NCBI GenBank assembly: GCA_017983795.1
Contig: JAGOAS010000001.1
Span: forward strand, 248,001 to 312,000
Direction of reading: 5' to 3'
DNA from: Piscinibacter sp.
GTDB lineage: Bacteria > Pseudomonadota > Gammaproteobacteria > Burkholderiales > Burkholderiaceae_C
DNA length: 64,000 nucleotides
Both the position numbers and the translations under genes were made by a program. Each line of letters starts with the position of its first letter. The stretch's first letter is position 1. Under the pieces are notes generated by a model that saw nothing but the letters and a program-made list of their open reading frames with translations, did not search any database and was not told the origin of the DNA. This document shows positions 1 to 64,000 of the stretch, piece by piece.

Positions 1-1120
1 TCTCGCCGCCCTCGACGCGCTGCATGGTCTGCGCCATCTGCTCGATGGGCCGGAAGATGCCGCGCGCGCCGCGCAGCGAGAGCAGCGCCGCGCCGATCAT
101 CACGGCGAAGAAGATCAGCCCGATGGCCGCCAGCGCGCCGTATTTCAGCCAGGTGAAGGGCTGTTCGAGGAAGCCGACGTAGAGCATGCCGACGCGCCGG
201 CCCGCGCCGTCGACCAGCGGCTCGTAGGCCGACACGTACCAGTCGCCGACCACGAAGGCGCGGTCCAGCCAGGTGGCCCCTTCGCCGAGCACGGCGTCGC
301 GCACGGTCTGCGAGACGCGCGTGCCGATCGCGCGCGTGCCGGGGTCGGCGCCGAACAGGCGCACGTTGGTGCTGATGCGCACGTCGTCGAGGAACAGCGT
401 GGCCGTGCCCTGGCTGCCGAAGGGCAGCGAGCCGGCCGGATAGACGATCTCGTTGATGTGGTCGATGAAGGCCAGGTTGCGGTTGAGCAGCACGCCGGCC
501 TGCACGTGGCCGATGAGCGAGCCGTCGGCGGCCAGCACGGGCGCGTTGGCCAGCACCACCATGGCGCGGTCTTCCTGCGCGCGTGTGGTGGGCGCGGCGT
601 TGCGCGTGGGCACCAGCGGCACGGTCACGCGCGGCAGCAGCGCCGGCGCGAGCGCGCGCAGTTCGGCCAGGCTCAGCACTTCCACGGTGGCATGGCGCAT
701 GGCCTCGGCGCGCGGCCGCAGCGTCGGCGCGGCGGCGAGCGCCGCGTCGGGGCCGGAATCGCTCGCCAGCAGCGTGCCGTCGTTGCGGCGCAGGTTGACG
801 AAGTCCAGCGCCTCGCGCGCCTTGAAGCGCTGCAGCAGCGTCACCAGCTCGCCCGAGGCGGGGCGCGCCAGCGCGAGCTGCAGCGCATGCGACTCGGCCA
901 CCGCCGCCGCGCTCGCGCCCACCTCGCCGAGCACACGCTCGAAGTAGCCGTTGGCCACGGCCAGGTCGGAGCGCACCTTGGTGATCAGCAGCCGGTCGAA
1001 GGCGAGGTTGGCCCAGGCGAGCAGGATCACGCCCAGCAGCGGCAGCACCAGCGCCAGCGGCACCAGCACCATCGCCAGCAGCTTGCCGCGGATGGGCAGG
1101 TCGCGGAAGCGGCGCAGCAT
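1..1120 (-). CDS. Sensor histidine kinase with periplasmic cache domain (3' end outside window)
   Basis: The reading frame from the ATG at 1120 stays open to the window edge (373 codons). It starts with a short basic stretch and one membrane helix (about residues 10-37), continues with a roughly 270-residue extracytoplasmic region ending in the cache-type signature YEPLVDGAGRRVGMLYVGF, then a second helix (LAAIGLIFFAVMIGAALLSL) and the start of a HAMP linker (GIFRPIEQMAQTMQRVEGGE). This is the layout of a double-cache sensor kinase, but the kinase core lies off-window, so a chemoreceptor or cyclase output is not formally excluded. It begins 13 bp downstream of the response regulator stop codon, so the two form a regulator-kinase operon. 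The divergent fdh operon is the natural target (inference). Confidence 0.8.
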   Translation of the reverse strand, partial: MLRRFRDLPIRGKLLAMVLVPLALVLPLLGVILLAWANLAFDRLLITKVRSDLAVANGYFERVLGEVGASAAAVAESHALQLALARPASGELVTLLQRFKAREALDFVNLRRNDGTLLASDSGPDAALAAAPTLRPRAEAMRHATVEVLSLAELRALAPALLPRVTVPLVPTRNAAPTTRAQEDRAMVVLANAPVLAADGSLIGHVQAGVLLNRNLAFIDHINEIVYPAGSLPFGSQGTATLFLDDVRISTNVRLFGADPGTRAIGTRVSQTVRDAVLGEGATWLDRAFVVGDWYVSAYEPLVDGAGRRVGMLYVGFLEQPFTWLKYGALAAIGLIFFAVMIGAALLSLRGARGIFRPIEQMAQTMQRVEGGE

Positions 1121-1133
1121 CGGCCGGTGCGGC

Positions 1134-2546
<1,413 letters not shown>

Positions 2547-2617
2547 GGCAGCGTGCGAGGGCAAGGCCACTACTGTGGCACAGGCATCTCGGGCCTCCGC
2601 CGCGCCCTTGCCACGGA

Positions 2618-2634
2618 CTCGGGGCTTTCCCGAG
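2618..2634. other. Small perfect stem-loop in the fdh/regulator intergenic region
   Basis: CTCGGG, a five-base loop GCTTT, then CCCGAG. It lies between the divergent response regulator and fdh genes, upstream of the two 13-bp repeats. There is no T-run, so it is not a clear terminator; its role is unknown. Confidence 0.35.
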
Positions 2635-2652
2635 GGTTGCGAGCCTCGGTTG

Positions 2653-2702
2653 CGACAACTTGACGCGCCGACGCAGTGCAGCCGTGCAGCGACAGTTTGA
2701 CG
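2653..2702. promoter_or_regulatory. Two tandem 13-bp operator-like repeats upstream of fdh
   Basis: CGACAACTTGACG at 2653-2665 and CGACAGTTTGACG at 2690-2702 differ at two positions and lie 37 bp apart. Each is an imperfect palindrome of the form CGnCAn-n-TTGnCG. They sit between the divergent response regulator (start 2546) and the first fdh gene (start 2819), about 120-165 bp upstream of that gene. Two similar near-palindromes in this position fit binding sites for the adjacent response regulator. That is inference from position and symmetry. Confidence 0.5.
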
Positions 2703-2818
2703 TGGCGGCACATCGGGTTTTCAGAGGGCGGCTGCGGCCCTCATTACGCGCCCGGCGTGGCTAAGATATGAAGAAAGTTGCACAAGTGCCGATGTCGGGC
2801 CGCTCACCGGAGACCCTC

Positions 2819-3031
2819 ATGGACAAGCCCACCACCCCCAAGCTCTCGCGCCGAACCGTCTTCGCGGCGGCCGGCGGCGCCGGCGCGCTCGCCGCCGTGG
2901 CCGCGGCGCTGCCGCGTACGCCCGCGGAAAGCCTGGCCGACACGGCCACGAAGGCCGCTGCCGCCGAGAAGACCGGCGGCTACCAGGAGACGCAGCACGT
3001 GCTGCGCTACTACCAGACCACCCGCGTCTGA
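2819..3031 (+). CDS. Small TAT-signal protein of formate dehydrogenase operons
   Basis: A 70-residue protein starting MDKPTTPKLSRRTVFAAAGG, with a twin-arginine motif (SRRTVFA) followed by an Ala-rich hydrophobic stretch and a short mature part ending QHVLRYYQTTRV. I chose ATG 2819, preceded by GGAG at about 2808; an upstream in-frame ATG at 2768 would put the twin arginines too deep. It matches the family described as 'formate dehydrogenase region TAT target', which is found directly upstream of periplasmic formate dehydrogenase genes. Its function is not known; a chaperone-like or assembly role is a guess. It is the first gene of the fdh operon, 29 bp before fdhA. Confidence 0.85.
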   Translation: MDKPTTPKLSRRTVFAAAGGAGALAAVAAALPRTPAESLADTATKAAAAEKTGGYQETQHVLRYYQTTRV

Positions 3032-3060
3032 GACCGTTCGCCCAAGGCCAAGGAGTTCCC

Positions 3061-6039
3061 ATGCTGCTCACGCGCAAGTCGTCGACTGCCGCCGCCGGCG
3101 CTGACTCGTCGCTGCTGTCCAGCCTCGCACGCGGTGTTTCGCGGGCGATCCCCACCATGGACCGGCGCGCCTTCCTGCGCCGCTCCGGCCTCGGCGTCGG
3201 GGCCGGCATCGCCGTCTCGCAGCTCTCGCTGCTGAAGAAGGCGCAGGCCGCCGATGCGCCCGCGGGCGCGGCGGGTGACAAGAAGGTCGTGGTGCGGCGC
3301 ACCGTCTGCGGCCACTGCTCGGTGGGCTGCGCGATCGACGCGGTGGTCGAGAACGGCGTGTGGGTGCGCCAGGAGCCGGTGTTCGACTCGCCGATCAACC
3401 TCGGCGCGCACTGCGCCAAGGGCGCCGCGGTGCGCGAGCACGGCCATGGCGAGTACCGCCTCAAATACCCGATGAAGCTCGTCAACGGCAAGTACGAGCG
3501 CATCGGCTGGGACGAGGCGCTGGCCGAGATCAGCGCGCGCATGCTCGAGCTGAAGAAGCAGAGCGGGCCCGACTCGGTCTTCCTGGTCGGCTCCTCGAAG
3601 CACAGCAACGAGCAGTCCTACCTGCTGCGCAAGTGGATGAGCCTGTGGGGCAGCAACAACTGCGACCACCAGGCGCGCATCTGCCACTCGACCACCGTCG
3701 CCGGCGTCGCCAACACCTGGGGCTACGGCGCGATGACGAACTCCTACAACGACATGCAGAACGCCAAGGCGGCGCTCTACATCGGCTCCAACGCCGCCGA
3801 GGCGCACCCGGTGTCGATGCTGCACATGCTGCATGCCAAGGAGAACGGCTGCAAGATGATCGTGGCCGATCCGCGCTTCACGCGCACGGCGGCCAAGGCC
3901 GGCGAGTACGTGCGCATCCGCTCGGGCACCGACATCCCCTTCCTGTTCGGAGTGCTGTACCACATCTTCAAGAACGGCTGGGAAGACAAGAAGTACATCG
4001 AGGACCGCGTCTACGGCATGGACAAGGTGCGCGAGGACGTGCTCGCCAAGTGGACGCCCGACAAGGTGCTGGAGGCCTGCGGCGTCGACGAGGCGACCTG
4101 CTTCAAGGTCGCCGAGACGATGGCCAAGAACCGCCCGAGCACCATCGTCTGGTGCATGGGCCAGACCCAGCACTCGATCGGCAACGCGATGGTGCGCGCC
4201 TCCTGCATCCTGCAGCTGGCGCTGGGCAACATCGGCGTGTCCGGCGGCGGCGCGAACATCTTCCGCGGCCACGACAACGTGCAGGGCGCCACCGACGTCG
4301 GCCCCAACCCCGATTCGCTGCCCGGCTACTACGGCCTGGCCGAAGGCGCGTTCAAGCACTTCGCGAAGGCCTGGAACCTCGATTTCGAGTGGATCAAGAA
4401 GCAGTACGCGCCGGGCATGATGACCAAGCCCGGCATGACGGTGTCGCGCTGGATCGACGGCGTGCTCGAGAAGAACGAGCTGATCGACCAGGACAGCAAC
4501 CTGCGCGGCCTGATCTTCTGGGGCCATGCGCCCAACTCGCAGACCCGCGGGCTCGAGATGAAGAAGGCGATGGACAAGCTCGACCTGCTGGTCGTGATCG
4601 ATCCCTTCCCGAGCGCCACCGCCGCGATGGCCGCGATGCCCGGCAAGGCCGAGGATCTCAACCCGAACCGCGCCGTCTACCTGCTGCCGGCGGCCACGCA
4701 GTTCGAGACCAGCGGCTCGTGCACGGCCTCGAACCGCTCGGTGCAGTGGCGCGAGCAGGTCATCGAGCCGCTGTGGGAGAGCCGCACCGACCACATGATC
4801 ATGTACCAGCTCGCGGCCAAGCTGGGCTTCGGCGCCGAGCTGGTGAAGAACTACAAGATGGTCAAGGGCAAGGGCGGCATGGAGGAGCCCGAGATCGAGT
4901 CCATCCTCCGCGAGATCAACGCCTCGGTCTGGACCATCGGCTACACCGGCCAGAGCCCCGAGCGCCTGAAGGCGCACATGCGCAACATGAACGTCTTCGA
5001 CGTGAAGACACTGCGCGCCAAGGGCGGCATCGACAAGGAGACCGGCTACAAGCTCGACGGCGACTACTTCGGCCTGCCCTGGCCCTGCTACGGCACGCCC
5101 GAGCTCAAGCACCCGGGCTCGCCCAACCTCTACGACACCAGCCGCCACGTGATGGACGGCGGCGGCAACTTCCGCGCCAACTTCGGCGTGGAGCGCGACG
5201 GCGTCTCGCTGCTGGCCGGCGACGGCTCGCACAGCAAGGGCGCCGAGCTGACCACCGGCTACCCCGAGTTCGACCACCTGCTGCTCAAGAAGCTGGGCTG
5301 GTGGGACGACCTGACCGAGGCCGAGAAGAAGGCCGCCGAGGGCAAGAACTGGAAGACCGACCCCTCGGGCGGCATCATCCGCGTCGCCATGCAGGTGCAC
5401 GGCTGCCATCCGTTCGGCAACGCCAAGGCGCGCGCGCTGGTGTGGAACTTCCCCGACCCGATCCCGCAGCACCGCGAGCCGATCTTCAGCAATCGCCCGG
5501 AGCTGATCGCCAAGTACCCGACGCACGACGACAAGAAGGCCTTCTGGCGCTTGCCCACCTTGTTCAAGTCGGTGCAGGAGAAGAACAAGGACATCGGCAA
5601 GACCTACCCGCTGATCATGTCCAGCGGCCGCCTGGTCGAGTTCGAGGGCGGCGGCGAGGAGACCCGCTCCAACCCCTGGCTGGCCGAGCTGCAGCAGGAC
5701 ATGTTCGTCGAGATCAACCCGAAGGCGGCCAACGACCGCGGCATCCGCAACGGCGAGTACGTCTGGGTGAAGACCCCGACCATGGCCGCGCTGCCCGACT
5801 TCAAGGGCCTGCGCGTGAAGGCGCTGGTGACCGAGCGCGTCGATGCCGAGACGGTGTGGCTGCCGTTCCACTTCTCCGGCCGCTGGGGCGGTGCCGACCT
5901 GCTCGCCTACTACCCGAGCGGCGCCGCGCCGGTGGTGCGCGGCGAGGCAGTCAATACCGCGACCACCTACGGCTACGACAGCGTGACGATGATGCAGGAA
6001 ACCAAGACGACGCTCTGCCAGATCGAGCGCGCCGCCTGA
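3061..6039 (+). CDS. fdhA: Formate dehydrogenase catalytic subunit (Mo/W-bis-MGD, Cys type)
   Basis: A 992-residue molybdopterin oxidoreductase that oxidises formate to CO2. A twin-arginine signal (DRRAFLRRS, residues 34-42) targets the folded enzyme to the periplasm. The N-terminal [4Fe-4S] ligands are C83, C86, C90 and C118. The active-site motif is ARICHS with C208-H209, so the metal ligand is cysteine encoded by TGC rather than selenocysteine. The MGD-binding C-terminal domain is present (SSGRLVEFEGGGEETRSNPW and downstream). ATG 3061 follows an AAGGAG site six bases upstream. The length is in the normal range for FdnG/FdoG-type subunits. The Fe-S and cytochrome b subunits follow, giving a membrane-linked respiratory complex that passes electrons to quinone. 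Confidence 0.97.
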   Translation: MLLTRKSSTAAAGADSSLLSSLARGVSRAIPTMDRRAFLRRSGLGVGAGIAVSQLSLLKKAQAADAPAGAAGDKKVVVRRTVCGHCSVGCAIDAVVENGVWVRQEPVFDSPINLGAHCAKGAAVREHGHGEYRLKYPMKLVNGKYERIGWDEALAEISARMLELKKQSGPDSVFLVGSSKHSNEQSYLLRKWMSLWGSNNCDHQARICHSTTVAGVANTWGYGAMTNSYNDMQNAKAALYIGSNAAEAHPVSMLHMLHAKENGCKMIVADPRFTRTAAKAGEYVRIRSGTDIPFLFGVLYHIFKNGWEDKKYIEDRVYGMDKVREDVLAKWTPDKVLEACGVDEATCFKVAETMAKNRPSTIVWCMGQTQHSIGNAMVRASCILQLALGNIGVSGGGANIFRGHDNVQGATDVGPNPDSLPGYYGLAEGAFKHFAKAWNLDFEWIKKQYAPGMMTKPGMTVSRWIDGVLEKNELIDQDSNLRGLIFWGHAPNSQTRGLEMKKAMDKLDLLVVIDPFPSATAAMAAMPGKAEDLNPNRAVYLLPAATQFETSGSCTASNRSVQWREQVIEPLWESRTDHMIMYQLAAKLGFGAELVKNYKMVKGKGGMEEPEIESILREINASVWTIGYTGQSPERLKAHMRNMNVFDVKTLRAKGGIDKETGYKLDGDYFGLPWPCYGTPELKHPGSPNLYDTSRHVMDGGGNFRANFGVERDGVSLLAGDGSHSKGAELTTGYPEFDHLLLKKLGWWDDLTEAEKKAAEGKNWKTDPSGGIIRVAMQVHGCHPFGNAKARALVWNFPDPIPQHREPIFSNRPELIAKYPTHDDKKAFWRLPTLFKSVQEKNKDIGKTYPLIMSSGRLVEFEGGGEETRSNPWLAELQQDMFVEINPKAANDRGIRNGEYVWVKTPTMAALPDFKGLRVKALVTERVDAETVWLPFHFSGRWGGADLLAYYPSGAAPVVRGEAVNTATTYGYDSVTMMQETKTTLCQIERAA

Positions 6040-6058
6040 GGCTGAGGAGATCCCCGAC

Positions 6059-6688
6059 ATGGCCCGAATGAAGTTCATCTGCGACGCCGAGCGCTGCATC
6101 GAGTGCAACGGTTGCGCGACCGCCTGCAAGGCCGAGCACGACGTGCCCTGGGGCGTGAACCGGCGCCGCGTGGTCACGCTCAACGACGGTGTGCCCGGCG
6201 AGCGCTCGATCTCGGTGGCGTGCATGCACTGCTCCGACGCGCCCTGCATGGCGGTCTGCCCGGTCGACTGCTTCCACCGCACCGACGAAGGTGTGGTGCT
6301 GCACGACAAGGACGTCTGCATCGGCTGCGGCTACTGTTCCTACGCCTGCCCCTTCGGCGCGCCGCAGTTCCCGAGCAACGGCAGCTTCGGGTTGCGCGGC
6401 AAGATGGACAAGTGCACCTTCTGCGCCGGCGGCCCGGAGGAGAACGGCTCGCAGGCCGAGTTCGAGAAATACGGGCGCAACCGGCTGGCCGAAGGCAAGC
6501 TGCCGGCCTGCGCCGAGATGTGCTCGACCAAGGCGCTGCTCGGCGGCGACGGCGACGTGGTGGCCGACATCTTCCGCAACCGCGTGCTGGTGCGCGGCAA
6601 GGGCAGCGAGGTGTGGGGCTGGGGCACGGCCTACGGCAAGCCGACCGGCGGCGCCGCAGACAAAGCCAAGGAGGGCACCAAGTCATGA
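6059..6688 (+). CDS. fdhB: Formate dehydrogenase iron-sulfur subunit
   Basis: A 209-residue four-cluster ferredoxin-type subunit. The Cys clusters are CIECNGCATACK near the N-terminus, CMHCSDAPCMAVCPVDC, CIGCGYCSYACPFGAP, and CTFC with a later CAEMC, which together are the usual sixteen ligands for four [4Fe-4S] centres. Unlike E. coli FdnH there is no C-terminal membrane helix; the tail is short and charged. It transfers electrons from FdhA to the cytochrome b subunit. It starts 19 bp after fdhA, and its TGA overlaps the ATG of the next small gene (ATGA), which indicates translational coupling. Confidence 0.96.
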   Translation: MARMKFICDAERCIECNGCATACKAEHDVPWGVNRRRVVTLNDGVPGERSISVACMHCSDAPCMAVCPVDCFHRTDEGVVLHDKDVCIGCGYCSYACPFGAPQFPSNGSFGLRGKMDKCTFCAGGPEENGSQAEFEKYGRNRLAEGKLPACAEMCSTKALLGGDGDVVADIFRNRVLVRGKGSEVWGWGTAYGKPTGGAADKAKEGTKS

Positions 6689-6915
6689 TCGGACGCATCG
6701 TGCTGATCGCCGCCTTGGCCGTGGGCCTGGCGGCCTGCGGCGAGAAGGCGCAGACCGCCTCCACGAAGAAGATCGACGCGGCGCCGTGGGACGGCGCGCG
6801 CGACGCGTTCGTCGCGCCCGGCTGGAAGGCCGGCGACAAGGGCAGCTGGGAGGCGCAGATGCGCACCCGCGCCCAGGGGCAGAACGAGTACTCACGCGCC
6901 GCCGCGCAGAAGTGA
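6685..6915 (+). CDS. Small lipoprotein of the formate dehydrogenase operon
   Basis: A 76-residue protein, MIGRIVLIAALAVGLAACGE and onward, with a clean lipobox (LAAC) after a hydrophobic signal, so it is probably an acylated periplasmic-face lipoprotein. The mature part is short and polar (APWDGARDAFVAPGWKAGDKGSWEAQ) with no enzymatic motif. The start overlaps the fdhB stop (ATGA). I know no characterised function. Its coupling between the Fe-S and cytochrome subunits suggests a role in assembly or anchoring of the complex (inference). Confidence 0.8.
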   Translation: MIGRIVLIAALAVGLAACGEKAQTASTKKIDAAPWDGARDAFVAPGWKAGDKGSWEAQMRTRAQGQNEYSRAAAQK

Positions 6916-6940
6916 ACGGCAGCCGCCGCCAGGAGACGCC

Positions 6941-8053
6941 ATGCATCGCATGATCCGCAGCTTGCTGTTGGCGCTGGGGCTGGGCGTCGCAGGCCTGGCC
7001 TGGGCGCAGGGCAGCGCCGCGCCGGCGGACGCTGCATCCGCCGCAGCCGCCGGCCTGCCTCGGCCCGACGAGACCAACGCGCAACGCGCCAAGAGCCAGC
7101 CCGGCAACAACGCGCCGCTGTGGCGCGCGGTGCGCGATTCCGGCAATCAGGCCGGCTACGCCTCGCTGCCCGGCATCGACAAGGGCGTGCTGATCCAGCC
7201 CTTCGTGCAGTACCCCGGCTCGGCGTTCACCAACGCCGGCGAGGCCTGGCGCCAGGTGCGCAACCGCTGGATCATCCCCTACGGCGGCGCGCTGCTGCTG
7301 ATCGTGCTGGGCGCGCTGGCGCTGTTCTACTGGCGCAAGGGGCCGCTGGGCGGCCACGAGCGCGACACCGGCCGCAAGATCGAGCGCTTCACCCCCTTCG
7401 AGCGCAGCGCGCACTGGGCCAACGCGGTCGCCTTCGTGGTGCTGGCCGTCTCCGGCGTCGTGATGGCCTTCGGCAAATTCTTCCTGCTGCCGGTGATCGG
7501 CGCCACGCTGTTCGGCTGGCTCACCTATGCGCTGAAGACCGCGCACAACTTCGCGGGGCCGCTGTTCGCGGTGTCGCTGCTGGTGGTGATCCTCACCTAC
7601 GTGCGCGACAACCTGCCGACCGGCGCCGACCTCAAGTGGGTGCTCAAGGGTGGCGGCCTGCTGTCCGAGCACGAGGTCCCCTCGCACCGCTACAACGGCG
7701 GCGAGAAGCTGCTGTTCTGGGTCGGCGTGTTCCTGCTCGGCCTGACGGTGGTGGGCTCTGGCGTGGTGCTCGACAAGCTGCTGCCCGAGTTGCTGCCCTA
7801 CACGCGCGACCAGATGCAGATCGCCCACATGATCCACGCGGTGGCGGCGATCGTGATGCTGGCGATGTTCCTCGGCCACATCTACATCGGCAGCATCGGC
7901 ATGAAGGGCGCGCTCGAAGGCATGCGCAGCGGCTACGTCGACGAGGCCTGGGCCAAGGAACACCACGAACTCTGGTACGAGGACGTCCGCGCCGGCAAGA
8001 TCCCGGCACAGCGCAGCACGCCGGCGCGCGGCGTGAGCGCCCCGCAAACCTGA
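6941..8053 (+). CDS. fdhC: Formate dehydrogenase cytochrome b556 subunit
   Basis: A 370-residue FdnI/FdoI-like membrane subunit with an N-terminal Sec signal (LLLALGLGVAGLAWAQ), an extra periplasmic segment of about 90 residues, then a first helix (ALLLIVLGALALFYW) and the conserved core with HWANAVAFVVLAVSGV, THAHNF-type and MIHAVAAIVMLAMFLGHIY segments that carry the candidate haem-ligating histidines. It takes electrons from FdhB and reduces quinone in the inner membrane. ATG 6941 has GGAG upstream; a second ATG nine bases downstream is also possible. At 370 residues it is longer than E. coli FdnI because of the N-terminal extension, a form I associate with betaproteobacterial operons. Confidence 0.95.
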   Translation: MHRMIRSLLLALGLGVAGLAWAQGSAAPADAASAAAAGLPRPDETNAQRAKSQPGNNAPLWRAVRDSGNQAGYASLPGIDKGVLIQPFVQYPGSAFTNAGEAWRQVRNRWIIPYGGALLLIVLGALALFYWRKGPLGGHERDTGRKIERFTPFERSAHWANAVAFVVLAVSGVVMAFGKFFLLPVIGATLFGWLTYALKTAHNFAGPLFAVSLLVVILTYVRDNLPTGADLKWVLKGGGLLSEHEVPSHRYNGGEKLLFWVGVFLLGLTVVGSGVVLDKLLPELLPYTRDQMQIAHMIHAVAAIVMLAMFLGHIYIGSIGMKGALEGMRSGYVDEAWAKEHHELWYEDVRAGKIPAQRSTPARGVSAPQT

Positions 8054-8069
8054 CCCGGGAAACCCGACC

Positions 8070-8378
8070 ATGCGCACCCTGCTGCTTGCCCTGATCTCCA
8101 CGGCCTTCGCCGGCGCGGCGCTGGCCAAGCTGCCGCCGCTGTCCGACGAAGCCAAGGCCAAGGCCGCCGAAGCCGCCGCCAAGACGGCGCACGGCAACAA
8201 GGTGGCCGACTACCAGCTCTGCCGTTCGATGGAGAAGGTGGTGGCACGCTACCGGGCCGAGGCCACCAAGGCTGGCAAGACGCCCGCCAAGCCCGTCGAC
8301 ACGCCGGCCTGCGCCGACCCCGGCCCCTTCGTGCCGCCGGCCGCGGCGCCGGCGCCGGCCCCGGCCGCGAAATCCTGA
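8070..8378 (+). CDS. Small periplasmic protein of the fdh operon, unknown function
   Basis: A 102-residue protein with a Sec signal peptide (MRTLLLALISTAFAGAALA), an Ala/Lys-rich helical segment, two cysteines (LCRSME and DTPACADP) that could form a disulfide, and a low-complexity Pro-Ala tail. It is 17 bp downstream of the cytochrome subunit and clearly in the operon. The N-terminal half (KVADYQLCRSMEKVVARY) looks folded, the tail disordered. I do not recognise a named family. Confidence 0.75.
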   Translation: MRTLLLALISTAFAGAALAKLPPLSDEAKAKAAEAAAKTAHGNKVADYQLCRSMEKVVARYRAEATKAGKTPAKPVDTPACADPGPFVPPAAAPAPAPAAKS

Positions 8379-8420
8379 ATCCGGGCGCGCGCAGCACCTT
8401 GCGCTCGTGCACGCCCGCCA

Positions 8421-8437
8421 GCCCGTACAGTGCGGGC
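8421..8437 (+). promoter_or_regulatory. Stem-loop abutting the fdhD start codon
   Basis: GCCCG and CGGGC pair around a seven-base loop, ending one base before the ATG at 8438. No Shine-Dalgarno sequence is visible between it and the start. It could limit fdhD translation or simply reflect high G+C. Confidence 0.3.
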
Positions 8438-9283
8438 ATGACGGTTCGACTCACCCAGGCCAGCGCGCCGCTGATGCGCAGCATCGCGGTGCGCGACGAA
8501 TTCGGCGCCGAACGCGAGGTCGCGATTCCCGCCGAGCGCGCCCTCACCGTATTCGTCGACAAGCGCGAGCTGGTCACGCTGATGACGCTGGGCGCGGCGC
8601 CCGAGCTGCTGGTGCTGGGCTACCTGCGCAACCAGCGCCTGGTCGAGAGCGTGGCCGAGATCGACTCGGTGACGGTCGACTGGGAAGTCGAGGCCGCCGC
8701 CGTGGCCACGCGCGGCGGCGTGCAGCGCTTCGAGGAGAAGACCGCCAAGCGGGTGGTGACCACCGGCTGCGGCCAGGGCACGGTGTTCGGCGACCTGATG
8801 GCCGACCTCGATGCGATCCGCCTGCCGCCGGCCAGCGACCCGCGCGGCCGTATCAGCCAGGCCACGCTGTATGGCCTGCTCGATGCCGTGCGGCGCCAGG
8901 AGAGCACCTACAAGTCGGCCGGCTCGGTGCACGGCTGCGCGCTGTTCCGCCAGGACGAACTGCTGATGTTCGTCGAGGACGTCGGCCGCCACAACGCCAT
9001 CGACACCATCGCCGGCTGGATGTGGCTGCACGGCGTGGACGGCGCCGACAAGATCTTCTACACGACCGGGCGGCTGACCAGCGAGATGGTCATCAAGTCG
9101 GCGCAGATGGGCGTGCCCATCGTCGTCTCGCGCAGCGGCATCACGCAGATGGGCTACGAACTCGCGCGCCAGCTCGGCCTGGCGCTGTTCGGCCGGGCCA
9201 CCAACCGGCACTTCCTCTGCTATACGGGCTTCGAGCGCTTCGACGCGCAGCCGGAGCCGGCCCGGCCCGCGACGAAGGAGTGA
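8438..9283 (+). CDS. fdhD: FdhD, sulfurtransferase for formate dehydrogenase maturation
   Basis: A 281-residue FdhD-family protein. FdhD passes sulfur from a cysteine desulfurase to the bis-MGD cofactor, an essential step for FDH activity. Recognisable blocks are [58 protein letters not shown] and GIPIV-like VPIVVSRSG. In the flexible loop only C111 is present; the partner Cys of the E. coli C-x-x-C pair is absent (CGQG). ATG 8438 is chosen because the upstream in-frame ATG gives a non-conserved extension. It is the last gene of the fdh operon and converges on the next gene with only a few bases between stops. Confidence 0.95.
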
Positions 9284-9290
9284 AGCGGGC

Positions 9291-9818
9291 TCAGGCGATG
9301 CGCGCCAGGTCGCGCAGCACCGTCGGGCCGGCGCGGCGCTCGATCTCGGCGAGCAACTGCTTGCCCCAGCCGAACGAGAACAGGCCTTCGGCCACCACGA
9401 ACATTGGGCCGACCAGCAGGCCGCTGGCGTCGTCGACGAACGCGGGCTTGCGGCCCTCGTACCAGTGGCCGATGAACTGGATCAGCCAGCCGAGCGCGAG
9501 CAGGCCGATGCCGCAGCCCAGCCAGGCGCCCATGCCGCTGTCGCCGAAGCGCTGCGCCAGTGCGACCAGCACGCCCATTACGGCCGTGACGGCCAGGCCG
9601 AGCTGCAGGTTGCCGCGTGTCAGGTACCAGAGGGCCGCGGCCGCGAACACGACCCAGGCCGGCGTCAGCCCCCAGCCGGCCAGCGCGAAGGCGGGTTTGG
9701 CCAGCAGCACGCCGAGGGCGAAGACGATCATCGGCACGCCGACGAAGTGGCTCGCGATGTTGCGCCGGTCGCGGTGGTACGTCGCGTACTGGACGAGGAG
9801 GTCGGTGGCGCCGCGCAT
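9291..9818 (-). CDS. Mpo1-like (DUF962/YGL010w) membrane protein
   Basis: A 175-residue protein with the N-terminal signature [19 protein letters not shown], four hydrophobic helices, and the second conserved block [16 protein letters not shown]. These His-containing blocks are the family hallmark; yeast Mpo1 is an Fe2+-dependent dioxygenase in alpha-oxidation of 2-hydroxy fatty acids, and the bacterial function is presumed similar but untested. Start ATG 9818 is preceded by GGAG. It is convergent with fdhD and divergent from dcd. Confidence 0.85.
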
Positions 9819-9926
9819 GAAGGGTCTCCGGGGGACGGCTGCAGTCAGACTCGACTGTCGCACAGCTTGGCGGCGGCGTGCGTCCGGCGGTCCCTAAAAT
9901 GCACGCTTCGTACCTGGAATTCGCAG

Positions 9927-10496
9927 ATGAGCATCAAGAGCGACAAGTGGATACGGCGCATGGCCGAGCAGCACGGCATGATCGACCCTTTCGAGCCCGG
10001 CCAGGTGCGCCAGGCGCCCGACGGCCACAAGATCGTCAGCTACGGCACCAGCAGCTACGGCTACGACATCCGCTGCGCGCCCGAGTTCAAGGTCTTCACG
10101 AACATCCACTCGACGGTGGTGGATCCGAAGAACTTCGACGAGAAGAGCTTCGTCGACATCGAAGCCGACGTCTGCATCATCCCGCCCAACAGCTTCGCGC
10201 TGGCGCGCACGGTGGAGTATTTCCGCATCCCGCGCAACGTGCTGACCATCTGCCTGGGCAAGAGCACCTACGCGCGCTGCGGCATCATCGTCAACGTCAC
10301 GCCCTTCGAGCCCGAGTGGGAAGGCTACGTGACGCTGGAGTTCAGCAACACCACGCCGCTGCCGGCCAAGATCTACGCCGGCGAAGGCTGCGCGCAGGTG
10401 CTGTTCTTCGAGAGCGACGAGGTCTGCGAGACCAGCTACAAGGATCGCGGCGGCAAATACCAGGGCCAGCGCGGGGTGACGCTGCCCAAGACATAG
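9927..10496 (+). CDS. dcd: dCTP deaminase
   Basis: A 189-residue enzyme that deaminates dCTP to dUTP for thymidylate synthesis. The conserved elements are all present: [49 protein letters not shown] with the substrate-binding Ser-Arg region, [19 protein letters not shown] with the catalytic Glu, and [10 protein letters not shown]. Length and order are typical of the trimeric proteobacterial enzyme. It starts after CTGGAATTCGCAG, a weak SD, and is followed ten bases later by the metallopeptidase gene. Confidence 0.97.
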
Positions 10497-10506
10497 GGAG
10501 GCGGCC

Positions 10507-11394
10507 ATGAAGTGGGAAGGCGAACGCCAGAGCGACAACGTCGAAGACCGGCGCGATGCCGGTTACTCGGGCGGCGGCGGCTTCCCGATCGGCGGGCGCG
10601 GCATCGGGCTGGGCACCATCGTGATCGCCCTGGTGGGCGGCTGGATCCTCGGCATCAACCCGCTGACGCTGCTGAGCGTGCTCAGCGGTGGGGGTGGCAT
10701 GCCCGACAGCGCCGTCGTGCAGCAGGCGCCGGCGCAGCGCCCGCCGGCCGACGACCGCATGGCGGCCTTCGTCTCCACCGTGCTGGCCGACACCGAAGAC
10801 GTGTGGAAGCAGCAGTTCAGCCAGATGGGCGGCAGCTACCGCGACCCCAAGCTGGTGCTGTTCCGCGGCGCCACGCCGACCGCCTGCGGCACCGGCCAGA
10901 CGGCGATGGGCCCGTTCTACTGCCCGGGCGACCAGAAGGTCTACATCGACCTCTCGTTCTACGACACGCTGCGCTCACAGCTCGGCGCGCCGGGCGATTT
11001 CGCGCAGGCCTACGTGATCGCGCACGAGGTCGGGCACCACGTGCAGAACCTGATGGGCATCACCGACAAGGTCGACCAGGCGCGCCAGCGCATGAGCGAG
11101 GCGCAGGCCAATGCGCTGTCGGTGCGCCTCGAGCTGCAGGCCGACTGTTTCGCCGGCGTGTGGGGCTACCACGCGCAGCAGATGCGCCAGATCCTCGAGC
11201 AGGGCGACATCGAGGAGGCGCTCAACGCCGCCGGTCGCATCGGCGACGACGCGCTGCAGCGCCAGTCCACCGGCACGGTGCGGCCGGAGAGCTTCACGCA
11301 CGGCAGCAGCGCGCAGCGCGTCAACTGGTTCAAGCGCGGCATGCAGTCGGGCGACCTGAAGCAGTGCAATACCTTCGAGACGCGGCAGCTTTGA
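10507..11394 (+). CDS. YpfJ-family neutral zinc metallopeptidase
   Basis: A 295-residue protein with one membrane helix near residues 34-55 ([20 protein letters not shown]), a Pro-rich linker, and a zincin catalytic domain with [12 protein letters not shown] (H173, E174, H177) followed by the family block [15 protein letters not shown] that supplies the third ligand. YpfJ-type proteins are widespread and membrane-anchored with the catalytic domain outside; the substrate is unknown. The start has GGGAGG upstream. It lies in a likely operon with dcd and converges on the small two-TM gene. Confidence 0.93.
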
Positions 11395-11405
11395 GCTGAT
11401 CCGGT

Positions 11406-11672
11406 CTAGCGCAGCGCGACGATCCAGTCGCAGCGCAGCCGGCCGCGCCGGTGCAGCCAGGTGCGGCAGGCCACGTAGGCGCCCGGCACGAAGACCAGCG
11501 CTGCCGTGGCCAGCGCCGCCTCGTCCCAGTGCAGCAGCCAAGCGGTCGGTGTGCCGACCCAGCCGATCATCCACAGCGTCACCAGCGTCGACCAGATGTG
11601 GCCCTCCAGCGGGTGGTCGTAGCGGTGGCACAGGTGCCAGTGGCGCAGCTGCTGGAATTGGTCGAGGGTCAT
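11406..11672 (-). CDS. Small two-helix membrane protein
   Basis: An 88-residue protein beginning MTLDQFQQLRHWHLCHRYDH, with two hydrophobic helices (WSTLVTLWMIGWVGTPTAWLL and EAALATAALVFVPGAYVACRTWL) and an Arg-rich C-terminal tail. The start at 11672 is supported by AAGGGG about eight bases upstream. I know no assigned function. It stands alone between the metallopeptidase (convergent) and the lldD terminator. Confidence 0.65.
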   Translation of the reverse strand: MTLDQFQQLRHWHLCHRYDHPLEGHIWSTLVTLWMIGWVGTPTAWLLHWDEAALATAALVFVPGAYVACRTWLHRRGRLRCDWIVALR

Positions 11673-11708
11673 GGCGCATCCCCTTGCGACGGTGATGCGC
11701 CAGTGTAA

Positions 11709-11731
11709 GTTTCGCGTCAGCGACGCGAAAC
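11709..11731 (-). terminator. Perfect stem-loop downstream of lldD
   Basis: GTTTCGCGTC and GACGCGAAAC form perfect 10-bp arms around a three-base loop, 12 bp beyond the lldD stop codon. No long T-run follows, so termination is inferred from stem strength and position. Confidence 0.75.
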
Positions 11732-11743
11732 CCCCAAGTTGCT

Positions 11744-12889
11744 TCAGAAGCTGCCGGGCAGCAGGATCGAGCGGTCGACGTTGCGCAGCTGGGTGTGGCC
11801 GGTGAAGGCCATGGTCAGGTCGAGCTCGCGGTGGATGATCTCCAGCACCTTGTCGACGCCGGCCTCGCCCATCGCGCCCAGGCCGTAGAGGAAGGCGCGG
11901 CCGATGTAGGTGCCGCGCGCGCCCAGCGCCCAGGCCTTGAGCACGTCTTGCCCGGAGCGGATGCCGCCGTCCATGTGCACCTCGATCTTGGAGCCCACCG
12001 CCTCGGCGATCGCCGGCAGCGCGCGGATGCTCGATTCGGCGCCGTCGAGCTGGCGGCCGCCGTGGTTGCTGACGATCAGCGCGTCGGCGCCGGAATCGAC
12101 GGCGAGCTTGGCGTCCTCGATGTCCTGGATGCCCTTGAGGATCAGCTTGCCGCCCCAGCGTTTCTTGATCCATTCGACGTCGCCCCAGTTCAGGCGCGGG
12201 TCGAACTGCTGCGCCGTCCAGGCGCCCAGGTTGGCCATGTCGGTCACACCCTTGACGTGGCCGACGATGTTGCCGAACTGGCGCCGCTTGGTGCCCAGCA
12301 TGCCCAGGCACCAGCGCGGCTTGGTGAGTAGGTTCAGCATGGTCGAGAGCGTCGGCTTGGGCGGCGCCGACAGGCCGTTCTTCAGGTCCTTGTGGCGCTG
12401 GCCGAGGATCTGCAGGTCCAGCGTCAGCACCAGCGCGCCGCAGTTGGCAGCCTTGGCGCGGTCGATCAGGCGCTCGATGAAATCGCGGTCGCGCATCACG
12501 TAAAGCTGGAACCAGAACGGCGCCTTGGTGTGGGCGGCGATGTCCTCGATCGAGCAGATGCTCATGGTCGAGAGCGTGAAGGGGATGCCGAAGCGCTCGG
12601 CCGACCTGGCCGCGAGGATCTCGCCGTCGGCGTGCTGCATGCCGGTCAGGCCGGTGGGGGCGATGGCCACCGGCATCTTCACGTCGACGCCGACCATGGT
12701 CGTCGCCGTCGAGCGGTTTTCCATGTTCACCGCCACGCGCTGGCGCAGCTTGATCTTCTGGAAGTCGCTCTCGTTGGCGCGGTAGGTGCTCTCCGTCCAC
12801 GAGCCGGAATCGGCGTAGTCGTAGAACATGCGCGGCACGCGCTTCTTGGCCAGCACGCGCAGGTCTTCGACGGTGGTGATCACGCTCAC
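11744..12889 (-). CDS. lldD: L-lactate dehydrogenase (FMN-dependent alpha-hydroxyacid dehydrogenase)
   Basis: A 381-residue TIM-barrel flavoprotein oxidising L-lactate to pyruvate. It contains the N-terminal FYDYADSGS motif, the FMN-binding APTGLTGMQHADGE block, WFQLYVMRDR, the active-site LKGIQ lysine (K252), the catalytic SNHGGRQLDG (H276, R279), and DGGIRSGQDVLKAWALGA. Length and motifs match LldD-type enzymes, which pass electrons to the quinone pool; other 2-hydroxyacid substrates cannot be excluded. The stop is followed by a strong stem-loop. The gene lies 66 bp downstream of a LysR regulator on the same strand. Confidence 0.93.
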   Translation of the reverse strand: MSVITTVEDLRVLAKKRVPRMFYDYADSGSWTESTYRANESDFQKIKLRQRVAVNMENRSTATTMVGVDVKMPVAIAPTGLTGMQHADGEILAARSAERFGIPFTLSTMSICSIEDIAAHTKAPFWFQLYVMRDRDFIERLIDRAKAANCGALVLTLDLQILGQRHKDLKNGLSAPPKPTLSTMLNLLTKPRWCLGMLGTKRRQFGNIVGHVKGVTDMANLGAWTAQQFDPRLNWGDVEWIKKRWGGKLILKGIQDIEDAKLAVDSGADALIVSNHGGRQLDGAESSIRALPAIAEAVGSKIEVHMDGGIRSGQDVLKAWALGARGTYIGRAFLYGLGAMGEAGVDKVLEIIHRELDLTMAFTGHTQLRNVDRSILLPGSF

Positions 12890-12955
12890 GGCTTGTCTCC
12901 TGTTTTGATTGGCGGCGATGCTAGCGGCGCGCCTGCCGGCGGCGCGGAAAGATTT

Positions 12956-13906
12956 TCAGGTCGCAGGCGAAAGGAGCGATGCCGCGGCCCGGGTGGCCTC
13001 GTCGCACTCGGCGCGCAACCAGGCGGCGAAGCCGGCGGCCGGCTCCTGTGCCGCATGCGGCAGCAGGTAGTAGCGCCAGGCCGGTGCCGCGCCGAGGCCG
13101 AACAGCGGCCGCAGCGCGCCGCTGGCCAGCCAGTGGCGCGCCAGGCTGGGCCGCGCCAGCGCGATGCCCTGGCCGCTGACGGCAGCTTCCAGCGCCAGGC
13201 CCAGATCGACCAGCCGCGTGCCCTGCGCCGGCTCGGGCCAGGCCAGGCCGGCGGCGGCAAACCACGGCGCCCAGGGCTCCAGCGGCGTGCGCAGCAGCGG
13301 CGCGTTGCGCAACTCGGCCGGCTTGCGCAGCGGGCCGAGGCGCTGCAGCAGCGAAGGTGCGGCCATGGGTACGACCTGTTCGTCGAGCAGCGGCACGCCG
13401 CCATGCGCGGCCGGGTCGCCGTGGCGCACCTCGACATCGGCCTCGGTGGCGCCGGCATCGAGGTAGGGGATGGAGAGCACGATCTCCAGCTCGACCTCGG
13501 GATGCGCCGCGGTGTAGCGCTCCAACGCCGGCACGAGGATCTGCCGCGCGAAGGTGGGCGGCGCGCTGACGCGCAGCTTCTCGAGGCGCTGCGCCGTGCG
13601 CCGGTGCAGCGGCACGGCCGCCAGCAGCCCGAGCGCCGCGCCCACCTGGGCGAGGTATTCCTTGCCGGTGGCGGTGAGTGCCAGGGCCTTGGGCCCGCGG
13701 GTGAACAGCGGCGTGCCGAGCAGCTCTTCCAGCGCGGCGATGCGCTTGCCCACCGCGCTGGCGGTGACGGCCAGTTCGTCGGCGGCGCGCTCGAAGCTGC
13801 CCAGGCGCGCTGCTGCCTCGAAGGCGCGCAGGCCGTCGATGGAGGGGAAGCGGACGTCGGGAGAAGCGGCCACGAGCGTGATTGTCGCCAAGGCCGGGGC
13901 CTGCAT
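12956..13906 (-). CDS. LysR-family transcriptional regulator (GcvA-like)
   Basis: A 316-residue LTTR. The winged HTH is FPSIDGLRAFEAAARLGSFE...AVGKRIAALEELLGTPLFTRG in residues about 20-75, followed by the effector domain. The first ATG (13906) overlaps the stop of the dinB C-terminal part (TGATG), so in the ancestral arrangement this gene was translationally coupled to dinB; a later start a few residues in is possible. It precedes lldD on the same strand and may regulate it (inference). Because the 38-kb island interrupts dinB, the original upstream promoter is now about 38 kb away. Confidence 0.9.
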   Translation of the reverse strand: MQAPALATITLVAASPDVRFPSIDGLRAFEAAARLGSFERAADELAVTASAVGKRIAALEELLGTPLFTRGPKALALTATGKEYLAQVGAALGLLAAVPLHRRTAQRLEKLRVSAPPTFARQILVPALERYTAAHPEVELEIVLSIPYLDAGATEADVEVRHGDPAAHGGVPLLDEQVVPMAAPSLLQRLGPLRKPAELRNAPLLRTPLEPWAPWFAAAGLAWPEPAQGTRLVDLGLALEAAVSGQGIALARPSLARHWLASGALRPLFGLGAAPAWRYYLLPHAAQEPAAGFAAWLRAECDEATRAAASLLSPAT

Positions 13907-14753
13907 CAGCCTGGATCACCCGCTGCCGCGGCGAACAGCGGCAACTCGTAGAGCGCGGCCGGCTCCTCGGCCTGCGCCGGCGCCTCGGCGGCCGGCGCGG
14001 CGGGGGCGAGCAGATCGCTCAGGCGCGCCAGCGCGCCGGCGCGCACGCCGAGCAGGCGCAGCCGCCGGCTCAGGTCGACGCGCTTGAGGCATTCACCGGC
14101 GGCGCGCCGGATGGTGCGCGCGTCCATGGTGTGCGAGGGCAGGGTGAGGTCGCGCGTGACCGACTTGAAATCGTCGAAGCGCAGCTTGATGCCGATGGTC
14201 TTGCTGGCGTAGCCCTTGCGCGCCAGGTCGCCGGCGAGCTCGACGCACAGCTCGGTGAAGATGGCCGAGAGCGTGGCGCGGTCGCGCACGGCGTGCAGGT
14301 CGCGCTCGAAGGTGGTCTCGCGGCTGATCGAGACCGGCTCGCTGTGCGTCACCACCTCGCGCTGGTCGCGGCCGTGCGCGACGTCGTGCAGCCAGCGCCC
14401 GTAGTTGGCGCCGAAGTGCTGCACCAGGTGCGCCGGGTCGGCGGCGGCGATGTCGCCCACCGTGTGCAGGCCGAGCCCGGCCAGCTTCTCGCTCGCCTTC
14501 GGTCCGATGCCGTTGACCTTGCGCGCCGCCAGCGGCCAGATGCGCGCCGGGATGTCCTCGAAGCGCAGCAGGGTCAGGCCGTCGGGCTTGTCGAGTTCCG
14601 AGGCCAGCTTGGACAGCAGCTTGTTGGGCGTGATGCCGACCGAGCAGGACAGGCCCGTCGCCTCGCGCACCGCCTGCTTGAGCCGCGCGCCGATGGCGCG
14701 GCCGCCATCGTCCAGCGCACCGGGGATCTCGGTGAGGTCGATGTAGATCTCGT
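13906..14753 (-). pseudogene. dinB: dinB C-terminal part (DNA polymerase IV), severed by the island
   Basis: This is the 3' part of a Y-family polymerase gene. The frame enters from the island end and becomes homologous at YIDLTEIPG. It includes GLSCSVGITPNKLLSKLASELDKPDG, the HhH block KVNGIGPKASEKLAGLG, and the little-finger block REVVTHSEPVSISRETTFERDLHA, and ends with a clamp-binding-like ELPLF near the C-terminus. The catalytic N-terminal part is at 53062-53457. Joined at the shared GATCTCGT, the two give an uninterrupted G-I-D-E-I-Y-I-D-L. This fragment has no palm acidic residues and should be non-functional. Confidence 0.92.
14746..14753. repeat. Left attachment repeat of the island (GATCTCGT)
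   Basis: An 8-bp direct repeat shared with 53062-53069. On one side it continues into chromosomal dinB, on the other into ATGGTGAATGAG, the left island end. The right copy is flanked on its island side by ACCATCT, so the ends carry inverted ATGGT/ACCAT. Joined as a circle they would form ACCATCT-GATCTCGT-ATGGT, a typical core with inverted arms for a tyrosine recombinase. Confidence 0.75.
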
Positions 14754-15067
14754 ATGGTGAATGAGACAGTCTCAAGATAACTGTATGTGTGGCTGTAACT
14801 TGTTGATTTGAAATATTATTCTTGAATGTCTTGCCGAACTTTTAGGGCATACACCGGACGAAACGTCGTCCAAATGGGGCTAGAGCCTTGTCTCTGGCCA
14901 TTTATGCGACATTCTGGGTTCTGAGTCTTGAGTCGGGCTCGGTGGAGCACAGTGTCGCTTGTGCACCTAGCGCGCAATCGCCGATCCTCTTCGCGTGCTC
15001 GGCCACACGTGTTGCCTTCATGAACACGATGGGCCGGTTAGCTAACTTGATATAGACAGGCTGTTCG
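14754..15067. other. Non-coding left end of the island
   Basis: About 310 bp between the left attachment core and the island dinB stop. The first 90 bases are strikingly AT-rich for this genome (around ACTTGTTGATTTGAAATATT). A perfect 11-bp palindrome GAGACAGTCTC lies at 14763-14773 and could be a recombinase or host-factor site. A short minus-strand frame (14902-15135) overlaps the end of the island dinB but has no convincing start or family. I see no gene. Confidence 0.5.
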
Positions 15068-16216
15068 TCAGTCGAGATCGAGGGGCATTTGTTCTGGCGG
15101 CTCGGCTCTGAGTGCATCGGCGCGCTCGAGCGCACTCGCTCGAACGCCGAGTAGTCGAATGGTTCTAGTCAAATCCACCCTCAGCAAGCATTTGCCTGCG
15201 GCACGGCGCAATGCGGCTGCGTCCGATATTGGCTTGGGGAGCGTGAGGTCACGAGTGACGGTCTTGAAGTCGTCGAAGCGAAGCTTGATCCCGATCGTCC
15301 GCCCAACGTACCCCTTTCGCTGCAGGTCGGCGGCAACTTGCTCACAAAGACGGGTAAAGACTTGGCCGAGCTCATCGCGGTCGCGTCTCGCGTGCAGGTT
15401 TCTGTCAAATGTGGTCTCGCGGCTCATCGACACGGGCTCACTGTGCGTCACGACCTCGCGTTCATCGAGGCCGTGCGAGGCTCGGAACAACCAATGCCCG
15501 TAGCTCCGACCGAAGTTCTCCACTAGCCACGCTTCATTGCGTTCGGCGATTTCGCCTATTGTCGTGATTCCTAGCGAAGCCAGCTTTTCACTTGCCTTGG
15601 GGCCGATGCCGTTGATGCGACGCGCGGGCATTGGCCAGATCCTGGAGGGCAGGTCGTCCATCGTGATCGTTGTGATTCCGTTCGGCTTCTGCATGTCCGA
15701 ACACAGCTTGGCGAGGAGCTTGTTAGGAGCAAGTCCAACGGAGCAAGTCAAGCCGGTGGCATCAAACACCGCGGCCCTGAGCTTGCAAGCAATGTCCTTC
15801 GAGCCTGCGTCCAACGACGTGACATCAGCGTAGACCTCGTCGATGCCGATATCCTCGACGACCGGGCTTACCGAACGCACAGCGTCCTTGAAGAGACGTG
15901 AGAACTTTCGATACAGCTCGAAGTTGACTGGCAACAGCACTGCGTCCGGAGCCAGCCGGGCGGCCTTCATCGCAGGCATGCCCGAATGAACGCCCAGCGC
16001 TCGAGCCTCATAGGTCGCAGTTGTCAGCACACCTCGGCCGACATACTCCCGAAGTCGCGAGAACTCCCGTGTTCCGTCCTGGCCGAGGCGCGGTGTATGC
16101 GCGCGGTGACCAGCTACGACCATGGGTTGCCCTCGCAGCTCCGGGTACTGCGACAACTCGCAGGACGCAAAGAAGGCGTCCATGTCGATATGTGCGATGC
16201 GCCGTTCGTTTGCCAC
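15068..16216 (-). CDS. dinB: Island-borne intact DNA polymerase IV (second dinB)
   Basis: A complete 382-residue Y-family polymerase. The palm begins RRIAHIDMDAFFASCE, includes the catalytic GIDEVYADVTSLD with Asp-Glu, CSVGLAPNKLLAKLCSDMQKPN, the HhH block RINGIGPKASEKLASLG, and the little finger EREVVTHSEPVSMSRETTFD; it ends QMPLDLD, a plausible beta-clamp-binding tail. It is clearly homologous to, but diverged from, the interrupted chromosomal copy, with a less extreme G+C bias. I prefer GTG 16216, which places the start about as far from HIDMDAF as in the chromosomal gene; a TTG at 16240 would add eight residues. It is the first gene inside the island and reads toward the broken copy and lysR. 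Confidence 0.93.
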   Translation of the reverse strand: MANERRIAHIDMDAFFASCELSQYPELRGQPMVVAGHRAHTPRLGQDGTREFSRLREYVGRGVLTTATYEARALGVHSGMPAMKAARLAPDAVLLPVNFELYRKFSRLFKDAVRSVSPVVEDIGIDEVYADVTSLDAGSKDIACKLRAAVFDATGLTCSVGLAPNKLLAKLCSDMQKPNGITTITMDDLPSRIWPMPARRINGIGPKASEKLASLGITTIGEIAERNEAWLVENFGRSYGHWLFRASHGLDEREVVTHSEPVSMSRETTFDRNLHARRDRDELGQVFTRLCEQVAADLQRKGYVGRTIGIKLRFDDFKTVTRDLTLPKPISDAAALRRAAGKCLLRVDLTRTIRLLGVRASALERADALRAEPPEQMPLDLD

Positions 16217-16300
16217 AGTCTCTCGGCCCTCGTCCGCCAAATATTACTCGGCCGTCCGCCTTCCTCCGCTGCGCCACAAGATCGGCTTCAGAGGTAGCCT

Positions 16301-16558
16301 TCAGTGGCGGCGAGAGGCGAGGTCGACGTACCTTGCCATCGGCGCTCTCATGTTGAGCAACTCGAAGTTGTCTCCGAAGCCGTTTGTGCCGTGGTGCAAC
16401 ACGAACGCATGCTCTCGAAGGAGTTGTGCTGCCGCCAGGCATCCTCTGCGCTCTGGAAGCTTGACTGCGACAGTCTTGAGGCGTTCCCACTGATCGAGCC
16501 GCCCCAATGCAGCAGTTGCACTCGACGCCCCACTGGCGCGTTGGTCTACTGGCGGCAT
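16301..16558 (-). CDS. Small hypothetical protein upstream of the island dinB
   Basis: An 85-residue frame starting MPPVDQRASG; its second half (DQWERLKTVAVKLPERRG, then LREHAFVLHHGTNGFGDNFELL) has protein-like composition and G/C-rich third positions, so that part is probably real. It ends about 85 bp before the island dinB start on the same strand. The N-terminus is uncertain because the frame stays open farther upstream and because a plus-strand ORF starts at the same place. No family recognised. It may be a truncated remnant. Confidence 0.4.
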   Translation of the reverse strand: MPPVDQRASGASSATAALGRLDQWERLKTVAVKLPERRGCLAAAQLLREHAFVLHHGTNGFGDNFELLNMRAPMARYVDLASRRH

Positions 16559-16832
16559 GGCGGCGAGAACCCCGACTTCAGTCCTGATCCTGATCGGCCG
16601 CCGCAATCGCTTGGAGGGCGAGCTCCGGGAGCTTGCGGCCCTGAAGCGGGCGGCATCGGACCTGCACCGGCACGTCAAGAGCGAGCTGAAGGCGTTCTCT
16701 GCCGCCCTGGACGAGCGCGCGGGCCAGTTCGACGAAGCACGCATCCGAACCAGCCACTCGCTACGGTCATTTGACGTGTTCCTTGCGCTCGTTGCGGCAG
16801 GTTGCCGCTGGACAATCTCTCAGCGATACTGA
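16557..16832 (+). CDS. Small hypothetical protein, helical
   Basis: A 91-residue frame whose first about 60 residues (RNRLEGELRELAALKRAASD, then KSELKAFSAALDERAG) are predicted helical or coiled and have strong G/C third-position bias; the last about 25 residues look less constrained. It overlaps the start of the opposite-strand hypothetical by two bases. No SD is obvious and no family is recognised. It could be a decayed fragment. Confidence 0.35.
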   Translation: MAARTPTSVLILIGRRNRLEGELRELAALKRAASDLHRHVKSELKAFSAALDERAGQFDEARIRTSHSLRSFDVFLALVAAGCRWTISQRY

Positions 16833-16955
16833 ACCGACTCGGGTACATCCTCAGCGCTGAACTCGGTCGGGCAGTAGCATTCTTTGGGGAATGAGCGTGC
16901 TGCATGTTCCGTGGCTTGAATCACAAAGTCTGTATATCGATCGGCTGAACTAGCG

Positions 16956-18563
16956 ATGAAGAACCTGCAACTTGCGGCCCGCATCTCATCAAGAGCGGCT
17001 TGTGTGGCGATTCTCTTGGTGGCTGCAGCGTGCGGCGGTGGCAAGAGCGAACAGACTCCGTCCACTTCTGAGTCAGACACATCCTCGCCAATCAAAGACA
17101 CCCTAGTCCGTAGCAACGTATACGACGGCAACAGGGGGCCTGACACCGAATGCCTGACGACCACCTTCACATGGCCGTCGTCGCTAGGCGCGTCGCTGGT
17201 TTCTCAGGCATTCACGGAAGTCACAGATGTTGTCGGCGTGGTGGGACGTTTCCATACTGGAGTGGACATTGCTTCGGCAGGCTCGCCTCAGCAAGCCGTG
17301 GCAATTACCCAGGGACGAGTGGTAGGCATCTTTGACAGCAGTAAGAACACCATCCAAGACGCGATATTGATTGCTGAAGCCAGTCCTACCGGCAACTCAC
17401 GCTTGGATGGCGTTGTCCTTCTCAAGCACACGGGCGTGGATCAGGGTGTCTACTGGTCCATGTATGGGCACCTGGATCCCGAATCTACAGTGCCTTTCAA
17501 GCTCGGAGACTGCATACCGGCCGGCACCGCATTTGGCGGCACTCTCGCCTCCCAGAGTCACCACCTGCATGTCGAAGTCAAGACCTTGCCGGTTGAAACA
17601 AATCCCGTCCAAGCGGCCAACTCATGTGGAGCGAGCGCCAAGTGTTGGGGCTACACCTCGCTGAAGCCCGCGTTGTTGGGCTACCTCGATCCCGTATCAC
17701 TGATCTTTGGAGCGACACGCCAGATCGTGCCCAAGAACTTTCTCGCGTCGGGTGCGTTCAACTTTCGAGCCTCCCCAGTAAGGAACGAATACCAGCGAGG
17801 AGAGAGAATCTTTGGCGAGTCAGCCGCCAATGTGTCCTACCGAGTGGTGGAGATCGCGCCAACGCCCAATGTTGGGATATGTGGCAAAGACTGGTATCGG
17901 GTGCAGCAAGTAGAGGCTCCCGATTGCTACACGGGAGATCAGTGCTTTCAACACGATCCCGCAAGCAAATTGGCTTCTTCTTTCCCCGGCAACCGGGCAG
18001 AGAGTATTGAGTCCGCATGGGTGTGCGGAGAGGCAGGAGTCTTCGATCCCGCAAGCACCGTTGTGTTCCAGCGCAGTGGTGCAGATGAAGTCTTGGCGTT
18101 CTCCGCTAACCTGATTTCCGGGAACGACTTCTACGTCTACTACTTCATGGGATACGACGTGCTTCAGAATCCACCAACCAATGCCCGCTTTTGGACTGCG
18201 ACGCGCCGGATTGACACGGTTCGACTCCGTATTGTCGGCGGGCCAGCCCAATGCAGTGATCTGGAGGCGGGGCTGGTCAACAGTGCTGGGCAAACTTCAG
18301 CGAGGTTGTTCCCGACGACTTCAGATGGAGAGTTCTGCAACTTCTCCGTTGACTCACAGACGAGTGGTGTCGGTTCATACGTCGAAGTAGGCGAGGAGAT
18401 CGCTGCCATCTACTTGAGTCCCGACAAGGTGAACATCGGCGCGTTTTCGCTCGCCGGCTCAAGCTCGAACCAAGGCAAGAGCGTGAATGGCTTTAACACG
18501 CAGGACCGCAATGGTGGCTTTGCCTTTCAGTTCTGCGCGGGCCCTTGTGATTCGAGGTTCTGA
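16956..18563 (+). CDS. M23-family (LytM) peptidase lipoprotein with large C-terminal extension
   Basis: A 535-residue protein. The signal ends in a lipobox (LVAAAC, C26), followed by a Ser/Thr linker. The M23 fold spans about residues 65-245, with the complete zinc site HTGVD (H100, D104) and HHLHVE (H203 catalytic, H205 ligand) plus YGHLD. The roughly 290-residue C-terminal region has many cysteines and no family I recognise. LytM domains cleave peptidoglycan cross-links or activate amidases; with all ligands intact, activity is likely. It lies alone on the plus strand near the island left end. The start ATG 16956 has only a weak SD. Possible roles are cell-wall remodelling or a secreted antibacterial effector; no immunity gene is visible beside it. 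Confidence 0.8.
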   Translation: MKNLQLAARISSRAACVAILLVAAACGGGKSEQTPSTSESDTSSPIKDTLVRSNVYDGNRGPDTECLTTTFTWPSSLGASLVSQAFTEVTDVVGVVGRFHTGVDIASAGSPQQAVAITQGRVVGIFDSSKNTIQDAILIAEASPTGNSRLDGVVLLKHTGVDQGVYWSMYGHLDPESTVPFKLGDCIPAGTAFGGTLASQSHHLHVEVKTLPVETNPVQAANSCGASAKCWGYTSLKPALLGYLDPVSLIFGATRQIVPKNFLASGAFNFRASPVRNEYQRGERIFGESAANVSYRVVEIAPTPNVGICGKDWYRVQQVEAPDCYTGDQCFQHDPASKLASSFPGNRAESIESAWVCGEAGVFDPASTVVFQRSGADEVLAFSANLISGNDFYVYYFMGYDVLQNPPTNARFWTATRRIDTVRLRIVGGPAQCSDLEAGLVNSAGQTSARLFPTTSDGEFCNFSVDSQTSGVGSYVEVGEEIAAIYLSPDKVNIGAFSLAGSSSNQGKSVNGFNTQDRNGGFAFQFCAGPCDSRF

Positions 18564-18649
18564 ACTGGCCAGAGTCCATCCGGGAGGCTCTTGAAGCCGC
18601 CTTATTCTGAACTGAATCGTCGTTCCTCCCTTGGTATGAAGCTGCGGCG

Positions 18650-19160
18650 GCTTGCAGCTAGGTGGGTGCGCTTGACGTTGATCGCCCAGCCGTCGATCCG
18701 CAAGCGGCTGTGCAGCATCCGGTAGCCGTGGCGGCGGTTCTGGCCGACGAGCTCCGTCAGGCGCTCGCGCAACCGGCCGTTGCCGTCATCGCGAGGTTGG
18801 TAGCGCAGCGTTCTGGCGCTCATGCCCACCAGCCTCAGAGCGTGGCGTTCGCTCAAGTCCCGAACCTGCCGCTGCCGCACCACTTCGCGACGCGCCGCCA
18901 CGGCCACTACTTTCCCTTGAGCACCTCACGCACCGCGTCGATCTCGAGCATCGAGTTGGCTAGCAGCTTCTTGAGCTTCGTGTTCTCGGCCTCCAGCGCC
19001 TTCAGGCGCTGGGCATCCGACACGTTCATGCCGCCGAACTTGGCCTTCCAGGCGTAGTAGCTCGGCTCGCTGAAGCCATGCTTCCTGCGTAGCTCCTTGA
19101 CCCGCAGCCCGGCATTGGCCTCACGCGGAAAGCCAATGATCTGTTTGACCCAGCACGTAG
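18650..19160 (-). mobile_element. IS3-family (IS407-like) remnant, orfA and orfB both truncated
   Basis: The frame ending at 18907 carries orfA from KQIIGFPREANAGLRVKELR through SEPSYYAWKAKFGGM to EIDAVREVLKGK, but lacks the normal N-terminal start, being fused to unrelated upstream sequence. The next frame (18602-18907) carries the first about 80 residues of orfB (ARREVVRQ, ERHALRLVGMSARTLRYQPR, HGYRMLHSRLRIDGW) and then loses homology. No DDE catalytic domain remains, so the element cannot move itself. It sits directly downstream of the secreted dockerin-like gene. Confidence 0.85.
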
Positions 19161-19245
19161 CGCTTTCATGGATCGCAAAGTGCCGTGGTTGGCCTTGTGT
19201 CACGGCTCTTGTGCACAATGGGCCGGGATTCGCTGTCACGAGGCG

Positions 19246-21021
19246 TCACTTGGGCGGGAGACAAAACACGCGGTTGCACTTGCTTGTGCAGATCGCCGCG
19301 TCGATCACATCAATCTTGCCGTTCCCATTGGCATCTCGCGAATCGGTGATCCCAGTGGCAGGCTTCCCGATGCCAAGTACGATCGACCGGATATCACGAT
19401 AATCAACAAGGTTGTCCCTATTGACGTCGCAGCGTGCGGTTGGTTGGGACACAGGGCACCCGTTGGCGCCGACTGCGGCGCCGGCTGGTGTGCCTGGACA
19501 CTGGTCAAGACTGTCGCTTACGCCGTCGCCGTCCGAGTCAGCGGGGACAACCGTGTAGGTCAAACTCCTTGAAGCCGTATTGCCAGCCGCATCACTGGCA
19601 GTGACCACAAGCGTCCTGATGCCAAGCGTTGTCGTGTCCAACGGCGAGCCGTTGGCGACCGTGCCGATGCACGTTTGAAGGCCGGACAACGCGTCCGCGC
19701 AAGTGTAGGCAGCCACAAGTGGCGCACCCTGTGCGACCGTTTGTCCGTTAGGTGTGGAAATCGATATCGACGGCGCGGTAGCGTCGCGCTTAATGGTGAT
19801 CGCAACACGCGCCTCTCCGACCTCGGTGGTGACACTGCACGCGACTTCGAGTCCGGGTGTGTCGAACGCGATCGTGGTCGGATCGCAGCCAGATCTGGAG
19901 GTGATGGGGAGGCCCTGAGGGTCCGAAACACTCCATGAAACGATCACGTCGCCGACATACCATTCATTGGAGCCGCGAAAACCGCCAACCGTCAAATCTA
20001 CGAGCGGCGGATCCCAGAAATCGACCGCGTCTGGAAATAGCACCCTCGACGGACTGGTTCCAGTTCCATGCAGCCAGATGGTAAGGATTGGGAGACCTGC
20101 TGTGGCCAGCTGCTGTCGCGGGATAACAGCGAAGTACAGCTCCCCTGGCGTCAGGTCCGCCAAGTACTTCGTCCACACCGGCGCCCCGTTGGCTCCATAG
20201 ATGGTGATTGCATCGCCGTCACCGGCTCTGTCAATCAAGAACGGTATGTATGTATCGGACTCACCGACGGAGACATCGGTATGGAATGTGAGGGAGGCCG
20301 GCGAAGCCGTCGTAAGCCATCCCCCTCCGCCCAAATCCATTGAGCCTCTTACACCGCCTCCACCCGCTGGAGTTGGCGGACAGTTCGGTGCACAGGGGGG
20401 TGGGGTGTAACGCGGAGCAAACGGGTACCGGCACTTGCCGAGGAAGCTAAAGCCGAGCGAGCCACACTGACTGCCATCATTAGGTGTGTAGTTCTGGTTC
20501 TCAAGGATGAAGCGGCGAACCGCGCGCTTCACGATCTTCTCTTTGCGTGACAAGCCGCTCTCCGAGCTTGCCGCGAACTCGCCCCCCATGCTCGGGCCGG
20601 GCGCAAAGTTGTAGTACCGCGCTTCGATGATCCTGCAGCCGCCATTGAGCTGATAACCCATGATGCTTGGCACCCAGGACAAGCGCTGATAGTCGGTGTA
20701 GACGACCTCGCCTCTGACACTGCCCTGACTGACTGTGATCACAACTTGCGTCCTGGTCACATCGCCGACCTTCCAGAGCTGGATGTCGCCGTTTGGCCCG
20801 CCAAATAAGAGTGTCAGCGGAGTGCACTGATCGCTGACGATCTCAGACACCTGAGCCCAAGTTGCCGACGAACTCGCGATGGCGATGACGAATCCGAGAA
20901 GGGCACGAAGAGCTTGGCGGACAGGGCGACAGCGAGAAGGTCTTCGACAGGCCTGCGAAGCAAGATCACTGCACTCGAGTTGCCGCGGTTTGCACGCGGC
21001 CAAACTGGATTCGACCTGCAT
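19246..21021 (-). CDS. Large secreted protein with Ig-like, TSP3 and dockerin-like calcium repeats
   Basis: A 591-residue exported protein (hydrophobic signal LLGFVIAIASSSATWAQ). Order: an N-terminal domain of about 130 residues with no recognised family; a Pro/Gly linker (PPPCAPNCPPTPAGGGG); a beta-rich domain (residues about 210-330); two Ig-like domains with paired cysteines (CSVTTEVGEARVAITIKRDA and YTCADALSGLQTC); a thrombospondin type-3 motif (DSDGDGVSDSLDQCPGTP); and two dockerin-like Ca2+ loops (DVNRDNLVDYRDI and DANGNGKIDVIDAAIC). ATG 21021 is favoured over 21030 because GGAAGG lies nine bases upstream. It is downstream of the Ser/Thr kinase and ECF sigma genes on the same strand, so is probably part of that regulon. 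Role unknown; adhesion or a surface complex is inference. Confidence 0.8.
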   Translation of the reverse strand: MQVESSLAACKPRQLECSDLASQACRRPSRCRPVRQALRALLGFVIAIASSSATWAQVSEIVSDQCTPLTLLFGGPNGDIQLWKVGDVTRTQVVITVSQGSVRGEVVYTDYQRLSWVPSIMGYQLNGGCRIIEARYYNFAPGPSMGGEFAASSESGLSRKEKIVKRAVRRFILENQNYTPNDGSQCGSLGFSFLGKCRYPFAPRYTPPPCAPNCPPTPAGGGGVRGSMDLGGGGWLTTASPASLTFHTDVSVGESDTYIPFLIDRAGDGDAITIYGANGAPVWTKYLADLTPGELYFAVIPRQQLATAGLPILTIWLHGTGTSPSRVLFPDAVDFWDPPLVDLTVGGFRGSNEWYVGDVIVSWSVSDPQGLPITSRSGCDPTTIAFDTPGLEVACSVTTEVGEARVAITIKRDATAPSISISTPNGQTVAQGAPLVAAYTCADALSGLQTCIGTVANGSPLDTTTLGIRTLVVTASDAAGNTASRSLTYTVVPADSDGDGVSDSLDQCPGTPAGAAVGANGCPVSQPTARCDVNRDNLVDYRDIRSIVLGIGKPATGITDSRDANGNGKIDVIDAAICTSKCNRVFCLPPK

Positions 21022-21384
21022 GCTGTCCATCCTTCCCCCGCTTTCGGACCGGTTCCTGCAAGTACCTCTCGCTGCGCTTTTGTCAGCTTCCTGCGATGGT
21101 GTCAAGAGAAGGATCCAGAAGGCTGGACGCGAGACCGCGGACTTTGGGGGGTGCCGGGGATCTGTCGGTATCGAGTGACGACTACTGGCCGGAACTCCCA
21201 GTTCACGGCGGCTCAGGAAGCAGCCGCTTGTGGCGATAGCGGCCGAGCTACTGCTCCGCAAAGTGTCCACTGACACTCGCGACCCTGAACCGACCTTCAC
21301 ACCAATAGCTAACGGACGCTCGGAAGGCTGATGACTGATGCTGCGTCCCGTCGGGCGGTCGCTTAAGTCTGTCAATGATCGTCC
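21022..21384. other. Intergenic region between kinase and secreted-protein genes
   Basis: About 360 bp with no convincing gene on either strand. The minus-strand frame of the secreted protein stays open through much of it but codes for a Ser/Arg-rich sequence without domain character, and the signal peptide starts only after 21021. It probably holds a promoter for the secreted-protein gene. No clear terminator seen. Confidence 0.4.
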
Positions 21385-24360
21385 CTATGACCTTGCGGAA
21401 GTGATCCGTCTGCTCTGCAATGCTCGATCTAGCAGCTCAGAAGGCCTTCTGAAATAGTCTGCGACTTTCGGCTCATTCACAAATGCTTCATGAGCCAAGT
21501 CAGCAAGTTCCATTGCACGCTTGCGCTTTCCTGCCTTCAAAGCGCACAAGCCTGCCACTCCCCGGACGCGCGCAATGTCTGGGTCGTACTCATACCACTG
21601 CTCCGCGACGTCGGACAAGTGCGCCTCGAGCAACGCCAGCCCGGCCAGCGAACGTCCAAGTTCGCACAGGGCCTGTCCTTGAACTGATCGATAGTCGGTG
21701 AAGCGATACGGCCCGAGCATCTCCACCTTTGGCAGCAGCTCAAGCGCGCCAGATGGATCTCCCTCTTGGAGCCTAATGCGAGCCAGCGCGATCAAGAAGG
21801 TGTGCTGACCAAACTCCGCATAGGCGGGCACACCTCGAAATGGTTCAATCTTCGGGGCGTTCTCCAGAATCTCGCGTGCCTCGCCATAGCGACCTTGCTC
21901 ACTCAGCCCTGCAGCGAGCTCAGCGTAGTACCACGCCGTCTCGGGATCTGCGGGGCCATACACCAACTTCGCCAGCTCTAGTGCCTCGCGATCTCGGGAC
22001 ACAGCCTCTCTGTAGTTTCCCAGGTACCTCGACGTGTAACCGAGAGCAGAGGCAAGATTCAGCTGTAGCCAGGGATCGTTGCTCAGTGCCCCAAGATTGA
22101 CTCGGGCACGAGTGAGCAGGTCAGCGCCCTCCCGAATTCTCCCGGACCATACTGTGACTTGCCCGAGGTACAGGTCGAAGAGGGCCCCGATTGAAGGCGG
22201 CAATCCGCCAGGATCAACGATAGTTTCTCTGGCCCTCCTCACAACGCGGCGCGCTTCATCCAGAGGAATTTCATAGGTTTCTCCTAGTACTACTGCTGCT
22301 CGTGCCTCAGCAAGTGCCGCTCGAATGTCTCCCGGCCCATTCAGAACTCGCATTGCCTTGAGTGCCAGGGCGAGTTGGCTTTTCGCGTCTTCGCCACGAC
22401 GGCGCCGAGCAAGTTCCTCAGTGAAGTCAAGGCGAATGTCAATCGCTGTCCGCGAGAGCTCTCCTTCGGTGATCGTGGCGATGTCGATGGCTCGTTTGTA
22501 GTGTTCAGCAGCTTCGTCGAATCGATTTCGTCGACTCAGCCAAGCGGCGCGCAGAGCGGCCGATTCGACGCGAGTTGATGCCACATGTGGACCCGGATTT
22601 CCAAGACTGACATCGACTTGATCTAGTTGTTGAAGGCACTCTGGATACTTGGCTTGAAGCAGCAGTACACGCGCAAGAGTCAAGCGCGCGGACGTCGAGA
22701 CGGCGGAAGAGTCCTTCGCTGCCGCTAACGCGCCTCTCGCCTCCAGCTCTGATTCAGCAAAGTGACCGGTTCTCGCCAGTGCGCGCGCAAGAAGTATGCG
22801 TGCTTTCGCCTGATCGTCAGCTTGAGCGCCTGTCTTGATGAGGGCATGGAGGTGTTTCCGACCAAACTCTGTCGCTTGCACCGAGCTTCCCATGTTGGCA
22901 AAGATGTCTGCGACGACGCCAAACAACTCCGCCTGCAGTTGGGGTTGCTGGTCGAACTTTGCTTCGATCAACCGGGCTCCTCTCAGCAGAATCAGTTCCG
23001 CTGGTAGCTCGCGTAGCTTTCCGTTGTCGTGTGCATCTCCCGCATTGATCCTGAAGACGTCGACAACGAACTCCTTCACTGCATTCGCACGTTCAGCGGC
23101 CTCGGTCGCACGAACTGCTTCATCGCTTGCGCGCCGAGCCTGGATGAGTGAAACGCCTGCGCCCACAATGACTGCGAGTAGAGTTGCGGCCCCTGCGGCG
23201 AACCCGAACCTATGTCGGAACGCTGCCTTGCGAAGTCTGTAGAGCAAGCTATCAGGGTGTGCCCTGATCGCATCTCCCGCTAGGTACCTCTCGATGTCCT
23301 GAGCAAGTGCATCCGCGGTCGCATAACGCCGGGATGGGTCGGGTTCCAGCGCCATGCAAACGATCGAGTTGATTTCGCCCTGCAGAACCCTCTTGGTTGC
23401 CCTATTCAGTGCTTGACCACTTGGCAGCACGGCCGTGCTTCCATATTCGGCGTTGCTCTCGGGAGCGTGCATGAACCGCGATGCCGCTCGTGGGGGCTGC
23501 CCAGTCAGCAACTCGCGCAGCAGGATGCCCAGAGAGTAGACATCCGACGCCACAGTGACTGGCTCGCCTCTGATCTGCTCTGGAGACGCGTAGTGCGGAG
23601 TGAACACTCGTCCATGTTCCTGGGTCACCCCTCCAGGATCGACCTGGGCTTGATCCAGTAGCTTGGCGATTCCGAAGTCGAGTAGATGTGCCTGACCGTC
23701 AGGTGTCACTAGGATGTTCGACGGCTTGAGATCACGATGGACGACCAATCGTCCATGGGCGTAGGCCACTGCTCGCGCAACCTGCGCGAATAGCCGCAGC
23801 TTATCCGTGATGCCAGGCCCATTCTCTTTGCACCATTCGTCGATGGCCTTGCCGTGTTGTATGTACTCAAGCGCAATGTAGGGGCGCCCCGTCGCATCGA
23901 TCCCAGCGTCGTACAGCCTCGCGATGTTCGGATGCTCCAACAGAGCTCCAATCTCCCGTTCTCGGGCAACGCGTTCAGCCAGGCCTGCGTTCGATCTCAA
24001 CCTCGGAAGCTTCAGCGCGACTTGGCGCTTGAAGGCGCCGTCCGCCCGCTCGGCTAGCCATACGGTTCCCATGCCACCCTGCCCAATGGCAGAAAGCATT
24101 CGATACGGGCCGACAAGATCGCCAGCGCTTATCGTCCACGCTTCTTCGTTCTCTTCAAACTTGGGCAGCGTGGAAAGACGACCTTGGGTTCCGGGGGCTG
24201 TGTGCTCAATAAGTAGCTCGCGCAAGATCGGCTCTAGATGCTTGTCAGCTGGTCCCAGCGCGATAAACCAGCCTTCTTTCTGCGCAGGCGCTAGCGACAT
24301 GACCTCGTCGAGAAGGCGACTCAAGGCAACGAGGTCAGCGGCACCTAGAGCCATCGTCAA
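21385..24360 (-). CDS. Transmembrane Ser/Thr protein kinase with TPR region
   Basis: A 991-residue Hanks-type kinase. The kinase domain occupies about 86-365: G-loop GQGGMGTVW (93-101), invariant Lys in VALKLP (K117), HRDLKPSN (H208-R-D210), DFG (228-230), YASPEQIRGE and SDVYSLGILL. One membrane helix follows at about 393-415 (FAAGAATLLAVIVGAGVSLI), then about 570 residues of helical TPR-like repeats outside or alongside the membrane. The N-terminal about 75 residues resemble the short regulatory segment common in this kinase type. It starts 14 bp after the sigma factor gene, so they are co-transcribed. ECF factors paired with such kinases can be activated by phosphorylation (known for EcfP/PknT of Vibrio parahaemolyticus), which is the likely logic here. 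Confidence 0.93.
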   Translation of the reverse strand: MTMALGAADLVALSRLLDEVMSLAPAQKEGWFIALGPADKHLEPILRELLIEHTAPGTQGRLSTLPKFEENEEAWTISAGDLVGPYRMLSAIGQGGMGTVWLAERADGAFKRQVALKLPRLRSNAGLAERVAREREIGALLEHPNIARLYDAGIDATGRPYIALEYIQHGKAIDEWCKENGPGITDKLRLFAQVARAVAYAHGRLVVHRDLKPSNILVTPDGQAHLLDFGIAKLLDQAQVDPGGVTQEHGRVFTPHYASPEQIRGEPVTVASDVYSLGILLRELLTGQPPRAASRFMHAPESNAEYGSTAVLPSGQALNRATKRVLQGEINSIVCMALEPDPSRRYATADALAQDIERYLAGDAIRAHPDSLLYRLRKAAFRHRFGFAAGAATLLAVIVGAGVSLIQARRASDEAVRATEAAERANAVKEFVVDVFRINAGDAHDNGKLRELPAELILLRGARLIEAKFDQQPQLQAELFGVVADIFANMGSSVQATEFGRKHLHALIKTGAQADDQAKARILLARALARTGHFAESELEARGALAAAKDSSAVSTSARLTLARVLLLQAKYPECLQQLDQVDVSLGNPGPHVASTRVESAALRAAWLSRRNRFDEAAEHYKRAIDIATITEGELSRTAIDIRLDFTEELARRRRGEDAKSQLALALKAMRVLNGPGDIRAALAEARAAVVLGETYEIPLDEARRVVRRARETIVDPGGLPPSIGALFDLYLGQVTVWSGRIREGADLLTRARVNLGALSNDPWLQLNLASALGYTSRYLGNYREAVSRDREALELAKLVYGPADPETAWYYAELAAGLSEQGRYGEAREILENAPKIEPFRGVPAYAEFGQHTFLIALARIRLQEGDPSGALELLPKVEMLGPYRFTDYRSVQGQALCELGRSLAGLALLEAHLSDVAEQWYEYDPDIARVRGVAGLCALKAGKRKRAMELADLAHEAFVNEPKVADYFRRPSELLDRALQSRRITSARS

Positions 24361-24374
24361 TGCCTCTTGGCGCT

Positions 24375-24929
24375 CTACTGCTTGAGTGCCGCAAGCAGCA
24401 GCAGCCTCGCCTTTTCCCAGTCACGTCGAACGGTACGCTCCGTGACGTCCAGCGCCTCCGCGATCTCGGTCTCGGTGTAGCCGCCGAAGTAGCGCATCTC
24501 CACGACCTGCGCGAGGCGCGGCTCCGCTTGCTCAAGTCTCAGCAGAGCCTCGTGCACGTCCAGCACCTCCTTCTCTCCCGCCGGCAGCTCCGCCGAGATC
24601 TGTGTGTCCAGCGTCAGCTCAGTCAGGTCGCCGCCGCGGCGTGCTGCCTGGCGCTCGCGCACTGAGTCGATGATCACCGAGCGCATCACGCGCGAGGCAT
24701 AGGCAAAGAAGGCGCGCCGATCGTCGCTGCGCAGCCGGCCTCCCTGCAGGAACCGGAGGTAGGACTCGTGCACCAGGGCCGTGGTATCCAGGTAGGTGTT
24801 CCTGCCACCGTCACGCAGCCTCGAACGAGCCAGCTTGCGCAGTTCATCGTAGGCTGCCGCAAACAGCCGCTCGCGCGCCGTGTCATCACCCGCCGCCAGC
24901 TGCCTGATGAGTTCCGTGATGTCCGACAT
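24375..24929 (-). CDS. ECF-like RNA polymerase sigma factor
   Basis: A 184-residue sigma factor of the ECF-like class often paired with Ser/Thr kinases. Region 2 includes ERLFAAAYDELRKLARSRLR, TTALVHESYLRFLQ and DRRAFFAYASRVMRSVIIDS; region 4 is VVEMRYFGGYTETEIAEALD, then RTVRRDWEKARLLL. ATG 24929 is used because the upstream extension is Arg-rich and not part of the fold. No anti-sigma factor gene is adjacent; instead the kinase follows directly, suggesting control by phosphorylation. Likely targets are the downstream secreted protein and perhaps the divergent operon at 25465. Confidence 0.92.
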   Translation of the reverse strand: MSDITELIRQLAAGDDTARERLFAAAYDELRKLARSRLRDGGRNTYLDTTALVHESYLRFLQGGRLRSDDRRAFFAYASRVMRSVIIDSVRERQAARRGGDLTELTLDTQISAELPAGEKEVLDVHEALLRLEQAEPRLAQVVEMRYFGGYTETEIAEALDVTERTVRRDWEKARLLLLAALKQ

Positions 24930-25052
24930 GACCCCCGCCACCACTCGCCTTGCCGTATTGCAGCCCATGCGGCGGCGGCGTGCAAGTGGCGCGTCCGCGG
25001 AGGCTGACGACATAGGGGGACTGTCCACACGGCACACGACGCGGGAGGCCTC

Positions 25053-25259
25053 CTAGCGTGTGCCTACGCCACTGGGTGACACCGATGCCACTTTCGTCGA
25101 CTTCGCGTTCGCCTGGGCGATAGCGGCGGCATCGCTGGCGCTGTCGAACAGCACCAGCACCGTACTTAGCACGCTTCCGCTAGCGATGAGGGCGGTGCAG
25201 AGGGTAACGAGTCGAACCTTGAGCGTGGGTCGTGCAAAGGCATATCGGGAGTTGGACAT
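25053..25259 (-). CDS. Small single-pass membrane or exported protein
   Basis: A 68-residue protein starting MSNSRYAFARPTLKVRLVTL with one hydrophobic helix (TLCTALIASGSVLSTVLVLF) and an Ala/Ser-rich tail. A good AGGAG lies about seven bases upstream of ATG 25259, which supports translation. It lies just upstream of the sigma factor on the same strand. Its position suggests a role in the sigma/kinase signalling unit, such as a sensor or anti-sigma-like peptide; that is inference, with no family known to me. Confidence 0.7.
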   Translation of the reverse strand: MSNSRYAFARPTLKVRLVTLCTALIASGSVLSTVLVLFDSASDAAAIAQANAKSTKVASVSPSGVGTR

Positions 25260-25464
25260 CGCAGATCTCCTGTCGGTTGGCGGGCTCGGCGCAATGCCTT
25301 GGCCCCTGCACTCCCAGACGGGCGAGGCACCAGATTCCGGACATTGCTTGCTCCGTGGACCGGAGGCTCGCGTGTCCGGTCCTGCTCCTGCATGCCGTCT
25401 GAGCAGGGGAGAGAGGCGCGTCAAGCTCGAAGCCTCGCTGTGCCACTCGCAACTGGAGGAGACC

Positions 25465-26958
25465 ATGTCTGCTTTCGAACCTGGAATCAACAGGGTGCTG
25501 CGAAACGAATCGAGAGATCCGCGGACGCTGGCAAGGCCAGACGGCCAGTCACCTGAGGTCGATGCGCACTCGCGCGCCATCATTGATCGCACCCGCAGAG
25601 TCCGCCTGGCCGAAGTCTTCCGCCGCCGAAGTAGTGCCGCGCTCTACTGGAACGAGGACCGATATGGCATCACCACGGTGGCGATGCGGACCACGAGCCT
25701 GAGCGAGAAGCAGTTGCTCGACATCTTGCGGTTTCGCCTCGCGCAGTACCTGCAAGCCGGCCAACTCGATCCTCGCCTGATCTTCGACCGGCGCCTGGAG
25801 CATGAACCCGCCAGCCATGTCTCGCCAGAAGACATTCACTTCCTCTGCGGCGTGAGCGAAACCGGCGAGATCCTGGCCTACGGGACATTCAAGTCCGTTT
25901 CAGCTGATGTATGCGCCTCTCGTGTCTGCGATTCCGGTCGCCCGCTCTTTCCTGTCGAAGAGGTCTTTGGCCAGGGGCTCTTCAATCGCCTTCGAATACT
26001 GCCTGACCTCCCTGTGCGGCGAGTTCGTGAGGCCGGCCGCCTGATGAAGAGCCACTGCACAGACGTTTCCGACGAACTGATGATCCGCGCGCCGATCGAA
26101 CTGCTTCTGGGCGCTTTCAAGTTCGCCAGCGCCGTGACGCATGAGTTCGATGCGTGCGTAGGCGACGTCGAGATGGGCGTCGCGAAGAAGGCTCTGGACT
26201 ACTTTCAGCTTCCGACCACTCTCATTCGAGGGACAGTTCCGTACTGCGAGGAGTCGTCATTCGGGTTCTTCAACTATCAGCACAGAACGCGTCACCCTTA
26301 CGCATTCTGCTGCGCGGACATTTCGGCGCACCGTCTCGCTGCTGTGGACGCGGCACTATCGCAGCCAGGAAAGAGCGGCATTGAGGCGCTGATTGCACTG
26401 CGGGGCGATGCCTGCGCGCCGCGGAGCAGCTTGGAGCCTGCGGGAGGACTTCCGCCATTGAACAGAATGGACCTCGCTCAGGTCGGCATGCCCATGTTGA
26501 ACCGCCGCGAGATGTTGCAGTTGGGTGAGTGGCTCAGGCGCACGGAACCATTTCGTGGCCTCTCCGTGGCTGAAGCCGCTGCCCTTGGCACGCTACTGCG
26601 CCGAACGACGTTCGCGGCGGGGGAGCGGCTCTTGCGCTGCGGGAGCGCCCCTTTGGGTGTCACATTCATTGAGCAAGGTTTGGCTGTTCTGAGTTGCGTC
26701 GGGCGAAGTCAGCCGGTTCCAAGCGTTCTCGAAGTCGGCCCTTTCGACTACTTTGGGGAGACCTCGGTGCTCTGTGGTGGTGTGAGCGAGGCTGATGTCG
26801 TTGCGGCGACACCGGGCTCGGCGCTTGTCCTGGGACGGGATGTCTATTCGAATGTGCTCTCGTCTTTGCCAGAAGTTCAAGCAGAGTTCAGCCGGAAAGC
26901 ACTTGAGCGCTTCACCGTCGCAAGGGGCGGCGATTTGACTGCGGAGATGCATCAATGA
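25465..26958 (+). CDS. LuxI/FeeM-like acyltransferase fused to a cyclic-nucleotide-binding fold
   Basis: A 497-residue two-domain protein. Residues about 85-310 follow the autoinducer-synthase/N-acyl amino acid synthase (GNAT) layout: RFRLAQYLQAG, D108-R109, HFLCGVSETGEILAYGTFKS, FPVEEVFGQ, and VREAGRLMKS (the position of ESSRF in LuxI). Residues about 375-490 are a cNMP-binding beta-roll with GPFDYFGETSVLCGG; the Arg that normally follows and contacts the cyclic phosphate is replaced (GVSEADV), so it may not bind cAMP normally. ATG 25465 follows GGAGGA. Its stop overlaps the next gene's ATG (ATGA). It diverges from the sigma/kinase cluster. The product could be an acylated small molecule or lipid; substrate unknown. 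Confidence 0.75.
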   Translation: MSAFEPGINRVLRNESRDPRTLARPDGQSPEVDAHSRAIIDRTRRVRLAEVFRRRSSAALYWNEDRYGITTVAMRTTSLSEKQLLDILRFRLAQYLQAGQLDPRLIFDRRLEHEPASHVSPEDIHFLCGVSETGEILAYGTFKSVSADVCASRVCDSGRPLFPVEEVFGQGLFNRLRILPDLPVRRVREAGRLMKSHCTDVSDELMIRAPIELLLGAFKFASAVTHEFDACVGDVEMGVAKKALDYFQLPTTLIRGTVPYCEESSFGFFNYQHRTRHPYAFCCADISAHRLAAVDAALSQPGKSGIEALIALRGDACAPRSSLEPAGGLPPLNRMDLAQVGMPMLNRREMLQLGEWLRRTEPFRGLSVAEAAALGTLLRRTTFAAGERLLRCGSAPLGVTFIEQGLAVLSCVGRSQPVPSVLEVGPFDYFGETSVLCGGVSEADVVAATPGSALVLGRDVYSNVLSSLPEVQAEFSRKALERFTVARGGDLTAEMHQ

Positions 26959-27632
26959 GACGGTCGTGCGACATCTCGCTCTGCGCATTGCACATCGCGG
27001 TTCCGACGGCCGTGTTCCTGGTCGCACCAGCCGTCGCGGGGCCTGAATACCTGCGTCACCCGGCGCCGTGGGCAGGATTTGTCTGTGCCGTCTTGACCCT
27101 GGCCTCCCAGCCCGCGCTGTCCACCGCCGAGTTGCTCGAAGACTCCAGGGACAAGGGCTCAGCACTTGGCATCCTGATGGCAGTCGTACTTGCCAACGCG
27201 GCATCGGTTGCCGAGTTTTCCTGGCGGGACTTCGTGCTTCCGGAAGTCGACTCTCTTTGGACCATCGCGGGAGTCTTGGTCGCCGCTTGCGGGATGGCCT
27301 TGCGCCTGTGGGCCATCAGGTCCCTCGGCCGCTACTTCACTTCCAGTGTGTCCTTTGTCGAGGGGCAACGGGTGAAGACGGCCGGACCCTACCGATACGT
27401 GCGACATCCGTCCTATACCGGAAGTCTCGCGACCGTCGTAGGTACGGCGATGGCTCTTGGAAGCGCTCTTGGGCTGATCCTTGTGGGCGCGATAGTAGTT
27501 CCAGCCTACCTCTACAGAATTCGCGTCGAGGAGCAGCACTTGATCGGAAGGCTCGGGGACGAGTACACGAGGTACTGCGACTCCACGCCAGCCTTGCTTC
27601 CTTCACTTCGCAGGATTCAGAACTCAGTATGA
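26955..27632 (+). CDS. ICMT/PEMT-like integral membrane methyltransferase
   Basis: A 225-residue protein with about five to six hydrophobic helices and the family signature TAGPYRYVRHPSYTG (R150-H151-P152) followed by a conserved acidic pair (VEEQHLIGRLGDEY, E192/E193), which bind S-adenosylmethionine in isoprenylcysteine carboxyl methyltransferases. Bacterial members methylate carboxylates, phospholipids or small molecules; the substrate is not evident. Translation is coupled to the acyltransferase-cNBD gene by a 4-bp overlap, so both probably act on one product. Confidence 0.88.
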   Translation: MRRSCDISLCALHIAVPTAVFLVAPAVAGPEYLRHPAPWAGFVCAVLTLASQPALSTAELLEDSRDKGSALGILMAVVLANAASVAEFSWRDFVLPEVDSLWTIAGVLVAACGMALRLWAIRSLGRYFTSSVSFVEGQRVKTAGPYRYVRHPSYTGSLATVVGTAMALGSALGLILVGAIVVPAYLYRIRVEEQHLIGRLGDEYTRYCDSTPALLPSLRRIQNSV

Positions 27633-27749
27633 ACGCGTTCCTCTGTCGGCCCACTGCGAGGATCGACTGGCGCCTCGTCTTCACCTGGTCCAACCCTCTG
27701 CCACTCAGGGGCGACAGTGTCGTTCCCATCACGTTTGAAGGAGCCTGAA

Positions 27750-29384
27750 ATGCATCAGCGGCGCATCAGTTTTGCGGCGATCCTCACAACGCTTGCCACC
27801 GCGTGCGCGTGGTTCTTGGGAAATCCAGACGCCAACGCGGCTCAAAGCCGGAACACTGCCGAATGGGCAAAAGCTTGGCAAGAGGTGATCAGAGCGGTCG
27901 ACCGAGGCCAACTGCTTCGGGTGGCAAGCTCTCGTGCCGCTGATCCGTTATGCCGGGATGCAAAGAAGATCCTAGATTCGATACCGCTTCTCACCGGCGC
28001 GTTTGCCGCCAAGCAACATGGCGAGGTTGTGAGGCATCTGGCAGACTTCCAACGCCGATTGCTCTGCCTAAACGCTTCATCCATTGAAGTCTTGGACAAC
28101 CTATTGGGCGCCTACTTGAGCTATTCAACTAGGAACAATGCGCTCAAGCAGAACGAAGCTCTAGTCCATTCTCTCTTCGCGGCGGGTCTCCTAACATTCG
28201 ATCAAACTACACCCCCCAGAAGAAGTACTTGGCAAGGAGTTCTTCGGTCAAGCAGGAAGGAGATATTTGACGCACTAGCCAAGTATCCCGAAAAGGTCGG
28301 CATCTGGACCTATGACATGCAGCAAGGAATGTTCACAAAGTTGTCGAGTTTCGACTCCGCGCTCCAAGTACTGGACTGGCTGCAGACTTCTCCACTTTCT
28401 GAGGCCAGGGCATGTTTCATCAGCGATCTGCGCCGTGATAGTGGCAGCACCGCACTTGCCTGTCCCGATGAACAACGCACCACCGGCGCCAGGGCTGGAT
28501 TTGGGGCGAGAAAAGGTCCGTCGCAGTCCCGACTTGCGGCGCCTCATGCGATCGCCGAAGGTGCTATTGAATGCATCCTATCGGAGCACGATGGAAGTGG
28601 TTTTCGAGACCAGTTGCGGTGCGTCAGCAAGGCTTATCCGCTTGACTCGACCGCAGCTCTGAATGCGCTTCTGCTATCGCCGGGACAGGAGTTTGCGGGT
28701 TTGCCTGATTCAGCCTGCGCGCATGGTGGACGTGGTGACCTCGCGGGCGCTAGCAGCGGTGGAGGAGGTGCGGGCGGCGGTGGAGGAAGTGCGGGCAGCG
28801 GTGCTGGCACGGGCGGCGCGGAAGGAGGGGCGGCTCAAGGCGATGTTGGAGGAGCATCAATCTGGTCAGCAATTAAGGAACTGGCCGGGTTCAAGTTTGA
28901 GGTGGAAACAGAGTGGGGCGGAGGCGGCGTACGGGGACGTCCGCATGATCCGCAAGGAGGACCAGGCCCTTGCGAAGACAAGAGCGGGGCGGCGGCAAGA
29001 GTCAAGACGACATACAACTGCGTCGCCAAGAGCGATGGCAGTAAGTTACCTGCTGGCTCGAGATCAGTGGGCCCCACTTTCGCGCGCCCGATTGAGTCAA
29101 TAGGTAGAGATCCAAGAGCGCTTGCGTGTTTTCAGCAAGGCGGCGACACCGTTCGCAATAGGGCGGAGGACTCACGATGTGCTCGAGTCAGATGCATGGA
29201 AGGTGAATATTGTTCCTGCAATCAGATTCAGCTTAGTGAACAGGAGGCATCTTCAGCTAAAAGGCGGCAGATTGAGTTCTGCCGACAAGTCGCATACTGT
29301 ACTGAGGGTTCGTGTCCGTGCGACAACATGGGTGGACCTGGTCCTACTGGCACGCCTCCGAGCGTTCGGACTCCGCCTCGGTAA
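27750..29384 (+). CDS. Secreted Gly-rich/Cys-rich protein of unknown function
   Basis: A 544-residue exported protein: signal peptide (FAAILTTLATACAWFLG, then ANAAQ), a helical domain of about 240 residues, a Gly/Ser-rich low-complexity linker (about residues 320-350), and a Cys-rich C-terminal region with at least twelve cysteines (ARVRCMEGEYCSCNQ, EFCRQVAYCTEGSCPCDN) suggesting disulfides. ATG 27750 is preferred over 27717 because GAAGGAG lies seven bases upstream. It is about 115 bp downstream of the ICMT-like gene on the same strand and could be the last gene of that operon. No family recognised. Confidence 0.65.
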   Translation: MHQRRISFAAILTTLATACAWFLGNPDANAAQSRNTAEWAKAWQEVIRAVDRGQLLRVASSRAADPLCRDAKKILDSIPLLTGAFAAKQHGEVVRHLADFQRRLLCLNASSIEVLDNLLGAYLSYSTRNNALKQNEALVHSLFAAGLLTFDQTTPPRRSTWQGVLRSSRKEIFDALAKYPEKVGIWTYDMQQGMFTKLSSFDSALQVLDWLQTSPLSEARACFISDLRRDSGSTALACPDEQRTTGARAGFGARKGPSQSRLAAPHAIAEGAIECILSEHDGSGFRDQLRCVSKAYPLDSTAALNALLLSPGQEFAGLPDSACAHGGRGDLAGASSGGGGAGGGGGSAGSGAGTGGAEGGAAQGDVGGASIWSAIKELAGFKFEVETEWGGGGVRGRPHDPQGGPGPCEDKSGAAARVKTTYNCVAKSDGSKLPAGSRSVGPTFARPIESIGRDPRALACFQQGGDTVRNRAEDSRCARVRCMEGEYCSCNQIQLSEQEASSAKRRQIEFCRQVAYCTEGSCPCDNMGGPGPTGTPPSVRTPPR

Positions 29385-29704
29385 CAGCTCGCCCGCCCGT
29401 AGTACGTCTCAGTGAACCGGCAATTCCATTTGGCTCACCAATATTTCCACGGCCGCTGGGCAACAGCTTTGAGCCGCACTCTCGCACCGGTCGTAGTTCC
29501 GCTCCGGGTCGCCATCTCAGGAGACGCTGCACCTTGTCGAGTCTGGCGACAAGCGCACTGCCGACGACCTTCAACTCACCAGATACTATTGGGCAGGGGT
29601 GAGGCTTGCTGCATGACGGCCCCCTTGGATCGCGCAGCAGCCGAAGTGCAAGTCGTAACGCGTTCGATGGTGACCATCCTTGATAGCAGTCTGCCTGGGA
29701 TCTC
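29385..29704. other. Intergenic region, nothing recognised
   Basis: About 320 bp between the convergent Cys-rich and PIN genes. Short frames on both strands lack start signals, domain character and codon bias. No clear terminator or repeat found. Confidence 0.4.
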
Positions 29705-30670
29705 TCATCTCTCGGCGGGCGACACCAATCGCAAGGTCGCATCGACCCCATCACGACTACCGGGCACGCGGTAGGTCGCTGCTGTTCTGAACGGAGCCTC
29801 GACGCGGCACCGCTCCGCAAACCGGGCGAAGTTCTTGTCGGCTGTCAAGAACCGATCCGCTTCCACCAGGTGCGTCGCCAACGTGGAGTCTGTAGGTGTT
29901 CCGTCAGTCACCTTGTGCCATCCCTGAAGGAACTCGAGGGCGCCGCGCAGCCACTGCCGAGGCAAGGCGTCCGCGGCCATCTCATGCAACCACAGGCGGT
30001 TCACGGACGCGGGATTCATGACCATTTCCGCAATGTCGACTTCGCTGTCGAGCCACTCCCGGGCAGGGCTGGCGTAGACGAACAGTTCACTTCGGAAGAA
30101 GTACAGGCTGGATACGCGCCAGTACTCGACGGGAGCGCCCGTCCAGCCCGGCGTCGCCTCCTCCATGACCGCAGCGACGCGTTGCAGGTGGGTTTCGCCC
30201 GCCTGCACCTTCTGCGCAATCAGGCGTTTGCGTATGTCGTACGACTGCTCTCGTGCCAGCCGCAGCGCCATCTCCGCACGCTTGCCCTCGTCGGTCTGGT
30301 GCGGTGCAACGTCGTCGAGGGCGCGATCCCAGAAGCCACCTTGTCGCCTGACCCAGTCATACCGCAGGCGGTGGACTTCGGCGAGATTCGGGTTAGAGAA
30401 CAGCCACTCCGGACGCAGGCGTCGGATCTCCTTCTTCAGCTCTGCGCACTCAGAGTAGATCTCCGGCATGAGCCTTGTCCAGTCGCTGCGCGTGACCAGC
30501 TTCAATGCACGTCGGCGGTTGTCGGCGTTCGAGATGCTCCTGAGCTCGTCTACGACTGCGGGTGAAACGACGACCTGCGTTCCGGCGAGCCGCGCTGCGC
30601 TTGCCAGATCGTCTCCGGCATCGTGGTCAGCGCAGTAGCTCCATACGTTCGTGTCCAGGAAGAGACGCAT
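29705..30670 (-). CDS. PIN-like domain protein, putative RNase toxin
   Basis: A 321-residue protein with a split PIN signature: N-terminal MRLFLDTNVWSY (D6), VVSPAVVDELRSI, and near the C-terminus DSTLATHLVEADRFLTADKNFARFAE, which supplies the later acidic residues. The middle roughly 150 residues are a helical insertion, making it about twice the length of VapC toxins. PIN domains cut RNA using Mg2+. It lies 16 bp downstream of an XRE-type regulator on the same strand, an arrangement typical of toxin-antitoxin or defence modules. Confidence 0.8.
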   Translation of the reverse strand: MRLFLDTNVWSYCADHDAGDDLASAARLAGTQVVVSPAVVDELRSISNADNRRRALKLVTRSDWTRLMPEIYSECAELKKEIRRLRPEWLFSNPNLAEVHRLRYDWVRRQGGFWDRALDDVAPHQTDEGKRAEMALRLAREQSYDIRKRLIAQKVQAGETHLQRVAAVMEEATPGWTGAPVEYWRVSSLYFFRSELFVYASPAREWLDSEVDIAEMVMNPASVNRLWLHEMAADALPRQWLRGALEFLQGWHKVTDGTPTDSTLATHLVEADRFLTADKNFARFAERCRVEAPFRTAATYRVPGSRDGVDATLRLVSPAER

Positions 30671-30686
30671 TGGAGCCTGTCGGAAC

Positions 30687-30998
30687 TTATCCGGGCCGTG
30701 CCCGAGTGCTTCTGATCAATGCGTCTTCAGTAAGGCCTACTAGGAACCGGCCTTCGCAGCCAAGCGCAGCAGCTACCTTAAGTACGACGAACAGCGTCGG
30801 CTGGCTCTCGCCACGCTCAAGACGTCCCAGGTAGCTTCGCTCAACTTGGGCCAGATGCGCGAGCTCTTCCTGCGAGACGCCGGCATCGAGCCGAGTCTGC
30901 CGGACGATGGAGCCAAAGGCGCTGGCTACAGATGCATCGAACGTGCGACTGCCGCGTGGGCGTCCTCGACGCGGGGCGGAGATCTTTCGAACTGGCAT
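30687..30998 (-). CDS. XRE-family HTH regulator, partner of the PIN protein
   Basis: A 103-residue protein: basic N-terminal arm (APRRGRPRGSRT), then an HTH_3 domain (SIVRQTRLDAGVSQEELAHL, VERSYLGRLERGESQPTLFV). Such short XRE proteins serve as antitoxins or autorepressors for a downstream nuclease. The PIN gene follows after 16 bp. The start ATG 30998 is the first in frame; a later one is not needed for the fold. Confidence 0.82.
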   Translation of the reverse strand: MPVRKISAPRRGRPRGSRTFDASVASAFGSIVRQTRLDAGVSQEELAHLAQVERSYLGRLERGESQPTLFVVLKVAAALGCEGRFLVGLTEDALIRSTRARPG

Positions 30999-31067
30999 CC
31001 CTAGCAGGGTTGCCGATTCGTCCTACTGGCACCACGTTATAAATAACTCAAGATGCGTGGGATGCTG

Positions 31068-31310
31068 CTATGGCAGGAGACGATCCAGCTCAGACACAAA
31101 GTCAACGAAGCTCACATCGAGTGCTTGCAGCCACGCACGCAGCTCGATGACGTCGAGGCGCCGCTCGCCGCGCTCAACCTTGCTGACGGTTGCTTGTGCG
31201 GCCCCAATGCGTGTCGCGAGGTCCGCTTGCCGGAGGCGCACGTTGACTCTGGTGTCACGTAGCAGCCGGAGAAGGACGGAGTTCTGAGTGCTGTGTATTG
31301 ACTTGCGCAT
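31068..31310 (-). CDS. Small XRE-family HTH protein
   Basis: An 80-residue protein starting MRKSIHSTQNSVLLRLLRDT with an HTH_3 fold (VRLRQADLATRIGAAQATVS, VERGERRLDVIELRAWLQAL). I chose ATG 31310 because the longer upstream frame is not HTH-like. It lies 69 bp upstream of the other XRE gene on the same strand, but is not closely similar to it. No toxin gene is coupled directly to it; likely an orphan regulator or antitoxin. Confidence 0.78.
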   Translation of the reverse strand: MRKSIHSTQNSVLLRLLRDTRVNVRLRQADLATRIGAAQATVSKVERGERRLDVIELRAWLQALDVSFVDFVSELDRLLP

Positions 31311-31495
31311 GTCGGACCTTGGCCGCACGCTACACCGCGCCGCCTGGTATTCCGAAACAGAATCCTTACCAGGGCTAGGCAGTCCCTCATCGATCATCAA
31401 GTTGCTGCCGGACAGAGCTCCGTGCAGAATGACGCCTGGGTTATTTATAACTCAAGCGACCCGCAGGGGTCGTTGCAGCCCTGAGGCAGGTCTCT

Positions 31496-31924
31496 ATGTT
31501 CATGTCGGTTCCGGCGATGGCGGCTGACGTCCCGCCTACCCTGGGAGAGCCTGGCGCTCGCTACTGGCGGGCGATGCACGTCTTCCCGCAGCTCCCATGG
31601 TACGTTGCCTCCTTTGCATGCTCAGTTGGCGAGCACCTCAACCGCGTGACGGTTTGCTTCTCCTCCGACTTGGACTTGGTGCGTACCTTGCGCAGGAGTG
31701 ATGGGGACAGCCTCATGGACCTGGTTTGCATGCTTCCACCCTGGCGCAGCGCGTCCGGCAAGTGGGAGAGCAAGGGGGTTGTCGCCATCCACCGGGCTGC
31801 CGGCGCAGACGAAGGCTCGGCCCATGTGCTGGAGATGGACGACGGAACCTTCTTAACGGGCTTCGAAGGGGATCGCGTCGATGGATCGCATCGAGGTACC
31901 TTGGTGACGAGGATCCCAGGATAG
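31496..31924 (+). CDS. Hypothetical protein
   Basis: A 142-residue frame with plausible protein composition (ARYWRAMHVFPQLPWYVASF, then DLVCMLPPWRSASGKWESKG) but no recognisable domain. A shorter start at the third codon is possible. It precedes the antitoxin-like gene at 31965 by 40 bp on the same strand, where a toxin could be expected, but shows no RES-type motifs. An opposite-strand frame covers the same region and looks less protein-like. Confidence 0.45.
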   Translation: MFMSVPAMAADVPPTLGEPGARYWRAMHVFPQLPWYVASFACSVGEHLNRVTVCFSSDLDLVRTLRRSDGDSLMDLVCMLPPWRSASGKWESKGVVAIHRAAGADEGSAHVLEMDDGTFLTGFEGDRVDGSHRGTLVTRIPG

Positions 31925-31964
31925 ATGACCTCAGGCGGCCAGCTGCGGAAAGCGAACAAGCCGC

Positions 31965-32216
31965 ATGACCGGGACAGTGCAGATGAACATGCCAGACCCC
32001 CGCGATGTGTCAGCGCTTACGACGCTCGTCCAACGAATCGTGAACGAGAGTGGGAATCCAATGGACTTCGACGCGCTGGCATGGACCACGCACTGGCTTG
32101 ATCGGCCGTTGCCGGCATTGGGCGGGGCGCGTCCCGCGGAGTACATGGCGACGTCCGAAGGTCGAGCGCTCGTCGAAACACTAGTCATGCGGATGCAGTC
32201 GGGCGCCTATAGCTGA
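31965..32216 (+). CDS. MbcA/ParS/Xre antitoxin-like protein (toxin-binding domain)
   Basis: An 83-residue protein whose C-terminal half (WTTHWLDRPLPALGGARPAE, then TSEGRALVETLVMRMQSGAY) matches the DUF2384-type toxin-binding domain of Xre/MbcA/ParS antitoxins. The usual N-terminal XRE domain is missing or shortened. In complete systems a RES-domain toxin follows; here an IS66 remnant follows, so the toxin has probably been lost. Alternative starts are ATG 31983 and 31989. Confidence 0.65.
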   Translation: MTGTVQMNMPDPRDVSALTTLVQRIVNESGNPMDFDALAWTTHWLDRPLPALGGARPAEYMATSEGRALVETLVMRMQSGAYS

Positions 32217-32254
32217 CATAGGCGTCGTCCGGGGGCGAGCAAGTGCGCGCTCCA

Positions 32255-32471
32255 GCGCTCGGGCCAGCGCGCGGCAGCGATCATGAGCCTAGTCTGCCCG
32301 GCACGACTCAACGGACGAGATCCCTACGCCTACCTGCGCGACGTGCTCGCCAAACTGCCGCCTCAGCCGGTCAGCCGCATCACCGAGTTTCTGCCGCACC
32401 GCTGGCGGCCATCAGGTGCCACATTTGAGCCGCCCCCACAGCAACTACAAGGGCAGGCACCTGACCCTTGA
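32255..32471 (+). pseudogene. IS66-family transposase C-terminal remnant
   Basis: An in-frame stretch reading GQRAAAIMSLVCPARLNGRD, then PYAYLRDVLAKLPPQPVSRI and LPHRW, which is the C-terminus of IS66 TnpC transposases. The catalytic part is absent. It marks an old insertion next to the toxin-less antitoxin gene. Confidence 0.8.
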
Positions 32472-32620
32472 CCGAGCCGTACGAGTAGAACACGCATCAG
32501 TCGCCAGCATTCGGCCGCACCACGGTCCTGCAGCGCTCGCACTCGTGGAAGAACTTGGCAGGCGTTGGTCGGCGAGACTTCGAGCTTGACGTGACCGCAG
32601 TCGAGGCAGATTAACACCAA
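32465..32620 (-). pseudogene. Decayed 'GDCCVFCSYG'-type small Cys-rich gene
   Basis: The frame starts VLICLDCGHVKLEVSPTNAC, then a one-base insertion shifts it to FFHECERCRTVVRPNAGD, followed by TGA where the family has the first Cys of GDCC, and then CVFYSYGS, with Tyr where Cys is expected. These small Cys-rich proteins occur near mobile elements and metal-resistance genes. One frameshift, one Cys-to-stop and one Cys-to-Tyr change make it a clear pseudogene. Confidence 0.65.
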
Positions 32621-32824
32621 CTCCAGTTAAGGAGCGGTCGTGATCACTTGACTGCGCGATCAACCGATCAACCACGCCCTGGCAGCTGACTGATCCAGCG
32701 TCAAGTCGGGTTCACCGGACCGCTCCCAAGGTGCGCGTATCGCGTCGTCTTCAGGTCTTTGAGGTCGAGGGCACGCTGCAGCGTCACGATGCTTCGACCG
32801 CGACGACAAGTTTCATCAGGACGC
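32621..32824. other. Intergenic region, nothing recognised
   Basis: About 200 bp between the decayed Cys-rich gene and the NACHT-like gene stop. It contains short frames only, with no repeat or terminator that I can support. Confidence 0.4.
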
Positions 32825-35116
32825 CTAACCCTCTCTGAGCGTCGCCAGGAAACGTCCGAAATCTCCCTGCGACCGTTCGAGCGCGTCACCAATTTCGGAC
32901 ATCGGCTTGACCAGCTTGAACCGCATCTGGACGCCCTGGCCGCGCCACTGAGCCTGCTCAAGCACCCTCTCCGATAGCAGGATGGGAAGAAGTTCATCAA
33001 AGAACGTTGACGAGAACCCCTTGCCAAGCCGGACCCGAATCGCTTCTTCGTCAACGTGAGTATGTCGAAGAAACACGCGTAGAAAGCGCTCTAGCAGCTT
33101 CAGCCTGTCATCGACAACTCTCGGCCCCGATGCATTCGTCGCTCGGTCACTAACTGTCGCACCGAGGTTTCGAAGCGACTCTAGGATCAATGCCGGATCG
33201 TAGGTCTGCTCCTCCTCAGACCTTGCCACCAACGAGTCAACTCGGCAGTCAGCAAACGACACGCCAGACAGAGACGCTGGGTCACGCAGTTCAACTTCAA
33301 GACGCTCGAACTCGCAATCCACGAATGCGACCTCGACGAGTGAACTCTTGGCGACGTTTGTCGGTTGGAAGTGGCACTTTTCAAAGCGTGACCGTTTGAG
33401 GACGCGCCCCCCTAGACTGCCGGCCGGGAAGTACATCCCACTCAGTACTGGCGCGGCTTCACCCTCCTGCAGGCACTCGAGCAAACGAATGGTCAGCAAG
33501 CCACAGTTCTCTTTGCAGAATGAATAACCGGCCTCAGACTGATTGATGGCAATGATGGCCTGAAGAACGTCACCCATGATCGCCTTATGCCGAATCAGGT
33601 ACTGCACAGCCTGTTCAACGGTTGCTGCCGGGACGACACTCACCGACAGGAATGACCGAATATCGGTAGTCGCCACCTTGGACAGGATCAACCCCAAGCC
33701 CTCTCCAAGAAAGAAGTTCTGAAAGTCCTCGTGGTCAAAGCCGATACCCTGCCCTCGTGACGTGTCGGACGACAGCAAGGAATGTTGCTTTACCCTTTCT
33801 CTTACTTGCCGCGTCACAGCCCCGCTCTTGTTGAGGCTCTCACAGAATATATCGACAACGACATCGAGGACGTCATAGCGCAGTGAATTGGAAGAGGACT
33901 GCCACATCTCAAGGGCAATTTGAGACAACAACTGGTGGTGCTCGCCCTGCTGAAGCAGAGGCTCCATGACGTCGCCGGAAACGCGGGCGAGCCACTTCTC
34001 CGATGCTTCTCGCTTCACGATGGCATCGACGAACGTGAAGAAGTAGTCGTGCGGATTGGCGCCCAACAAGTCTGCAAGTTCAGTCCGATCTGCTGCCTCG
34101 AGCACATCGAAGAGCCGCCGGACGAGCACGGCTCTGGTCAGGAGAGGATGGGCGGCTCCAAGACGCGCCGCGACAGTGTCGAACACTGCCTCCGGCGCAG
34201 TTGCACCACGAAGTCGTCCGTAGGTGCAGAACTGCTCCTTGCTCCAGCGAGAAAGCGCCAGCCTTCCGAAGGCCGCGGAGCGGTCGCCGATTGCATCGAG
34301 GAGACGTGCTTGCGTTCGAAAGCTTAGGTACTCGAAGAAGGCCTTCCGTGCAGCGATAAAGACAGTCCCGCATGAATCCATGCGCTGGACCAATGTACCG
34401 AGGGCGGAGATGGCCTCACCTTTGGACCCCTCGACCAGCATCTCCTCGTACCCATCGAACGCGGGAACAACGACGCCTAGCTTCACAAGTTCGATGAACG
34501 CATCGAAGTACAGGTAGTTGAAGCGAAGCTTGTTGACCAGGGCTGCAATCACAGCGTCGTCGAATGTCAAGAAGGCTCGCCCGCTCAGTGGAATCGGAAC
34601 AATCAACGACGAGGTGCTCTTCTCCTTGTAACGTTGCGCCTGAACGCGCGCCGCGCGATTGATGACCGTGGTCTTACCTTCGCCCGCATCCGAAGTCACG
34701 TACAAGACAGACGTCGCGCCCGGAACAGGGGCCGAGGCCTGCTTCAGCAACGCCTCAACGACGTCATCAACAGGCACGTCGAGGTTGCTGCTGGAGGCCA
34801 GATCCGGCGACATTCGACCCGATGGCACGACGAATGGCGACTTCAGTGTGGCTTCAGGGGCCTGAGCAGTGGTGGCGATGATTCGGTCGGCGAGTTGGGG
34901 GAGACGCGCGACCCGATTCACTAGCCATGACCGCGCGGAGTACTCTTGACCGTTCTCGACCACGCGTAGGTGCCGATCCTCCGTTTGAGAGAAGTGGACG
35001 GTCGCCTCGACCACCTCATCACGGAACTGTGCAACGAGCTTTCCAAGGCGGATGTCAACGTCCGAGGGCTCGTCGGCGAAAGCGGTGAGTATTCTCTTGA
35101 GATCGTTGATGTCCAT
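32825..35116 (-). CDS. NACHT-like STAND NTPase with pentapeptide-like C-terminal segment
   Basis: A 763-residue protein. Residues 1-100 are an unassigned N-terminal domain. The NTPase core has Walker A SDAGEGKTT (about 142-150) and a NACHT-style Walker B LGVVVPAFDGYEEM (about 213-226), then a helical region. Residues about 565-650 contain a short beta-helix-like, pentapeptide-type stretch (SRFEKCHFQ, VEVAFVDCEF, LSGVSFADC), followed by a helical C-terminal domain of about 110 residues. NACHT/STAND proteins act as intracellular sensors that oligomerise on ligand binding and trigger an effector. No effector domain is fused here; the NYN nuclease gene nine bases upstream is the natural effector. 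Last gene of the minus-strand defence block. Confidence 0.8.
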   Translation of the reverse strand: MDINDLKRILTAFADEPSDVDIRLGKLVAQFRDEVVEATVHFSQTEDRHLRVVENGQEYSARSWLVNRVARLPQLADRIIATTAQAPEATLKSPFVVPSGRMSPDLASSSNLDVPVDDVVEALLKQASAPVPGATSVLYVTSDAGEGKTTVINRAARVQAQRYKEKSTSSLIVPIPLSGRAFLTFDDAVIAALVNKLRFNYLYFDAFIELVKLGVVVPAFDGYEEMLVEGSKGEAISALGTLVQRMDSCGTVFIAARKAFFEYLSFRTQARLLDAIGDRSAAFGRLALSRWSKEQFCTYGRLRGATAPEAVFDTVAARLGAAHPLLTRAVLVRRLFDVLEAADRTELADLLGANPHDYFFTFVDAIVKREASEKWLARVSGDVMEPLLQQGEHHQLLSQIALEMWQSSSNSLRYDVLDVVVDIFCESLNKSGAVTRQVRERVKQHSLLSSDTSRGQGIGFDHEDFQNFFLGEGLGLILSKVATTDIRSFLSVSVVPAATVEQAVQYLIRHKAIMGDVLQAIIAINQSEAGYSFCKENCGLLTIRLLECLQEGEAAPVLSGMYFPAGSLGGRVLKRSRFEKCHFQPTNVAKSSLVEVAFVDCEFERLEVELRDPASLSGVSFADCRVDSLVARSEEEQTYDPALILESLRNLGATVSDRATNASGPRVVDDRLKLLERFLRVFLRHTHVDEEAIRVRLGKGFSSTFFDELLPILLSERVLEQAQWRGQGVQMRFKLVKPMSEIGDALERSQGDFGRFLATLREG

Positions 35117-35124
35117 GCCAGATC

Positions 35125-35865
35125 CTAGACGCTAAGCTGGGTATAGCGATGACTGGTCGAGGGGCCGAGAGTCGCCATGAGGTGCCTCTGCGTCTTCCAG
35201 CCACTACGAGTATGGAGATGAATTACGTTGCATCCCGCTCTCATGGCGAGCAGCACACCTGGCCACATGTCCGTATCCGATGACACGACGACGACGTCGG
35301 TCGCCTTGAGGGCCAGCGCCTGATGGGCGATGTCTGCAACGAGCAGAGTGTCCACCATCTTCTGCTCGTCACGCACCAGCACATGACTCAAGCGGCTCCC
35401 ACAACCGGAGGCCGAACAAGGAGTGGCATGCGACAGGGCCGAGTACGAGTTCATGCCGCAGCCGCTGCCGGGGTTAGCACACTCCGCCCACGTGGCGCGC
35501 GCGCGAAACCGCCGTAGGTCTCTGTCGTGCACCAGCGTCTCCTGGAGTTGCGTGGTCATCCCGATAGGCCCCTCTGCCAGTTCAACCGTCAACCGGATGG
35601 GCGTTCCTGTGCTGGACCCTGGCCTCCCAACGACCGTAGGTGAGCCAGCTCTGATGTCCGGTATTAATCTCTGTGCACTCTTCGTTAGCGTGCCCAGCGA
35701 TCGCCACCCACCGTAAAGGCGCACTTGTACTGAGTCGTATCGAGCCAGCACGACTGACGGGACCAGTGGCACAAGACTCTTCGCCAAGTTAATAGGTCCA
35801 GCCCTTGTCAGGCTCGGCTCCACATTGTCGAAGTCAACCAAGACCGTCAAATTCGGCACGTGCAC
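35125..35865 (-). CDS. NYN-domain nuclease paired with the NACHT-like NTPase
   Basis: A 246-residue protein with the NYN/PIN-like acidic set: VLVDFDNVEPS (D11, D13), QKMVDTLLVADI (D172) and VVVVSSDTDMWP (D197, D199), the core expected of a Mg2+-dependent RNase. Between strands lies an insertion with four cysteines (C129, C136, C150, C155) that could bind zinc and recognise RNA or a partner. Its stop is nine bases before the NACHT gene start, and it begins 52 bp after the ATPase gene, so all three may be one transcript. Probably the effector of the pair (inference). Confidence 0.82.
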   Translation of the reverse strand: MHVPNLTVLVDFDNVEPSLTRAGPINLAKSLVPLVPSVVLARYDSVQVRLYGGWRSLGTLTKSAQRLIPDIRAGSPTVVGRPGSSTGTPIRLTVELAEGPIGMTTQLQETLVHDRDLRRFRARATWAECANPGSGCGMNSYSALSHATPCSASGCGSRLSHVLVRDEQKMVDTLLVADIAHQALALKATDVVVVSSDTDMWPGVLLAMRAGCNVIHLHTRSGWKTQRHLMATLGPSTSHRYTQLSV

Positions 35866-35917
35866 TCCCTAAGACAGAGCAAATTCTGCGGCCACTGGTC
35901 CAAGCAGTCTATGAGCG

Positions 35918-38545
35918 CTAGGCAAGCTTCTTCTGCCTGTCTCGCAGCGAGGCAGTCCAGTCCTTCAGCGCCTGTATGTCCTGAAAGAGCTCCGTCGGTG
36001 CTGGGGGAGCAGCATTTCGGCCACTCGACGGATCGTGAGCATCGACAACGTCGCAGCACTTCTTGAAGCCTGCGGCGTATGCATCGCAATCCGCGTCTGT
36101 CAGAACACTAACCTTCTTGAGGTCCTTCGTGTTGATGTAGTCACGATGGCGCATGACGACATGCGAGAAGGCGACTTCCTCAAGGCCACGTTCCCACGAA
36201 GCCCGCAGTTGGTCATAGATCCGGGCCGCTTCCGTCTCGTACTCGGCCTCTTGGTTGTTGTCGTAGCACGCCTTCGCCGCCCGAGCTGCTTTTTCTAGCC
36301 TGTCGATTCGATCTTCGACTCGCTGTCCCTTCCAGGGCAGACCGTCGCTCACCAAACCGGCGCCTGCCGCTCCTCGCCTCACAGTTGTCATGCGCGTTGG
36401 CAGTCGCTTGCCAGCAGAGAGGTCTACAAGATCATTGACAAAGACCAGGTCGTGCGTGAACACGATCACCTGGCGCCGTGCCGCCTCAGCCACCAGCCGC
36501 TCGGCAACCTTCTTTCGCCACCGATGGTCCAGCGAGGAAACCGGATCGTCAAAGACCAGCGCAGACTGATGCGCCGCAGTCGCAAGCTCCGTCATGAAGG
36601 CAGCCAGTGCGACACAGGTTCGCTCTCCTTCGCTCAGTACGTCGTGCACCTTGGCTTCCGGCTTCGCGAACAGCCGCACCTGATACTGCGGCGATCCGTA
36701 CTTGCCTCCAGATCGCACGATCTCCACGCGCACCTTCTCGGCTGCGAGTCTGACGATCTCCTCCTGGAAGCGATCCCGCATCTTTGGGGTGATGACCGTA
36801 TCGGCGATGTCGTTGCCAATCTTGGTGATGGCGTTTGTGGTGGTATCGCTGGCGCAGGCGGCAAGAAATCGAATCGTGCCAAGCCGTTGGATCTCTTCCA
36901 GTACGGCTGGCAAAGCGCCGGCGAGCTGCGAGCGGTCCTGAAGTTCTGCCAGTTCCGCCTCAAGCTTCTTGCGCTCGTCGGCGCCTGCTGACCGGCGCAG
37001 CTCGTCGGCGTACTTCCGCACCGCGATTTCGCGCTCGATCAGCGCGGTCAACGGGGGCTCGACATACTGAGGGAGAACTACTTCCTCCCGAAGACGGATG
37101 GACCGGAGCAGTACGTGGCGACGAACGCGAGCGCTGGCGATGAAGCGGCGGGTTCGATGCTCAAGCTCGGCGTCCTGCAGGGCGATTTCGTCGAGCGCTG
37201 CCTTGAGTTCCCGCGTTCGCATAACGGTGGAAGAAAGGGAGGCAATGGCGGAGGCAGCCGCCCGCTCAGCCCGCTCCGCTTGAACGGCTGTGTCTTGCTG
37301 AATGAACTGTTCGAAGCGTGCCATCCGCTCCACGGCTTCTTCTTGAAGCGGCTGCAGGCAAAGCACACAGTGCACATCTCCAGAGATCGGCGGGAACTGT
37401 TGTCCGGGATAAGCTGCCTCGAGCGAATAGCGTCGGGCCGATTCCCAGAGCGCTCGCCACACGTCACCGCCAACGGCAGCAACTGCTTCACCACCGAAAG
37501 CCCTTTCGCCGGCAAGTCGCGCCGCCTCGCGTTTGGCGCGTGCTTCGTTCGCCGACTTACCTGCGGACAGCAGCACCTCATCGGTGCTGCCAGCATCAGC
37601 CGCCTGTACCGCCGCGATGACCCGCTTGATGTTGTCAGCCCTGAGTGTCTGTTCGGCTGCAGCCTTTGCCGGATTCTTCGAAAGGTCATCTCTCAGGCGC
37701 TCGAGTCGGACAGACTCTTCTGGAGAGAGTGTCGCCGCTGCCTCAACTTTCTTTCGATCAGTATCTGCCGTCAGGCCGGCAAGCGCCCTTCCGATCGCAG
37801 TTGTAGGCCTCCATGGTGGCGCGGCAAAGAGAGGGCTCCGCGCCTTCTCAAGCTGCTTCTGCTCTGCTGCAAGCGCGTCCTTGACGACTTGGCAGGCACT
37901 CGCCAACTCGTCAGGGACGTCAAGCCCAAACGGCCGAAATGCAACCTCGTTCTTGTCCTTGAGGTGCACCGACGCGCATTCGCTGTCGAAGACGCAGATC
38001 GCCGACAGCCGAGGATGTGGTTGGGGGCCGTCTTGCCAACGCTCCACTGGCTGCCCTACGCCACCCACTTCATAGGCGATGCTGGCGCTTGCGACTTTCG
38101 GCGCGTGGTCGTCATAGACATTTGCCTCGATCTTGCCGGCGTGACGTGCCCGGCAGGCGCGCTTCAGTATTCGCGCGTACCCGGACTTGCCTGCACCGTT
38201 GTCTCCATAGATGACGGTCAGACCCGTTGGTTCGAAGGCGAGTGTCTGGCCAAGCGCGAGATTGTTCGCGCCGCTGACATCGGCGATCGAAGTCAGCGTG
38301 ACTGCCGCGCCTTGATCAGGGTTAGCGGGGAGGTGTGCCTTCTCCAGAGGAACAGCTTTCAGGTTCTCGACCTTCGCACCGCGGCCAGCCTTGCAGAGTT
38401 GAATCAACTCGTTGAAGTCGTCCTTATCCAGCCTGCCATTTGCAATGATGCGACGCAGCGCATCGCGCTGCCAGGTTGGCCGATCGACCGACCATTCGAG
38501 GATCGCTTCAAGGACAGTCTTCTGAGCCACGAGCGGCTTATTCAT
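35918..38545 (-). CDS. ABC-type ATPase with CxxC hook, RloC/PrrC-like, linked to type I R-M
   Basis: An 875-residue SMC/Rad50-like ATPase. Walker A is YGDNGAGKSGYARILKRA (about 113-130). Two coiled-coil arms surround a hook-like CVLC motif (about 391-394), the signature LSEGER is near 636, and Walker B LVFDDPVSSLDH is near 665, followed by FTHDL. The last about 150 residues (ASWERGLEEVAFSHVVMRHR) form a C-terminal domain where RloC and PrrC carry their anticodon nuclease; I see Arg, Glu and His residues but cannot assign the triad. RloC has the same zinc-hook layout, and both it and PrrC are guards of type I R-M. It lies downstream of hsdS on the same strand. Confidence 0.78.
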   Translation of the reverse strand: MNKPLVAQKTVLEAILEWSVDRPTWQRDALRRIIANGRLDKDDFNELIQLCKAGRGAKVENLKAVPLEKAHLPANPDQGAAVTLTSIADVSGANNLALGQTLAFEPTGLTVIYGDNGAGKSGYARILKRACRARHAGKIEANVYDDHAPKVASASIAYEVGGVGQPVERWQDGPQPHPRLSAICVFDSECASVHLKDKNEVAFRPFGLDVPDELASACQVVKDALAAEQKQLEKARSPLFAAPPWRPTTAIGRALAGLTADTDRKKVEAAATLSPEESVRLERLRDDLSKNPAKAAAEQTLRADNIKRVIAAVQAADAGSTDEVLLSAGKSANEARAKREAARLAGERAFGGEAVAAVGGDVWRALWESARRYSLEAAYPGQQFPPISGDVHCVLCLQPLQEEAVERMARFEQFIQQDTAVQAERAERAAASAIASLSSTVMRTRELKAALDEIALQDAELEHRTRRFIASARVRRHVLLRSIRLREEVVLPQYVEPPLTALIEREIAVRKYADELRRSAGADERKKLEAELAELQDRSQLAGALPAVLEEIQRLGTIRFLAACASDTTTNAITKIGNDIADTVITPKMRDRFQEEIVRLAAEKVRVEIVRSGGKYGSPQYQVRLFAKPEAKVHDVLSEGERTCVALAAFMTELATAAHQSALVFDDPVSSLDHRWRKKVAERLVAEAARRQVIVFTHDLVFVNDLVDLSAGKRLPTRMTTVRRGAAGAGLVSDGLPWKGQRVEDRIDRLEKAARAAKACYDNNQEAEYETEAARIYDQLRASWERGLEEVAFSHVVMRHRDYINTKDLKKVSVLTDADCDAYAAGFKKCCDVVDAHDPSSGRNAAPPAPTELFQDIQALKDWTASLRDRQKKLA

Positions 38546-38796
38546 CTTGCCCTACCTTCACCGGCGGTCACCATGCCGAGTTGCGCCGCCAGTATTGACG
38601 GACCATGGCTGGGCGCGTCCACCAACGGCTTCGCCCGCCCTCGACCTTGCACCCATGGAAAGGCGCCGAAGAAGCCGATGGCGCCTGTACCTCAAAGATG
38701 CTTCAGGCCGAAGCATTGCGCGCTCGATACTTAGTAGGACCATGGATAGCAAGCACAGAGAGTCAGGATGTCGGAACCGTTGGCGATCAACTTCAC
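38546..38796. other. Intergenic region between hsdS and the RloC-like gene
   Basis: About 250 bp without a convincing gene. Minus-strand frames are extensions of shadows. It probably contains the promoter of the ATPase-NYN-NACHT group; no specific element identified. Confidence 0.4.
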
Positions 38797-39954
38797 CTAA
38801 CGCCCTTCGGAGAAGATCCGCTCCAGCGTTGCCGGGATCAGCGCGGCATTCGCGAGTCGGATCTCGGCGTGCCTCGCCTTGAAGGCTTGCGTACACCGAA
38901 ACAGCTCTCTGATCTTTAGTTGCACCGCCCGGAACGGCACAGGTATTTCGTAGCGTAGGAAGGCCGAAGGCTGTAGCCGGCGGCGGCGGACGTTTGTGCC
39001 ACCGCTCAGCTCTGCGAGCGCCGGCCAGACTTCCGGCGTTCGAAAGTAGATGTCCAATACCTCGGGCAAGACCTTGTCGGTATTGACGCCGAACACCGGG
39101 AACTCTGGAGATACGACCATTCCGTCGCACGCAGCCGGAACGACGCCGAGCGCGCCTTCCCAGGCCATGAGCTTGGGATACGTGAAATCTCCGGCACGAA
39201 CTGTCGAGAGGCGCTTGTATGCGAACTCGCTACCAGTCTTGACGGCACTTGGAAACACGCCTCGTCCGAACGAGTAAACGCCAGCGAAGCGGTACTGCGC
39301 CGTTCTGTCGACCGATACATCAGGCGCGCGTTGCTGCACAAGCTCGGACACCGGCCGTTTGATGGGCTGCTCTCCTGGGGGATGGAAGATGTACGCTCTG
39401 ACGAGCCGTTCGGCATCACGCTCGACGGCATCCAGATGCGCTTCAACTTCCCGCGTTCTCTCGACCAGCGCGTCGAGACGGGCGACGATGGCTTGCTGCT
39501 CGGCAAGGGGTGGTAAGGGAACGCGAATCTGCCCCAATTTCTCGATCCCCAGAGTGCGGTTTCGCCCGGCGCCTCCAGGCGACGCTTGCAGAACTTGCGC
39601 GCGTCCTTCCGGCGATGCGGTCAGGTATAGCTTGAGGTAGGTCGCGTTGGCTCTGTCGCTATCAGCGACGCAGGTGATGAAACGATGCGATCCGAACCGT
39701 CCGGCATCGGCAGGCGACGCCACTGCGATTGCCCCCTCCCACGCGAACACGTTCGAGAACACCAAATCGCCGGGCTCGATTTGAAACAGGCGCTTGGTGC
39801 CGACCTCACTCCCGGAAAGCGGCGGCTTGTGAAACGTTCCCTTGCTGAAGGAGCGGATGCCGAGCTCGGGATACGCCTGGTCGTGTCGAATCTCGACCGG
39901 CCTACGAACGATGGGCGCAATGTCCGCGAGGGCAACTTTGGGCCATGCCTTCAT
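38797..39954 (-). CDS. hsdS: Type I restriction-modification specificity subunit
   Basis: A 385-residue HsdS. Two target-recognition domains are separated by a long central helix that follows the first conserved region (IEKLGQIRVPLPPLAEQQAIVARLDALVERTREVEA, beginning near residue 134), with a second helical region at the C-terminus (IPVPFRAVQLKIRELFRCTQ). Each recognition domain reads half of a bipartite DNA target. The second conserved region lacks the usual PPLxEQ form (PFRAVQLKI). The ATG overlaps the hsdM stop (ATGA). Confidence 0.92.
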   Translation of the reverse strand: MKAWPKVALADIAPIVRRPVEIRHDQAYPELGIRSFSKGTFHKPPLSGSEVGTKRLFQIEPGDLVFSNVFAWEGAIAVASPADAGRFGSHRFITCVADSDRANATYLKLYLTASPEGRAQVLQASPGGAGRNRTLGIEKLGQIRVPLPPLAEQQAIVARLDALVERTREVEAHLDAVERDAERLVRAYIFHPPGEQPIKRPVSELVQQRAPDVSVDRTAQYRFAGVYSFGRGVFPSAVKTGSEFAYKRLSTVRAGDFTYPKLMAWEGALGVVPAACDGMVVSPEFPVFGVNTDKVLPEVLDIYFRTPEVWPALAELSGGTNVRRRRLQPSAFLRYEIPVPFRAVQLKIRELFRCTQAFKARHAEIRLANAALIPATLERIFSEGR

Positions 39955-41813
39955 TCTTCGTCCACTTCACTGACCAGCGCCTCGATCTCACCCAGCAGCC
40001 GCATCACCTCAGCCTCGTGGCTGCGCATCGAGGCGATAAGGTCCTTCGGGTCGGCGTGCTCCAGTCCCGCGCGGGCGTGCGGGTTCTTGAGGTCCAGGTT
40101 GTAGATGGGCCAGTACAGGGCATCGCCCTCGGCCTGGGCCGCCTTGGCGGCCTGCTGGTGAGCCTGCTGTTCGGCCTTGAGCGCACGCAGCCTGTCCTGC
40201 AGCGCGGCCTTGTCGCCGTTGGCCGCAGCCTGTACGGTCTGCTCCAGTTCGCGGATGGGCTTGCTCAACGCGAGCGCCGCGTTGCGTTCGGCCTCGGCCA
40301 GCTGCCAGTGGGGCGTGGCGGCTTCCATGGCGGCAGCGCGCCTGGCGGCGAAGTCCACCTGCCAGGCCTGCGATCCCTCCTCGCGGGCATTCCACCAGGC
40401 CAAAGCCGGCGCGAGCTCCTCGAACTGCAGCGGCGCGGTCTTGCTGTATTTCTTGCGCCCTTCGGGCAAGGGAAGCTCGTAGTACCAGATAGTGTCGGTC
40501 GGGCCGCCGCGCTCGAAGAACAGCAGGTTGGCGGGAATGTCGGTGTAGGGCGCGAACACGCCTTGCGGCAGACGGACAATGGTGTGCAGGCGGAACTCCT
40601 TGAGCAGTTCCTCCTTGATGACGGCGCTGATGCCATCGCCGAACAAGGTGCCGTTGGGCACCACCACGGCGGCGCGTCCGTTGCGCACAGCGGGTTTGCC
40701 GCCTGGTACAGGCGCGCCTGCCACGCGCAGCTTGCGCATGATGTACTGCAAGAAGAGCAGCGCCGTTTCCGCCGTCTGCATGTTGGGAGGGAAGTTGGCC
40801 TTGATGCCGACCTCTTCCTCGCCGCCGAAGGGCGGGTTGGTGAGGATCACGTCCACGCGTTCGCTGTGGCCGATCTCGTTGACGCGGCGGTCCAGCGTGT
40901 TGCCGTAGGCGATCTGCGGGGCTTCCAGGCCGTGCAGCAGCAGGTTCATCTGCGCCAGCATGTAGGGCAGCGGCTTGGCTTCCTGGCCGTAGAGCGTGTC
41001 GCGCTGCAGGGTGCGGCGTTGTTCGGGCGTGGTCACTTGCGGAGCGATGTGGTCGTAGGCCTCCACCAGGAATCCGCCGGTGCCGCAGGCGGGGTCGAGC
41101 ACGGTCTCGCCCATGCGCGGGTCGGTCACCTGCACCATGAAGCGCACCACCGGGCGCGGGGTGTAGAACTCGCCCGAGTCGCCCGCGGCGTCGCGCATCT
41201 CGCGCAGCATCGACTCATACAGGTGTGAGAGGGTATGGATCTCCTCGCTGCTGCTGAAGTGGATGCCGTTGATTTTGTTGACGATGTCGCGCAGCAGGTA
41301 ACCGCTGACCATGCGGTTCTGCACGCCCTTGAACACGTTGGCGATGACTTCGCGCTGGCTGCCCTTCTCGCCGCTGCCGGCCAAGGCGCGCAGGTAGGCG
41401 AACAGCCCCGCGCCGCGCGAGCCATCGGCACGGTGGGTTTCATCCTGATTGATGAAGGCCAGCAGTTCGTCGCCGGTCAGGCCGTCCTCGCGCGCGGCCC
41501 AGTCGCGCCAGCGGTACGGGGCCTCGATGATGGGCTGGTAGCGCTTGCCGTCGAGTTCGGCCTCCTGCTCGTGGACGGCTTCGAGGTCGTCAAGGAACTT
41601 GAGGAACATCACCCAGGTGAGCAGCGGCAGGCGATCCACGTCGCCGTTGAGCCCCTTGTCCTTGCGCAGTATCTGGCGGGCGGTGCCGATCAGCGCCGAC
41701 AGGTTCTCGCGGGTGGTGAGTGGCGCCTTGGCCTTTCGCGCAGCGCGGGGCTTGCTCTCGACAGAGGCGTCGGCGGTGGTTTCATTGGCCGCTGGACGTT
41801 TGGAACGGGGCAT
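39951..41813 (-). CDS. hsdM: Type I restriction-modification DNA methyltransferase subunit
   Basis: A 620-residue N6-adenine methyltransferase. The HsdM N-terminal helical domain (LIGTARQILRKDKGLNG, LPLLTWVMFLKFLDDLEA) precedes the SAM motif DPACGTGGFLVEAYDH (240-255) and the catalytic NPPFGG (326-331). The C-terminal about 150 residues are coiled and contact HsdS. It protects host DNA and provides the methylase core of the R2M2S complex. Starts 15 bp after hsdR and overlaps hsdS. Confidence 0.95.
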   Translation of the reverse strand: MPRSKRPAANETTADASVESKPRAARKAKAPLTTRENLSALIGTARQILRKDKGLNGDVDRLPLLTWVMFLKFLDDLEAVHEQEAELDGKRYQPIIEAPYRWRDWAAREDGLTGDELLAFINQDETHRADGSRGAGLFAYLRALAGSGEKGSQREVIANVFKGVQNRMVSGYLLRDIVNKINGIHFSSSEEIHTLSHLYESMLREMRDAAGDSGEFYTPRPVVRFMVQVTDPRMGETVLDPACGTGGFLVEAYDHIAPQVTTPEQRRTLQRDTLYGQEAKPLPYMLAQMNLLLHGLEAPQIAYGNTLDRRVNEIGHSERVDVILTNPPFGGEEEVGIKANFPPNMQTAETALLFLQYIMRKLRVAGAPVPGGKPAVRNGRAAVVVPNGTLFGDGISAVIKEELLKEFRLHTIVRLPQGVFAPYTDIPANLLFFERGGPTDTIWYYELPLPEGRKKYSKTAPLQFEELAPALAWWNAREEGSQAWQVDFAARRAAAMEAATPHWQLAEAERNAALALSKPIRELEQTVQAAANGDKAALQDRLRALKAEQQAHQQAAKAAQAEGDALYWPIYNLDLKNPHARAGLEHADPKDLIASMRSHEAEVMRLLGEIEALVSEVDEE

Positions 41814-41828
41814 CGGTTCGGGTTCTCG

Positions 41829-44228
41829 TTATTGGTAGAGCGCGGTCTGCAGGCGAGAGATGGCGTCCTTCATGCCGCGCACGCCCCCGAAGTGGCGGGT
41901 GGCGATCTCGGCGGGGCTGCCGTAGCGGTCGAAGGGCTGGACCTTCATCAGTTCGGATAGCGCGCTGAACTGCAGGATGCCGCGCTCAACGTAGCGTTCG
42001 AGGAGCAGCGAAAGGATCTCGCGCGCGGTGTCGCCGTACTGGCCGAACAGATCCTGCGCCCGCGGACGGGCCGCTTCGGCGCGCTGACGACGCGTAAGCA
42101 GCGGCGCGTTCCAGGCCAGATGGCACAGCAGGTCGAAAGGATCCGCATCCGGCTGGTCGCTGCTGGCGGCCAGCTCCTCGAAACTGATACCGCGCTCAGT
42201 CAGTTCACGCAGCACTTCGCTGCGCGTATCCGGATCGGCCCAGGCCGATTGCAGGGCCTCGCGGGTTGGGTAAAGGGTGCGCACGGCACGACCGGAGTAC
42301 TCGGTGTACTTCACTACCTGCAGCTTCTTGCCGTCGGTATCAAGGTCGTACACCAGGTGGCCAATGACCTCGACTTCGCCGCCGTCGATGTAAAACTTGC
42401 GCGGTTCGGGCAGTGGCTCGTTGATGAGGATGCCGGTGTCCGGGCCGAGCTGCTCTTCGAGCACCTCGTACTCCACTGGCTGTGCCTCTAGCGGCGTTTG
42501 GGGCTCGATCTCCGTGACACTCACCTGCTCGCCCGACTCGTCGACCGTCACCTCTTCGATGCTTGCCGGCTCTCCATCGAAGTCCGGATCAGCAAAGTGG
42601 CGGGTGGCCGTACCGGTGAAGTCGATGATGTTGAAGTACTCCTTGCCGTAGTCGACCTTGAGCCGCGTGCCGCGACCGACGATCTGCTTGAACTCGGATC
42701 GCGAGCCGACGACGCGGGCCAGCACCACGTTCTTGACCATCTCGGCATCGACGCCGGTGGTCAGCAGCTGGGATGTGGTGAGGATGACAGGCGCCGGCTT
42801 GTCGACGTCCTGGAAATGCGCCAGATGAGTCAGGCCGATGGCGCCCTCGTCGGCGGTGACGCGGCAGACGTAGTCCGGGTACTGCTTCACCAAATCGCTG
42901 TTGAGGTTGACCAGCTCCTGCCGCATCTCCGCGGCGTGTTCCTGGTCGACGCAGAACACAAGCGTCTTGGCGAAGCGGTCGGTGCCTCTAAGGAAGTCGG
43001 CCAAGTGCCGGGCCATCGCCCGCGTTCGGGCGCGCAGCGCCACGACACGTTCGAAGTCCTTGGTCTGATACTCGTCGTCGGGCACCTCGCGGCCGTAGCG
43101 GTCTAGTTCGTCCTTGCTTGGCCGCCAACCTGCGGCATCGACGGTGGTGATCACGCGATGCACCCGGTACGGCGCGAGAAAGCCGTCCTCGATGCCCTGG
43201 CGCAGGCTGTAGGTGTAGACCGGGTTGCCGAAGTACTCGTAGCTGTCGCGCGACTCCTCGCGCAGCGGCGTCGCCGTCATGCCGAACTGCACCGCAGGCG
43301 CGAAGTAGTCCAGCACGGCGCGCCACGCGCTCTCGTCGCGACTTGAGCCTCGATGGCACTCGTCGATGATGATCAGGTCGAAGAAGTCAGGTCGGTACTG
43401 CCGAAAGACGTCGGTGCTGGCGGTGCTCAAGGCCTGATAGATGCCGAAGTACATGTCCCTGCTCTGGCTGACATCGCCGCCGGCGATCTTGTGCCGGGCA
43501 TCGCCGAAGGGCGCGAACATCTTGGCCATCGGGTCGTCGACCAGGATGTTGCGGTCGGCCAAGAATAGGATCTTCGGTCGACGGTATTCGCCGGTACGGT
43601 TCCAGCGGCTGCTCCATAGCTTCCAGCAAATCTGGAACGCGACGCAGGTCTTGCCGGTGCCCGTGGCCAGGGTGGCGAGGATGCGCTTCTGCCCGAGCAG
43701 GATCGCCTCGATCACGCGTTGAATGGCGATCTGCTGGTAGTAGCGCGGCACCTTGCCAGACACCAAGTTGAACGGCGCCAGCAGGTGTGACGCAGCTTCC
43801 TGGGGAAGCTGTGCCGCAGCGGTCAGGCGGGCGAACAGTTCGTCGGGTGTCGCGTAGCGGCCGACCTCGCGCTCGGTGCCAGCGGTGTAGTCGACCTCGA
43901 TGATGCGGTGGCCGTTGGTCGCATAGGCGAACTTGAGCCCCAGGATCTCCGCGTACTCGCGGGCCTGCTGCACGCCGGTCTCGGCGGGCAGGCCGATCTC
44001 CTTGGCTTCGACGACGGCCAGGGGGTAGTCCCGGCGGTAGAAAAGCAGATAGTCGGCACGCTTCTGCTTGCCACGACGTACCTTCCCGCCCGCGACGATG
44101 ATGCGGCCATTGGTGAAGCTGCGCTGTTCACCGATGACGTGTGGTGCCGCGCCCCATCCTGCCTCGACTAGCCGGGGCGTGACGAACTCGCGGCAAGTGT
44201 CCGCCTCTGTGATCACGCCTGCTCCCAT
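41829..44228 (-). CDS. hsdR: Type I restriction endonuclease subunit R
   Basis: A 799-residue HsdR of the shorter class. The N-terminal PD-(D/E)xK nuclease is formed by ADYLLFYRRDYPLAVVEAKE (D59, E74, K76). The SF2 motor has motif I ATGTGKT (K193), motif II DECHRG (D289-H292), TATPLR and, later, QIVGRGTRL (motif VI), followed by a helical C-terminal domain for HsdM contact. It translocates and cuts unmodified DNA. It is first of the hsdRMS operon, about 95 bp downstream of the RecD2-like gene on the same strand. Confidence 0.95.
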   Translation of the reverse strand: MGAGVITEADTCREFVTPRLVEAGWGAAPHVIGEQRSFTNGRIIVAGGKVRRGKQKRADYLLFYRRDYPLAVVEAKEIGLPAETGVQQAREYAEILGLKFAYATNGHRIIEVDYTAGTEREVGRYATPDELFARLTAAAQLPQEAASHLLAPFNLVSGKVPRYYQQIAIQRVIEAILLGQKRILATLATGTGKTCVAFQICWKLWSSRWNRTGEYRRPKILFLADRNILVDDPMAKMFAPFGDARHKIAGGDVSQSRDMYFGIYQALSTASTDVFRQYRPDFFDLIIIDECHRGSSRDESAWRAVLDYFAPAVQFGMTATPLREESRDSYEYFGNPVYTYSLRQGIEDGFLAPYRVHRVITTVDAAGWRPSKDELDRYGREVPDDEYQTKDFERVVALRARTRAMARHLADFLRGTDRFAKTLVFCVDQEHAAEMRQELVNLNSDLVKQYPDYVCRVTADEGAIGLTHLAHFQDVDKPAPVILTTSQLLTTGVDAEMVKNVVLARVVGSRSEFKQIVGRGTRLKVDYGKEYFNIIDFTGTATRHFADPDFDGEPASIEEVTVDESGEQVSVTEIEPQTPLEAQPVEYEVLEEQLGPDTGILINEPLPEPRKFYIDGGEVEVIGHLVYDLDTDGKKLQVVKYTEYSGRAVRTLYPTREALQSAWADPDTRSEVLRELTERGISFEELAASSDQPDADPFDLLCHLAWNAPLLTRRQRAEAARPRAQDLFGQYGDTAREILSLLLERYVERGILQFSALSELMKVQPFDRYGSPAEIATRHFGGVRGMKDAISRLQTALYQ

Positions 44229-44322
44229 CGCCTCTCCCGTTATCCCCGGTTGTCAAGATGCCTAACGACGGGGCACTTCCGCAATGCTATCAATGCAGGC
44301 CAAGATTCGGTTCGAGCGCTTT

Positions 44323-46518
44323 CTAGCTCGGGGTAGGCCCGTCATGGCGGAGTTGGGCCAGCCTCTTAGGCAAGCCCACGCGTCGCCGGTCGGCAGCCTT
44401 CTCTCGAGCAACCGTCTGCGCCATCGCAGCGGCAGACCCAAGCAGGATCACTTCGGACTGGGCGCGTGTCAGGGCGGTATAGATCAAACTCCGGTCGACC
44501 GATGAACTGCGCGTGCTCGGCAAACACACGATGACACGATGCCATTGCGACCCTTGTGCCTTGTGGACTGTCAGCGCATAGGCCAACTCGAGGCTGTCCA
44601 GGAACGAAGCGTCGAAGGTGCGGGTTTGGCCGTCGTCCCATTCGATAGCTCCGAGTGCTTCTCCGTCCTTCTTCAGGCTTACGATCCGTCCAATCGAACC
44701 GTTCTGCAACCCAAGGTCCCAATGGTTGTCTGTGCAGATCACAAGGTCGCCTTCGCGAAGGCCTGAAGCCTCCCAGCAGTCGAACTCCTGGTTCCAGACT
44801 CGAAGCTCCTCGCGGTCGGTGGACAACTTCGTTTGCACGGCTTCGTTGATTCTCTTGGCCAACGCTCGGGTGGCGCACAGCACAACAGTTTCGGCGCTGC
44901 CGGTCAAGTAGAGTTCGGTAGCCACATCGGCCAGCTCATTGTCGGAGGTCTCGAGGAGCCGCACCTTGCCTGTCTCGCTGAGCCGCGGCAACACCCCGGC
45001 CTTAATGCTGTCGGCCACCGCAGCGATCTCGCTGCCAAAGCGCTGAGGTGCCTTCAACTCCACGTGTGGAACGATGCCGTCGGTCAAGCACTGGAGGACG
45101 AGCCCCGGTCCGATCGGCGGCAACTGGTGTGGATCGCCGATCAAAGCGATCTTGACCCTGTCGTCAACACCTCGCGCGAGGGCGGAAAAGGACAGCAGGT
45201 CCACCATGCTCGCCTCATCGATCAGGATTGCCTGTTCCTTCAGGTCCTGCTGTCCCTCGGGCTCCTCGTTGAGCTTCTTGATGAACGAGGCCAACGTCTT
45301 TGCCGGCCGCCCTGTGCTCTCCTGCATTCTTTTGACGGCCTTGCCGGCAAGCGCAAGCTGAATTACGTCGTAGCCCTGGGCCTCGAGCACGTCGCACACC
45401 ACCGTGAGGACGGTAGTCTTGCCACAGCCGGCTCCGCCGGTGACTACGCTGAAGTGATGCTCGGCGATCAGATGCACCGCGGCCCTCTGTTCATCACTCA
45501 GCGGCCACTTGCCTCTTTGCGTTTCGAATGCACGGATGATCGCTCGTACGTCGCACGCAGGACTGACCATGCCTCGCCGCGCATCGATGCAGTCGACGAT
45601 TCGGTTCTCAAGGATGCTCGCACCGAGGCTATAGGCGTTGTCTTGCGAGTCGAACAAGACGCGGCCCGTTCGCTCGCACAGTTTGAGTGCACTTTCGATC
45701 ATGTCGCTCATGCGCGGCTCATTCTTCAGAAGCCGCTTGATGCTGCTCACAAGATCCTTGCGGGGTACGAAGGTATGGCCGAGAGCGAACTGTTGGTACA
45801 CAGACTCTTCGACAGCCGCCGCCAGCCTGCGCTCGTCGAGTGGCTGGACGCCGAGAGCCGACGTGGCGAGTCGGTCGACCTCATCCCATCCTGCAGCGAA
45901 GCTGAGCAGCCGATAAGGGTTCTCGTTGATCTTCTCGTGCGCCTCAGCGCCAAAGTAGCCGAGGATTCTTCTTCCGATCGCGAGCCCAATCTCGTGGCTC
46001 TGTAGCCATTGGAGCGTCTTGCTCAGGCCCTCCTCGCGCCAACCTTCGATCAGGACCTTCGCCTTCGCGGGCGCAATGACATCGACCAGTGCCGTGTAGT
46101 CCTCAGCGTCGAGCACCTCGACGAGGCCCTCGCGAAACGTCTCCCACAGCTTCTGTGCCGTCAGGGGGCCAATGCCCTCGAACCTGTCGTTTCGCGCGAT
46201 GTATTCGACGATGTGCGCGCCCGATGGCAGCTGAAGGGCTGCTCCGCCGGGTCTCACCTCGACGTGATCCTCCGCCATCTCGAAGCCACTGGCGTTAACG
46301 AAGGTCCTGATGCCGACTTCGCCGGAGATCCGCCACCACTGGCCCTTGCGAACCTTGACGCCGACCGCGCCGGCATGGACTCGCGCAACGATGTCTCGGT
46401 TCGCATCGAGAATCTCGCCGGACTCGCTGATGCGCTGCCCTCGAAAGATCGCGCCGCGCCGATCTTGCGCACGGACTGACAGCACACGAACAAGCATTGT
46501 CTCAGTTGCTTTGCTCAC
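44323..46518 (-). CDS. RecD2-like superfamily 1 DNA helicase
   Basis: A 731-residue helicase. An N-terminal OB-like and helix-hairpin-helix region (DRFEGIGPLTAQKLWETFRE) precedes the SF1 core: Walker A GGAGCGKTT (about 363-371), motif II LIDEASMVD, GDPHQLPPIGPG, and a UvrD-like C-terminal core with ALTVHKAQGSQW. It is shorter than full RecD2 but has its order of domains; no RecB or RecC is present. Its start overlaps the stop of the small coiled-coil protein (ATGA), so it belongs to the mobility operon rather than to hsdRMS. It may process DNA during excision or integration, or protect incoming island DNA (inference). Confidence 0.88.
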   Translation of the reverse strand: MSKATETMLVRVLSVRAQDRRGAIFRGQRISESGEILDANRDIVARVHAGAVGVKVRKGQWWRISGEVGIRTFVNASGFEMAEDHVEVRPGGAALQLPSGAHIVEYIARNDRFEGIGPLTAQKLWETFREGLVEVLDAEDYTALVDVIAPAKAKVLIEGWREEGLSKTLQWLQSHEIGLAIGRRILGYFGAEAHEKINENPYRLLSFAAGWDEVDRLATSALGVQPLDERRLAAAVEESVYQQFALGHTFVPRKDLVSSIKRLLKNEPRMSDMIESALKLCERTGRVLFDSQDNAYSLGASILENRIVDCIDARRGMVSPACDVRAIIRAFETQRGKWPLSDEQRAAVHLIAEHHFSVVTGGAGCGKTTVLTVVCDVLEAQGYDVIQLALAGKAVKRMQESTGRPAKTLASFIKKLNEEPEGQQDLKEQAILIDEASMVDLLSFSALARGVDDRVKIALIGDPHQLPPIGPGLVLQCLTDGIVPHVELKAPQRFGSEIAAVADSIKAGVLPRLSETGKVRLLETSDNELADVATELYLTGSAETVVLCATRALAKRINEAVQTKLSTDREELRVWNQEFDCWEASGLREGDLVICTDNHWDLGLQNGSIGRIVSLKKDGEALGAIEWDDGQTRTFDASFLDSLELAYALTVHKAQGSQWHRVIVCLPSTRSSSVDRSLIYTALTRAQSEVILLGSAAAMAQTVAREKAADRRRVGLPKRLAQLRHDGPTPS

Positions 46519-47045
46519 CAGGGCAGCCTTCCCGTCGTACGAAGGACTTCTTCCATGCCATCGAACCGCTCAAGACGCTTCCGAAGCTCTCGGTTCTCGG
46601 TCTTGAGCAACTCGTTCTCCTCCTGGAGTTGCTTGAACCTAGCTTCGCGGACGGCATCACGCCGGGGCTCCAGCCGCACCACTTCAACCGGATCGGCGAC
46701 GGCAGGCTTGAGGACTCCGTCTTCGAGCAACTTCCTCTTGAGCGCCGGTAGGTGAATTTCCGCGATCGCGGTGTTTGTGTACAACACGCCTCGCTGAATG
46801 CCACACTCACTTGCGACGAGGCTGAGGTTCAAGTCGCCGTTGCGCAAGTACGGCTTGAAGTCCTCCACCTGGTTCTTCCAAGCGAGAAACATCTCAACGT
46901 GCGCGTGTCCGTCTTGTATGCCGCTGGTGCCCTTGCCCAAGATGCTGCTCCCGTCAGCTCGAACAACAATGCGGGGCTCCGCCCCGTAGCCCCGCGCTCG
47001 CCGCGAGGCAGGGGGTGTAGCCATGAATGGCAACCCTCCCTGCAT
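46515..47045 (-). CDS. Coiled-coil DNA-binding-like protein of the mobility operon
   Basis: A 176-residue protein: a possible HTH region (NLSLVASECGIQRGVLYTNT) and a C-terminal leucine-zipper-like coil (EARFKQLQEENELLKTENRE, LRKRLERF). ATG 47024 is an alternative start. It is coupled to the RecD2-like gene by a 4-bp overlap and lies about 120 bp after the next small gene. Comparable small proteins accompany the recombinases of Tn554 (TnpC) and the gamma-mobile-trio elements (GmtX); which family it belongs to needs a profile search. Confidence 0.65.
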   Translation of the reverse strand: MQGGLPFMATPPASRRARGYGAEPRIVVRADGSSILGKGTSGIQDGHAHVEMFLAWKNQVEDFKPYLRNGDLNLSLVASECGIQRGVLYTNTAIAEIHLPALKRKLLEDGVLKPAVADPVEVVRLEPRRDAVREARFKQLQEENELLKTENRELRKRLERFDGMEEVLRTTGRLPW

Positions 47046-47167
47046 CGAAGCGTCGCCGCTGCGCCGGGGTCAAGGGCTTTCGCGGCACAAGCGGGTCCCT
47101 TCCGCTTCGCGGATCCTTCCCATTTGTTCCACGACCCTTGACTCCGGCTTCGCTAGCAAGTGCGGTT

Positions 47168-47632
47168 TCATTGCTCTCGTGCTTTTGCCTTTAATTCAAC
47201 CAACTGATGTAGAGGAGTCCTGCAATCCAGGAGTAGCGCAAACTCCTCATACTGCTTTGCGCGCGTCGCCTCGAGTTGTTCGCTCAGTTCCATAATCGTG
47301 GCTTCCAGCTCGGTGATCCGACGCTGCAGAAACGCCCGTGATTGGGTGGCGTACTTGGGCGCGGCTTGCGTCTTCAATCGCTTCGCAACACCTCCAGCTG
47401 CCGCGTAGGCGTTCGCGATCAGTTTGACCCCGCCCCACGATTTTTGGGACATGATGTTGCGGTGAAATCGCCTGCCGAATTTCTTCTCGACATGCAGCAC
47501 GATGTTGTCCCATGTTACGGGCACACCGGCCAATGGCATGTGTCCGATCATGATGGCTATCCGCTTTGCCAGTTCCTCGGTAAGTTCCTCAGGACGGCCA
47601 GGGCCGGACTTGGCTTCAACCTTTTGCGTCAT
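47168..47632 (-). CDS. Small accessory protein of the recombinase operon (TnpC-like)
   Basis: A 154-residue protein with a compact N-terminal domain (VTWDNIVLHVEKKFGRRFHR) and a C-terminal coiled coil (LQRRITELEATIMELSEQLE). Its start overlaps the stop of the large recombinase gene, indicating coupling. The size, position after the last recombinase and coil resemble Tn554 TnpC. Likely a DNA-binding or orientation-control factor for recombination (inference). Confidence 0.7.
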   Translation of the reverse strand: MTQKVEAKSGPGRPEELTEELAKRIAIMIGHMPLAGVPVTWDNIVLHVEKKFGRRFHRNIMSQKSWGGVKLIANAYAAAGGVAKRLKTQAAPKYATQSRAFLQRRITELEATIMELSEQLEATRAKQYEEFALLLDCRTPLHQLVELKAKAREQ

Positions 47633-50090
47633 CTTCCTCGCCTTCGTCGTGCCCGCCTGTCAGCAGGTGACCTTGATCCTCGAGACCGAGAGGCCGCGGA
47701 GCGAACTCTGGATGGGTCTCGTGCGCCTTCTCGATCAGCGCCGCCATCGATGCTCGACTGCCGAACTGCGCTTCGATAGCTCTCTCGTGGCCCGGTGCCG
47801 CATGGCGTGAAGGGTCGTGATACTTGATCAGTGCTCCGCTGTGAACCTTCGAAGAATCGAGCTGTTCGACGATTCCCCTGGCAACGAACGCATCGTGCAG
47901 CTTCTTGCGGAAGGCGATATCCTGAATTTGATCTTTGAGCTCGTGAAAGCGGTCGAGCATCTCCTTGCACATTTGCGTTGCGTCCAAGCCCTTGCCAACC
48001 AATGTCAGGAGATGAAGGTCGAACGCATCCTGGTCGTCCGCAAGTTCATAGTTGCGAGCCGTGATGAGTGCCTGCAGTTGGTTGATGATGCTCTGCTGCG
48101 CCAGGTCGTCGGTCCTACGCCACTGTTCGTTTGAGGGCAGGTGGCCTTTGACGACCACCTGCTCGTTGCAACCGCTCCCGCACATCCGATACGAACGGCA
48201 CGGCGCGACATGATGCTGGTGGAGGCAGACGCCGAACCGTGTCGGGTACAGGATGATGATCTGATTGCTGGTGCGGGCTACTGGACGGTTCTCAGTCGCC
48301 TGGAAGACAGCCTCCATGCTGGTGACCGCGATACCGGCATCATTTGCAACGACGACTTCCGACTCGAGTCCGTACTGGGCCTCGAGGCTCTCCAACTGCC
48401 TTAGCCCTGCGGTCATGTCAGCCAGTTCCTCGACCTCAGGCATGGCCGACTGGCTGGCTTTCACGTCGGCAGGATTTACGTCGTAGCTGTCCAACTGGCT
48501 CAGCTTGAGTCTGCGCGCCCACTTGTTGAGCAAGACATCGGGCAGCCGTTCCTTGGCCTTGAGCGCCATCGTTGTTAGCCAGCGCCGCGGGTCGTGGGTC
48601 TCCAGGTAGGCATGGATGACCCGGCCGTCCTCGACCATCTGAATGTCGAGCTTCTCAAAGACTGTCGGTTGAGTAGTCGCCTTGCGGGCAGCAGTTCTCT
48701 TAAGGCGCAGAAGGTGGCTGTGGTATTTGACCGAATCGGGCAGCCAGGGCGCGGCGCGCCTGTCGAACAGGACCAGCATATTCGACAACTTTCCCTCGTA
48801 TCGAATTTGCGGTGTTACCTGACGAACTGCTTGAAGGCGCGACTTCACGCGGGATAGCATCAGCGGCTGTAGCTCATCCCATGCTATGACCTGAATGTGT
48901 TTGGCCAGGGCAACACCACCATCGGCCCGGATTGGGTTGGGGTTAGGAATCTTCCGGACCTTGCCGGCCTTATGAAACTCTTTCCATAGGTCGTTGATAC
49001 TCGCAGTGATGCCTTCCGGAGGAGAGGCCGAGGTCAGATTGACGATCTGCCACAGCGCAGCCCTCGAGATGTCGACGCCCCGAAGATGCTGCAGTTCCGG
49101 AGGCAGGAAGAGAGAGTGAGGGTTCTGCTCGTACCAACTCACTAGCTTGCGTGATCGCGCGCCAAGTTCGAGCAGCCGCTTCCAGCAGTGATCGACGAGG
49201 TCGATCATGAAGTTCAGAATGGGCTTGGCACCCCAATCTGCTCCCTTGCTTCCTTTGATGAGGAGGAGCTGGTGAACGCTGTGCAGCACGTCCCGTTCGC
49301 GATGGGCCGAGCGTGTCGCGTAGTCCTCGATCGTGAACCGGTCATCGATTCCAAGAGTCAGCGGCTCGTTAATTCGAGACGGCGCGCACATCGTGATGTT
49401 GGCAATTGCCAGAGAAGCACAGTCCTCGGTGCTCAGTCGTCTGTCACCTCTGAGCATCGCCCTGGTTGCGTCCGACAGCGCCTCGATCTTCCGGTCCAAG
49501 GTGGCGCCCTTGGCCAGCTTGAAGTTGGCCCTGTTGTTGTTGTATCGCTCCAGCAAGCTTGTCTTGGTGTCTGGACTAACCGTCCAACCGATACGATCGA
49601 TGACACCCTTGCGGCCCATGTCATCGAGTTGTCGGCCGAGGGTCTGCAGGCGCGCGAGATCGGTTCCGGCAGACCGGTCGGTTGCGTGCTTCGCGGCTGC
49701 TTCCTCGACAGAGCAAATGTCGAGACGACGAAGCGCCGCCAAGGGCACATCGAGGGCGGCAAGTAGTAGCCATGCACGCAGAACCTTCCACCCGATCTTC
49801 ACCTTGTTTGTCAGGGCTACTTCTGCCATCAGACAGCGAGCTGCCAAACAGTAGGCTGGATCCTTGCCAGCAAAGGCTGCGACCGTCGTTGCGAATGACA
49901 AGTCTTCCATCTCCGCGCCGTGGGTCGTCCGGAGTGGCCAGGATGCCGAAGAGAAATCGATGCCCGGCCACTTCTTCGACATGCGCCTGCCGCAGTCCTC
50001 TGCCCATGCGAGCAGGGCCGTCTCTCGTCGGCTGAGTGATAGATCGACGGCCTCCTGCATGGGTCGTGCTCTAGTTGGGCGCCATTCCAC
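47616..50090 (-). CDS. Third tyrosine recombinase, large (GmtZ/TnpB-like)
   Basis: An 824-residue protein. A catalytic-type domain includes ETHDPRRWLTTMALKA (the HxxR box) and KLSQLDSYDVN with the probable nucleophilic Tyr, in the pattern of large recombinases where the Tyr is in a YDH-like motif. The C-terminal region has a Cys/His cluster (CLHQHHVAPC, MCGSGC) likely to bind zinc. Start is GTG 50090, overlapping the previous gene by 20 bases; ATG 50060, just after that gene, is an alternative. Works with the two upstream recombinases to integrate and excise the island. Confidence 0.82.
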   Translation of the reverse strand: MEWRPTRARPMQEAVDLSLSRRETALLAWAEDCGRRMSKKWPGIDFSSASWPLRTTHGAEMEDLSFATTVAAFAGKDPAYCLAARCLMAEVALTNKVKIGWKVLRAWLLLAALDVPLAALRRLDICSVEEAAAKHATDRSAGTDLARLQTLGRQLDDMGRKGVIDRIGWTVSPDTKTSLLERYNNNRANFKLAKGATLDRKIEALSDATRAMLRGDRRLSTEDCASLAIANITMCAPSRINEPLTLGIDDRFTIEDYATRSAHRERDVLHSVHQLLLIKGSKGADWGAKPILNFMIDLVDHCWKRLLELGARSRKLVSWYEQNPHSLFLPPELQHLRGVDISRAALWQIVNLTSASPPEGITASINDLWKEFHKAGKVRKIPNPNPIRADGGVALAKHIQVIAWDELQPLMLSRVKSRLQAVRQVTPQIRYEGKLSNMLVLFDRRAAPWLPDSVKYHSHLLRLKRTAARKATTQPTVFEKLDIQMVEDGRVIHAYLETHDPRRWLTTMALKAKERLPDVLLNKWARRLKLSQLDSYDVNPADVKASQSAMPEVEELADMTAGLRQLESLEAQYGLESEVVVANDAGIAVTSMEAVFQATENRPVARTSNQIIILYPTRFGVCLHQHHVAPCRSYRMCGSGCNEQVVVKGHLPSNEQWRRTDDLAQQSIINQLQALITARNYELADDQDAFDLHLLTLVGKGLDATQMCKEMLDRFHELKDQIQDIAFRKKLHDAFVARGIVEQLDSSKVHSGALIKYHDPSRHAAPGHERAIEAQFGSRASMAALIEKAHETHPEFAPRPLGLEDQGHLLTGGHDEGEEDDAKG

Positions 50091-51603
50091 TCATTGCGCG
50101 TCGCTTGGCGTCACAGACGATGATCACAACTCGGATGCAATTCCGAATGTGTTTATAGCGTCGCGCTTCGGTCGCCATTGCCAGTCCGGCGTCATCGGCG
50201 AACTTGATCTCTCGCTCGACAACGTCCAGATTTATTGAGTGATCGGCGTCGTACGCTGGCTTGAAATGCCGGCACTCATAGCAGGCTATCGGAGCGTAAT
50301 TGCACTGAACCTCGCGGCCGCATCGCGCGGTGGTTTCCCGTTTCCCAGTTTCATCGTCCTCGCTGACGATGCGCTGCGCCGGGGGTATGGGGTCGTTCTT
50401 GCTGCAGAACTCGTCGAACACTGGGTAGTGTTCTACGAAGGCGGGCTCTAGGACATCGCTCAGCTTATCCATCAATCCGTCAAAGAAGAGGTCCACGTAG
50501 ACGCGGGCCGTCTTGTCGTTGCCATGCTTGAGGACAGCGGCAATAGTTGTCGCGGAGCAACCGATCAAGGCTAACTGGGTGGCTACCGTATGGCGCAAGA
50601 CGTTGAACGTCAGCAACCGGTTTGTGAGATCCCGGATCGGGTCAAGGTATGCTTTTCTGCATGAGTTCGAGTCCTTCAGCGCGCCCTTGTGCTCCCTCGC
50701 ATACTTCGACCTGGCGAGGTCGATGGCAGGGAAGAGCGGCAGCAGTCCTAGTTCGCCGGAAAGTGCCATGTGCCCGATGCGCTCGATCACGGCTTGGCGC
50801 TGGGCGGCCAGGAGGTCTCCAACGTTGGGATGAAGCCTGATCGATGCCTTGGGCATCTCGCCATGAACGCCGGTCTTGGGTATGGGCAGGTCGAGAAAGT
50901 AGGTTACTTGCCCTGTCTCAGGGTTCTTGTCTGAACGGAGGTCCTTCAGTTGTATGCTGGCGTAGCTCTTTGGTCTCGCGAAGGTTTGCATCGCCAGATG
51001 AAGGAAGCTGTAGCGGCCCAGATCCAGCTTTCCCGACTCGTACGCTTCCTCGGTGACATTCAGTATGTGAACCATCGAGGCGCGCGTTAACGCTGAGGCG
51101 AGTATGCGATCGATCTTCTTTCCGTTGAATCCTCGCTTGTCCTTCCTGACCGGGAAGTCTTCCGCATGCAGATCCTTGTCGAAGAGTGCCGGGTTGTGCC
51201 TATTGGCAGCGAAGAGGCGCCGCAACGTCTGAAGGTACGCGGGTGAAACGCTGGCCTTGATCGTTTCGAGCCCGATCAGGAATGCGCTGTTGATGCGCGA
51301 TACCTTGCCAACGATGATCTGCTTCTCGTGGCAGATCCGCAGCAGGTTGCGGATGCCGGTGACCTCGTAGTCGATCGTGGTCAATGCAACCGTGTGTCGC
51401 CTCTGAAGTGCTACCTCCTTTAGTGCTAGGAGAAATGTCTCGGCATAGCCGTCGCGAAGCGAGGCGAGCTCGAAGTCTTTGATCGCCTGCTGCCGGGTGT
51501 CTTGGCCGTTACCGACCCACTCGCTCATTGTCCAGAGCAAGGGATCGGCCTCGTCCCACTCGGCAAGAGCAGTCCCAATCTCCTGACGAACTCGCGCGGT
51601 CAT
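50071..51603 (-). CDS. Second tyrosine recombinase
   Basis: A 510-residue integrase with core catalytic boxes NVLRHTVATQLALIGCSATT and VLKHGNDKTARVYVDL (His and nucleophilic Tyr), and a C-terminal Cys cluster (CGREVQCNYAPIACYECRHF) that may bind zinc. I chose ATG 51603 because it overlaps the first recombinase stop as ATGA; the longer frame to 51726 runs inside that gene. Second in the operon of three. Confidence 0.9.
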   Translation of the reverse strand: MTARVRQEIGTALAEWDEADPLLWTMSEWVGNGQDTRQQAIKDFELASLRDGYAETFLLALKEVALQRRHTVALTTIDYEVTGIRNLLRICHEKQIIVGKVSRINSAFLIGLETIKASVSPAYLQTLRRLFAANRHNPALFDKDLHAEDFPVRKDKRGFNGKKIDRILASALTRASMVHILNVTEEAYESGKLDLGRYSFLHLAMQTFARPKSYASIQLKDLRSDKNPETGQVTYFLDLPIPKTGVHGEMPKASIRLHPNVGDLLAAQRQAVIERIGHMALSGELGLLPLFPAIDLARSKYAREHKGALKDSNSCRKAYLDPIRDLTNRLLTFNVLRHTVATQLALIGCSATTIAAVLKHGNDKTARVYVDLFFDGLMDKLSDVLEPAFVEHYPVFDEFCSKNDPIPPAQRIVSEDDETGKRETTARCGREVQCNYAPIACYECRHFKPAYDADHSINLDVVEREIKFADDAGLAMATEARRYKHIRNCIRVVIIVCDAKRRAMSGMAPN

Positions 51604-52925
51604 GAGTTCATCTTCGCCTTCCTCGCCTGTTGCAACGACTCGTAGAAAGAGTTCGTCGTCGTGCTTGCGGCATCGCTGATTGCCCGCAATGCGTATCGAT
51701 TGGGCATGGTGCTGGCGTCGGTCCACCCAAACCGATTCCTCATCTGATCCTTGACGTCGGGTTCATCCTGCTTCTCGGCGTAGAACAGTGAGGCCGAGGA
51801 GTGACGAAGGAGATACGCAGAAAGGTCGTACCTCGATTGCGTCGTGTAGGGATCCGATGACGGAACGGCCAGCAGACCCAGCCGAGTCAGGCCTTGACGG
51901 GCTCGCCTGAAGACCGCAGATATTGTTCCTCGATCGGCGATCGGACCGCCGTGTTCAGCGAGGAGGAGAAAGCCCAAGCTCTTGTTCTTGATTGTCTTCT
52001 CGAGCAACGCCTCACGCTCTCCTTCTATGTAGTCCTGTATTGCTTCCGACGTGCAGGGCGTAAGCTGGATCGTAATGTTCGAGTTGTACGGCTGCTTCGT
52101 GCTTCTCGCGCCTTTCTGCTTGGGCGTGCCGGTGGTGATTCGCCGCTTCCGCTTTGCCGTGTGATCTTTCAAGATCAATGAGGCTTTGGTGGGACCGCCT
52201 GCCCATGAGAAATCGGTGCGGGCGATGTTGCCTATCGCACCGGGTCTGACGCTGTCGGCGGCAAGAAGAACAATCGCCCGATCGCGCATTAGCGTTGGGC
52301 TGGGCTTTCCGCTTGCAGAGAGAAACACCTTCTCCGGATCTAGGAAGACTGTTCGATAGATCTCCAGAAAGACGGACTTTGGCGCCGACCTGATCGTGAA
52401 TGGGTTTGCCGCCTGTGTACCTCGGATCGCGTTCTTGAGTTCTTCGACGCAATCGTCGTACTGCCGACGCAAGGCTTCGCTCAGCGTCGATCCGAGTGGG
52501 AGGCGCGGACCGAGCACCTTCTTGTGATACCAGTGCAGCCAATCCGCGATCTGCCGCAGACGCTTGGCCGCGGTGTTTGGTTGGTTGGCATCCTTCGCGT
52601 CCTCAGGCAAAAGGTCACTCGTTGCGGTCGCGACTCGCCTAACCATCTGAGGCGACATGAGCTCGATCTCGTCGACGGGGCGATAGACAAGCTGCTTGAG
52701 CGCGGCCTTCTCGCCTTCACGAAGGCACTCACCTTTGAGAGCTCGTTCGCCGAGGTTGATTGCGAACGCATCTAGCAGCGCGATGAAAACGCGCAACGCC
52801 GCGGCCACGGACTCGTGGGTATGCGGGTTGTTGTGTTGCAGGTTGAGATAAAGGCTGGCAGGTACGTTCACTATCCCCGCGGCGTCCTCAAGCAGCGTCT
52901 TCGACTTGGCGGGGACGAGTCTCAT
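51600..52925 (-). CDS. First tyrosine recombinase (GmtY-like)
   Basis: A 441-residue integrase. An N-terminal SAM-like region is followed by a catalytic domain with the first Arg in AADSVRPGAIGN, box II AYLLRHSSAS (R374-H375), RNRFGWTDASTMPNRYAL with W401 in place of the second His, and Y411 as the nucleophile. The pattern RFGW...MP..YA resembles the first recombinase of gamma-mobile-trio elements (from memory). It heads the operon, directly downstream of the operator-like repeat, and lies about 140 bp from the right attachment site. Confidence 0.9.
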   Translation of the reverse strand: MRLVPAKSKTLLEDAAGIVNVPASLYLNLQHNNPHTHESVAAALRVFIALLDAFAINLGERALKGECLREGEKAALKQLVYRPVDEIELMSPQMVRRVATATSDLLPEDAKDANQPNTAAKRLRQIADWLHWYHKKVLGPRLPLGSTLSEALRRQYDDCVEELKNAIRGTQAANPFTIRSAPKSVFLEIYRTVFLDPEKVFLSASGKPSPTLMRDRAIVLLAADSVRPGAIGNIARTDFSWAGGPTKASLILKDHTAKRKRRITTGTPKQKGARSTKQPYNSNITIQLTPCTSEAIQDYIEGEREALLEKTIKNKSLGFLLLAEHGGPIADRGTISAVFRRARQGLTRLGLLAVPSSDPYTTQSRYDLSAYLLRHSSASLFYAEKQDEPDVKDQMRNRFGWTDASTMPNRYALRAISDAASTTTNSFYESLQQARKAKMNS

Positions 52926-52938
52926 TAGGATGCAAAAG

Positions 52939-52966
52939 TCTACAGTGTTCTACAACATTGTAGACC
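52939..52966. promoter_or_regulatory. Operator-like repeat cluster in front of the recombinase operon
   Basis: GTCTACA (52939-52945) and TGTAGAC (52960-52966) are perfect outer inverted arms. Inside, CTACAA-CA-TTGTAG (52951-52964) is another perfect palindrome. The CTACA half-sites at 52941 and 52951 are ten bases apart, one helical turn. It lies 14 bp upstream of the first recombinase start codon, where a repressor or the recombinase itself could block transcription. Confidence 0.65.
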
Positions 52967-53004
52967 CGCGCAAAAATTGGGCAAGGCTCTTGTCGGTGTG
53001 GCCG

Positions 53005-53036
53005 GCACTGCACGAGGAGAGTTTGAAAAACAGTGC
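53005..53036. repeat. Inverted repeat near the island right end
   Basis: GCACTG at 53005-53010 and CAGTGC at 53031-53036, separated by 20 bases, about 25 bp inside the right attachment core. Possibly an arm-type recombinase site. It could be chance. Confidence 0.35.
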
Positions 53037-53046
53037 AGATGGGGGC

Positions 53047-53457
53047 TCACGAAAACCATCTGATCTCGTCGATGCCGCGGTCTTCGATCTTGGGCGCGAT
53101 CTCGCGCACCGCGGCCTTGAACATCCGCGAGTAGCGCCGGTATTCGTCGAAGTCGACCGGCAGCAGGATGGCGTCGGGCGCGAGCTGCGCCGCCTTCATC
53201 GTGCCCATGGCCGAGAACACGCCCAGCGCGCGCGCTTCGTAGGTGCTGGTGGTCAGCACGCCACGGCCGGTGTAGTCGCGCAGGCGGAAGAAGCGGCGCG
53301 TGCCGTCGCCCAGGGTTTCGGGCTGATGGCGGCGGCCGCCGCCGATCACCACGGGCAGGCCGCGCAGTTCCGGGTAGCGCAGCAATTCGACGGACGCGTA
53401 GAACGCGTCCATGTCGAGGTGGGCAATCAGGCGCGGCGCGTCGCCAGGGCTGTACAT
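53047..53457 (-). pseudogene. dinB: dinB N-terminal part (DNA polymerase IV), severed by the island
   Basis: The 5' part of the chromosomal polymerase gene from ATG 53457: RLIAHLDMDAFYASVELLRY, RDYTGRGVLTTSTYEARALG, and up to KIEDRGIDEI, with the palm Asp and the Asp-Glu pair. It then runs into island sequence and ends after four foreign residues (136 codons). The rest of the gene is at 13906-14753. Without the remaining palm, thumb and little finger it cannot polymerise DNA. Gene order flgA-flgM-flgN-dinB-lysR-lldD was probably the ancestral one. Confidence 0.92.
53062..53069. repeat. Right attachment repeat of the island (GATCTCGT)
   Basis: Second copy of the 8-bp core found at 14746-14753. 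On its left is island sequence ending CTCACGAAAACCATCT, on its right chromosomal dinB codons for Gly-Ile-Asp-Glu (reverse strand). Confidence 0.75.
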
Positions 53458-53500
53458 CCGTACAGCATAGCCAGCGTGGTGCGCGCCGGCAAGGGAAGGC

Positions 53501-53887
53501 TCAGGCCTGGATAGCGCCGCCGCGCGCGGGGCGCTCGGCGTTGCCGAAGGGCGAGTAGACGCTGGCCGCATCGCGCGGCAGCAGCACGTCCATGGCGCGG
53601 TCGAGCGCCGCGGTGGCGCGCGAGAGCGATTCGCGCTGCGCGGCTACCAGGCCGCTGGTGCGGGCCAGGCGCTGGCGCAGGGCAGGGGAAACGGGGCCGC
53701 GCTTGGCGGCCTGGGCAAACTGGTCGACCGCCGCCGTCAGCGTGCGGTGCAACGCGTCGGCCTGCTGCTCGATGGCCACGCTGTCGCGCTCGCGCAGCGC
53801 TTCACCGAGCGCGTTCAGTCGATCCTCGACGGCGGCGAGCGCCGCGTCGAGGCGGGTGTCGGTGGGGGTGTGGAGCGCGTCGGCCAT
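53501..53887 (-). CDS. flgN: FlgN-like flagellar chaperone
   Basis: A 128-residue helical protein (RLDAALAAVEDRLNALGEAL, ATAALDRAMDVLLPRDAASV, YSPFG near the C-terminus). FlgN escorts hook-associated proteins FlgK and FlgL for export. Identity rests on the helical composition, C-terminal form and position directly after flgM, with five bases between. ATG 53887 is the best start. It sits 43 bp from the dinB fragment. Confidence 0.8.
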   Translation of the reverse strand: MADALHTPTDTRLDAALAAVEDRLNALGEALRERDSVAIEQQADALHRTLTAAVDQFAQAAKRGPVSPALRQRLARTSGLVAAQRESLSRATAALDRAMDVLLPRDAASVYSPFGNAERPARGGAIQA

Positions 53888-53892
53888 GCCGC

Positions 53893-54204
53893 TCAGCGCT
53901 GCACCTTGCCCAGCAGTTCCTGCGCGTTGGCGATCAGCTTGTCGGCGATCACCTCGGCGTTGACCTGGAAGCTGCCGTCGGCGATGGCCTGCGAGATGCG
54001 CTGCACCTTGTCGGCGTCGAAGTCGGCGGCGCTCGGGTTGGCCATCAGGTTGGCTGCGTTCGACAGCTCGACCTTGGCGCTCGGGTCGGCGGCGGTGCCG
54101 GCCACGCCCGCCTGCTTGGCGGGCTCGGCCGCGGCCTTGGCCGGGGCGCTGGCCTTCTCGCTGGCAGCGACGTTGCGTTTGTCTGCAGGATTGCCGATCT
54201 TCAT
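53893..54204 (-). CDS. flgM: Anti-sigma-28 factor FlgM
   Basis: A 103-residue protein with MKIGNPADKRNV at the start, an Ala/Lys-rich disordered middle, and the C-terminal sigma-binding helices (DADKVQRISQAIADGSFQVN, EVIADKLIANAQELL). It binds FliA until hook completion lets it be exported. First gene of flgMN, under its own sigma-28 promoter. Confidence 0.95.
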   Translation of the reverse strand: MKIGNPADKRNVAASEKASAPAKAAAEPAKQAGVAGTAADPSAKVELSNAANLMANPSAADFDADKVQRISQAIADGSFQVNAEVIADKLIANAQELLGKVQR

Positions 54205-54255
54205 GGTGTTCTCCCGATGGAGGCGCCGGGGTGATCTCCGGCGTGCATGGATGCC

Positions 54256-54282
54256 TTATCGGAGCCACATGGCGTGACTTTA
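54256..54282 (-). promoter_or_regulatory. Sigma-28 (FliA) promoter of flgMN
   Basis: On the minus strand: TAAAGTCA, an 11-base spacer, TCCGATAA, against the consensus TAAAGTTT-N11-GCCGATAA. The -10 (54256-54263) is 52 bp upstream of the flgM start. This is the usual late-class control that feeds FlgM back on FliA. Confidence 0.88.
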
Positions 54283-54325
54283 GGCTCTTTTCGGGAAACT
54301 CCCTCGTTCATGGGGGTGAATCCGT

Positions 54326-55048
54326 TCACGGGTTCACCTCCGCGCGACGCTCGCCCACAGCCTCGGCCGTGAGGACGCGCCCACTATCGGTACGAATGCG
54401 CACCGGCTGGCCCTCGATGCCGGCATTCAGCGCCTGGCCGCTGCCGCCGACCTGGAAGCCCGGGCCCTGCGCCACCAACTGCACCGTCTCGCCGGCGGCG
54501 AACCACTGGCGCGGCTTGAGGTGCGACTGGCGCAGGCTCGCACCGGCGGCCAGCGGCCGCTCCAGAGCGCGGCCGAGCGCCAGCTGCGCTTGCGTCACTG
54601 CCGCCGAAGCGTCTTCGGCCAGATCGACCTCGGCTTGAGCCAGGTCGGATTCTTCGATCACCGTGCCCACCGGCAGTGCGCGCGTGGCGACCAGCGCCTT
54701 GGCGAACACCTTCACGGTGACGGGCAGGTAGACGTTCCAGCGCGTCGGGCCCTTGGTGCAGCGCAATCCGATGCGGCTCCTGCCCCACAGCCGCGCATTG
54801 GGCGGCAGGTAGGGCTGGATCTCTTCGCAGGGCGCGAGCTTGAGGCGCGGGTCGAAGGAGCCGACCTCGACTTCGATGCGCCGCTGCGGGCCTTGCAGCA
54901 CCGAAGCGCTGGCGAACTCGCGCACCTGCGCCTGCAGGGCATCGTCGGCGGCATGCGCGGGCGCGGCCGGCAGCGCGAACAGCGCCGCCAGCGCAGCGAG
55001 CGCCAGGAAGCGCAGCGGTGAATGCCAGTCGAAAGCCCAGGAGTGCAT
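54326..55048 (-). CDS. flgA: Flagellar basal body P-ring formation protein FlgA
   Basis: A 240-residue exported chaperone for P-ring assembly: signal peptide (FLALAALAALFALPAAPAHA), then ALQAQVREFA, the SAF-like central domain (ALPVGTVIEESDLAQAEVDL) and the C-terminal AGETVQLVAQGPGFQV block with GIEGQPVRIRT. ATG 55048 is chosen by the signal peptide. It is transcribed away from flgB, with 134 bp between the two starts. Periplasmic. Confidence 0.93.
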   Translation of the reverse strand: MHSWAFDWHSPLRFLALAALAALFALPAAPAHAADDALQAQVREFASASVLQGPQRRIEVEVGSFDPRLKLAPCEEIQPYLPPNARLWGRSRIGLRCTKGPTRWNVYLPVTVKVFAKALVATRALPVGTVIEESDLAQAEVDLAEDASAAVTQAQLALGRALERPLAAGASLRQSHLKPRQWFAAGETVQLVAQGPGFQVGGSGQALNAGIEGQPVRIRTDSGRVLTAEAVGERRAEVNP

Positions 55049-55182
55049 GTGATCACTGTAGGGCGGGGCCGTCCAGCGCGAAGGCGCGAAATGGCGGCGG
55101 AAGACGGCGCTTATCTCGCTTATGTCCGGCGGGGCGCTGAACAGAATTCCGTTCCACAAGGCATACCGGATCAGGAGCGACC

Positions 55183-55587
55183 ATGCTGAACCGCCTCACC
55201 GCATCGCTGGACTTCCAGGGCCAGGCGCTGACGCTGCGCTCGGAGCGCCAGCGCCTGCTGGCCAGCAACATCGCCAACGCCGACACGCCGGGCTACGTCG
55301 CCCGTGACATGGATTTCGCCAGCGCGCTGCGCCAGGCCACGGGCGAAGGCAATGCGGCCGCGACGCTTTCCACCTCCACGTCCGGCCACATCGCCGCGGC
55401 CAGCGGCGCGCGCGCCGGGGCCAAGCTGCTGTACGCCAACCCGAGCCAGACCAACCTCGACCGCAACAGCGTCGACATGGACCGCGAGCGCGCCGCCTTC
55501 GCCGACAACAGCGTGAAGTACGAAGCCACGCTGCGCTTCATCAACGGCAACGTGCGAACGATGCTCGACGCCATCAAGGGCCAGTAA
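55183..55587 (+). CDS. flgB: Flagellar proximal rod protein FlgB
   Basis: A 134-residue rod protein. It has the rod/hook signature [20 protein letters not shown] and the C-terminal [20 protein letters not shown] helix. First gene of the flgB-K operon, with a GGAGCG-type SD. Length is usual for FlgB. Confidence 0.95.
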
Positions 55588-55598
55588 GGAGACGCCTC

Positions 55599-56024
55599 AT
55601 GTCGATGTTCAACATCTTCAATGTCTCGGGCAGCGCGGCCTCCGCGCAGAGCCAGCGCCTCAACGTGGTGGCGAGCAACCTCGCCAACGCCGACACCGTG
55701 GCCGGCCCCGATGGCCAGGCCTACAAGGCGCGCCAGGTGGTATTCCAGACCGAGCTGATGGGCCAGGCCGGCGGCGCGCTGGGCGCCGAGGGCGAGGCCG
55801 GCGTGCGCGTCAGCACGGTGCGTGAAGACCAGACGCCCGGCCGCCGCGTGCACGACCCCAAGCACCCGGCCGCCGACGCCGAGGGCTACGTCACCTACAG
55901 CAACGTGAACCCGGTGGAGGAGATGGTCAACATGATCTCCGCCTCGCGTTCCTACCAGAACAACGTCGAAGTGATGAACACCGCCAAGAGCCTGCTGCTG
56001 AAGACGCTGCAGATGGGCCAGTGA
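55599..56024 (+). CDS. flgC: Flagellar basal-body rod protein FlgC
   Basis: A 141-residue rod protein: [55 protein letters not shown]. Follows flgB by 11 bp. All family blocks present and no anomaly. Confidence 0.96.
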
Positions 56025-56047
56025 GAACGACGCACTGAAAGCACGCC

Positions 56048-56692
56048 ATGGCCGTCTCTTCCACCTCGTCCACTTCTTCCGCGTCCACGGAGCTCGCCGC
56101 GCAGGCCGGCACCACGGCGGGCGCGTCCGACCGCTTCCTCAAGCTGCTGGTCGCGCAGATGCAGAACCAGGATCCGCTCAACCCGATGGACAACGCCCAG
56201 GTCACCAGCCAGATGGCGCAGATCCAGACGGTGACCGGCATCGAGAAGCTCAACACCACCGTCGCCGGGCTGAACAGCCAGTTCGTGCAGATGCAGGCGC
56301 TGCAGGGCGCGAGCCTGGTCGGGCGCGACGTGATCGTGCCCGGCAACCAGCTCGACATCCGCGACGGCACGGCCCAAGGCGGCTTCGAGCTGGCTTCGGC
56401 GGCCGATGCGGTCAAGGTCGAGGTCCTCTCGGCCAGCGGCCAGGTGGTCGACACCCTGCAGCTCGGCGCGCAGAGCGCCGGCATGCACAGCTTCGACTGG
56501 ACGGCCGGCACCGCCACCAACGACAGCGGGCTGCGCTTCCGCGTCACCGCCACGCGCGGCGGCGTGGCCTCCAAGCCCACCACGCTGATGCGCGACACGG
56601 TCGACGCCGTCAGCACCTCCGGCACCGGCTTCAGCCTCGAGCTCGCGCGCTCGGGCAGCGTCGGCTATGCCGACGTCAAGGCATTCAACTGA
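56048..56692 (+). CDS. flgD: Flagellar hook-capping protein FlgD
   Basis: A 214-residue hook scaffold protein with SDRFLKLLVAQMQNQDPLNP and MDNAQVTSQMAQIQTVTGIE, then the FlgD Ig-like domain (GFELASAADAVKVEVLSASG, then GLRFRVTAT). It caps the growing hook and is removed when it is complete. The N-terminal about 30 residues are Ser/Thr-rich. Confidence 0.95.
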   Translation: MAVSSTSSTSSASTELAAQAGTTAGASDRFLKLLVAQMQNQDPLNPMDNAQVTSQMAQIQTVTGIEKLNTTVAGLNSQFVQMQALQGASLVGRDVIVPGNQLDIRDGTAQGGFELASAADAVKVEVLSASGQVVDTLQLGAQSAGMHSFDWTAGTATNDSGLRFRVTATRGGVASKPTTLMRDTVDAVSTSGTGFSLELARSGSVGYADVKAFN

Positions 56693-56721
56693 TCACCGAT
56701 CACCAACACCCGAGGACACCC

Positions 56722-57987
56722 ATGAGCTTCCAGCAAGGCCTCTCCGGACTCAACGCCACCAGCAAGAACCTGGAGGTGATCGGCAACAACGTCGCCAACG
56801 CCAGCACCTACGGCTTCAAGTCGGCGCGCGCCGAGTTTGCCGACATGTACGCCACGTCGATGAACGGCACCGGCACCAACAACATCGGCATCGGCGTCAA
56901 CCTGGCCTCGGTGTCGCAGCAGTTCACGCAGGGCAACATCGTCACCACCGAGAACCCGATGGACCTGTCGCTCAACGGCGCCGGCTTCTTCCAGGTGACC
57001 GACGGCAAGAGCCCGATCACCTACACGCGCAACGGCCAGTTCAAGGTCGACCGCGACGGCTTCGTCGTCAACAACCAGGGCGACAAGCTGATGGGCTACC
57101 CGGCCGACGGCAACGGCATCATCCAGCCCGGCACCGCCGGCCCGCTGCGCATGCCCACCGCCGGCATCAACCCGGCGGCCACCTCGACCATCACGATGGA
57201 GATGAACCTCGACTCGCGCGCCCGCAGCACGCTGCCGGCGGCCGGCGCGCAGATCGTGCTCTCCGACCCGAGCACCTACAACAACGCCACCTCGCTGACC
57301 GTCTACGACGACAAGGGCCAGGACGTGGCGCTGACCTACTACTTCCAGAAGTCGGCCACCGACACCTGGAACGTCTACGTCACGGCCAACGGCGCGCCGA
57401 TCAGCACCGACGCCTCGGGCAACCCGCTGCCCTCGACGACCATCAACTTCCCCGCCAACGGCGGCACGCCGACCGCGCCGGTGGGCCCGGTGACGCTGAA
57501 CATCCCGGCCTCGACCAATGCCAACGGCGCGCAGACCCTGGCCATCAACGGCGTGCAGCTCGACCTCGCCGGCGCCACCCAGTACGGCTCCAACTTCGGC
57601 GTCACCGACCTGAGCCAGAACGGCTACGCGCCGGGCCAGCTGGTGGGCATCCAGTTCGAGGCCAACGGCATCGTCACGGCACGCTACTCCAACGGCCAGT
57701 CCAAGCCGGCCGGCCAGGTGGAGATCGCCACCTTCCGCAACAACCAGGGCCTGCAGCCCATGGGCGGCAACGGCTGGCAGCGCAGCTTCGCCTCGGGCGA
57801 TCCGGTGGTGGGCATTCCCGGCGACGGCAACCTCGGCAGCATCCAGTCGGGTTCGCTGGAGGAATCGAACGTCGACCTGACCGGCGAGCTGGTCAACATG
57901 ATCACCGCGCAGCGCGTCTACCAGGCCAACGCGCAGACCATCAAGACGCAGGACCAGGTGCTGCAGACGCTGGTCAACCTGCGCTGA
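56722..57987 (+). CDS. flgE: Flagellar hook protein FlgE
   Basis: A 421-residue hook subunit. N-terminal SFQQGLSGLNATSKNLEVIG with NNVANASTYGFKSARAEFAD, the variable central domains, and the C-terminal coil (EESNVDLTGELVNMITAQRV, YQANAQTIKTQDQVLQTLVN). Normal length; starts 29 bp after flgD. Confidence 0.96.
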   Translation: MSFQQGLSGLNATSKNLEVIGNNVANASTYGFKSARAEFADMYATSMNGTGTNNIGIGVNLASVSQQFTQGNIVTTENPMDLSLNGAGFFQVTDGKSPITYTRNGQFKVDRDGFVVNNQGDKLMGYPADGNGIIQPGTAGPLRMPTAGINPAATSTITMEMNLDSRARSTLPAAGAQIVLSDPSTYNNATSLTVYDDKGQDVALTYYFQKSATDTWNVYVTANGAPISTDASGNPLPSTTINFPANGGTPTAPVGPVTLNIPASTNANGAQTLAINGVQLDLAGATQYGSNFGVTDLSQNGYAPGQLVGIQFEANGIVTARYSNGQSKPAGQVEIATFRNNQGLQPMGGNGWQRSFASGDPVVGIPGDGNLGSIQSGSLEESNVDLTGELVNMITAQRVYQANAQTIKTQDQVLQTLVNLR

Positions 57988-58024
57988 TCGCTTTCGCTGA
58001 ACCGACCCGAGCTGAAGGACTGCC

Positions 58025-58750
58025 GTGGACCGCCTCATCTACCTGAGCATGGCCGGCGCGAAGGCCAACATGCAGCGCCAGGACGTGCTGGCGAACAACC
58101 TCGCCAACGTGTCGACGCCGGGCTTCCGCGCCGAGCTGCACGCCTTCCGCGCGGTGCCGGTGCAGGGCAGCGGGGCCAGCACGCGGGTCTACGCGCTCGA
58201 ATCGACGCCGGGCTACGACATGAGCCCGGGCGTGGTGTCGACCACCGGCCGCCCGCTCGACGTGGCGATGCGCGGCAACGCCTGGCTCTCGGTGCAGGGC
58301 CTGGACGGCACCGAGGCCTACACGCGCGGCGGCTCGCTCGAGGTCGGCGCCGACGGCATGCTGGTCACGCACGGCGGCCTGCAGGTGCTGGGCGACGGCG
58401 GGCCGATCCAGGTGCCGGCCAACAGCGAGGTGAGCATCGCCGCCGACGGCACCGTCAGCGCGCGCGCCACCAATGGCCGCAGCAGCACGGTCGGGCGGCT
58501 CAAGCTGGTCACGCCGGAAGCGCCGCTGAACCGCGGCGAGGACGGCCTGTTCCGCGCCGCCGACGGCGATCTGTCGGCCGACACCACGGCTCGCCTGCAG
58601 GACGGCGCGCTCGAGGGCAGCAACGTCAGCCCGGTCGAGACCATGGTGGCGATGATCTCCGCGGCGCGCCAGTTCGAAGCCCAGATGAAGGTGCTGCAGA
58701 ACGCCGAGGGCAACGAGAAGGCGGCCGCGCAGCTGCTGTCGGTGTCGTGA
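58025..58750 (+). CDS. flgF: Flagellar basal-body rod protein FlgF (GTG start)
   Basis: A 241-residue proximal rod subunit: [37 protein letters not shown], and C-terminal [20 protein letters not shown]. The reading frame begins at GTG 58025, with GAAGGA upstream; no ATG is placed better. Confidence 0.95.
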
Positions 58751-58781
58751 CCCGCGACGCCACAAGGAAAGGAAGCCGATC

Positions 58782-59564
58782 ATGATGCGATCGCTGTGGA
58801 CCTCGAAGACCGGCATGGAAGCCCAGCAGACCCAGCTGGACGCCATCTCGAACAACCTCGCCAACTCGGCCACCAACGGCTACAAGAAGTCGCACGTGGT
58901 GTTCGAGGACCTGATGTACCAGAACATCCGCCAGGCCGGCGCCAACAGCAGCGAGCAGACCACGCTGCCCACCGGCCTGCAGGTCGGCCTGGGCACGCGC
59001 GCGGTGGCCAACGTGCGCAGCTTCACGCAGGGCAACCTGCAGCAGAGCAGCAACCCGCTGGACATCGCGGTGCAGGGCAACGGCTTCTTCGAGGTGCAGA
59101 TGCCCGACGGCACCACCGGCTACACGCGCGACGGCTCCTTCCAGGTCAGCGCGCAGGGGCAGATCGTCACCAACAACGGCTACCTGCTCAACCCGGGCAT
59201 CACGATTCCCGCCAACGCGCAGAGCGTCACGGTCGGCAACGACGGCACGGTCAGCGTGGTGTTGCCGGGCAACGCGCAGCCGCAGTCGGTGGGGCAGATC
59301 CAGCTCGCCAGCTTCATCAACCCGGCCGGCCTCGAGCCCAAGGGGCAGAACCTGTTCGCCGAGACCGCCGCCTCGGGCTCGCCGCAGACCGGCGCGCCGG
59401 GCAGCAACGCGCTGGGCTCGCTGCGCCAGGGCTTCGTCGAGACCAGCAACGTCAACGTGGTCGAGGAGCTGATCGGCATGATCCAGACGCAGCGCGCCTA
59501 CGAGCTCAACTCCAAGGCGATCCAGACCTCCGACCAGATGCTGCAGAAGCTGGGGCAGCTCTGA
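58782..59564 (+). CDS. flgG: Flagellar distal rod protein FlgG
   Basis: A 260-residue distal rod protein: [60 protein letters not shown], and C-terminal [20 protein letters not shown]. The usual 260-residue length. Its stop overlaps the flgH start (TGATG). Confidence 0.97.
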
Positions 59565-60241
59565 TGAAGATCATCGCGACCGCCGCCATCGCCGCCGCCG
59601 CCACGCTGCTGGCCGGCTGCCAGACGCTCAACGCGCCGCCCAAGGTCGACGTGGCCGAGCCCACCAGCGCGCTGCCGGTGGCGCAGCCGGCGCCGACCGT
59701 GAACAACGGCGCGATCTTCCAGGGCACGCAGTACCGGCCGCTGTTCGAGGACCATCGTGCGCGCCTGGTCGGCGACACGATCACGGTGCAGATCGTCGAG
59801 AAGGTCTCGGCGACGCAGAAGAGCACCAGCAGCATCGACAAGAGCGGCAAGCTCAGCGCCGGCGTCACCGCGCTGCCCTTCGTCTCGAGCAACTCCTTCG
59901 GCCGCGCCAGCGTGGCCGGAACCTCGAGCAATTCGCTGGACAACAAGGGCAGCACCGAGAACAGCAACGACTTCTCCGGCACCATCACCGCCACGGTGAC
60001 GGGCGTGCTGCCCAACGGCCACCTGCTGGTGGCCGGCGAGAAGCAGATCGGCGTCAACCACAACGTCGACGTGCTGCGCTTCTCCGGCCAGGTCGACCCG
60101 CGCGCCATCCAGCCCGGCAACACCGTGGCCTCGGCGCAGATCGCCAACGTGCGCATCGAGCAGCGCGGCCGCGGCGCCCAGGCCGAGGCGAACGGAATTG
60201 GCTGGCTGGCACGCTTCTTTTTGAACGTTCTGCCGATCTAG
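59564..60241 (+). CDS. flgH: Flagellar L-ring lipoprotein FlgH
   Basis: A 225-residue outer-membrane L-ring protein. Lipobox LLAGC follows a short signal; family blocks GAIFQGTQYRPLFEDHRAR, VGDTITVQIVEKVSATQKST, HLLVAGEKQIGVNHNVDVLR and the C-terminal GWLARFFLNVLPI are present. The ATG at 59564 overlaps the flgG stop. Confidence 0.96.
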   Translation: MKIIATAAIAAAATLLAGCQTLNAPPKVDVAEPTSALPVAQPAPTVNNGAIFQGTQYRPLFEDHRARLVGDTITVQIVEKVSATQKSTSSIDKSGKLSAGVTALPFVSSNSFGRASVAGTSSNSLDNKGSTENSNDFSGTITATVTGVLPNGHLLVAGEKQIGVNHNVDVLRFSGQVDPRAIQPGNTVASAQIANVRIEQRGRGAQAEANGIGWLARFFLNVLPI

Positions 60242-60261
60242 CTCGCGCGAAGAATGGGGTC

Positions 60262-61428
60262 ATGGAACATGACTCCGTCTCCGGCTTCCACGACCGCTCC
60301 GAGCAGCTCGAGCGCCTGATCCGCACGCTGATCACCGCCGCCGCGCTGCTCGCCAGCGCCGCGCTGTGGTGGCCCGGGCCCGCATACGCCGCACGCATCA
60401 AGGAGATCGCCAGCGTGCAGGGCGTGCGCAGCAACCCGCTGGTGGGCTACGGCATCGTCGTCGGGCTGGACGGCACCGGCGACCAGACCACCTCCACGCC
60501 CTTCACCGCGCAGAGCATCGCCGCGATGCTGCAGCAGATGGGCGTGACGGTGCCGGCCGGCGCGAGCATGCAGCTCAAGAACGTCGCCGCGGTGATGGTG
60601 ACCGCGCAGCTGCCGCCCTTCGCGCAGCCGGGGCAGACGCTGGACGTGAACGTCTCCTCGCTGGGCAATGCCAAGAGCCTGCGCGGCGGCACGCTGATCG
60701 CCACGCCGCTCAAGGGCGCTGACGGCCAGATCTATGCGCTGGCACAGGGCAACCTGATCGTCGGCGGCGCCGGCGCCTCGGCGGCCGGCTCCAAGGTGCA
60801 GATCAACCACCTCGCCGCCGGGCGCGTGCCCGAGGGGGCGACGGTGGAGCGTTCGGTGCCCACGCCGCTCAACCAGGGCGATGCCATCCAGCTCGACCTC
60901 GCCGCCAGCGACTACGGCACGGCGCGTGACGTGGCCAAGGTCATCAACGGCAAGATGGGCGAGGGCATCGCGCAGGCGCTCGACGGCCGCACCGTGCGCG
61001 TGCGCATGCCGGCCGCGCCGGACGCGCGCGTGGCCTTCCTCGCCGACATCGAGAACTTGGCCGTAGACCGCGCCGCGCCGGCCGCGCGCGTGGTGATCAA
61101 CGCACGCACCGGCTCCATCGTGGTCAACCAGGCGGTGACGCTGGCGCCCTGCGCGGTGGCGCACGGCAACCTCTCGGTGACCATCAGCAACACGCCGGTG
61201 GTGAGCCAGCCCAACGCGCTGGCCAGCGGCACGACCGTCGCGCGCGACAAGGCCGACATCACCATCAGCCAGCAGGCCGGCTCGCTGATCCAGATGCCGG
61301 CCGGCACGCAGCTGGTCGACGTGGTCAAGGCGCTCAACTCGCTGGGCGCCACGCCGCAGGACCTGCTCGCGATCCTGCAGGCCATCAAGGCGGCCGGCGC
61401 ACTCAATGCGGAGCTGGAGGTGATCTGA
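60262..61428 (+). CDS. flgI: Flagellar P-ring protein FlgI
   Basis: A 388-residue periplasmic P-ring protein: signal peptide (ITAAALLASAALWWPGPAYA), ARIKEIASVQGVRSNPLVGY, GIVVGLDGTGDQTTSTPFTA, LPPFAQPGQTLDVNVSSLGN, then the C-terminal QLVDVVKALNSLGATPQDLL. The N-terminal extension before the signal is about 20 residues, so a shorter start is possible. Stop overlaps the flgJ start. Confidence 0.95.
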   Translation: MEHDSVSGFHDRSEQLERLIRTLITAAALLASAALWWPGPAYAARIKEIASVQGVRSNPLVGYGIVVGLDGTGDQTTSTPFTAQSIAAMLQQMGVTVPAGASMQLKNVAAVMVTAQLPPFAQPGQTLDVNVSSLGNAKSLRGGTLIATPLKGADGQIYALAQGNLIVGGAGASAAGSKVQINHLAAGRVPEGATVERSVPTPLNQGDAIQLDLAASDYGTARDVAKVINGKMGEGIAQALDGRTVRVRMPAAPDARVAFLADIENLAVDRAAPAARVVINARTGSIVVNQAVTLAPCAVAHGNLSVTISNTPVVSQPNALASGTTVARDKADITISQQAGSLIQMPAGTQLVDVVKALNSLGATPQDLLAILQAIKAAGALNAELEVI

Positions 61429-62279
61429 TGTCTCTCAACCCGACCAGCTCGCTGGCCACCGACACACGCTCGCTCGAGGCGCTCAAGTTCAGCGCCGGCA
61501 AGAACCCGAAGGCTGCCGTCAAGGAGGCCGCCAAGCAGTTCGAGGCGCTTTTCATGCAGCAGCTGATGAAGAGCATGCGCGATGCGAGCATGAGCAGCGG
61601 CATGCTCGACAACGAGGGCTCCAAGCTCGGCACCGAGATGCTGGACACGCAGTTCGCGACCAAGATGACCGGCCTGCCGGGCGGGCTGTCGGACATCATC
61701 GCCAAGCAGCTGGAACGGCAGATGAGCGGCGCGCAGCCGGCCATCCCCGATACCAGCGGCACGGCCACCAAGGGCGTGGCGCCGGCGAGCGGCGCCAAGG
61801 GCACGGCAGGGCAGGCCGAGTTCGTCAGCCGCCACAGCGAGGCCGCGCGCGCGGCCGAGGCCGAGAGCGGCATCCCCGCCGCCTTCATGATCGCCCAGGC
61901 CGCGCACGAAACCGGCTGGGGCCAGCGCGACATCCGCAACGCCGACGGCAGCCCGTCGAACAACCTGTTCGGCATCAAGGCCGGCGCGTCGTGGAAGGGT
62001 GCGGTCGCCGAGGTGACCACCACCGAATACGTCGATGGCCAGCCGCGCAAGGTGACGGCCAGGTTCCGCGCCTATGCGAGCGCCGCCGACAGCTTCGCCG
62101 ACTACGCGAAGCTGATGAAGACCAGCCCGCGCTACACCGGCGTCGTCTCCAACGCGACCACGGCGCAGGGCTTCGCGCAGGGCCTGCAGAACGCCGGCTA
62201 CGCCACCGACCCGGCCTACGCCGACAAGCTGGCGCGCACCATCAACACCACGCTGCGCCTGCAGCGGGCCATGAGCTGA
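61428..62279 (+). CDS. flgJ: FlgJ, rod cap and peptidoglycan hydrolase (dual domain)
   Basis: A 283-residue protein with the N-terminal rod-cap domain (AAKQFEALFMQQLMKSMRDA, TEMLDTQFATKMTG) and a C-terminal glucosaminidase domain (FMIAQAAHETGWGQRDIRNA with the catalytic Glu, NNLFGIKAGASWKG, FRAYASAADSFADYAKLM). The two-domain form is usual in beta- and gammaproteobacteria and opens the cell wall for the rod. Coupled to flgI. Confidence 0.96.
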   Translation: MSLNPTSSLATDTRSLEALKFSAGKNPKAAVKEAAKQFEALFMQQLMKSMRDASMSSGMLDNEGSKLGTEMLDTQFATKMTGLPGGLSDIIAKQLERQMSGAQPAIPDTSGTATKGVAPASGAKGTAGQAEFVSRHSEAARAAEAESGIPAAFMIAQAAHETGWGQRDIRNADGSPSNNLFGIKAGASWKGAVAEVTTTEYVDGQPRKVTARFRAYASAADSFADYAKLMKTSPRYTGVVSNATTAQGFAQGLQNAGYATDPAYADKLARTINTTLRLQRAMS

Positions 62280-62292
62280 AGGACGGCCGAGC

Positions 62293-64000
62293 ATGAGCGC
62301 TTCCGCACTGATGTCGCTGGGCGTGCGCGCGATGAGCGCGAACTACGCCGCCCTGCAGGCCACCGGCCACAACATCTCCAACGCCAACACCGAGGGCTAC
62401 TCGCGCCAGAGCGTGGTGCTCGAGACCAACGGCGGCCAGTTCACCGGCGCCGGCTTCTTCGGCAAGGGCGTCAACGTCGCCACGGTGCAGCGCGAGCACA
62501 GCGACTTCCTCACCCGCGAGGCGTCCACCACCAAGGCCATCGCCGCGGCCGACGAGGCGCGCAGCAGCCAGCTGCAGCAGTTGGAGAAGGTATTCCCGCT
62601 CGGCGAGGACGGCATCGGCTACGCCGCCACCTCGATGTTCAACGCGCTGGTCGACGTGGCCAACAAGCCCGCCGACACCTCGGCGCGCCAGGTGGTGCTG
62701 GCGCGCGCCGGCGAGTTCGCCACGCGCGTGAAGACCGCCGGCGAGCAGCTCGACACGCTGCAGCAGGGCGTCACCGAGGAGCTCAAGGCCAGCATCACGC
62801 AGGTGAACATGCTGGCCGGCCGCGTCGCGGAGCTGAACCAGAAGATCGCTGCGGTGAAGGGCTCGGGCCAGTCGCACAACGACCTGCTCGACCAGCGCGA
62901 CCAGACCATCAGCGAGATCAGCCGCTACGTGCAGGTCACCACCATGGAGGCGGGCGACGGCAGCATGAGCGTGTTCATCGGCGGCGGCCAGAAGCTGGTG
63001 CTGGGCAACCAGGCGACCAGGCTGGTGGCGGTGGCCGATGCCTACGACCCCTCGCGCCTGCAGCTCGGCGTGAACGATTCCGGCGCGGTGCGCGAGATGC
63101 CGCAGGAGCTGGTGACCGGCGGCTCGATCGCCGGGCTGCTGCGCTTCCAGAACGACGACCTGGTCAGCGCGCGCAACCAGCTCGGCCAGATCGCGGCGGC
63201 CGTGGCCGGCAGCGTCAACCGGCAGCAGGCGCTCGGCCTGGACGGCAGCCAGCCGCCGGCCAGCGGCGCGCCGCTGCTGACCGTCGGCGCGCCGCAGGTG
63301 CTGCCGGCATCGAGCAACACGGGCGGCGCCACCGTGTCGATCAGCGTCAGCAATCCGACCGAGCTTCAGGCGAGCGACTACGAACTGGTGCGCGACCCGG
63401 CGCTGCCGGCCGGCAGCTACACGCTGACGCGCCTGTCCGACGGCAACTCGCAGACGGTGACCGACGGCGCCATCGTCGACGGCTTCCAGATCAGCATCGG
63501 CGCGACGGCGCCGGCCGCCAACGACCGCTTCCTGCTGCAGCCGGTGTCGGCGGCATCGCGCAACGCCACGCTGGCGCTGGAGAACACGCGCGGCCTCGCG
63601 GCGGCCTCGCCGGTGGCGGCCACCTTCGACGTCGACAACATCGGCACCGCCTCGGTGGCCGCGCTGAGCGCGACGGCGGTGAACGCCGCGGCCGCGCCGC
63701 TGACCGCCACGATCACCTTCACCAACGACAGCGGCGCCTACAACTGGGAGCTGCGCGATGCCAGCAACGCGCTGGTGCGCAGCGGCACCGGCACCTGGAG
63801 CGCCGGCCAGGCGATCCGCAGCGACGCCTGGGCGCCCGCGACGCCGGCGCAGCGCTACGACTGGTCGCTCGATCTGTCGGGCGTGCCGCGCAGCGGCGAC
63901 GTGCTGACGGTGGGCAACACGCCCTTCCCGGCCTCGGACAACGGCAACGCGAAGGCCATGATGGCGCTGCGCGATGCCGGCCTGGTCGGCCAGAGCACGC
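62293..64000 (+). CDS. flgK: Flagellar hook-associated protein 1 FlgK (3' end outside window)
   Basis: The first 569 codons of FlgK: SLGVRAMSANYAALQATGHN, ISNANTEGYSRQSVVLETNG, GVNVATVQREHSDFLTRE, LLDQRDQTISEISRYVQVTT. It forms the hook-filament junction. Starts 14 bp after flgJ. It continues past the window edge without a stop; the variable central domain is visible. Confidence 0.95.
   Translation, partial: MSASALMSLGVRAMSANYAALQATGHNISNANTEGYSRQSVVLETNGGQFTGAGFFGKGVNVATVQREHSDFLTREASTTKAIAAADEARSSQLQQLEKVFPLGEDGIGYAATSMFNALVDVANKPADTSARQVVLARAGEFATRVKTAGEQLDTLQQGVTEELKASITQVNMLAGRVAELNQKIAAVKGSGQSHNDLLDQRDQTISEISRYVQVTTMEAGDGSMSVFIGGGQKLVLGNQATRLVAVADAYDPSRLQLGVNDSGAVREMPQELVTGGSIAGLLRFQNDDLVSARNQLGQIAAAVAGSVNRQQALGLDGSQPPASGAPLLTVGAPQVLPASSNTGGATVSISVSNPTELQASDYELVRDPALPAGSYTLTRLSDGNSQTVTDGAIVDGFQISIGATAPAANDRFLLQPVSAASRNATLALENTRGLAAASPVAATFDVDNIGTASVAALSATAVNAAAAPLTATITFTNDSGAYNWELRDASNALVRSGTGTWSAGQAIRSDAWAPATPAQRYDWSLDLSGVPRSGDVLTVGNTPFPASDNGNAKAMMALRDAGLVGQST

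Follow-up and report, generated by a model that had tools for sequence, protein, structure and literature searches.

The window (the whole stretch of 64,000 nucleotides that was analysed) contains a dinB gene that is interrupted by an island of 38 kb (Table 1). The 5' part of this resident dinB runs through the codons for Gly-Ile-Asp-Glu and the 3' part lies beyond the opposite end of the island; neither half contains an internal stop, and both were found on the minus strand exactly where an earlier note on this DNA had placed them. The reading frame of the 5' part, counted from its first ATG, comprises 174 aa and terminates a few codons into the island. The GC content is 0.605 in the island and 0.70 in the flanks. 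At its right end the island carries an operon resembling ginABCD, and at the end opposite this operon, 314 bp inside the left core, it carries a full-length dinB of its own. The earlier note had missed both the operon and the second dinB, which change the meaning of the broken target. Because the window is free of N and lies inside a single contig of 459,688 bp, an assembly artefact is an unlikely explanation for the split gene; the genome is a 4.24-Mb draft rated 99.73% complete.

Table 1. Features of the interrupted dinB locus and of the island, in window coordinates.
Feature	Position	Strand	Details
Resident dinB, 3' part	13906..14753	-	PF00817 positions 95-148; 80.2-89.1% aa identity to the six intact genus orthologues
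Left copy of the 8-bp core GATCTCGT	14746..14753	+	flank mapping
AT-rich left island end	14754..14880		begins ATGGT; GC 0.417 over 127 bp
Island full-length dinB	15068..16240	-	PF00817 149.6 bits, PF11799 89.5 bits
Ser/Thr kinase with TPRs and ECF sigma factor	21385..25037	-	cargo
AAA ATPase, PADLOC candidate PDC-S06	35918..38545	-	E 2.8e-206
Type I restriction-modification (hsdS, hsdM, hsdR), EcoAI-type	38797..44228	-	cargo
RecD2-like helicase	44323..46518	-	also in the Paraburkholderia element, 62% identity
VPA1267-like protein	46515..47045	-	directly after ginD, as in Paraburkholderia; NF040697 75.8 bits (cut-off 90); 53% to L022
ginD-like small protein	47168..47632	-	42-45% to four relatives
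ginC-like protein	47616..50090	-	40-48% to GinC of four relatives; E 3e-23 to G609 GinC
ginB-like tyrosine recombinase	50071..51726	-	PF00589 28.1 bits (cut-off 27.1); NF041502 below its cut-off
ginA-like recombinase	51600..52925	-	starts 136 nt from right core; relatives 41-50%
Resident dinB, 5' part	53062..53457	-	PF00817 positions 1-99; 87.8-96.7% aa identity to the six intact genus orthologues
Right copy of the 8-bp core GATCTCGT	53062..53069	+	flank mapping
SOS (LexA) box CTGT-N8-ACAG	53450..53465		over the resident dinB start codon; 8/8 positions

To locate the insertion point, we used the uninterrupted genes of related genomes. A DinB search of eight genomes of the genus gave matches in seven, the genome under study among them; the eighth genome is 84% complete. 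In all six relatives of the same genus that have dinB (loci L008-L013), the gene is contiguous. Each flank of the window was compared separately, unjoined, with these six loci by blastn, once with queries ending at the core and once with queries extending 300 bases into the island. The two flanks met in 6/6 intact loci with an overlap of exactly 8 bp, GATCTCGT. With the 300-base extension, the alignments stopped at 14753 and started at 53062 in every locus, and not one base beyond the core was common to the window and the relatives on either side. Among 35 DinB proteins, the best six matches of both halves were the same six genus orthologues, so that the halves do not fit different DinB subfamilies. 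These results bear out the claim of the earlier note that a 38-kb island lies inside a single dinB, and support a site-specific insertion as read from the flanks. Furthermore, the divergence of the halves from the orthologues was no greater than that among the intact orthologues themselves. Since the halves are undecayed, the insertion looks recent.

The starts of the two core copies are separated by 38,316 bp. On the coding strand of dinB the core reads ACGAGATC and extends from position 2 of the Asp codon to position 3 of the Ile codon. The exact 8-nt core was found in 15 of 33 dinB loci, that is, in all six of the genus and in 9 of 27 from the rest of the order; these 27 were the loci most like the island DinB rather than a random sample, and a 34th locus was unmatched. 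These counts do not bear out the earlier expectation that almost any relative would have the site: GIDE is general as a protein motif, but synonymous codons disrupt the 8-nt core in the other loci. The location in the active site would be incidental, the recombinase reading DNA and not protein, and the conserved motif would offer a dependable target among close relatives, not everywhere. The insertion had also been called an unusual choice of site for being in an active-site codon rather than at a tRNA 3' end. This judgement is weakened, because insertions in protein genes have been described for GInts, in rulB for ILEs and in recA for the RME (all discussed below); a site outside tRNA genes is thus normal for the GInt class. 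The corresponding 8 bases in the island dinB differ from the core by one base, which is too little to claim that this copy is immune to insertion of its own element.

The four genes at the right end of the island run in one direction, from ginA at 52925 to the end of ginD at 47168 on the minus strand, and code for proteins of 441, 551, 824 and 154 aa. Relatives of GinA were found in four plasmid records and one Zoogloea MAG contig. Four of these regions were compared (L022-L025; one of two Salmonella records was left out), and all four gin genes were present in the same order in each of them at 39–50% identity. The operon was also found, more distantly related and in the same order, in genome G609. 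GinB and GinC found counterparts both in G609 and in Caballeronia pNK82, and GinA had no match in either. In the window, neither GinA nor GinC matched a Pfam integrase model; Phage_integrase was matched by two of the five GinA family members. Of the G609 proteins, GinA matched PF00589 at E 1.5e-19 and GinC weakly (E 0.016). Profile comparison linked neither GinA nor GinC to GinB, searches of the PDB with the GinA and GinC profiles returned chance-level matches only, and the fold models of the two proteins were too poor to use (mean pLDDT 38.2 and 36.2, respectively). The GinC-like protein is probably a degenerate recombinase; GinC has been described as being without the first catalytic arginine. 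A CAPSRINE box in GinC (47616-50090) was invariant in all five members of the subfamily, and His499, Arg502, Trp524 and Tyr536 were kept in 5/5 as well, these being candidate catalytic residues at most. The ginABCD operon of the same subfamily is also carried by conjugative IncHI2A plasmids of Enterobacter and Salmonella (L023 19983-25765 and L024 20001-25757).

Just inside each end of the island stands ATGGT, adjoining the core on the left and separated from it by 2 nt on the right. In the relatives, whose ends were not mapped independently, visual inspection of the gin-side end gave ATGGT in L022 and L023, ATGAT in L024 and ATGGC in L025. Between ginA and the right core, at 52938-52965, lies a near-perfect palindrome (GTCTACAGTGTT / AACATTGTAGAC) that overlaps a promoter-like site and is a possible operator of the gin operon.

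The name GInt stands for "Genomic Island with three Integrases" (Bardaji 2017, PMC5385486). As described there, GInts target protein-coding genes, for example those for an ABC transporter, ssb and ribonucleotide reductase, and their cargo is very varied. A further trait of the class is excision as a circle, for which all four gin genes are needed. The present island resembles them in having ginABCD at one end and an AT-rich opposite end, in a cargo of tens of kb that includes restriction-modification, and in being inserted at or within a protein gene, flanked by short direct repeats, with an empty site in relatives. It is unlike the described GInts in its position in mid-dinB, in carrying its own copy of the target gene and in its 8-bp repeat, which is perfect with nothing shared beyond it, whereas GInts are described with imperfect direct repeats of 10–17 nt; the word dinB is absent from the main text of the GInt paper (PMC5385486). 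From the gene order and the ends, the island is most likely a GInt. Assignment to a sister class instead (SE, RIT or Tn554-like) appears improbable. Multi-recombinase operons are common to all of these classes, and the failure of Pfam to recognise GinA and GinC here would fit such an assignment. In the strand-biased circularizing elements (SEs), too, the multi-recombinase operon includes a degenerate recombinase, along with a small helper protein of the coiled-coil type (PMC10214605). However, a large degenerate protein in third place and a small protein last is the GInt order, whereas SEs have the order intA-tfp-intB-srap, and SEs differ in host range, being reported in their description only from Gammaproteobacteria (PMC10214605); both distinctions are by description.

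Behind ginD, the VPA1267-like gene and the RecD2-like helicase gene follow here as they do in the Paraburkholderia caribensis element. The pair had no match in the Zoogloea, Enterobacter and Salmonella stretches compared, and may represent an extended core of one GInt branch. The defence cargo (35918-44228) consists of the type I restriction-modification genes and the adjoining candidate PDC-S06 ATPase. At 18602-19239, two short ORFs resemble an IS3-type transposase by eye, the second being shortened.

The island dinB codes for 390 aa from a TTG, with an alternative GTG start possible at 16216. Its product has the catalytic motifs DMD at residue 19 and GIDE at residue 132, and aligns with solved Pol IV structures in the PDB across residues 12-371. 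PF00817 was matched at four places in the genome: the island dinB, the two halves of the resident gene and one ImuB-like protein, which we read by eye as ImuB. Apart from the island DinB, no intact DinB was found in the genome. A tree of 35 DinB proteins placed the island DinB in a clade with the DinB of genome G1096, with 100/100 support, and grouping it with the six genus DinBs was rejected (p-AU 1.3e-5, the group having been chosen after earlier looks at the data). G1096 belongs to another family of the order. On this phylogeny, the island dinB was most simply acquired by horizontal transfer from another lineage of the order. We had considered an origin from a mobile lineage and dropped it: the nearest clade is present in 9 of 22 genomes of the G1096 genus, two of them single-contig, and the dinB of G1096 adjoins housekeeping genes, as judged by eye. 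Among phage records, 32 had a match to the island DinB at E 1e-20, all below 60% identity.

The presence of two dinB genes close together also brings to mind homologous recombination between a plasmid-borne and the chromosomal dinB. This would give chimeric full-length copies, whereas no chimeric junction was seen and the break in the resident gene is accompanied by a duplication of 8 bp. Moreover, both pieces match the orthologues of the genus, and the tree puts the island copy outside their clade. We therefore consider such an exchange highly improbable as the origin of the arrangement.

The SOS box at the start of the resident dinB is the only such match in the window, and a perfect SOS box was found at the dinB start in 7/7 cases (the host and the six genus orthologues). 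Upstream of the island dinB, and at all eight loci of the G1096 genus that were examined, there was no SOS box (0/9), the best match being 6 of 8 positions. When 2,000 random stretches of 260 bp were drawn from the whole window, the real SOS box included, the best score was 6 in 1,034 of them, 7 in 80 and 8 in 10, so the best match ahead of the island dinB is at background level. A scan of the same upstream region for sigma-70-like promoters gave none, a result that is little informative because shuffled sequences average 0.5. Since the box is missing on the island copy and present on the resident gene and six orthologues, Pol IV probably leaves LexA control: the island dinB, if expressed, would probably be outside it, and a damage-induced polymerase has probably been replaced by one outside SOS control.

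The plan of the island has a counterpart in the recA mobile element (RME) of Vibrio cholerae S24, which measures 32.8 kb (Rapa 2014, PMC4405046). That element, too, lies inside an SOS gene and has a complete, divergent copy of the target at one end and an integrase at the opposite one. In the view of its authors, the element's own recA copy spares the host; they also report that excision restores recA (PMC4405046). In the RME, target and carried gene are recA, whereas here both are dinB; the RME copy keeps its SOS box, whereas the island dinB reaches 6 of 8 positions at best; and the recombinases of the RME are described as a phage integrase and XerS, not as ginABCD (PMC4405046). Going by its genes, the island resembles the RME in plan and is not a member of the RME type.

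A second comparison is with the ILEs of Pseudomonas, which lie in the Y-family gene rulB of pWW0 (Rhodes 2014, PMC4542609). Like the present island, ILEs have three recombinases and a small gene, and a Y-family polymerase gene as their target; the distance from the first recombinase to the insertion point is 118–119 nt in ILEs and 136 nt here. We rejected the idea that both use the same codons, since the ILE site is the Asp codon of the rulB NSDGC motif, about 40 codons into the gene (PMC4542609), and the site here is at the GIDE codons. The ILE report describes a 160-aa rulB-like ORF in one ILE, and no full-length replacement polymerase is seen in its account (PMC4542609). UV tolerance was not reduced by an ILE in rulB, perhaps via an alternative rulB frame (PMC4542609).

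Taken together, we favour the reading that the island is a GInt that was inserted by its GinABCD proteins and whose carried dinB replaces the broken one, and we hold it with moderate confidence. An attachment site on a circular form of the element would be recombined with the 8-bp core in dinB, a reaction that, judging from their family, GinABCD would catalyse. The polymerase gene would thereby be cut at the Asp-Glu codons, its 5' stub reading on into the island for a few codons, and the carried DinB, if expressed and functional, would supply Pol IV activity. The island has broken its target and likely supplies a substitute; as the island copy is the only intact DinB and likely provides Pol IV, the insertion would cost the host little. 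The same insertion would move Pol IV out of LexA control and may leave the host dependent on the island.

Alternatively, the island may be an ordinary GInt with dinB as incidental cargo, in which case the match between the broken and the carried gene is a coincidence. We give this account distinctly less weight, though it deserves serious consideration. The cargo of GInts is very varied (PMC5385486), and plasmids often carry DinB-like genes, with matches in 434 plasmid records at E 1e-30. The related elements are, as far as seen, without DinB. The whole Paraburkholderia record gave no DinB match, and the Zoogloea contig has no DinB-like gene in the 16 kb seen. On the two IncHI2A plasmids, a single distant Y-family match apiece (29%) lies beyond ginA, at 44 and 72 kb from it and in the direction opposite to the cargo. 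Carriage of dinB is therefore not general to this GInt branch, which leaves room for a coincidence of target and cargo. Against it, the carried gene is complete, belongs to the same family as the target and is the only intact DinB found, and the same layout has been reported for recA (PMC4405046).

Further cases were sought in other genomes. Among 399 genomes drawn from the family, GinA matched the genome under study and one other marginally (E 9e-4), and among 369 genomes of the class, GinC matched the genome under study and G609. A search for the element in genome contigs yielded one locus from 172 candidate stretches, and in viral contigs none of 35 and none of 26. We also scanned 399 genomes of the order for split dinB genes; 312 had a match, and among the matches listed, contig-end partials were not followed. 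Two candidates, G1141 and G1112, proved to have uninterrupted genes with extra residues. A second island targeting dinB was not found in these searches, and one example is known. Among the openly available papers listed in literature searches, we met with no report of an island in dinB; the phrase 'within the dinB gene' occurs in two of them, and another has a passage on a DinB-family gene inside an ICE.

If the carried dinB does replace the broken one, this is a second case, after recA, in which an island disrupts an SOS gene while bringing a likely substitute, in a different gene and apparently with a different recombinase class and in a different bacterial group. It is tempting, but speculative and on present evidence rather doubtful, to see a recurrent strategy in which recombinase elements are directed at SOS genes, such as recA in Vibrio and dinB in the present genome, and bring a functional copy of foreign origin. 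If it is recurrent, such an island would exchange a repair protein of its host for another whose properties differ, in the present case a Pol IV no longer under LexA; the host would depend on the island for Pol IV, and damage-induced mutation would be altered. If the substitute works, islands of this kind could pass repair polymerases from one lineage to another, alter the control of the damage response at a single stroke and become difficult for the host to shed.
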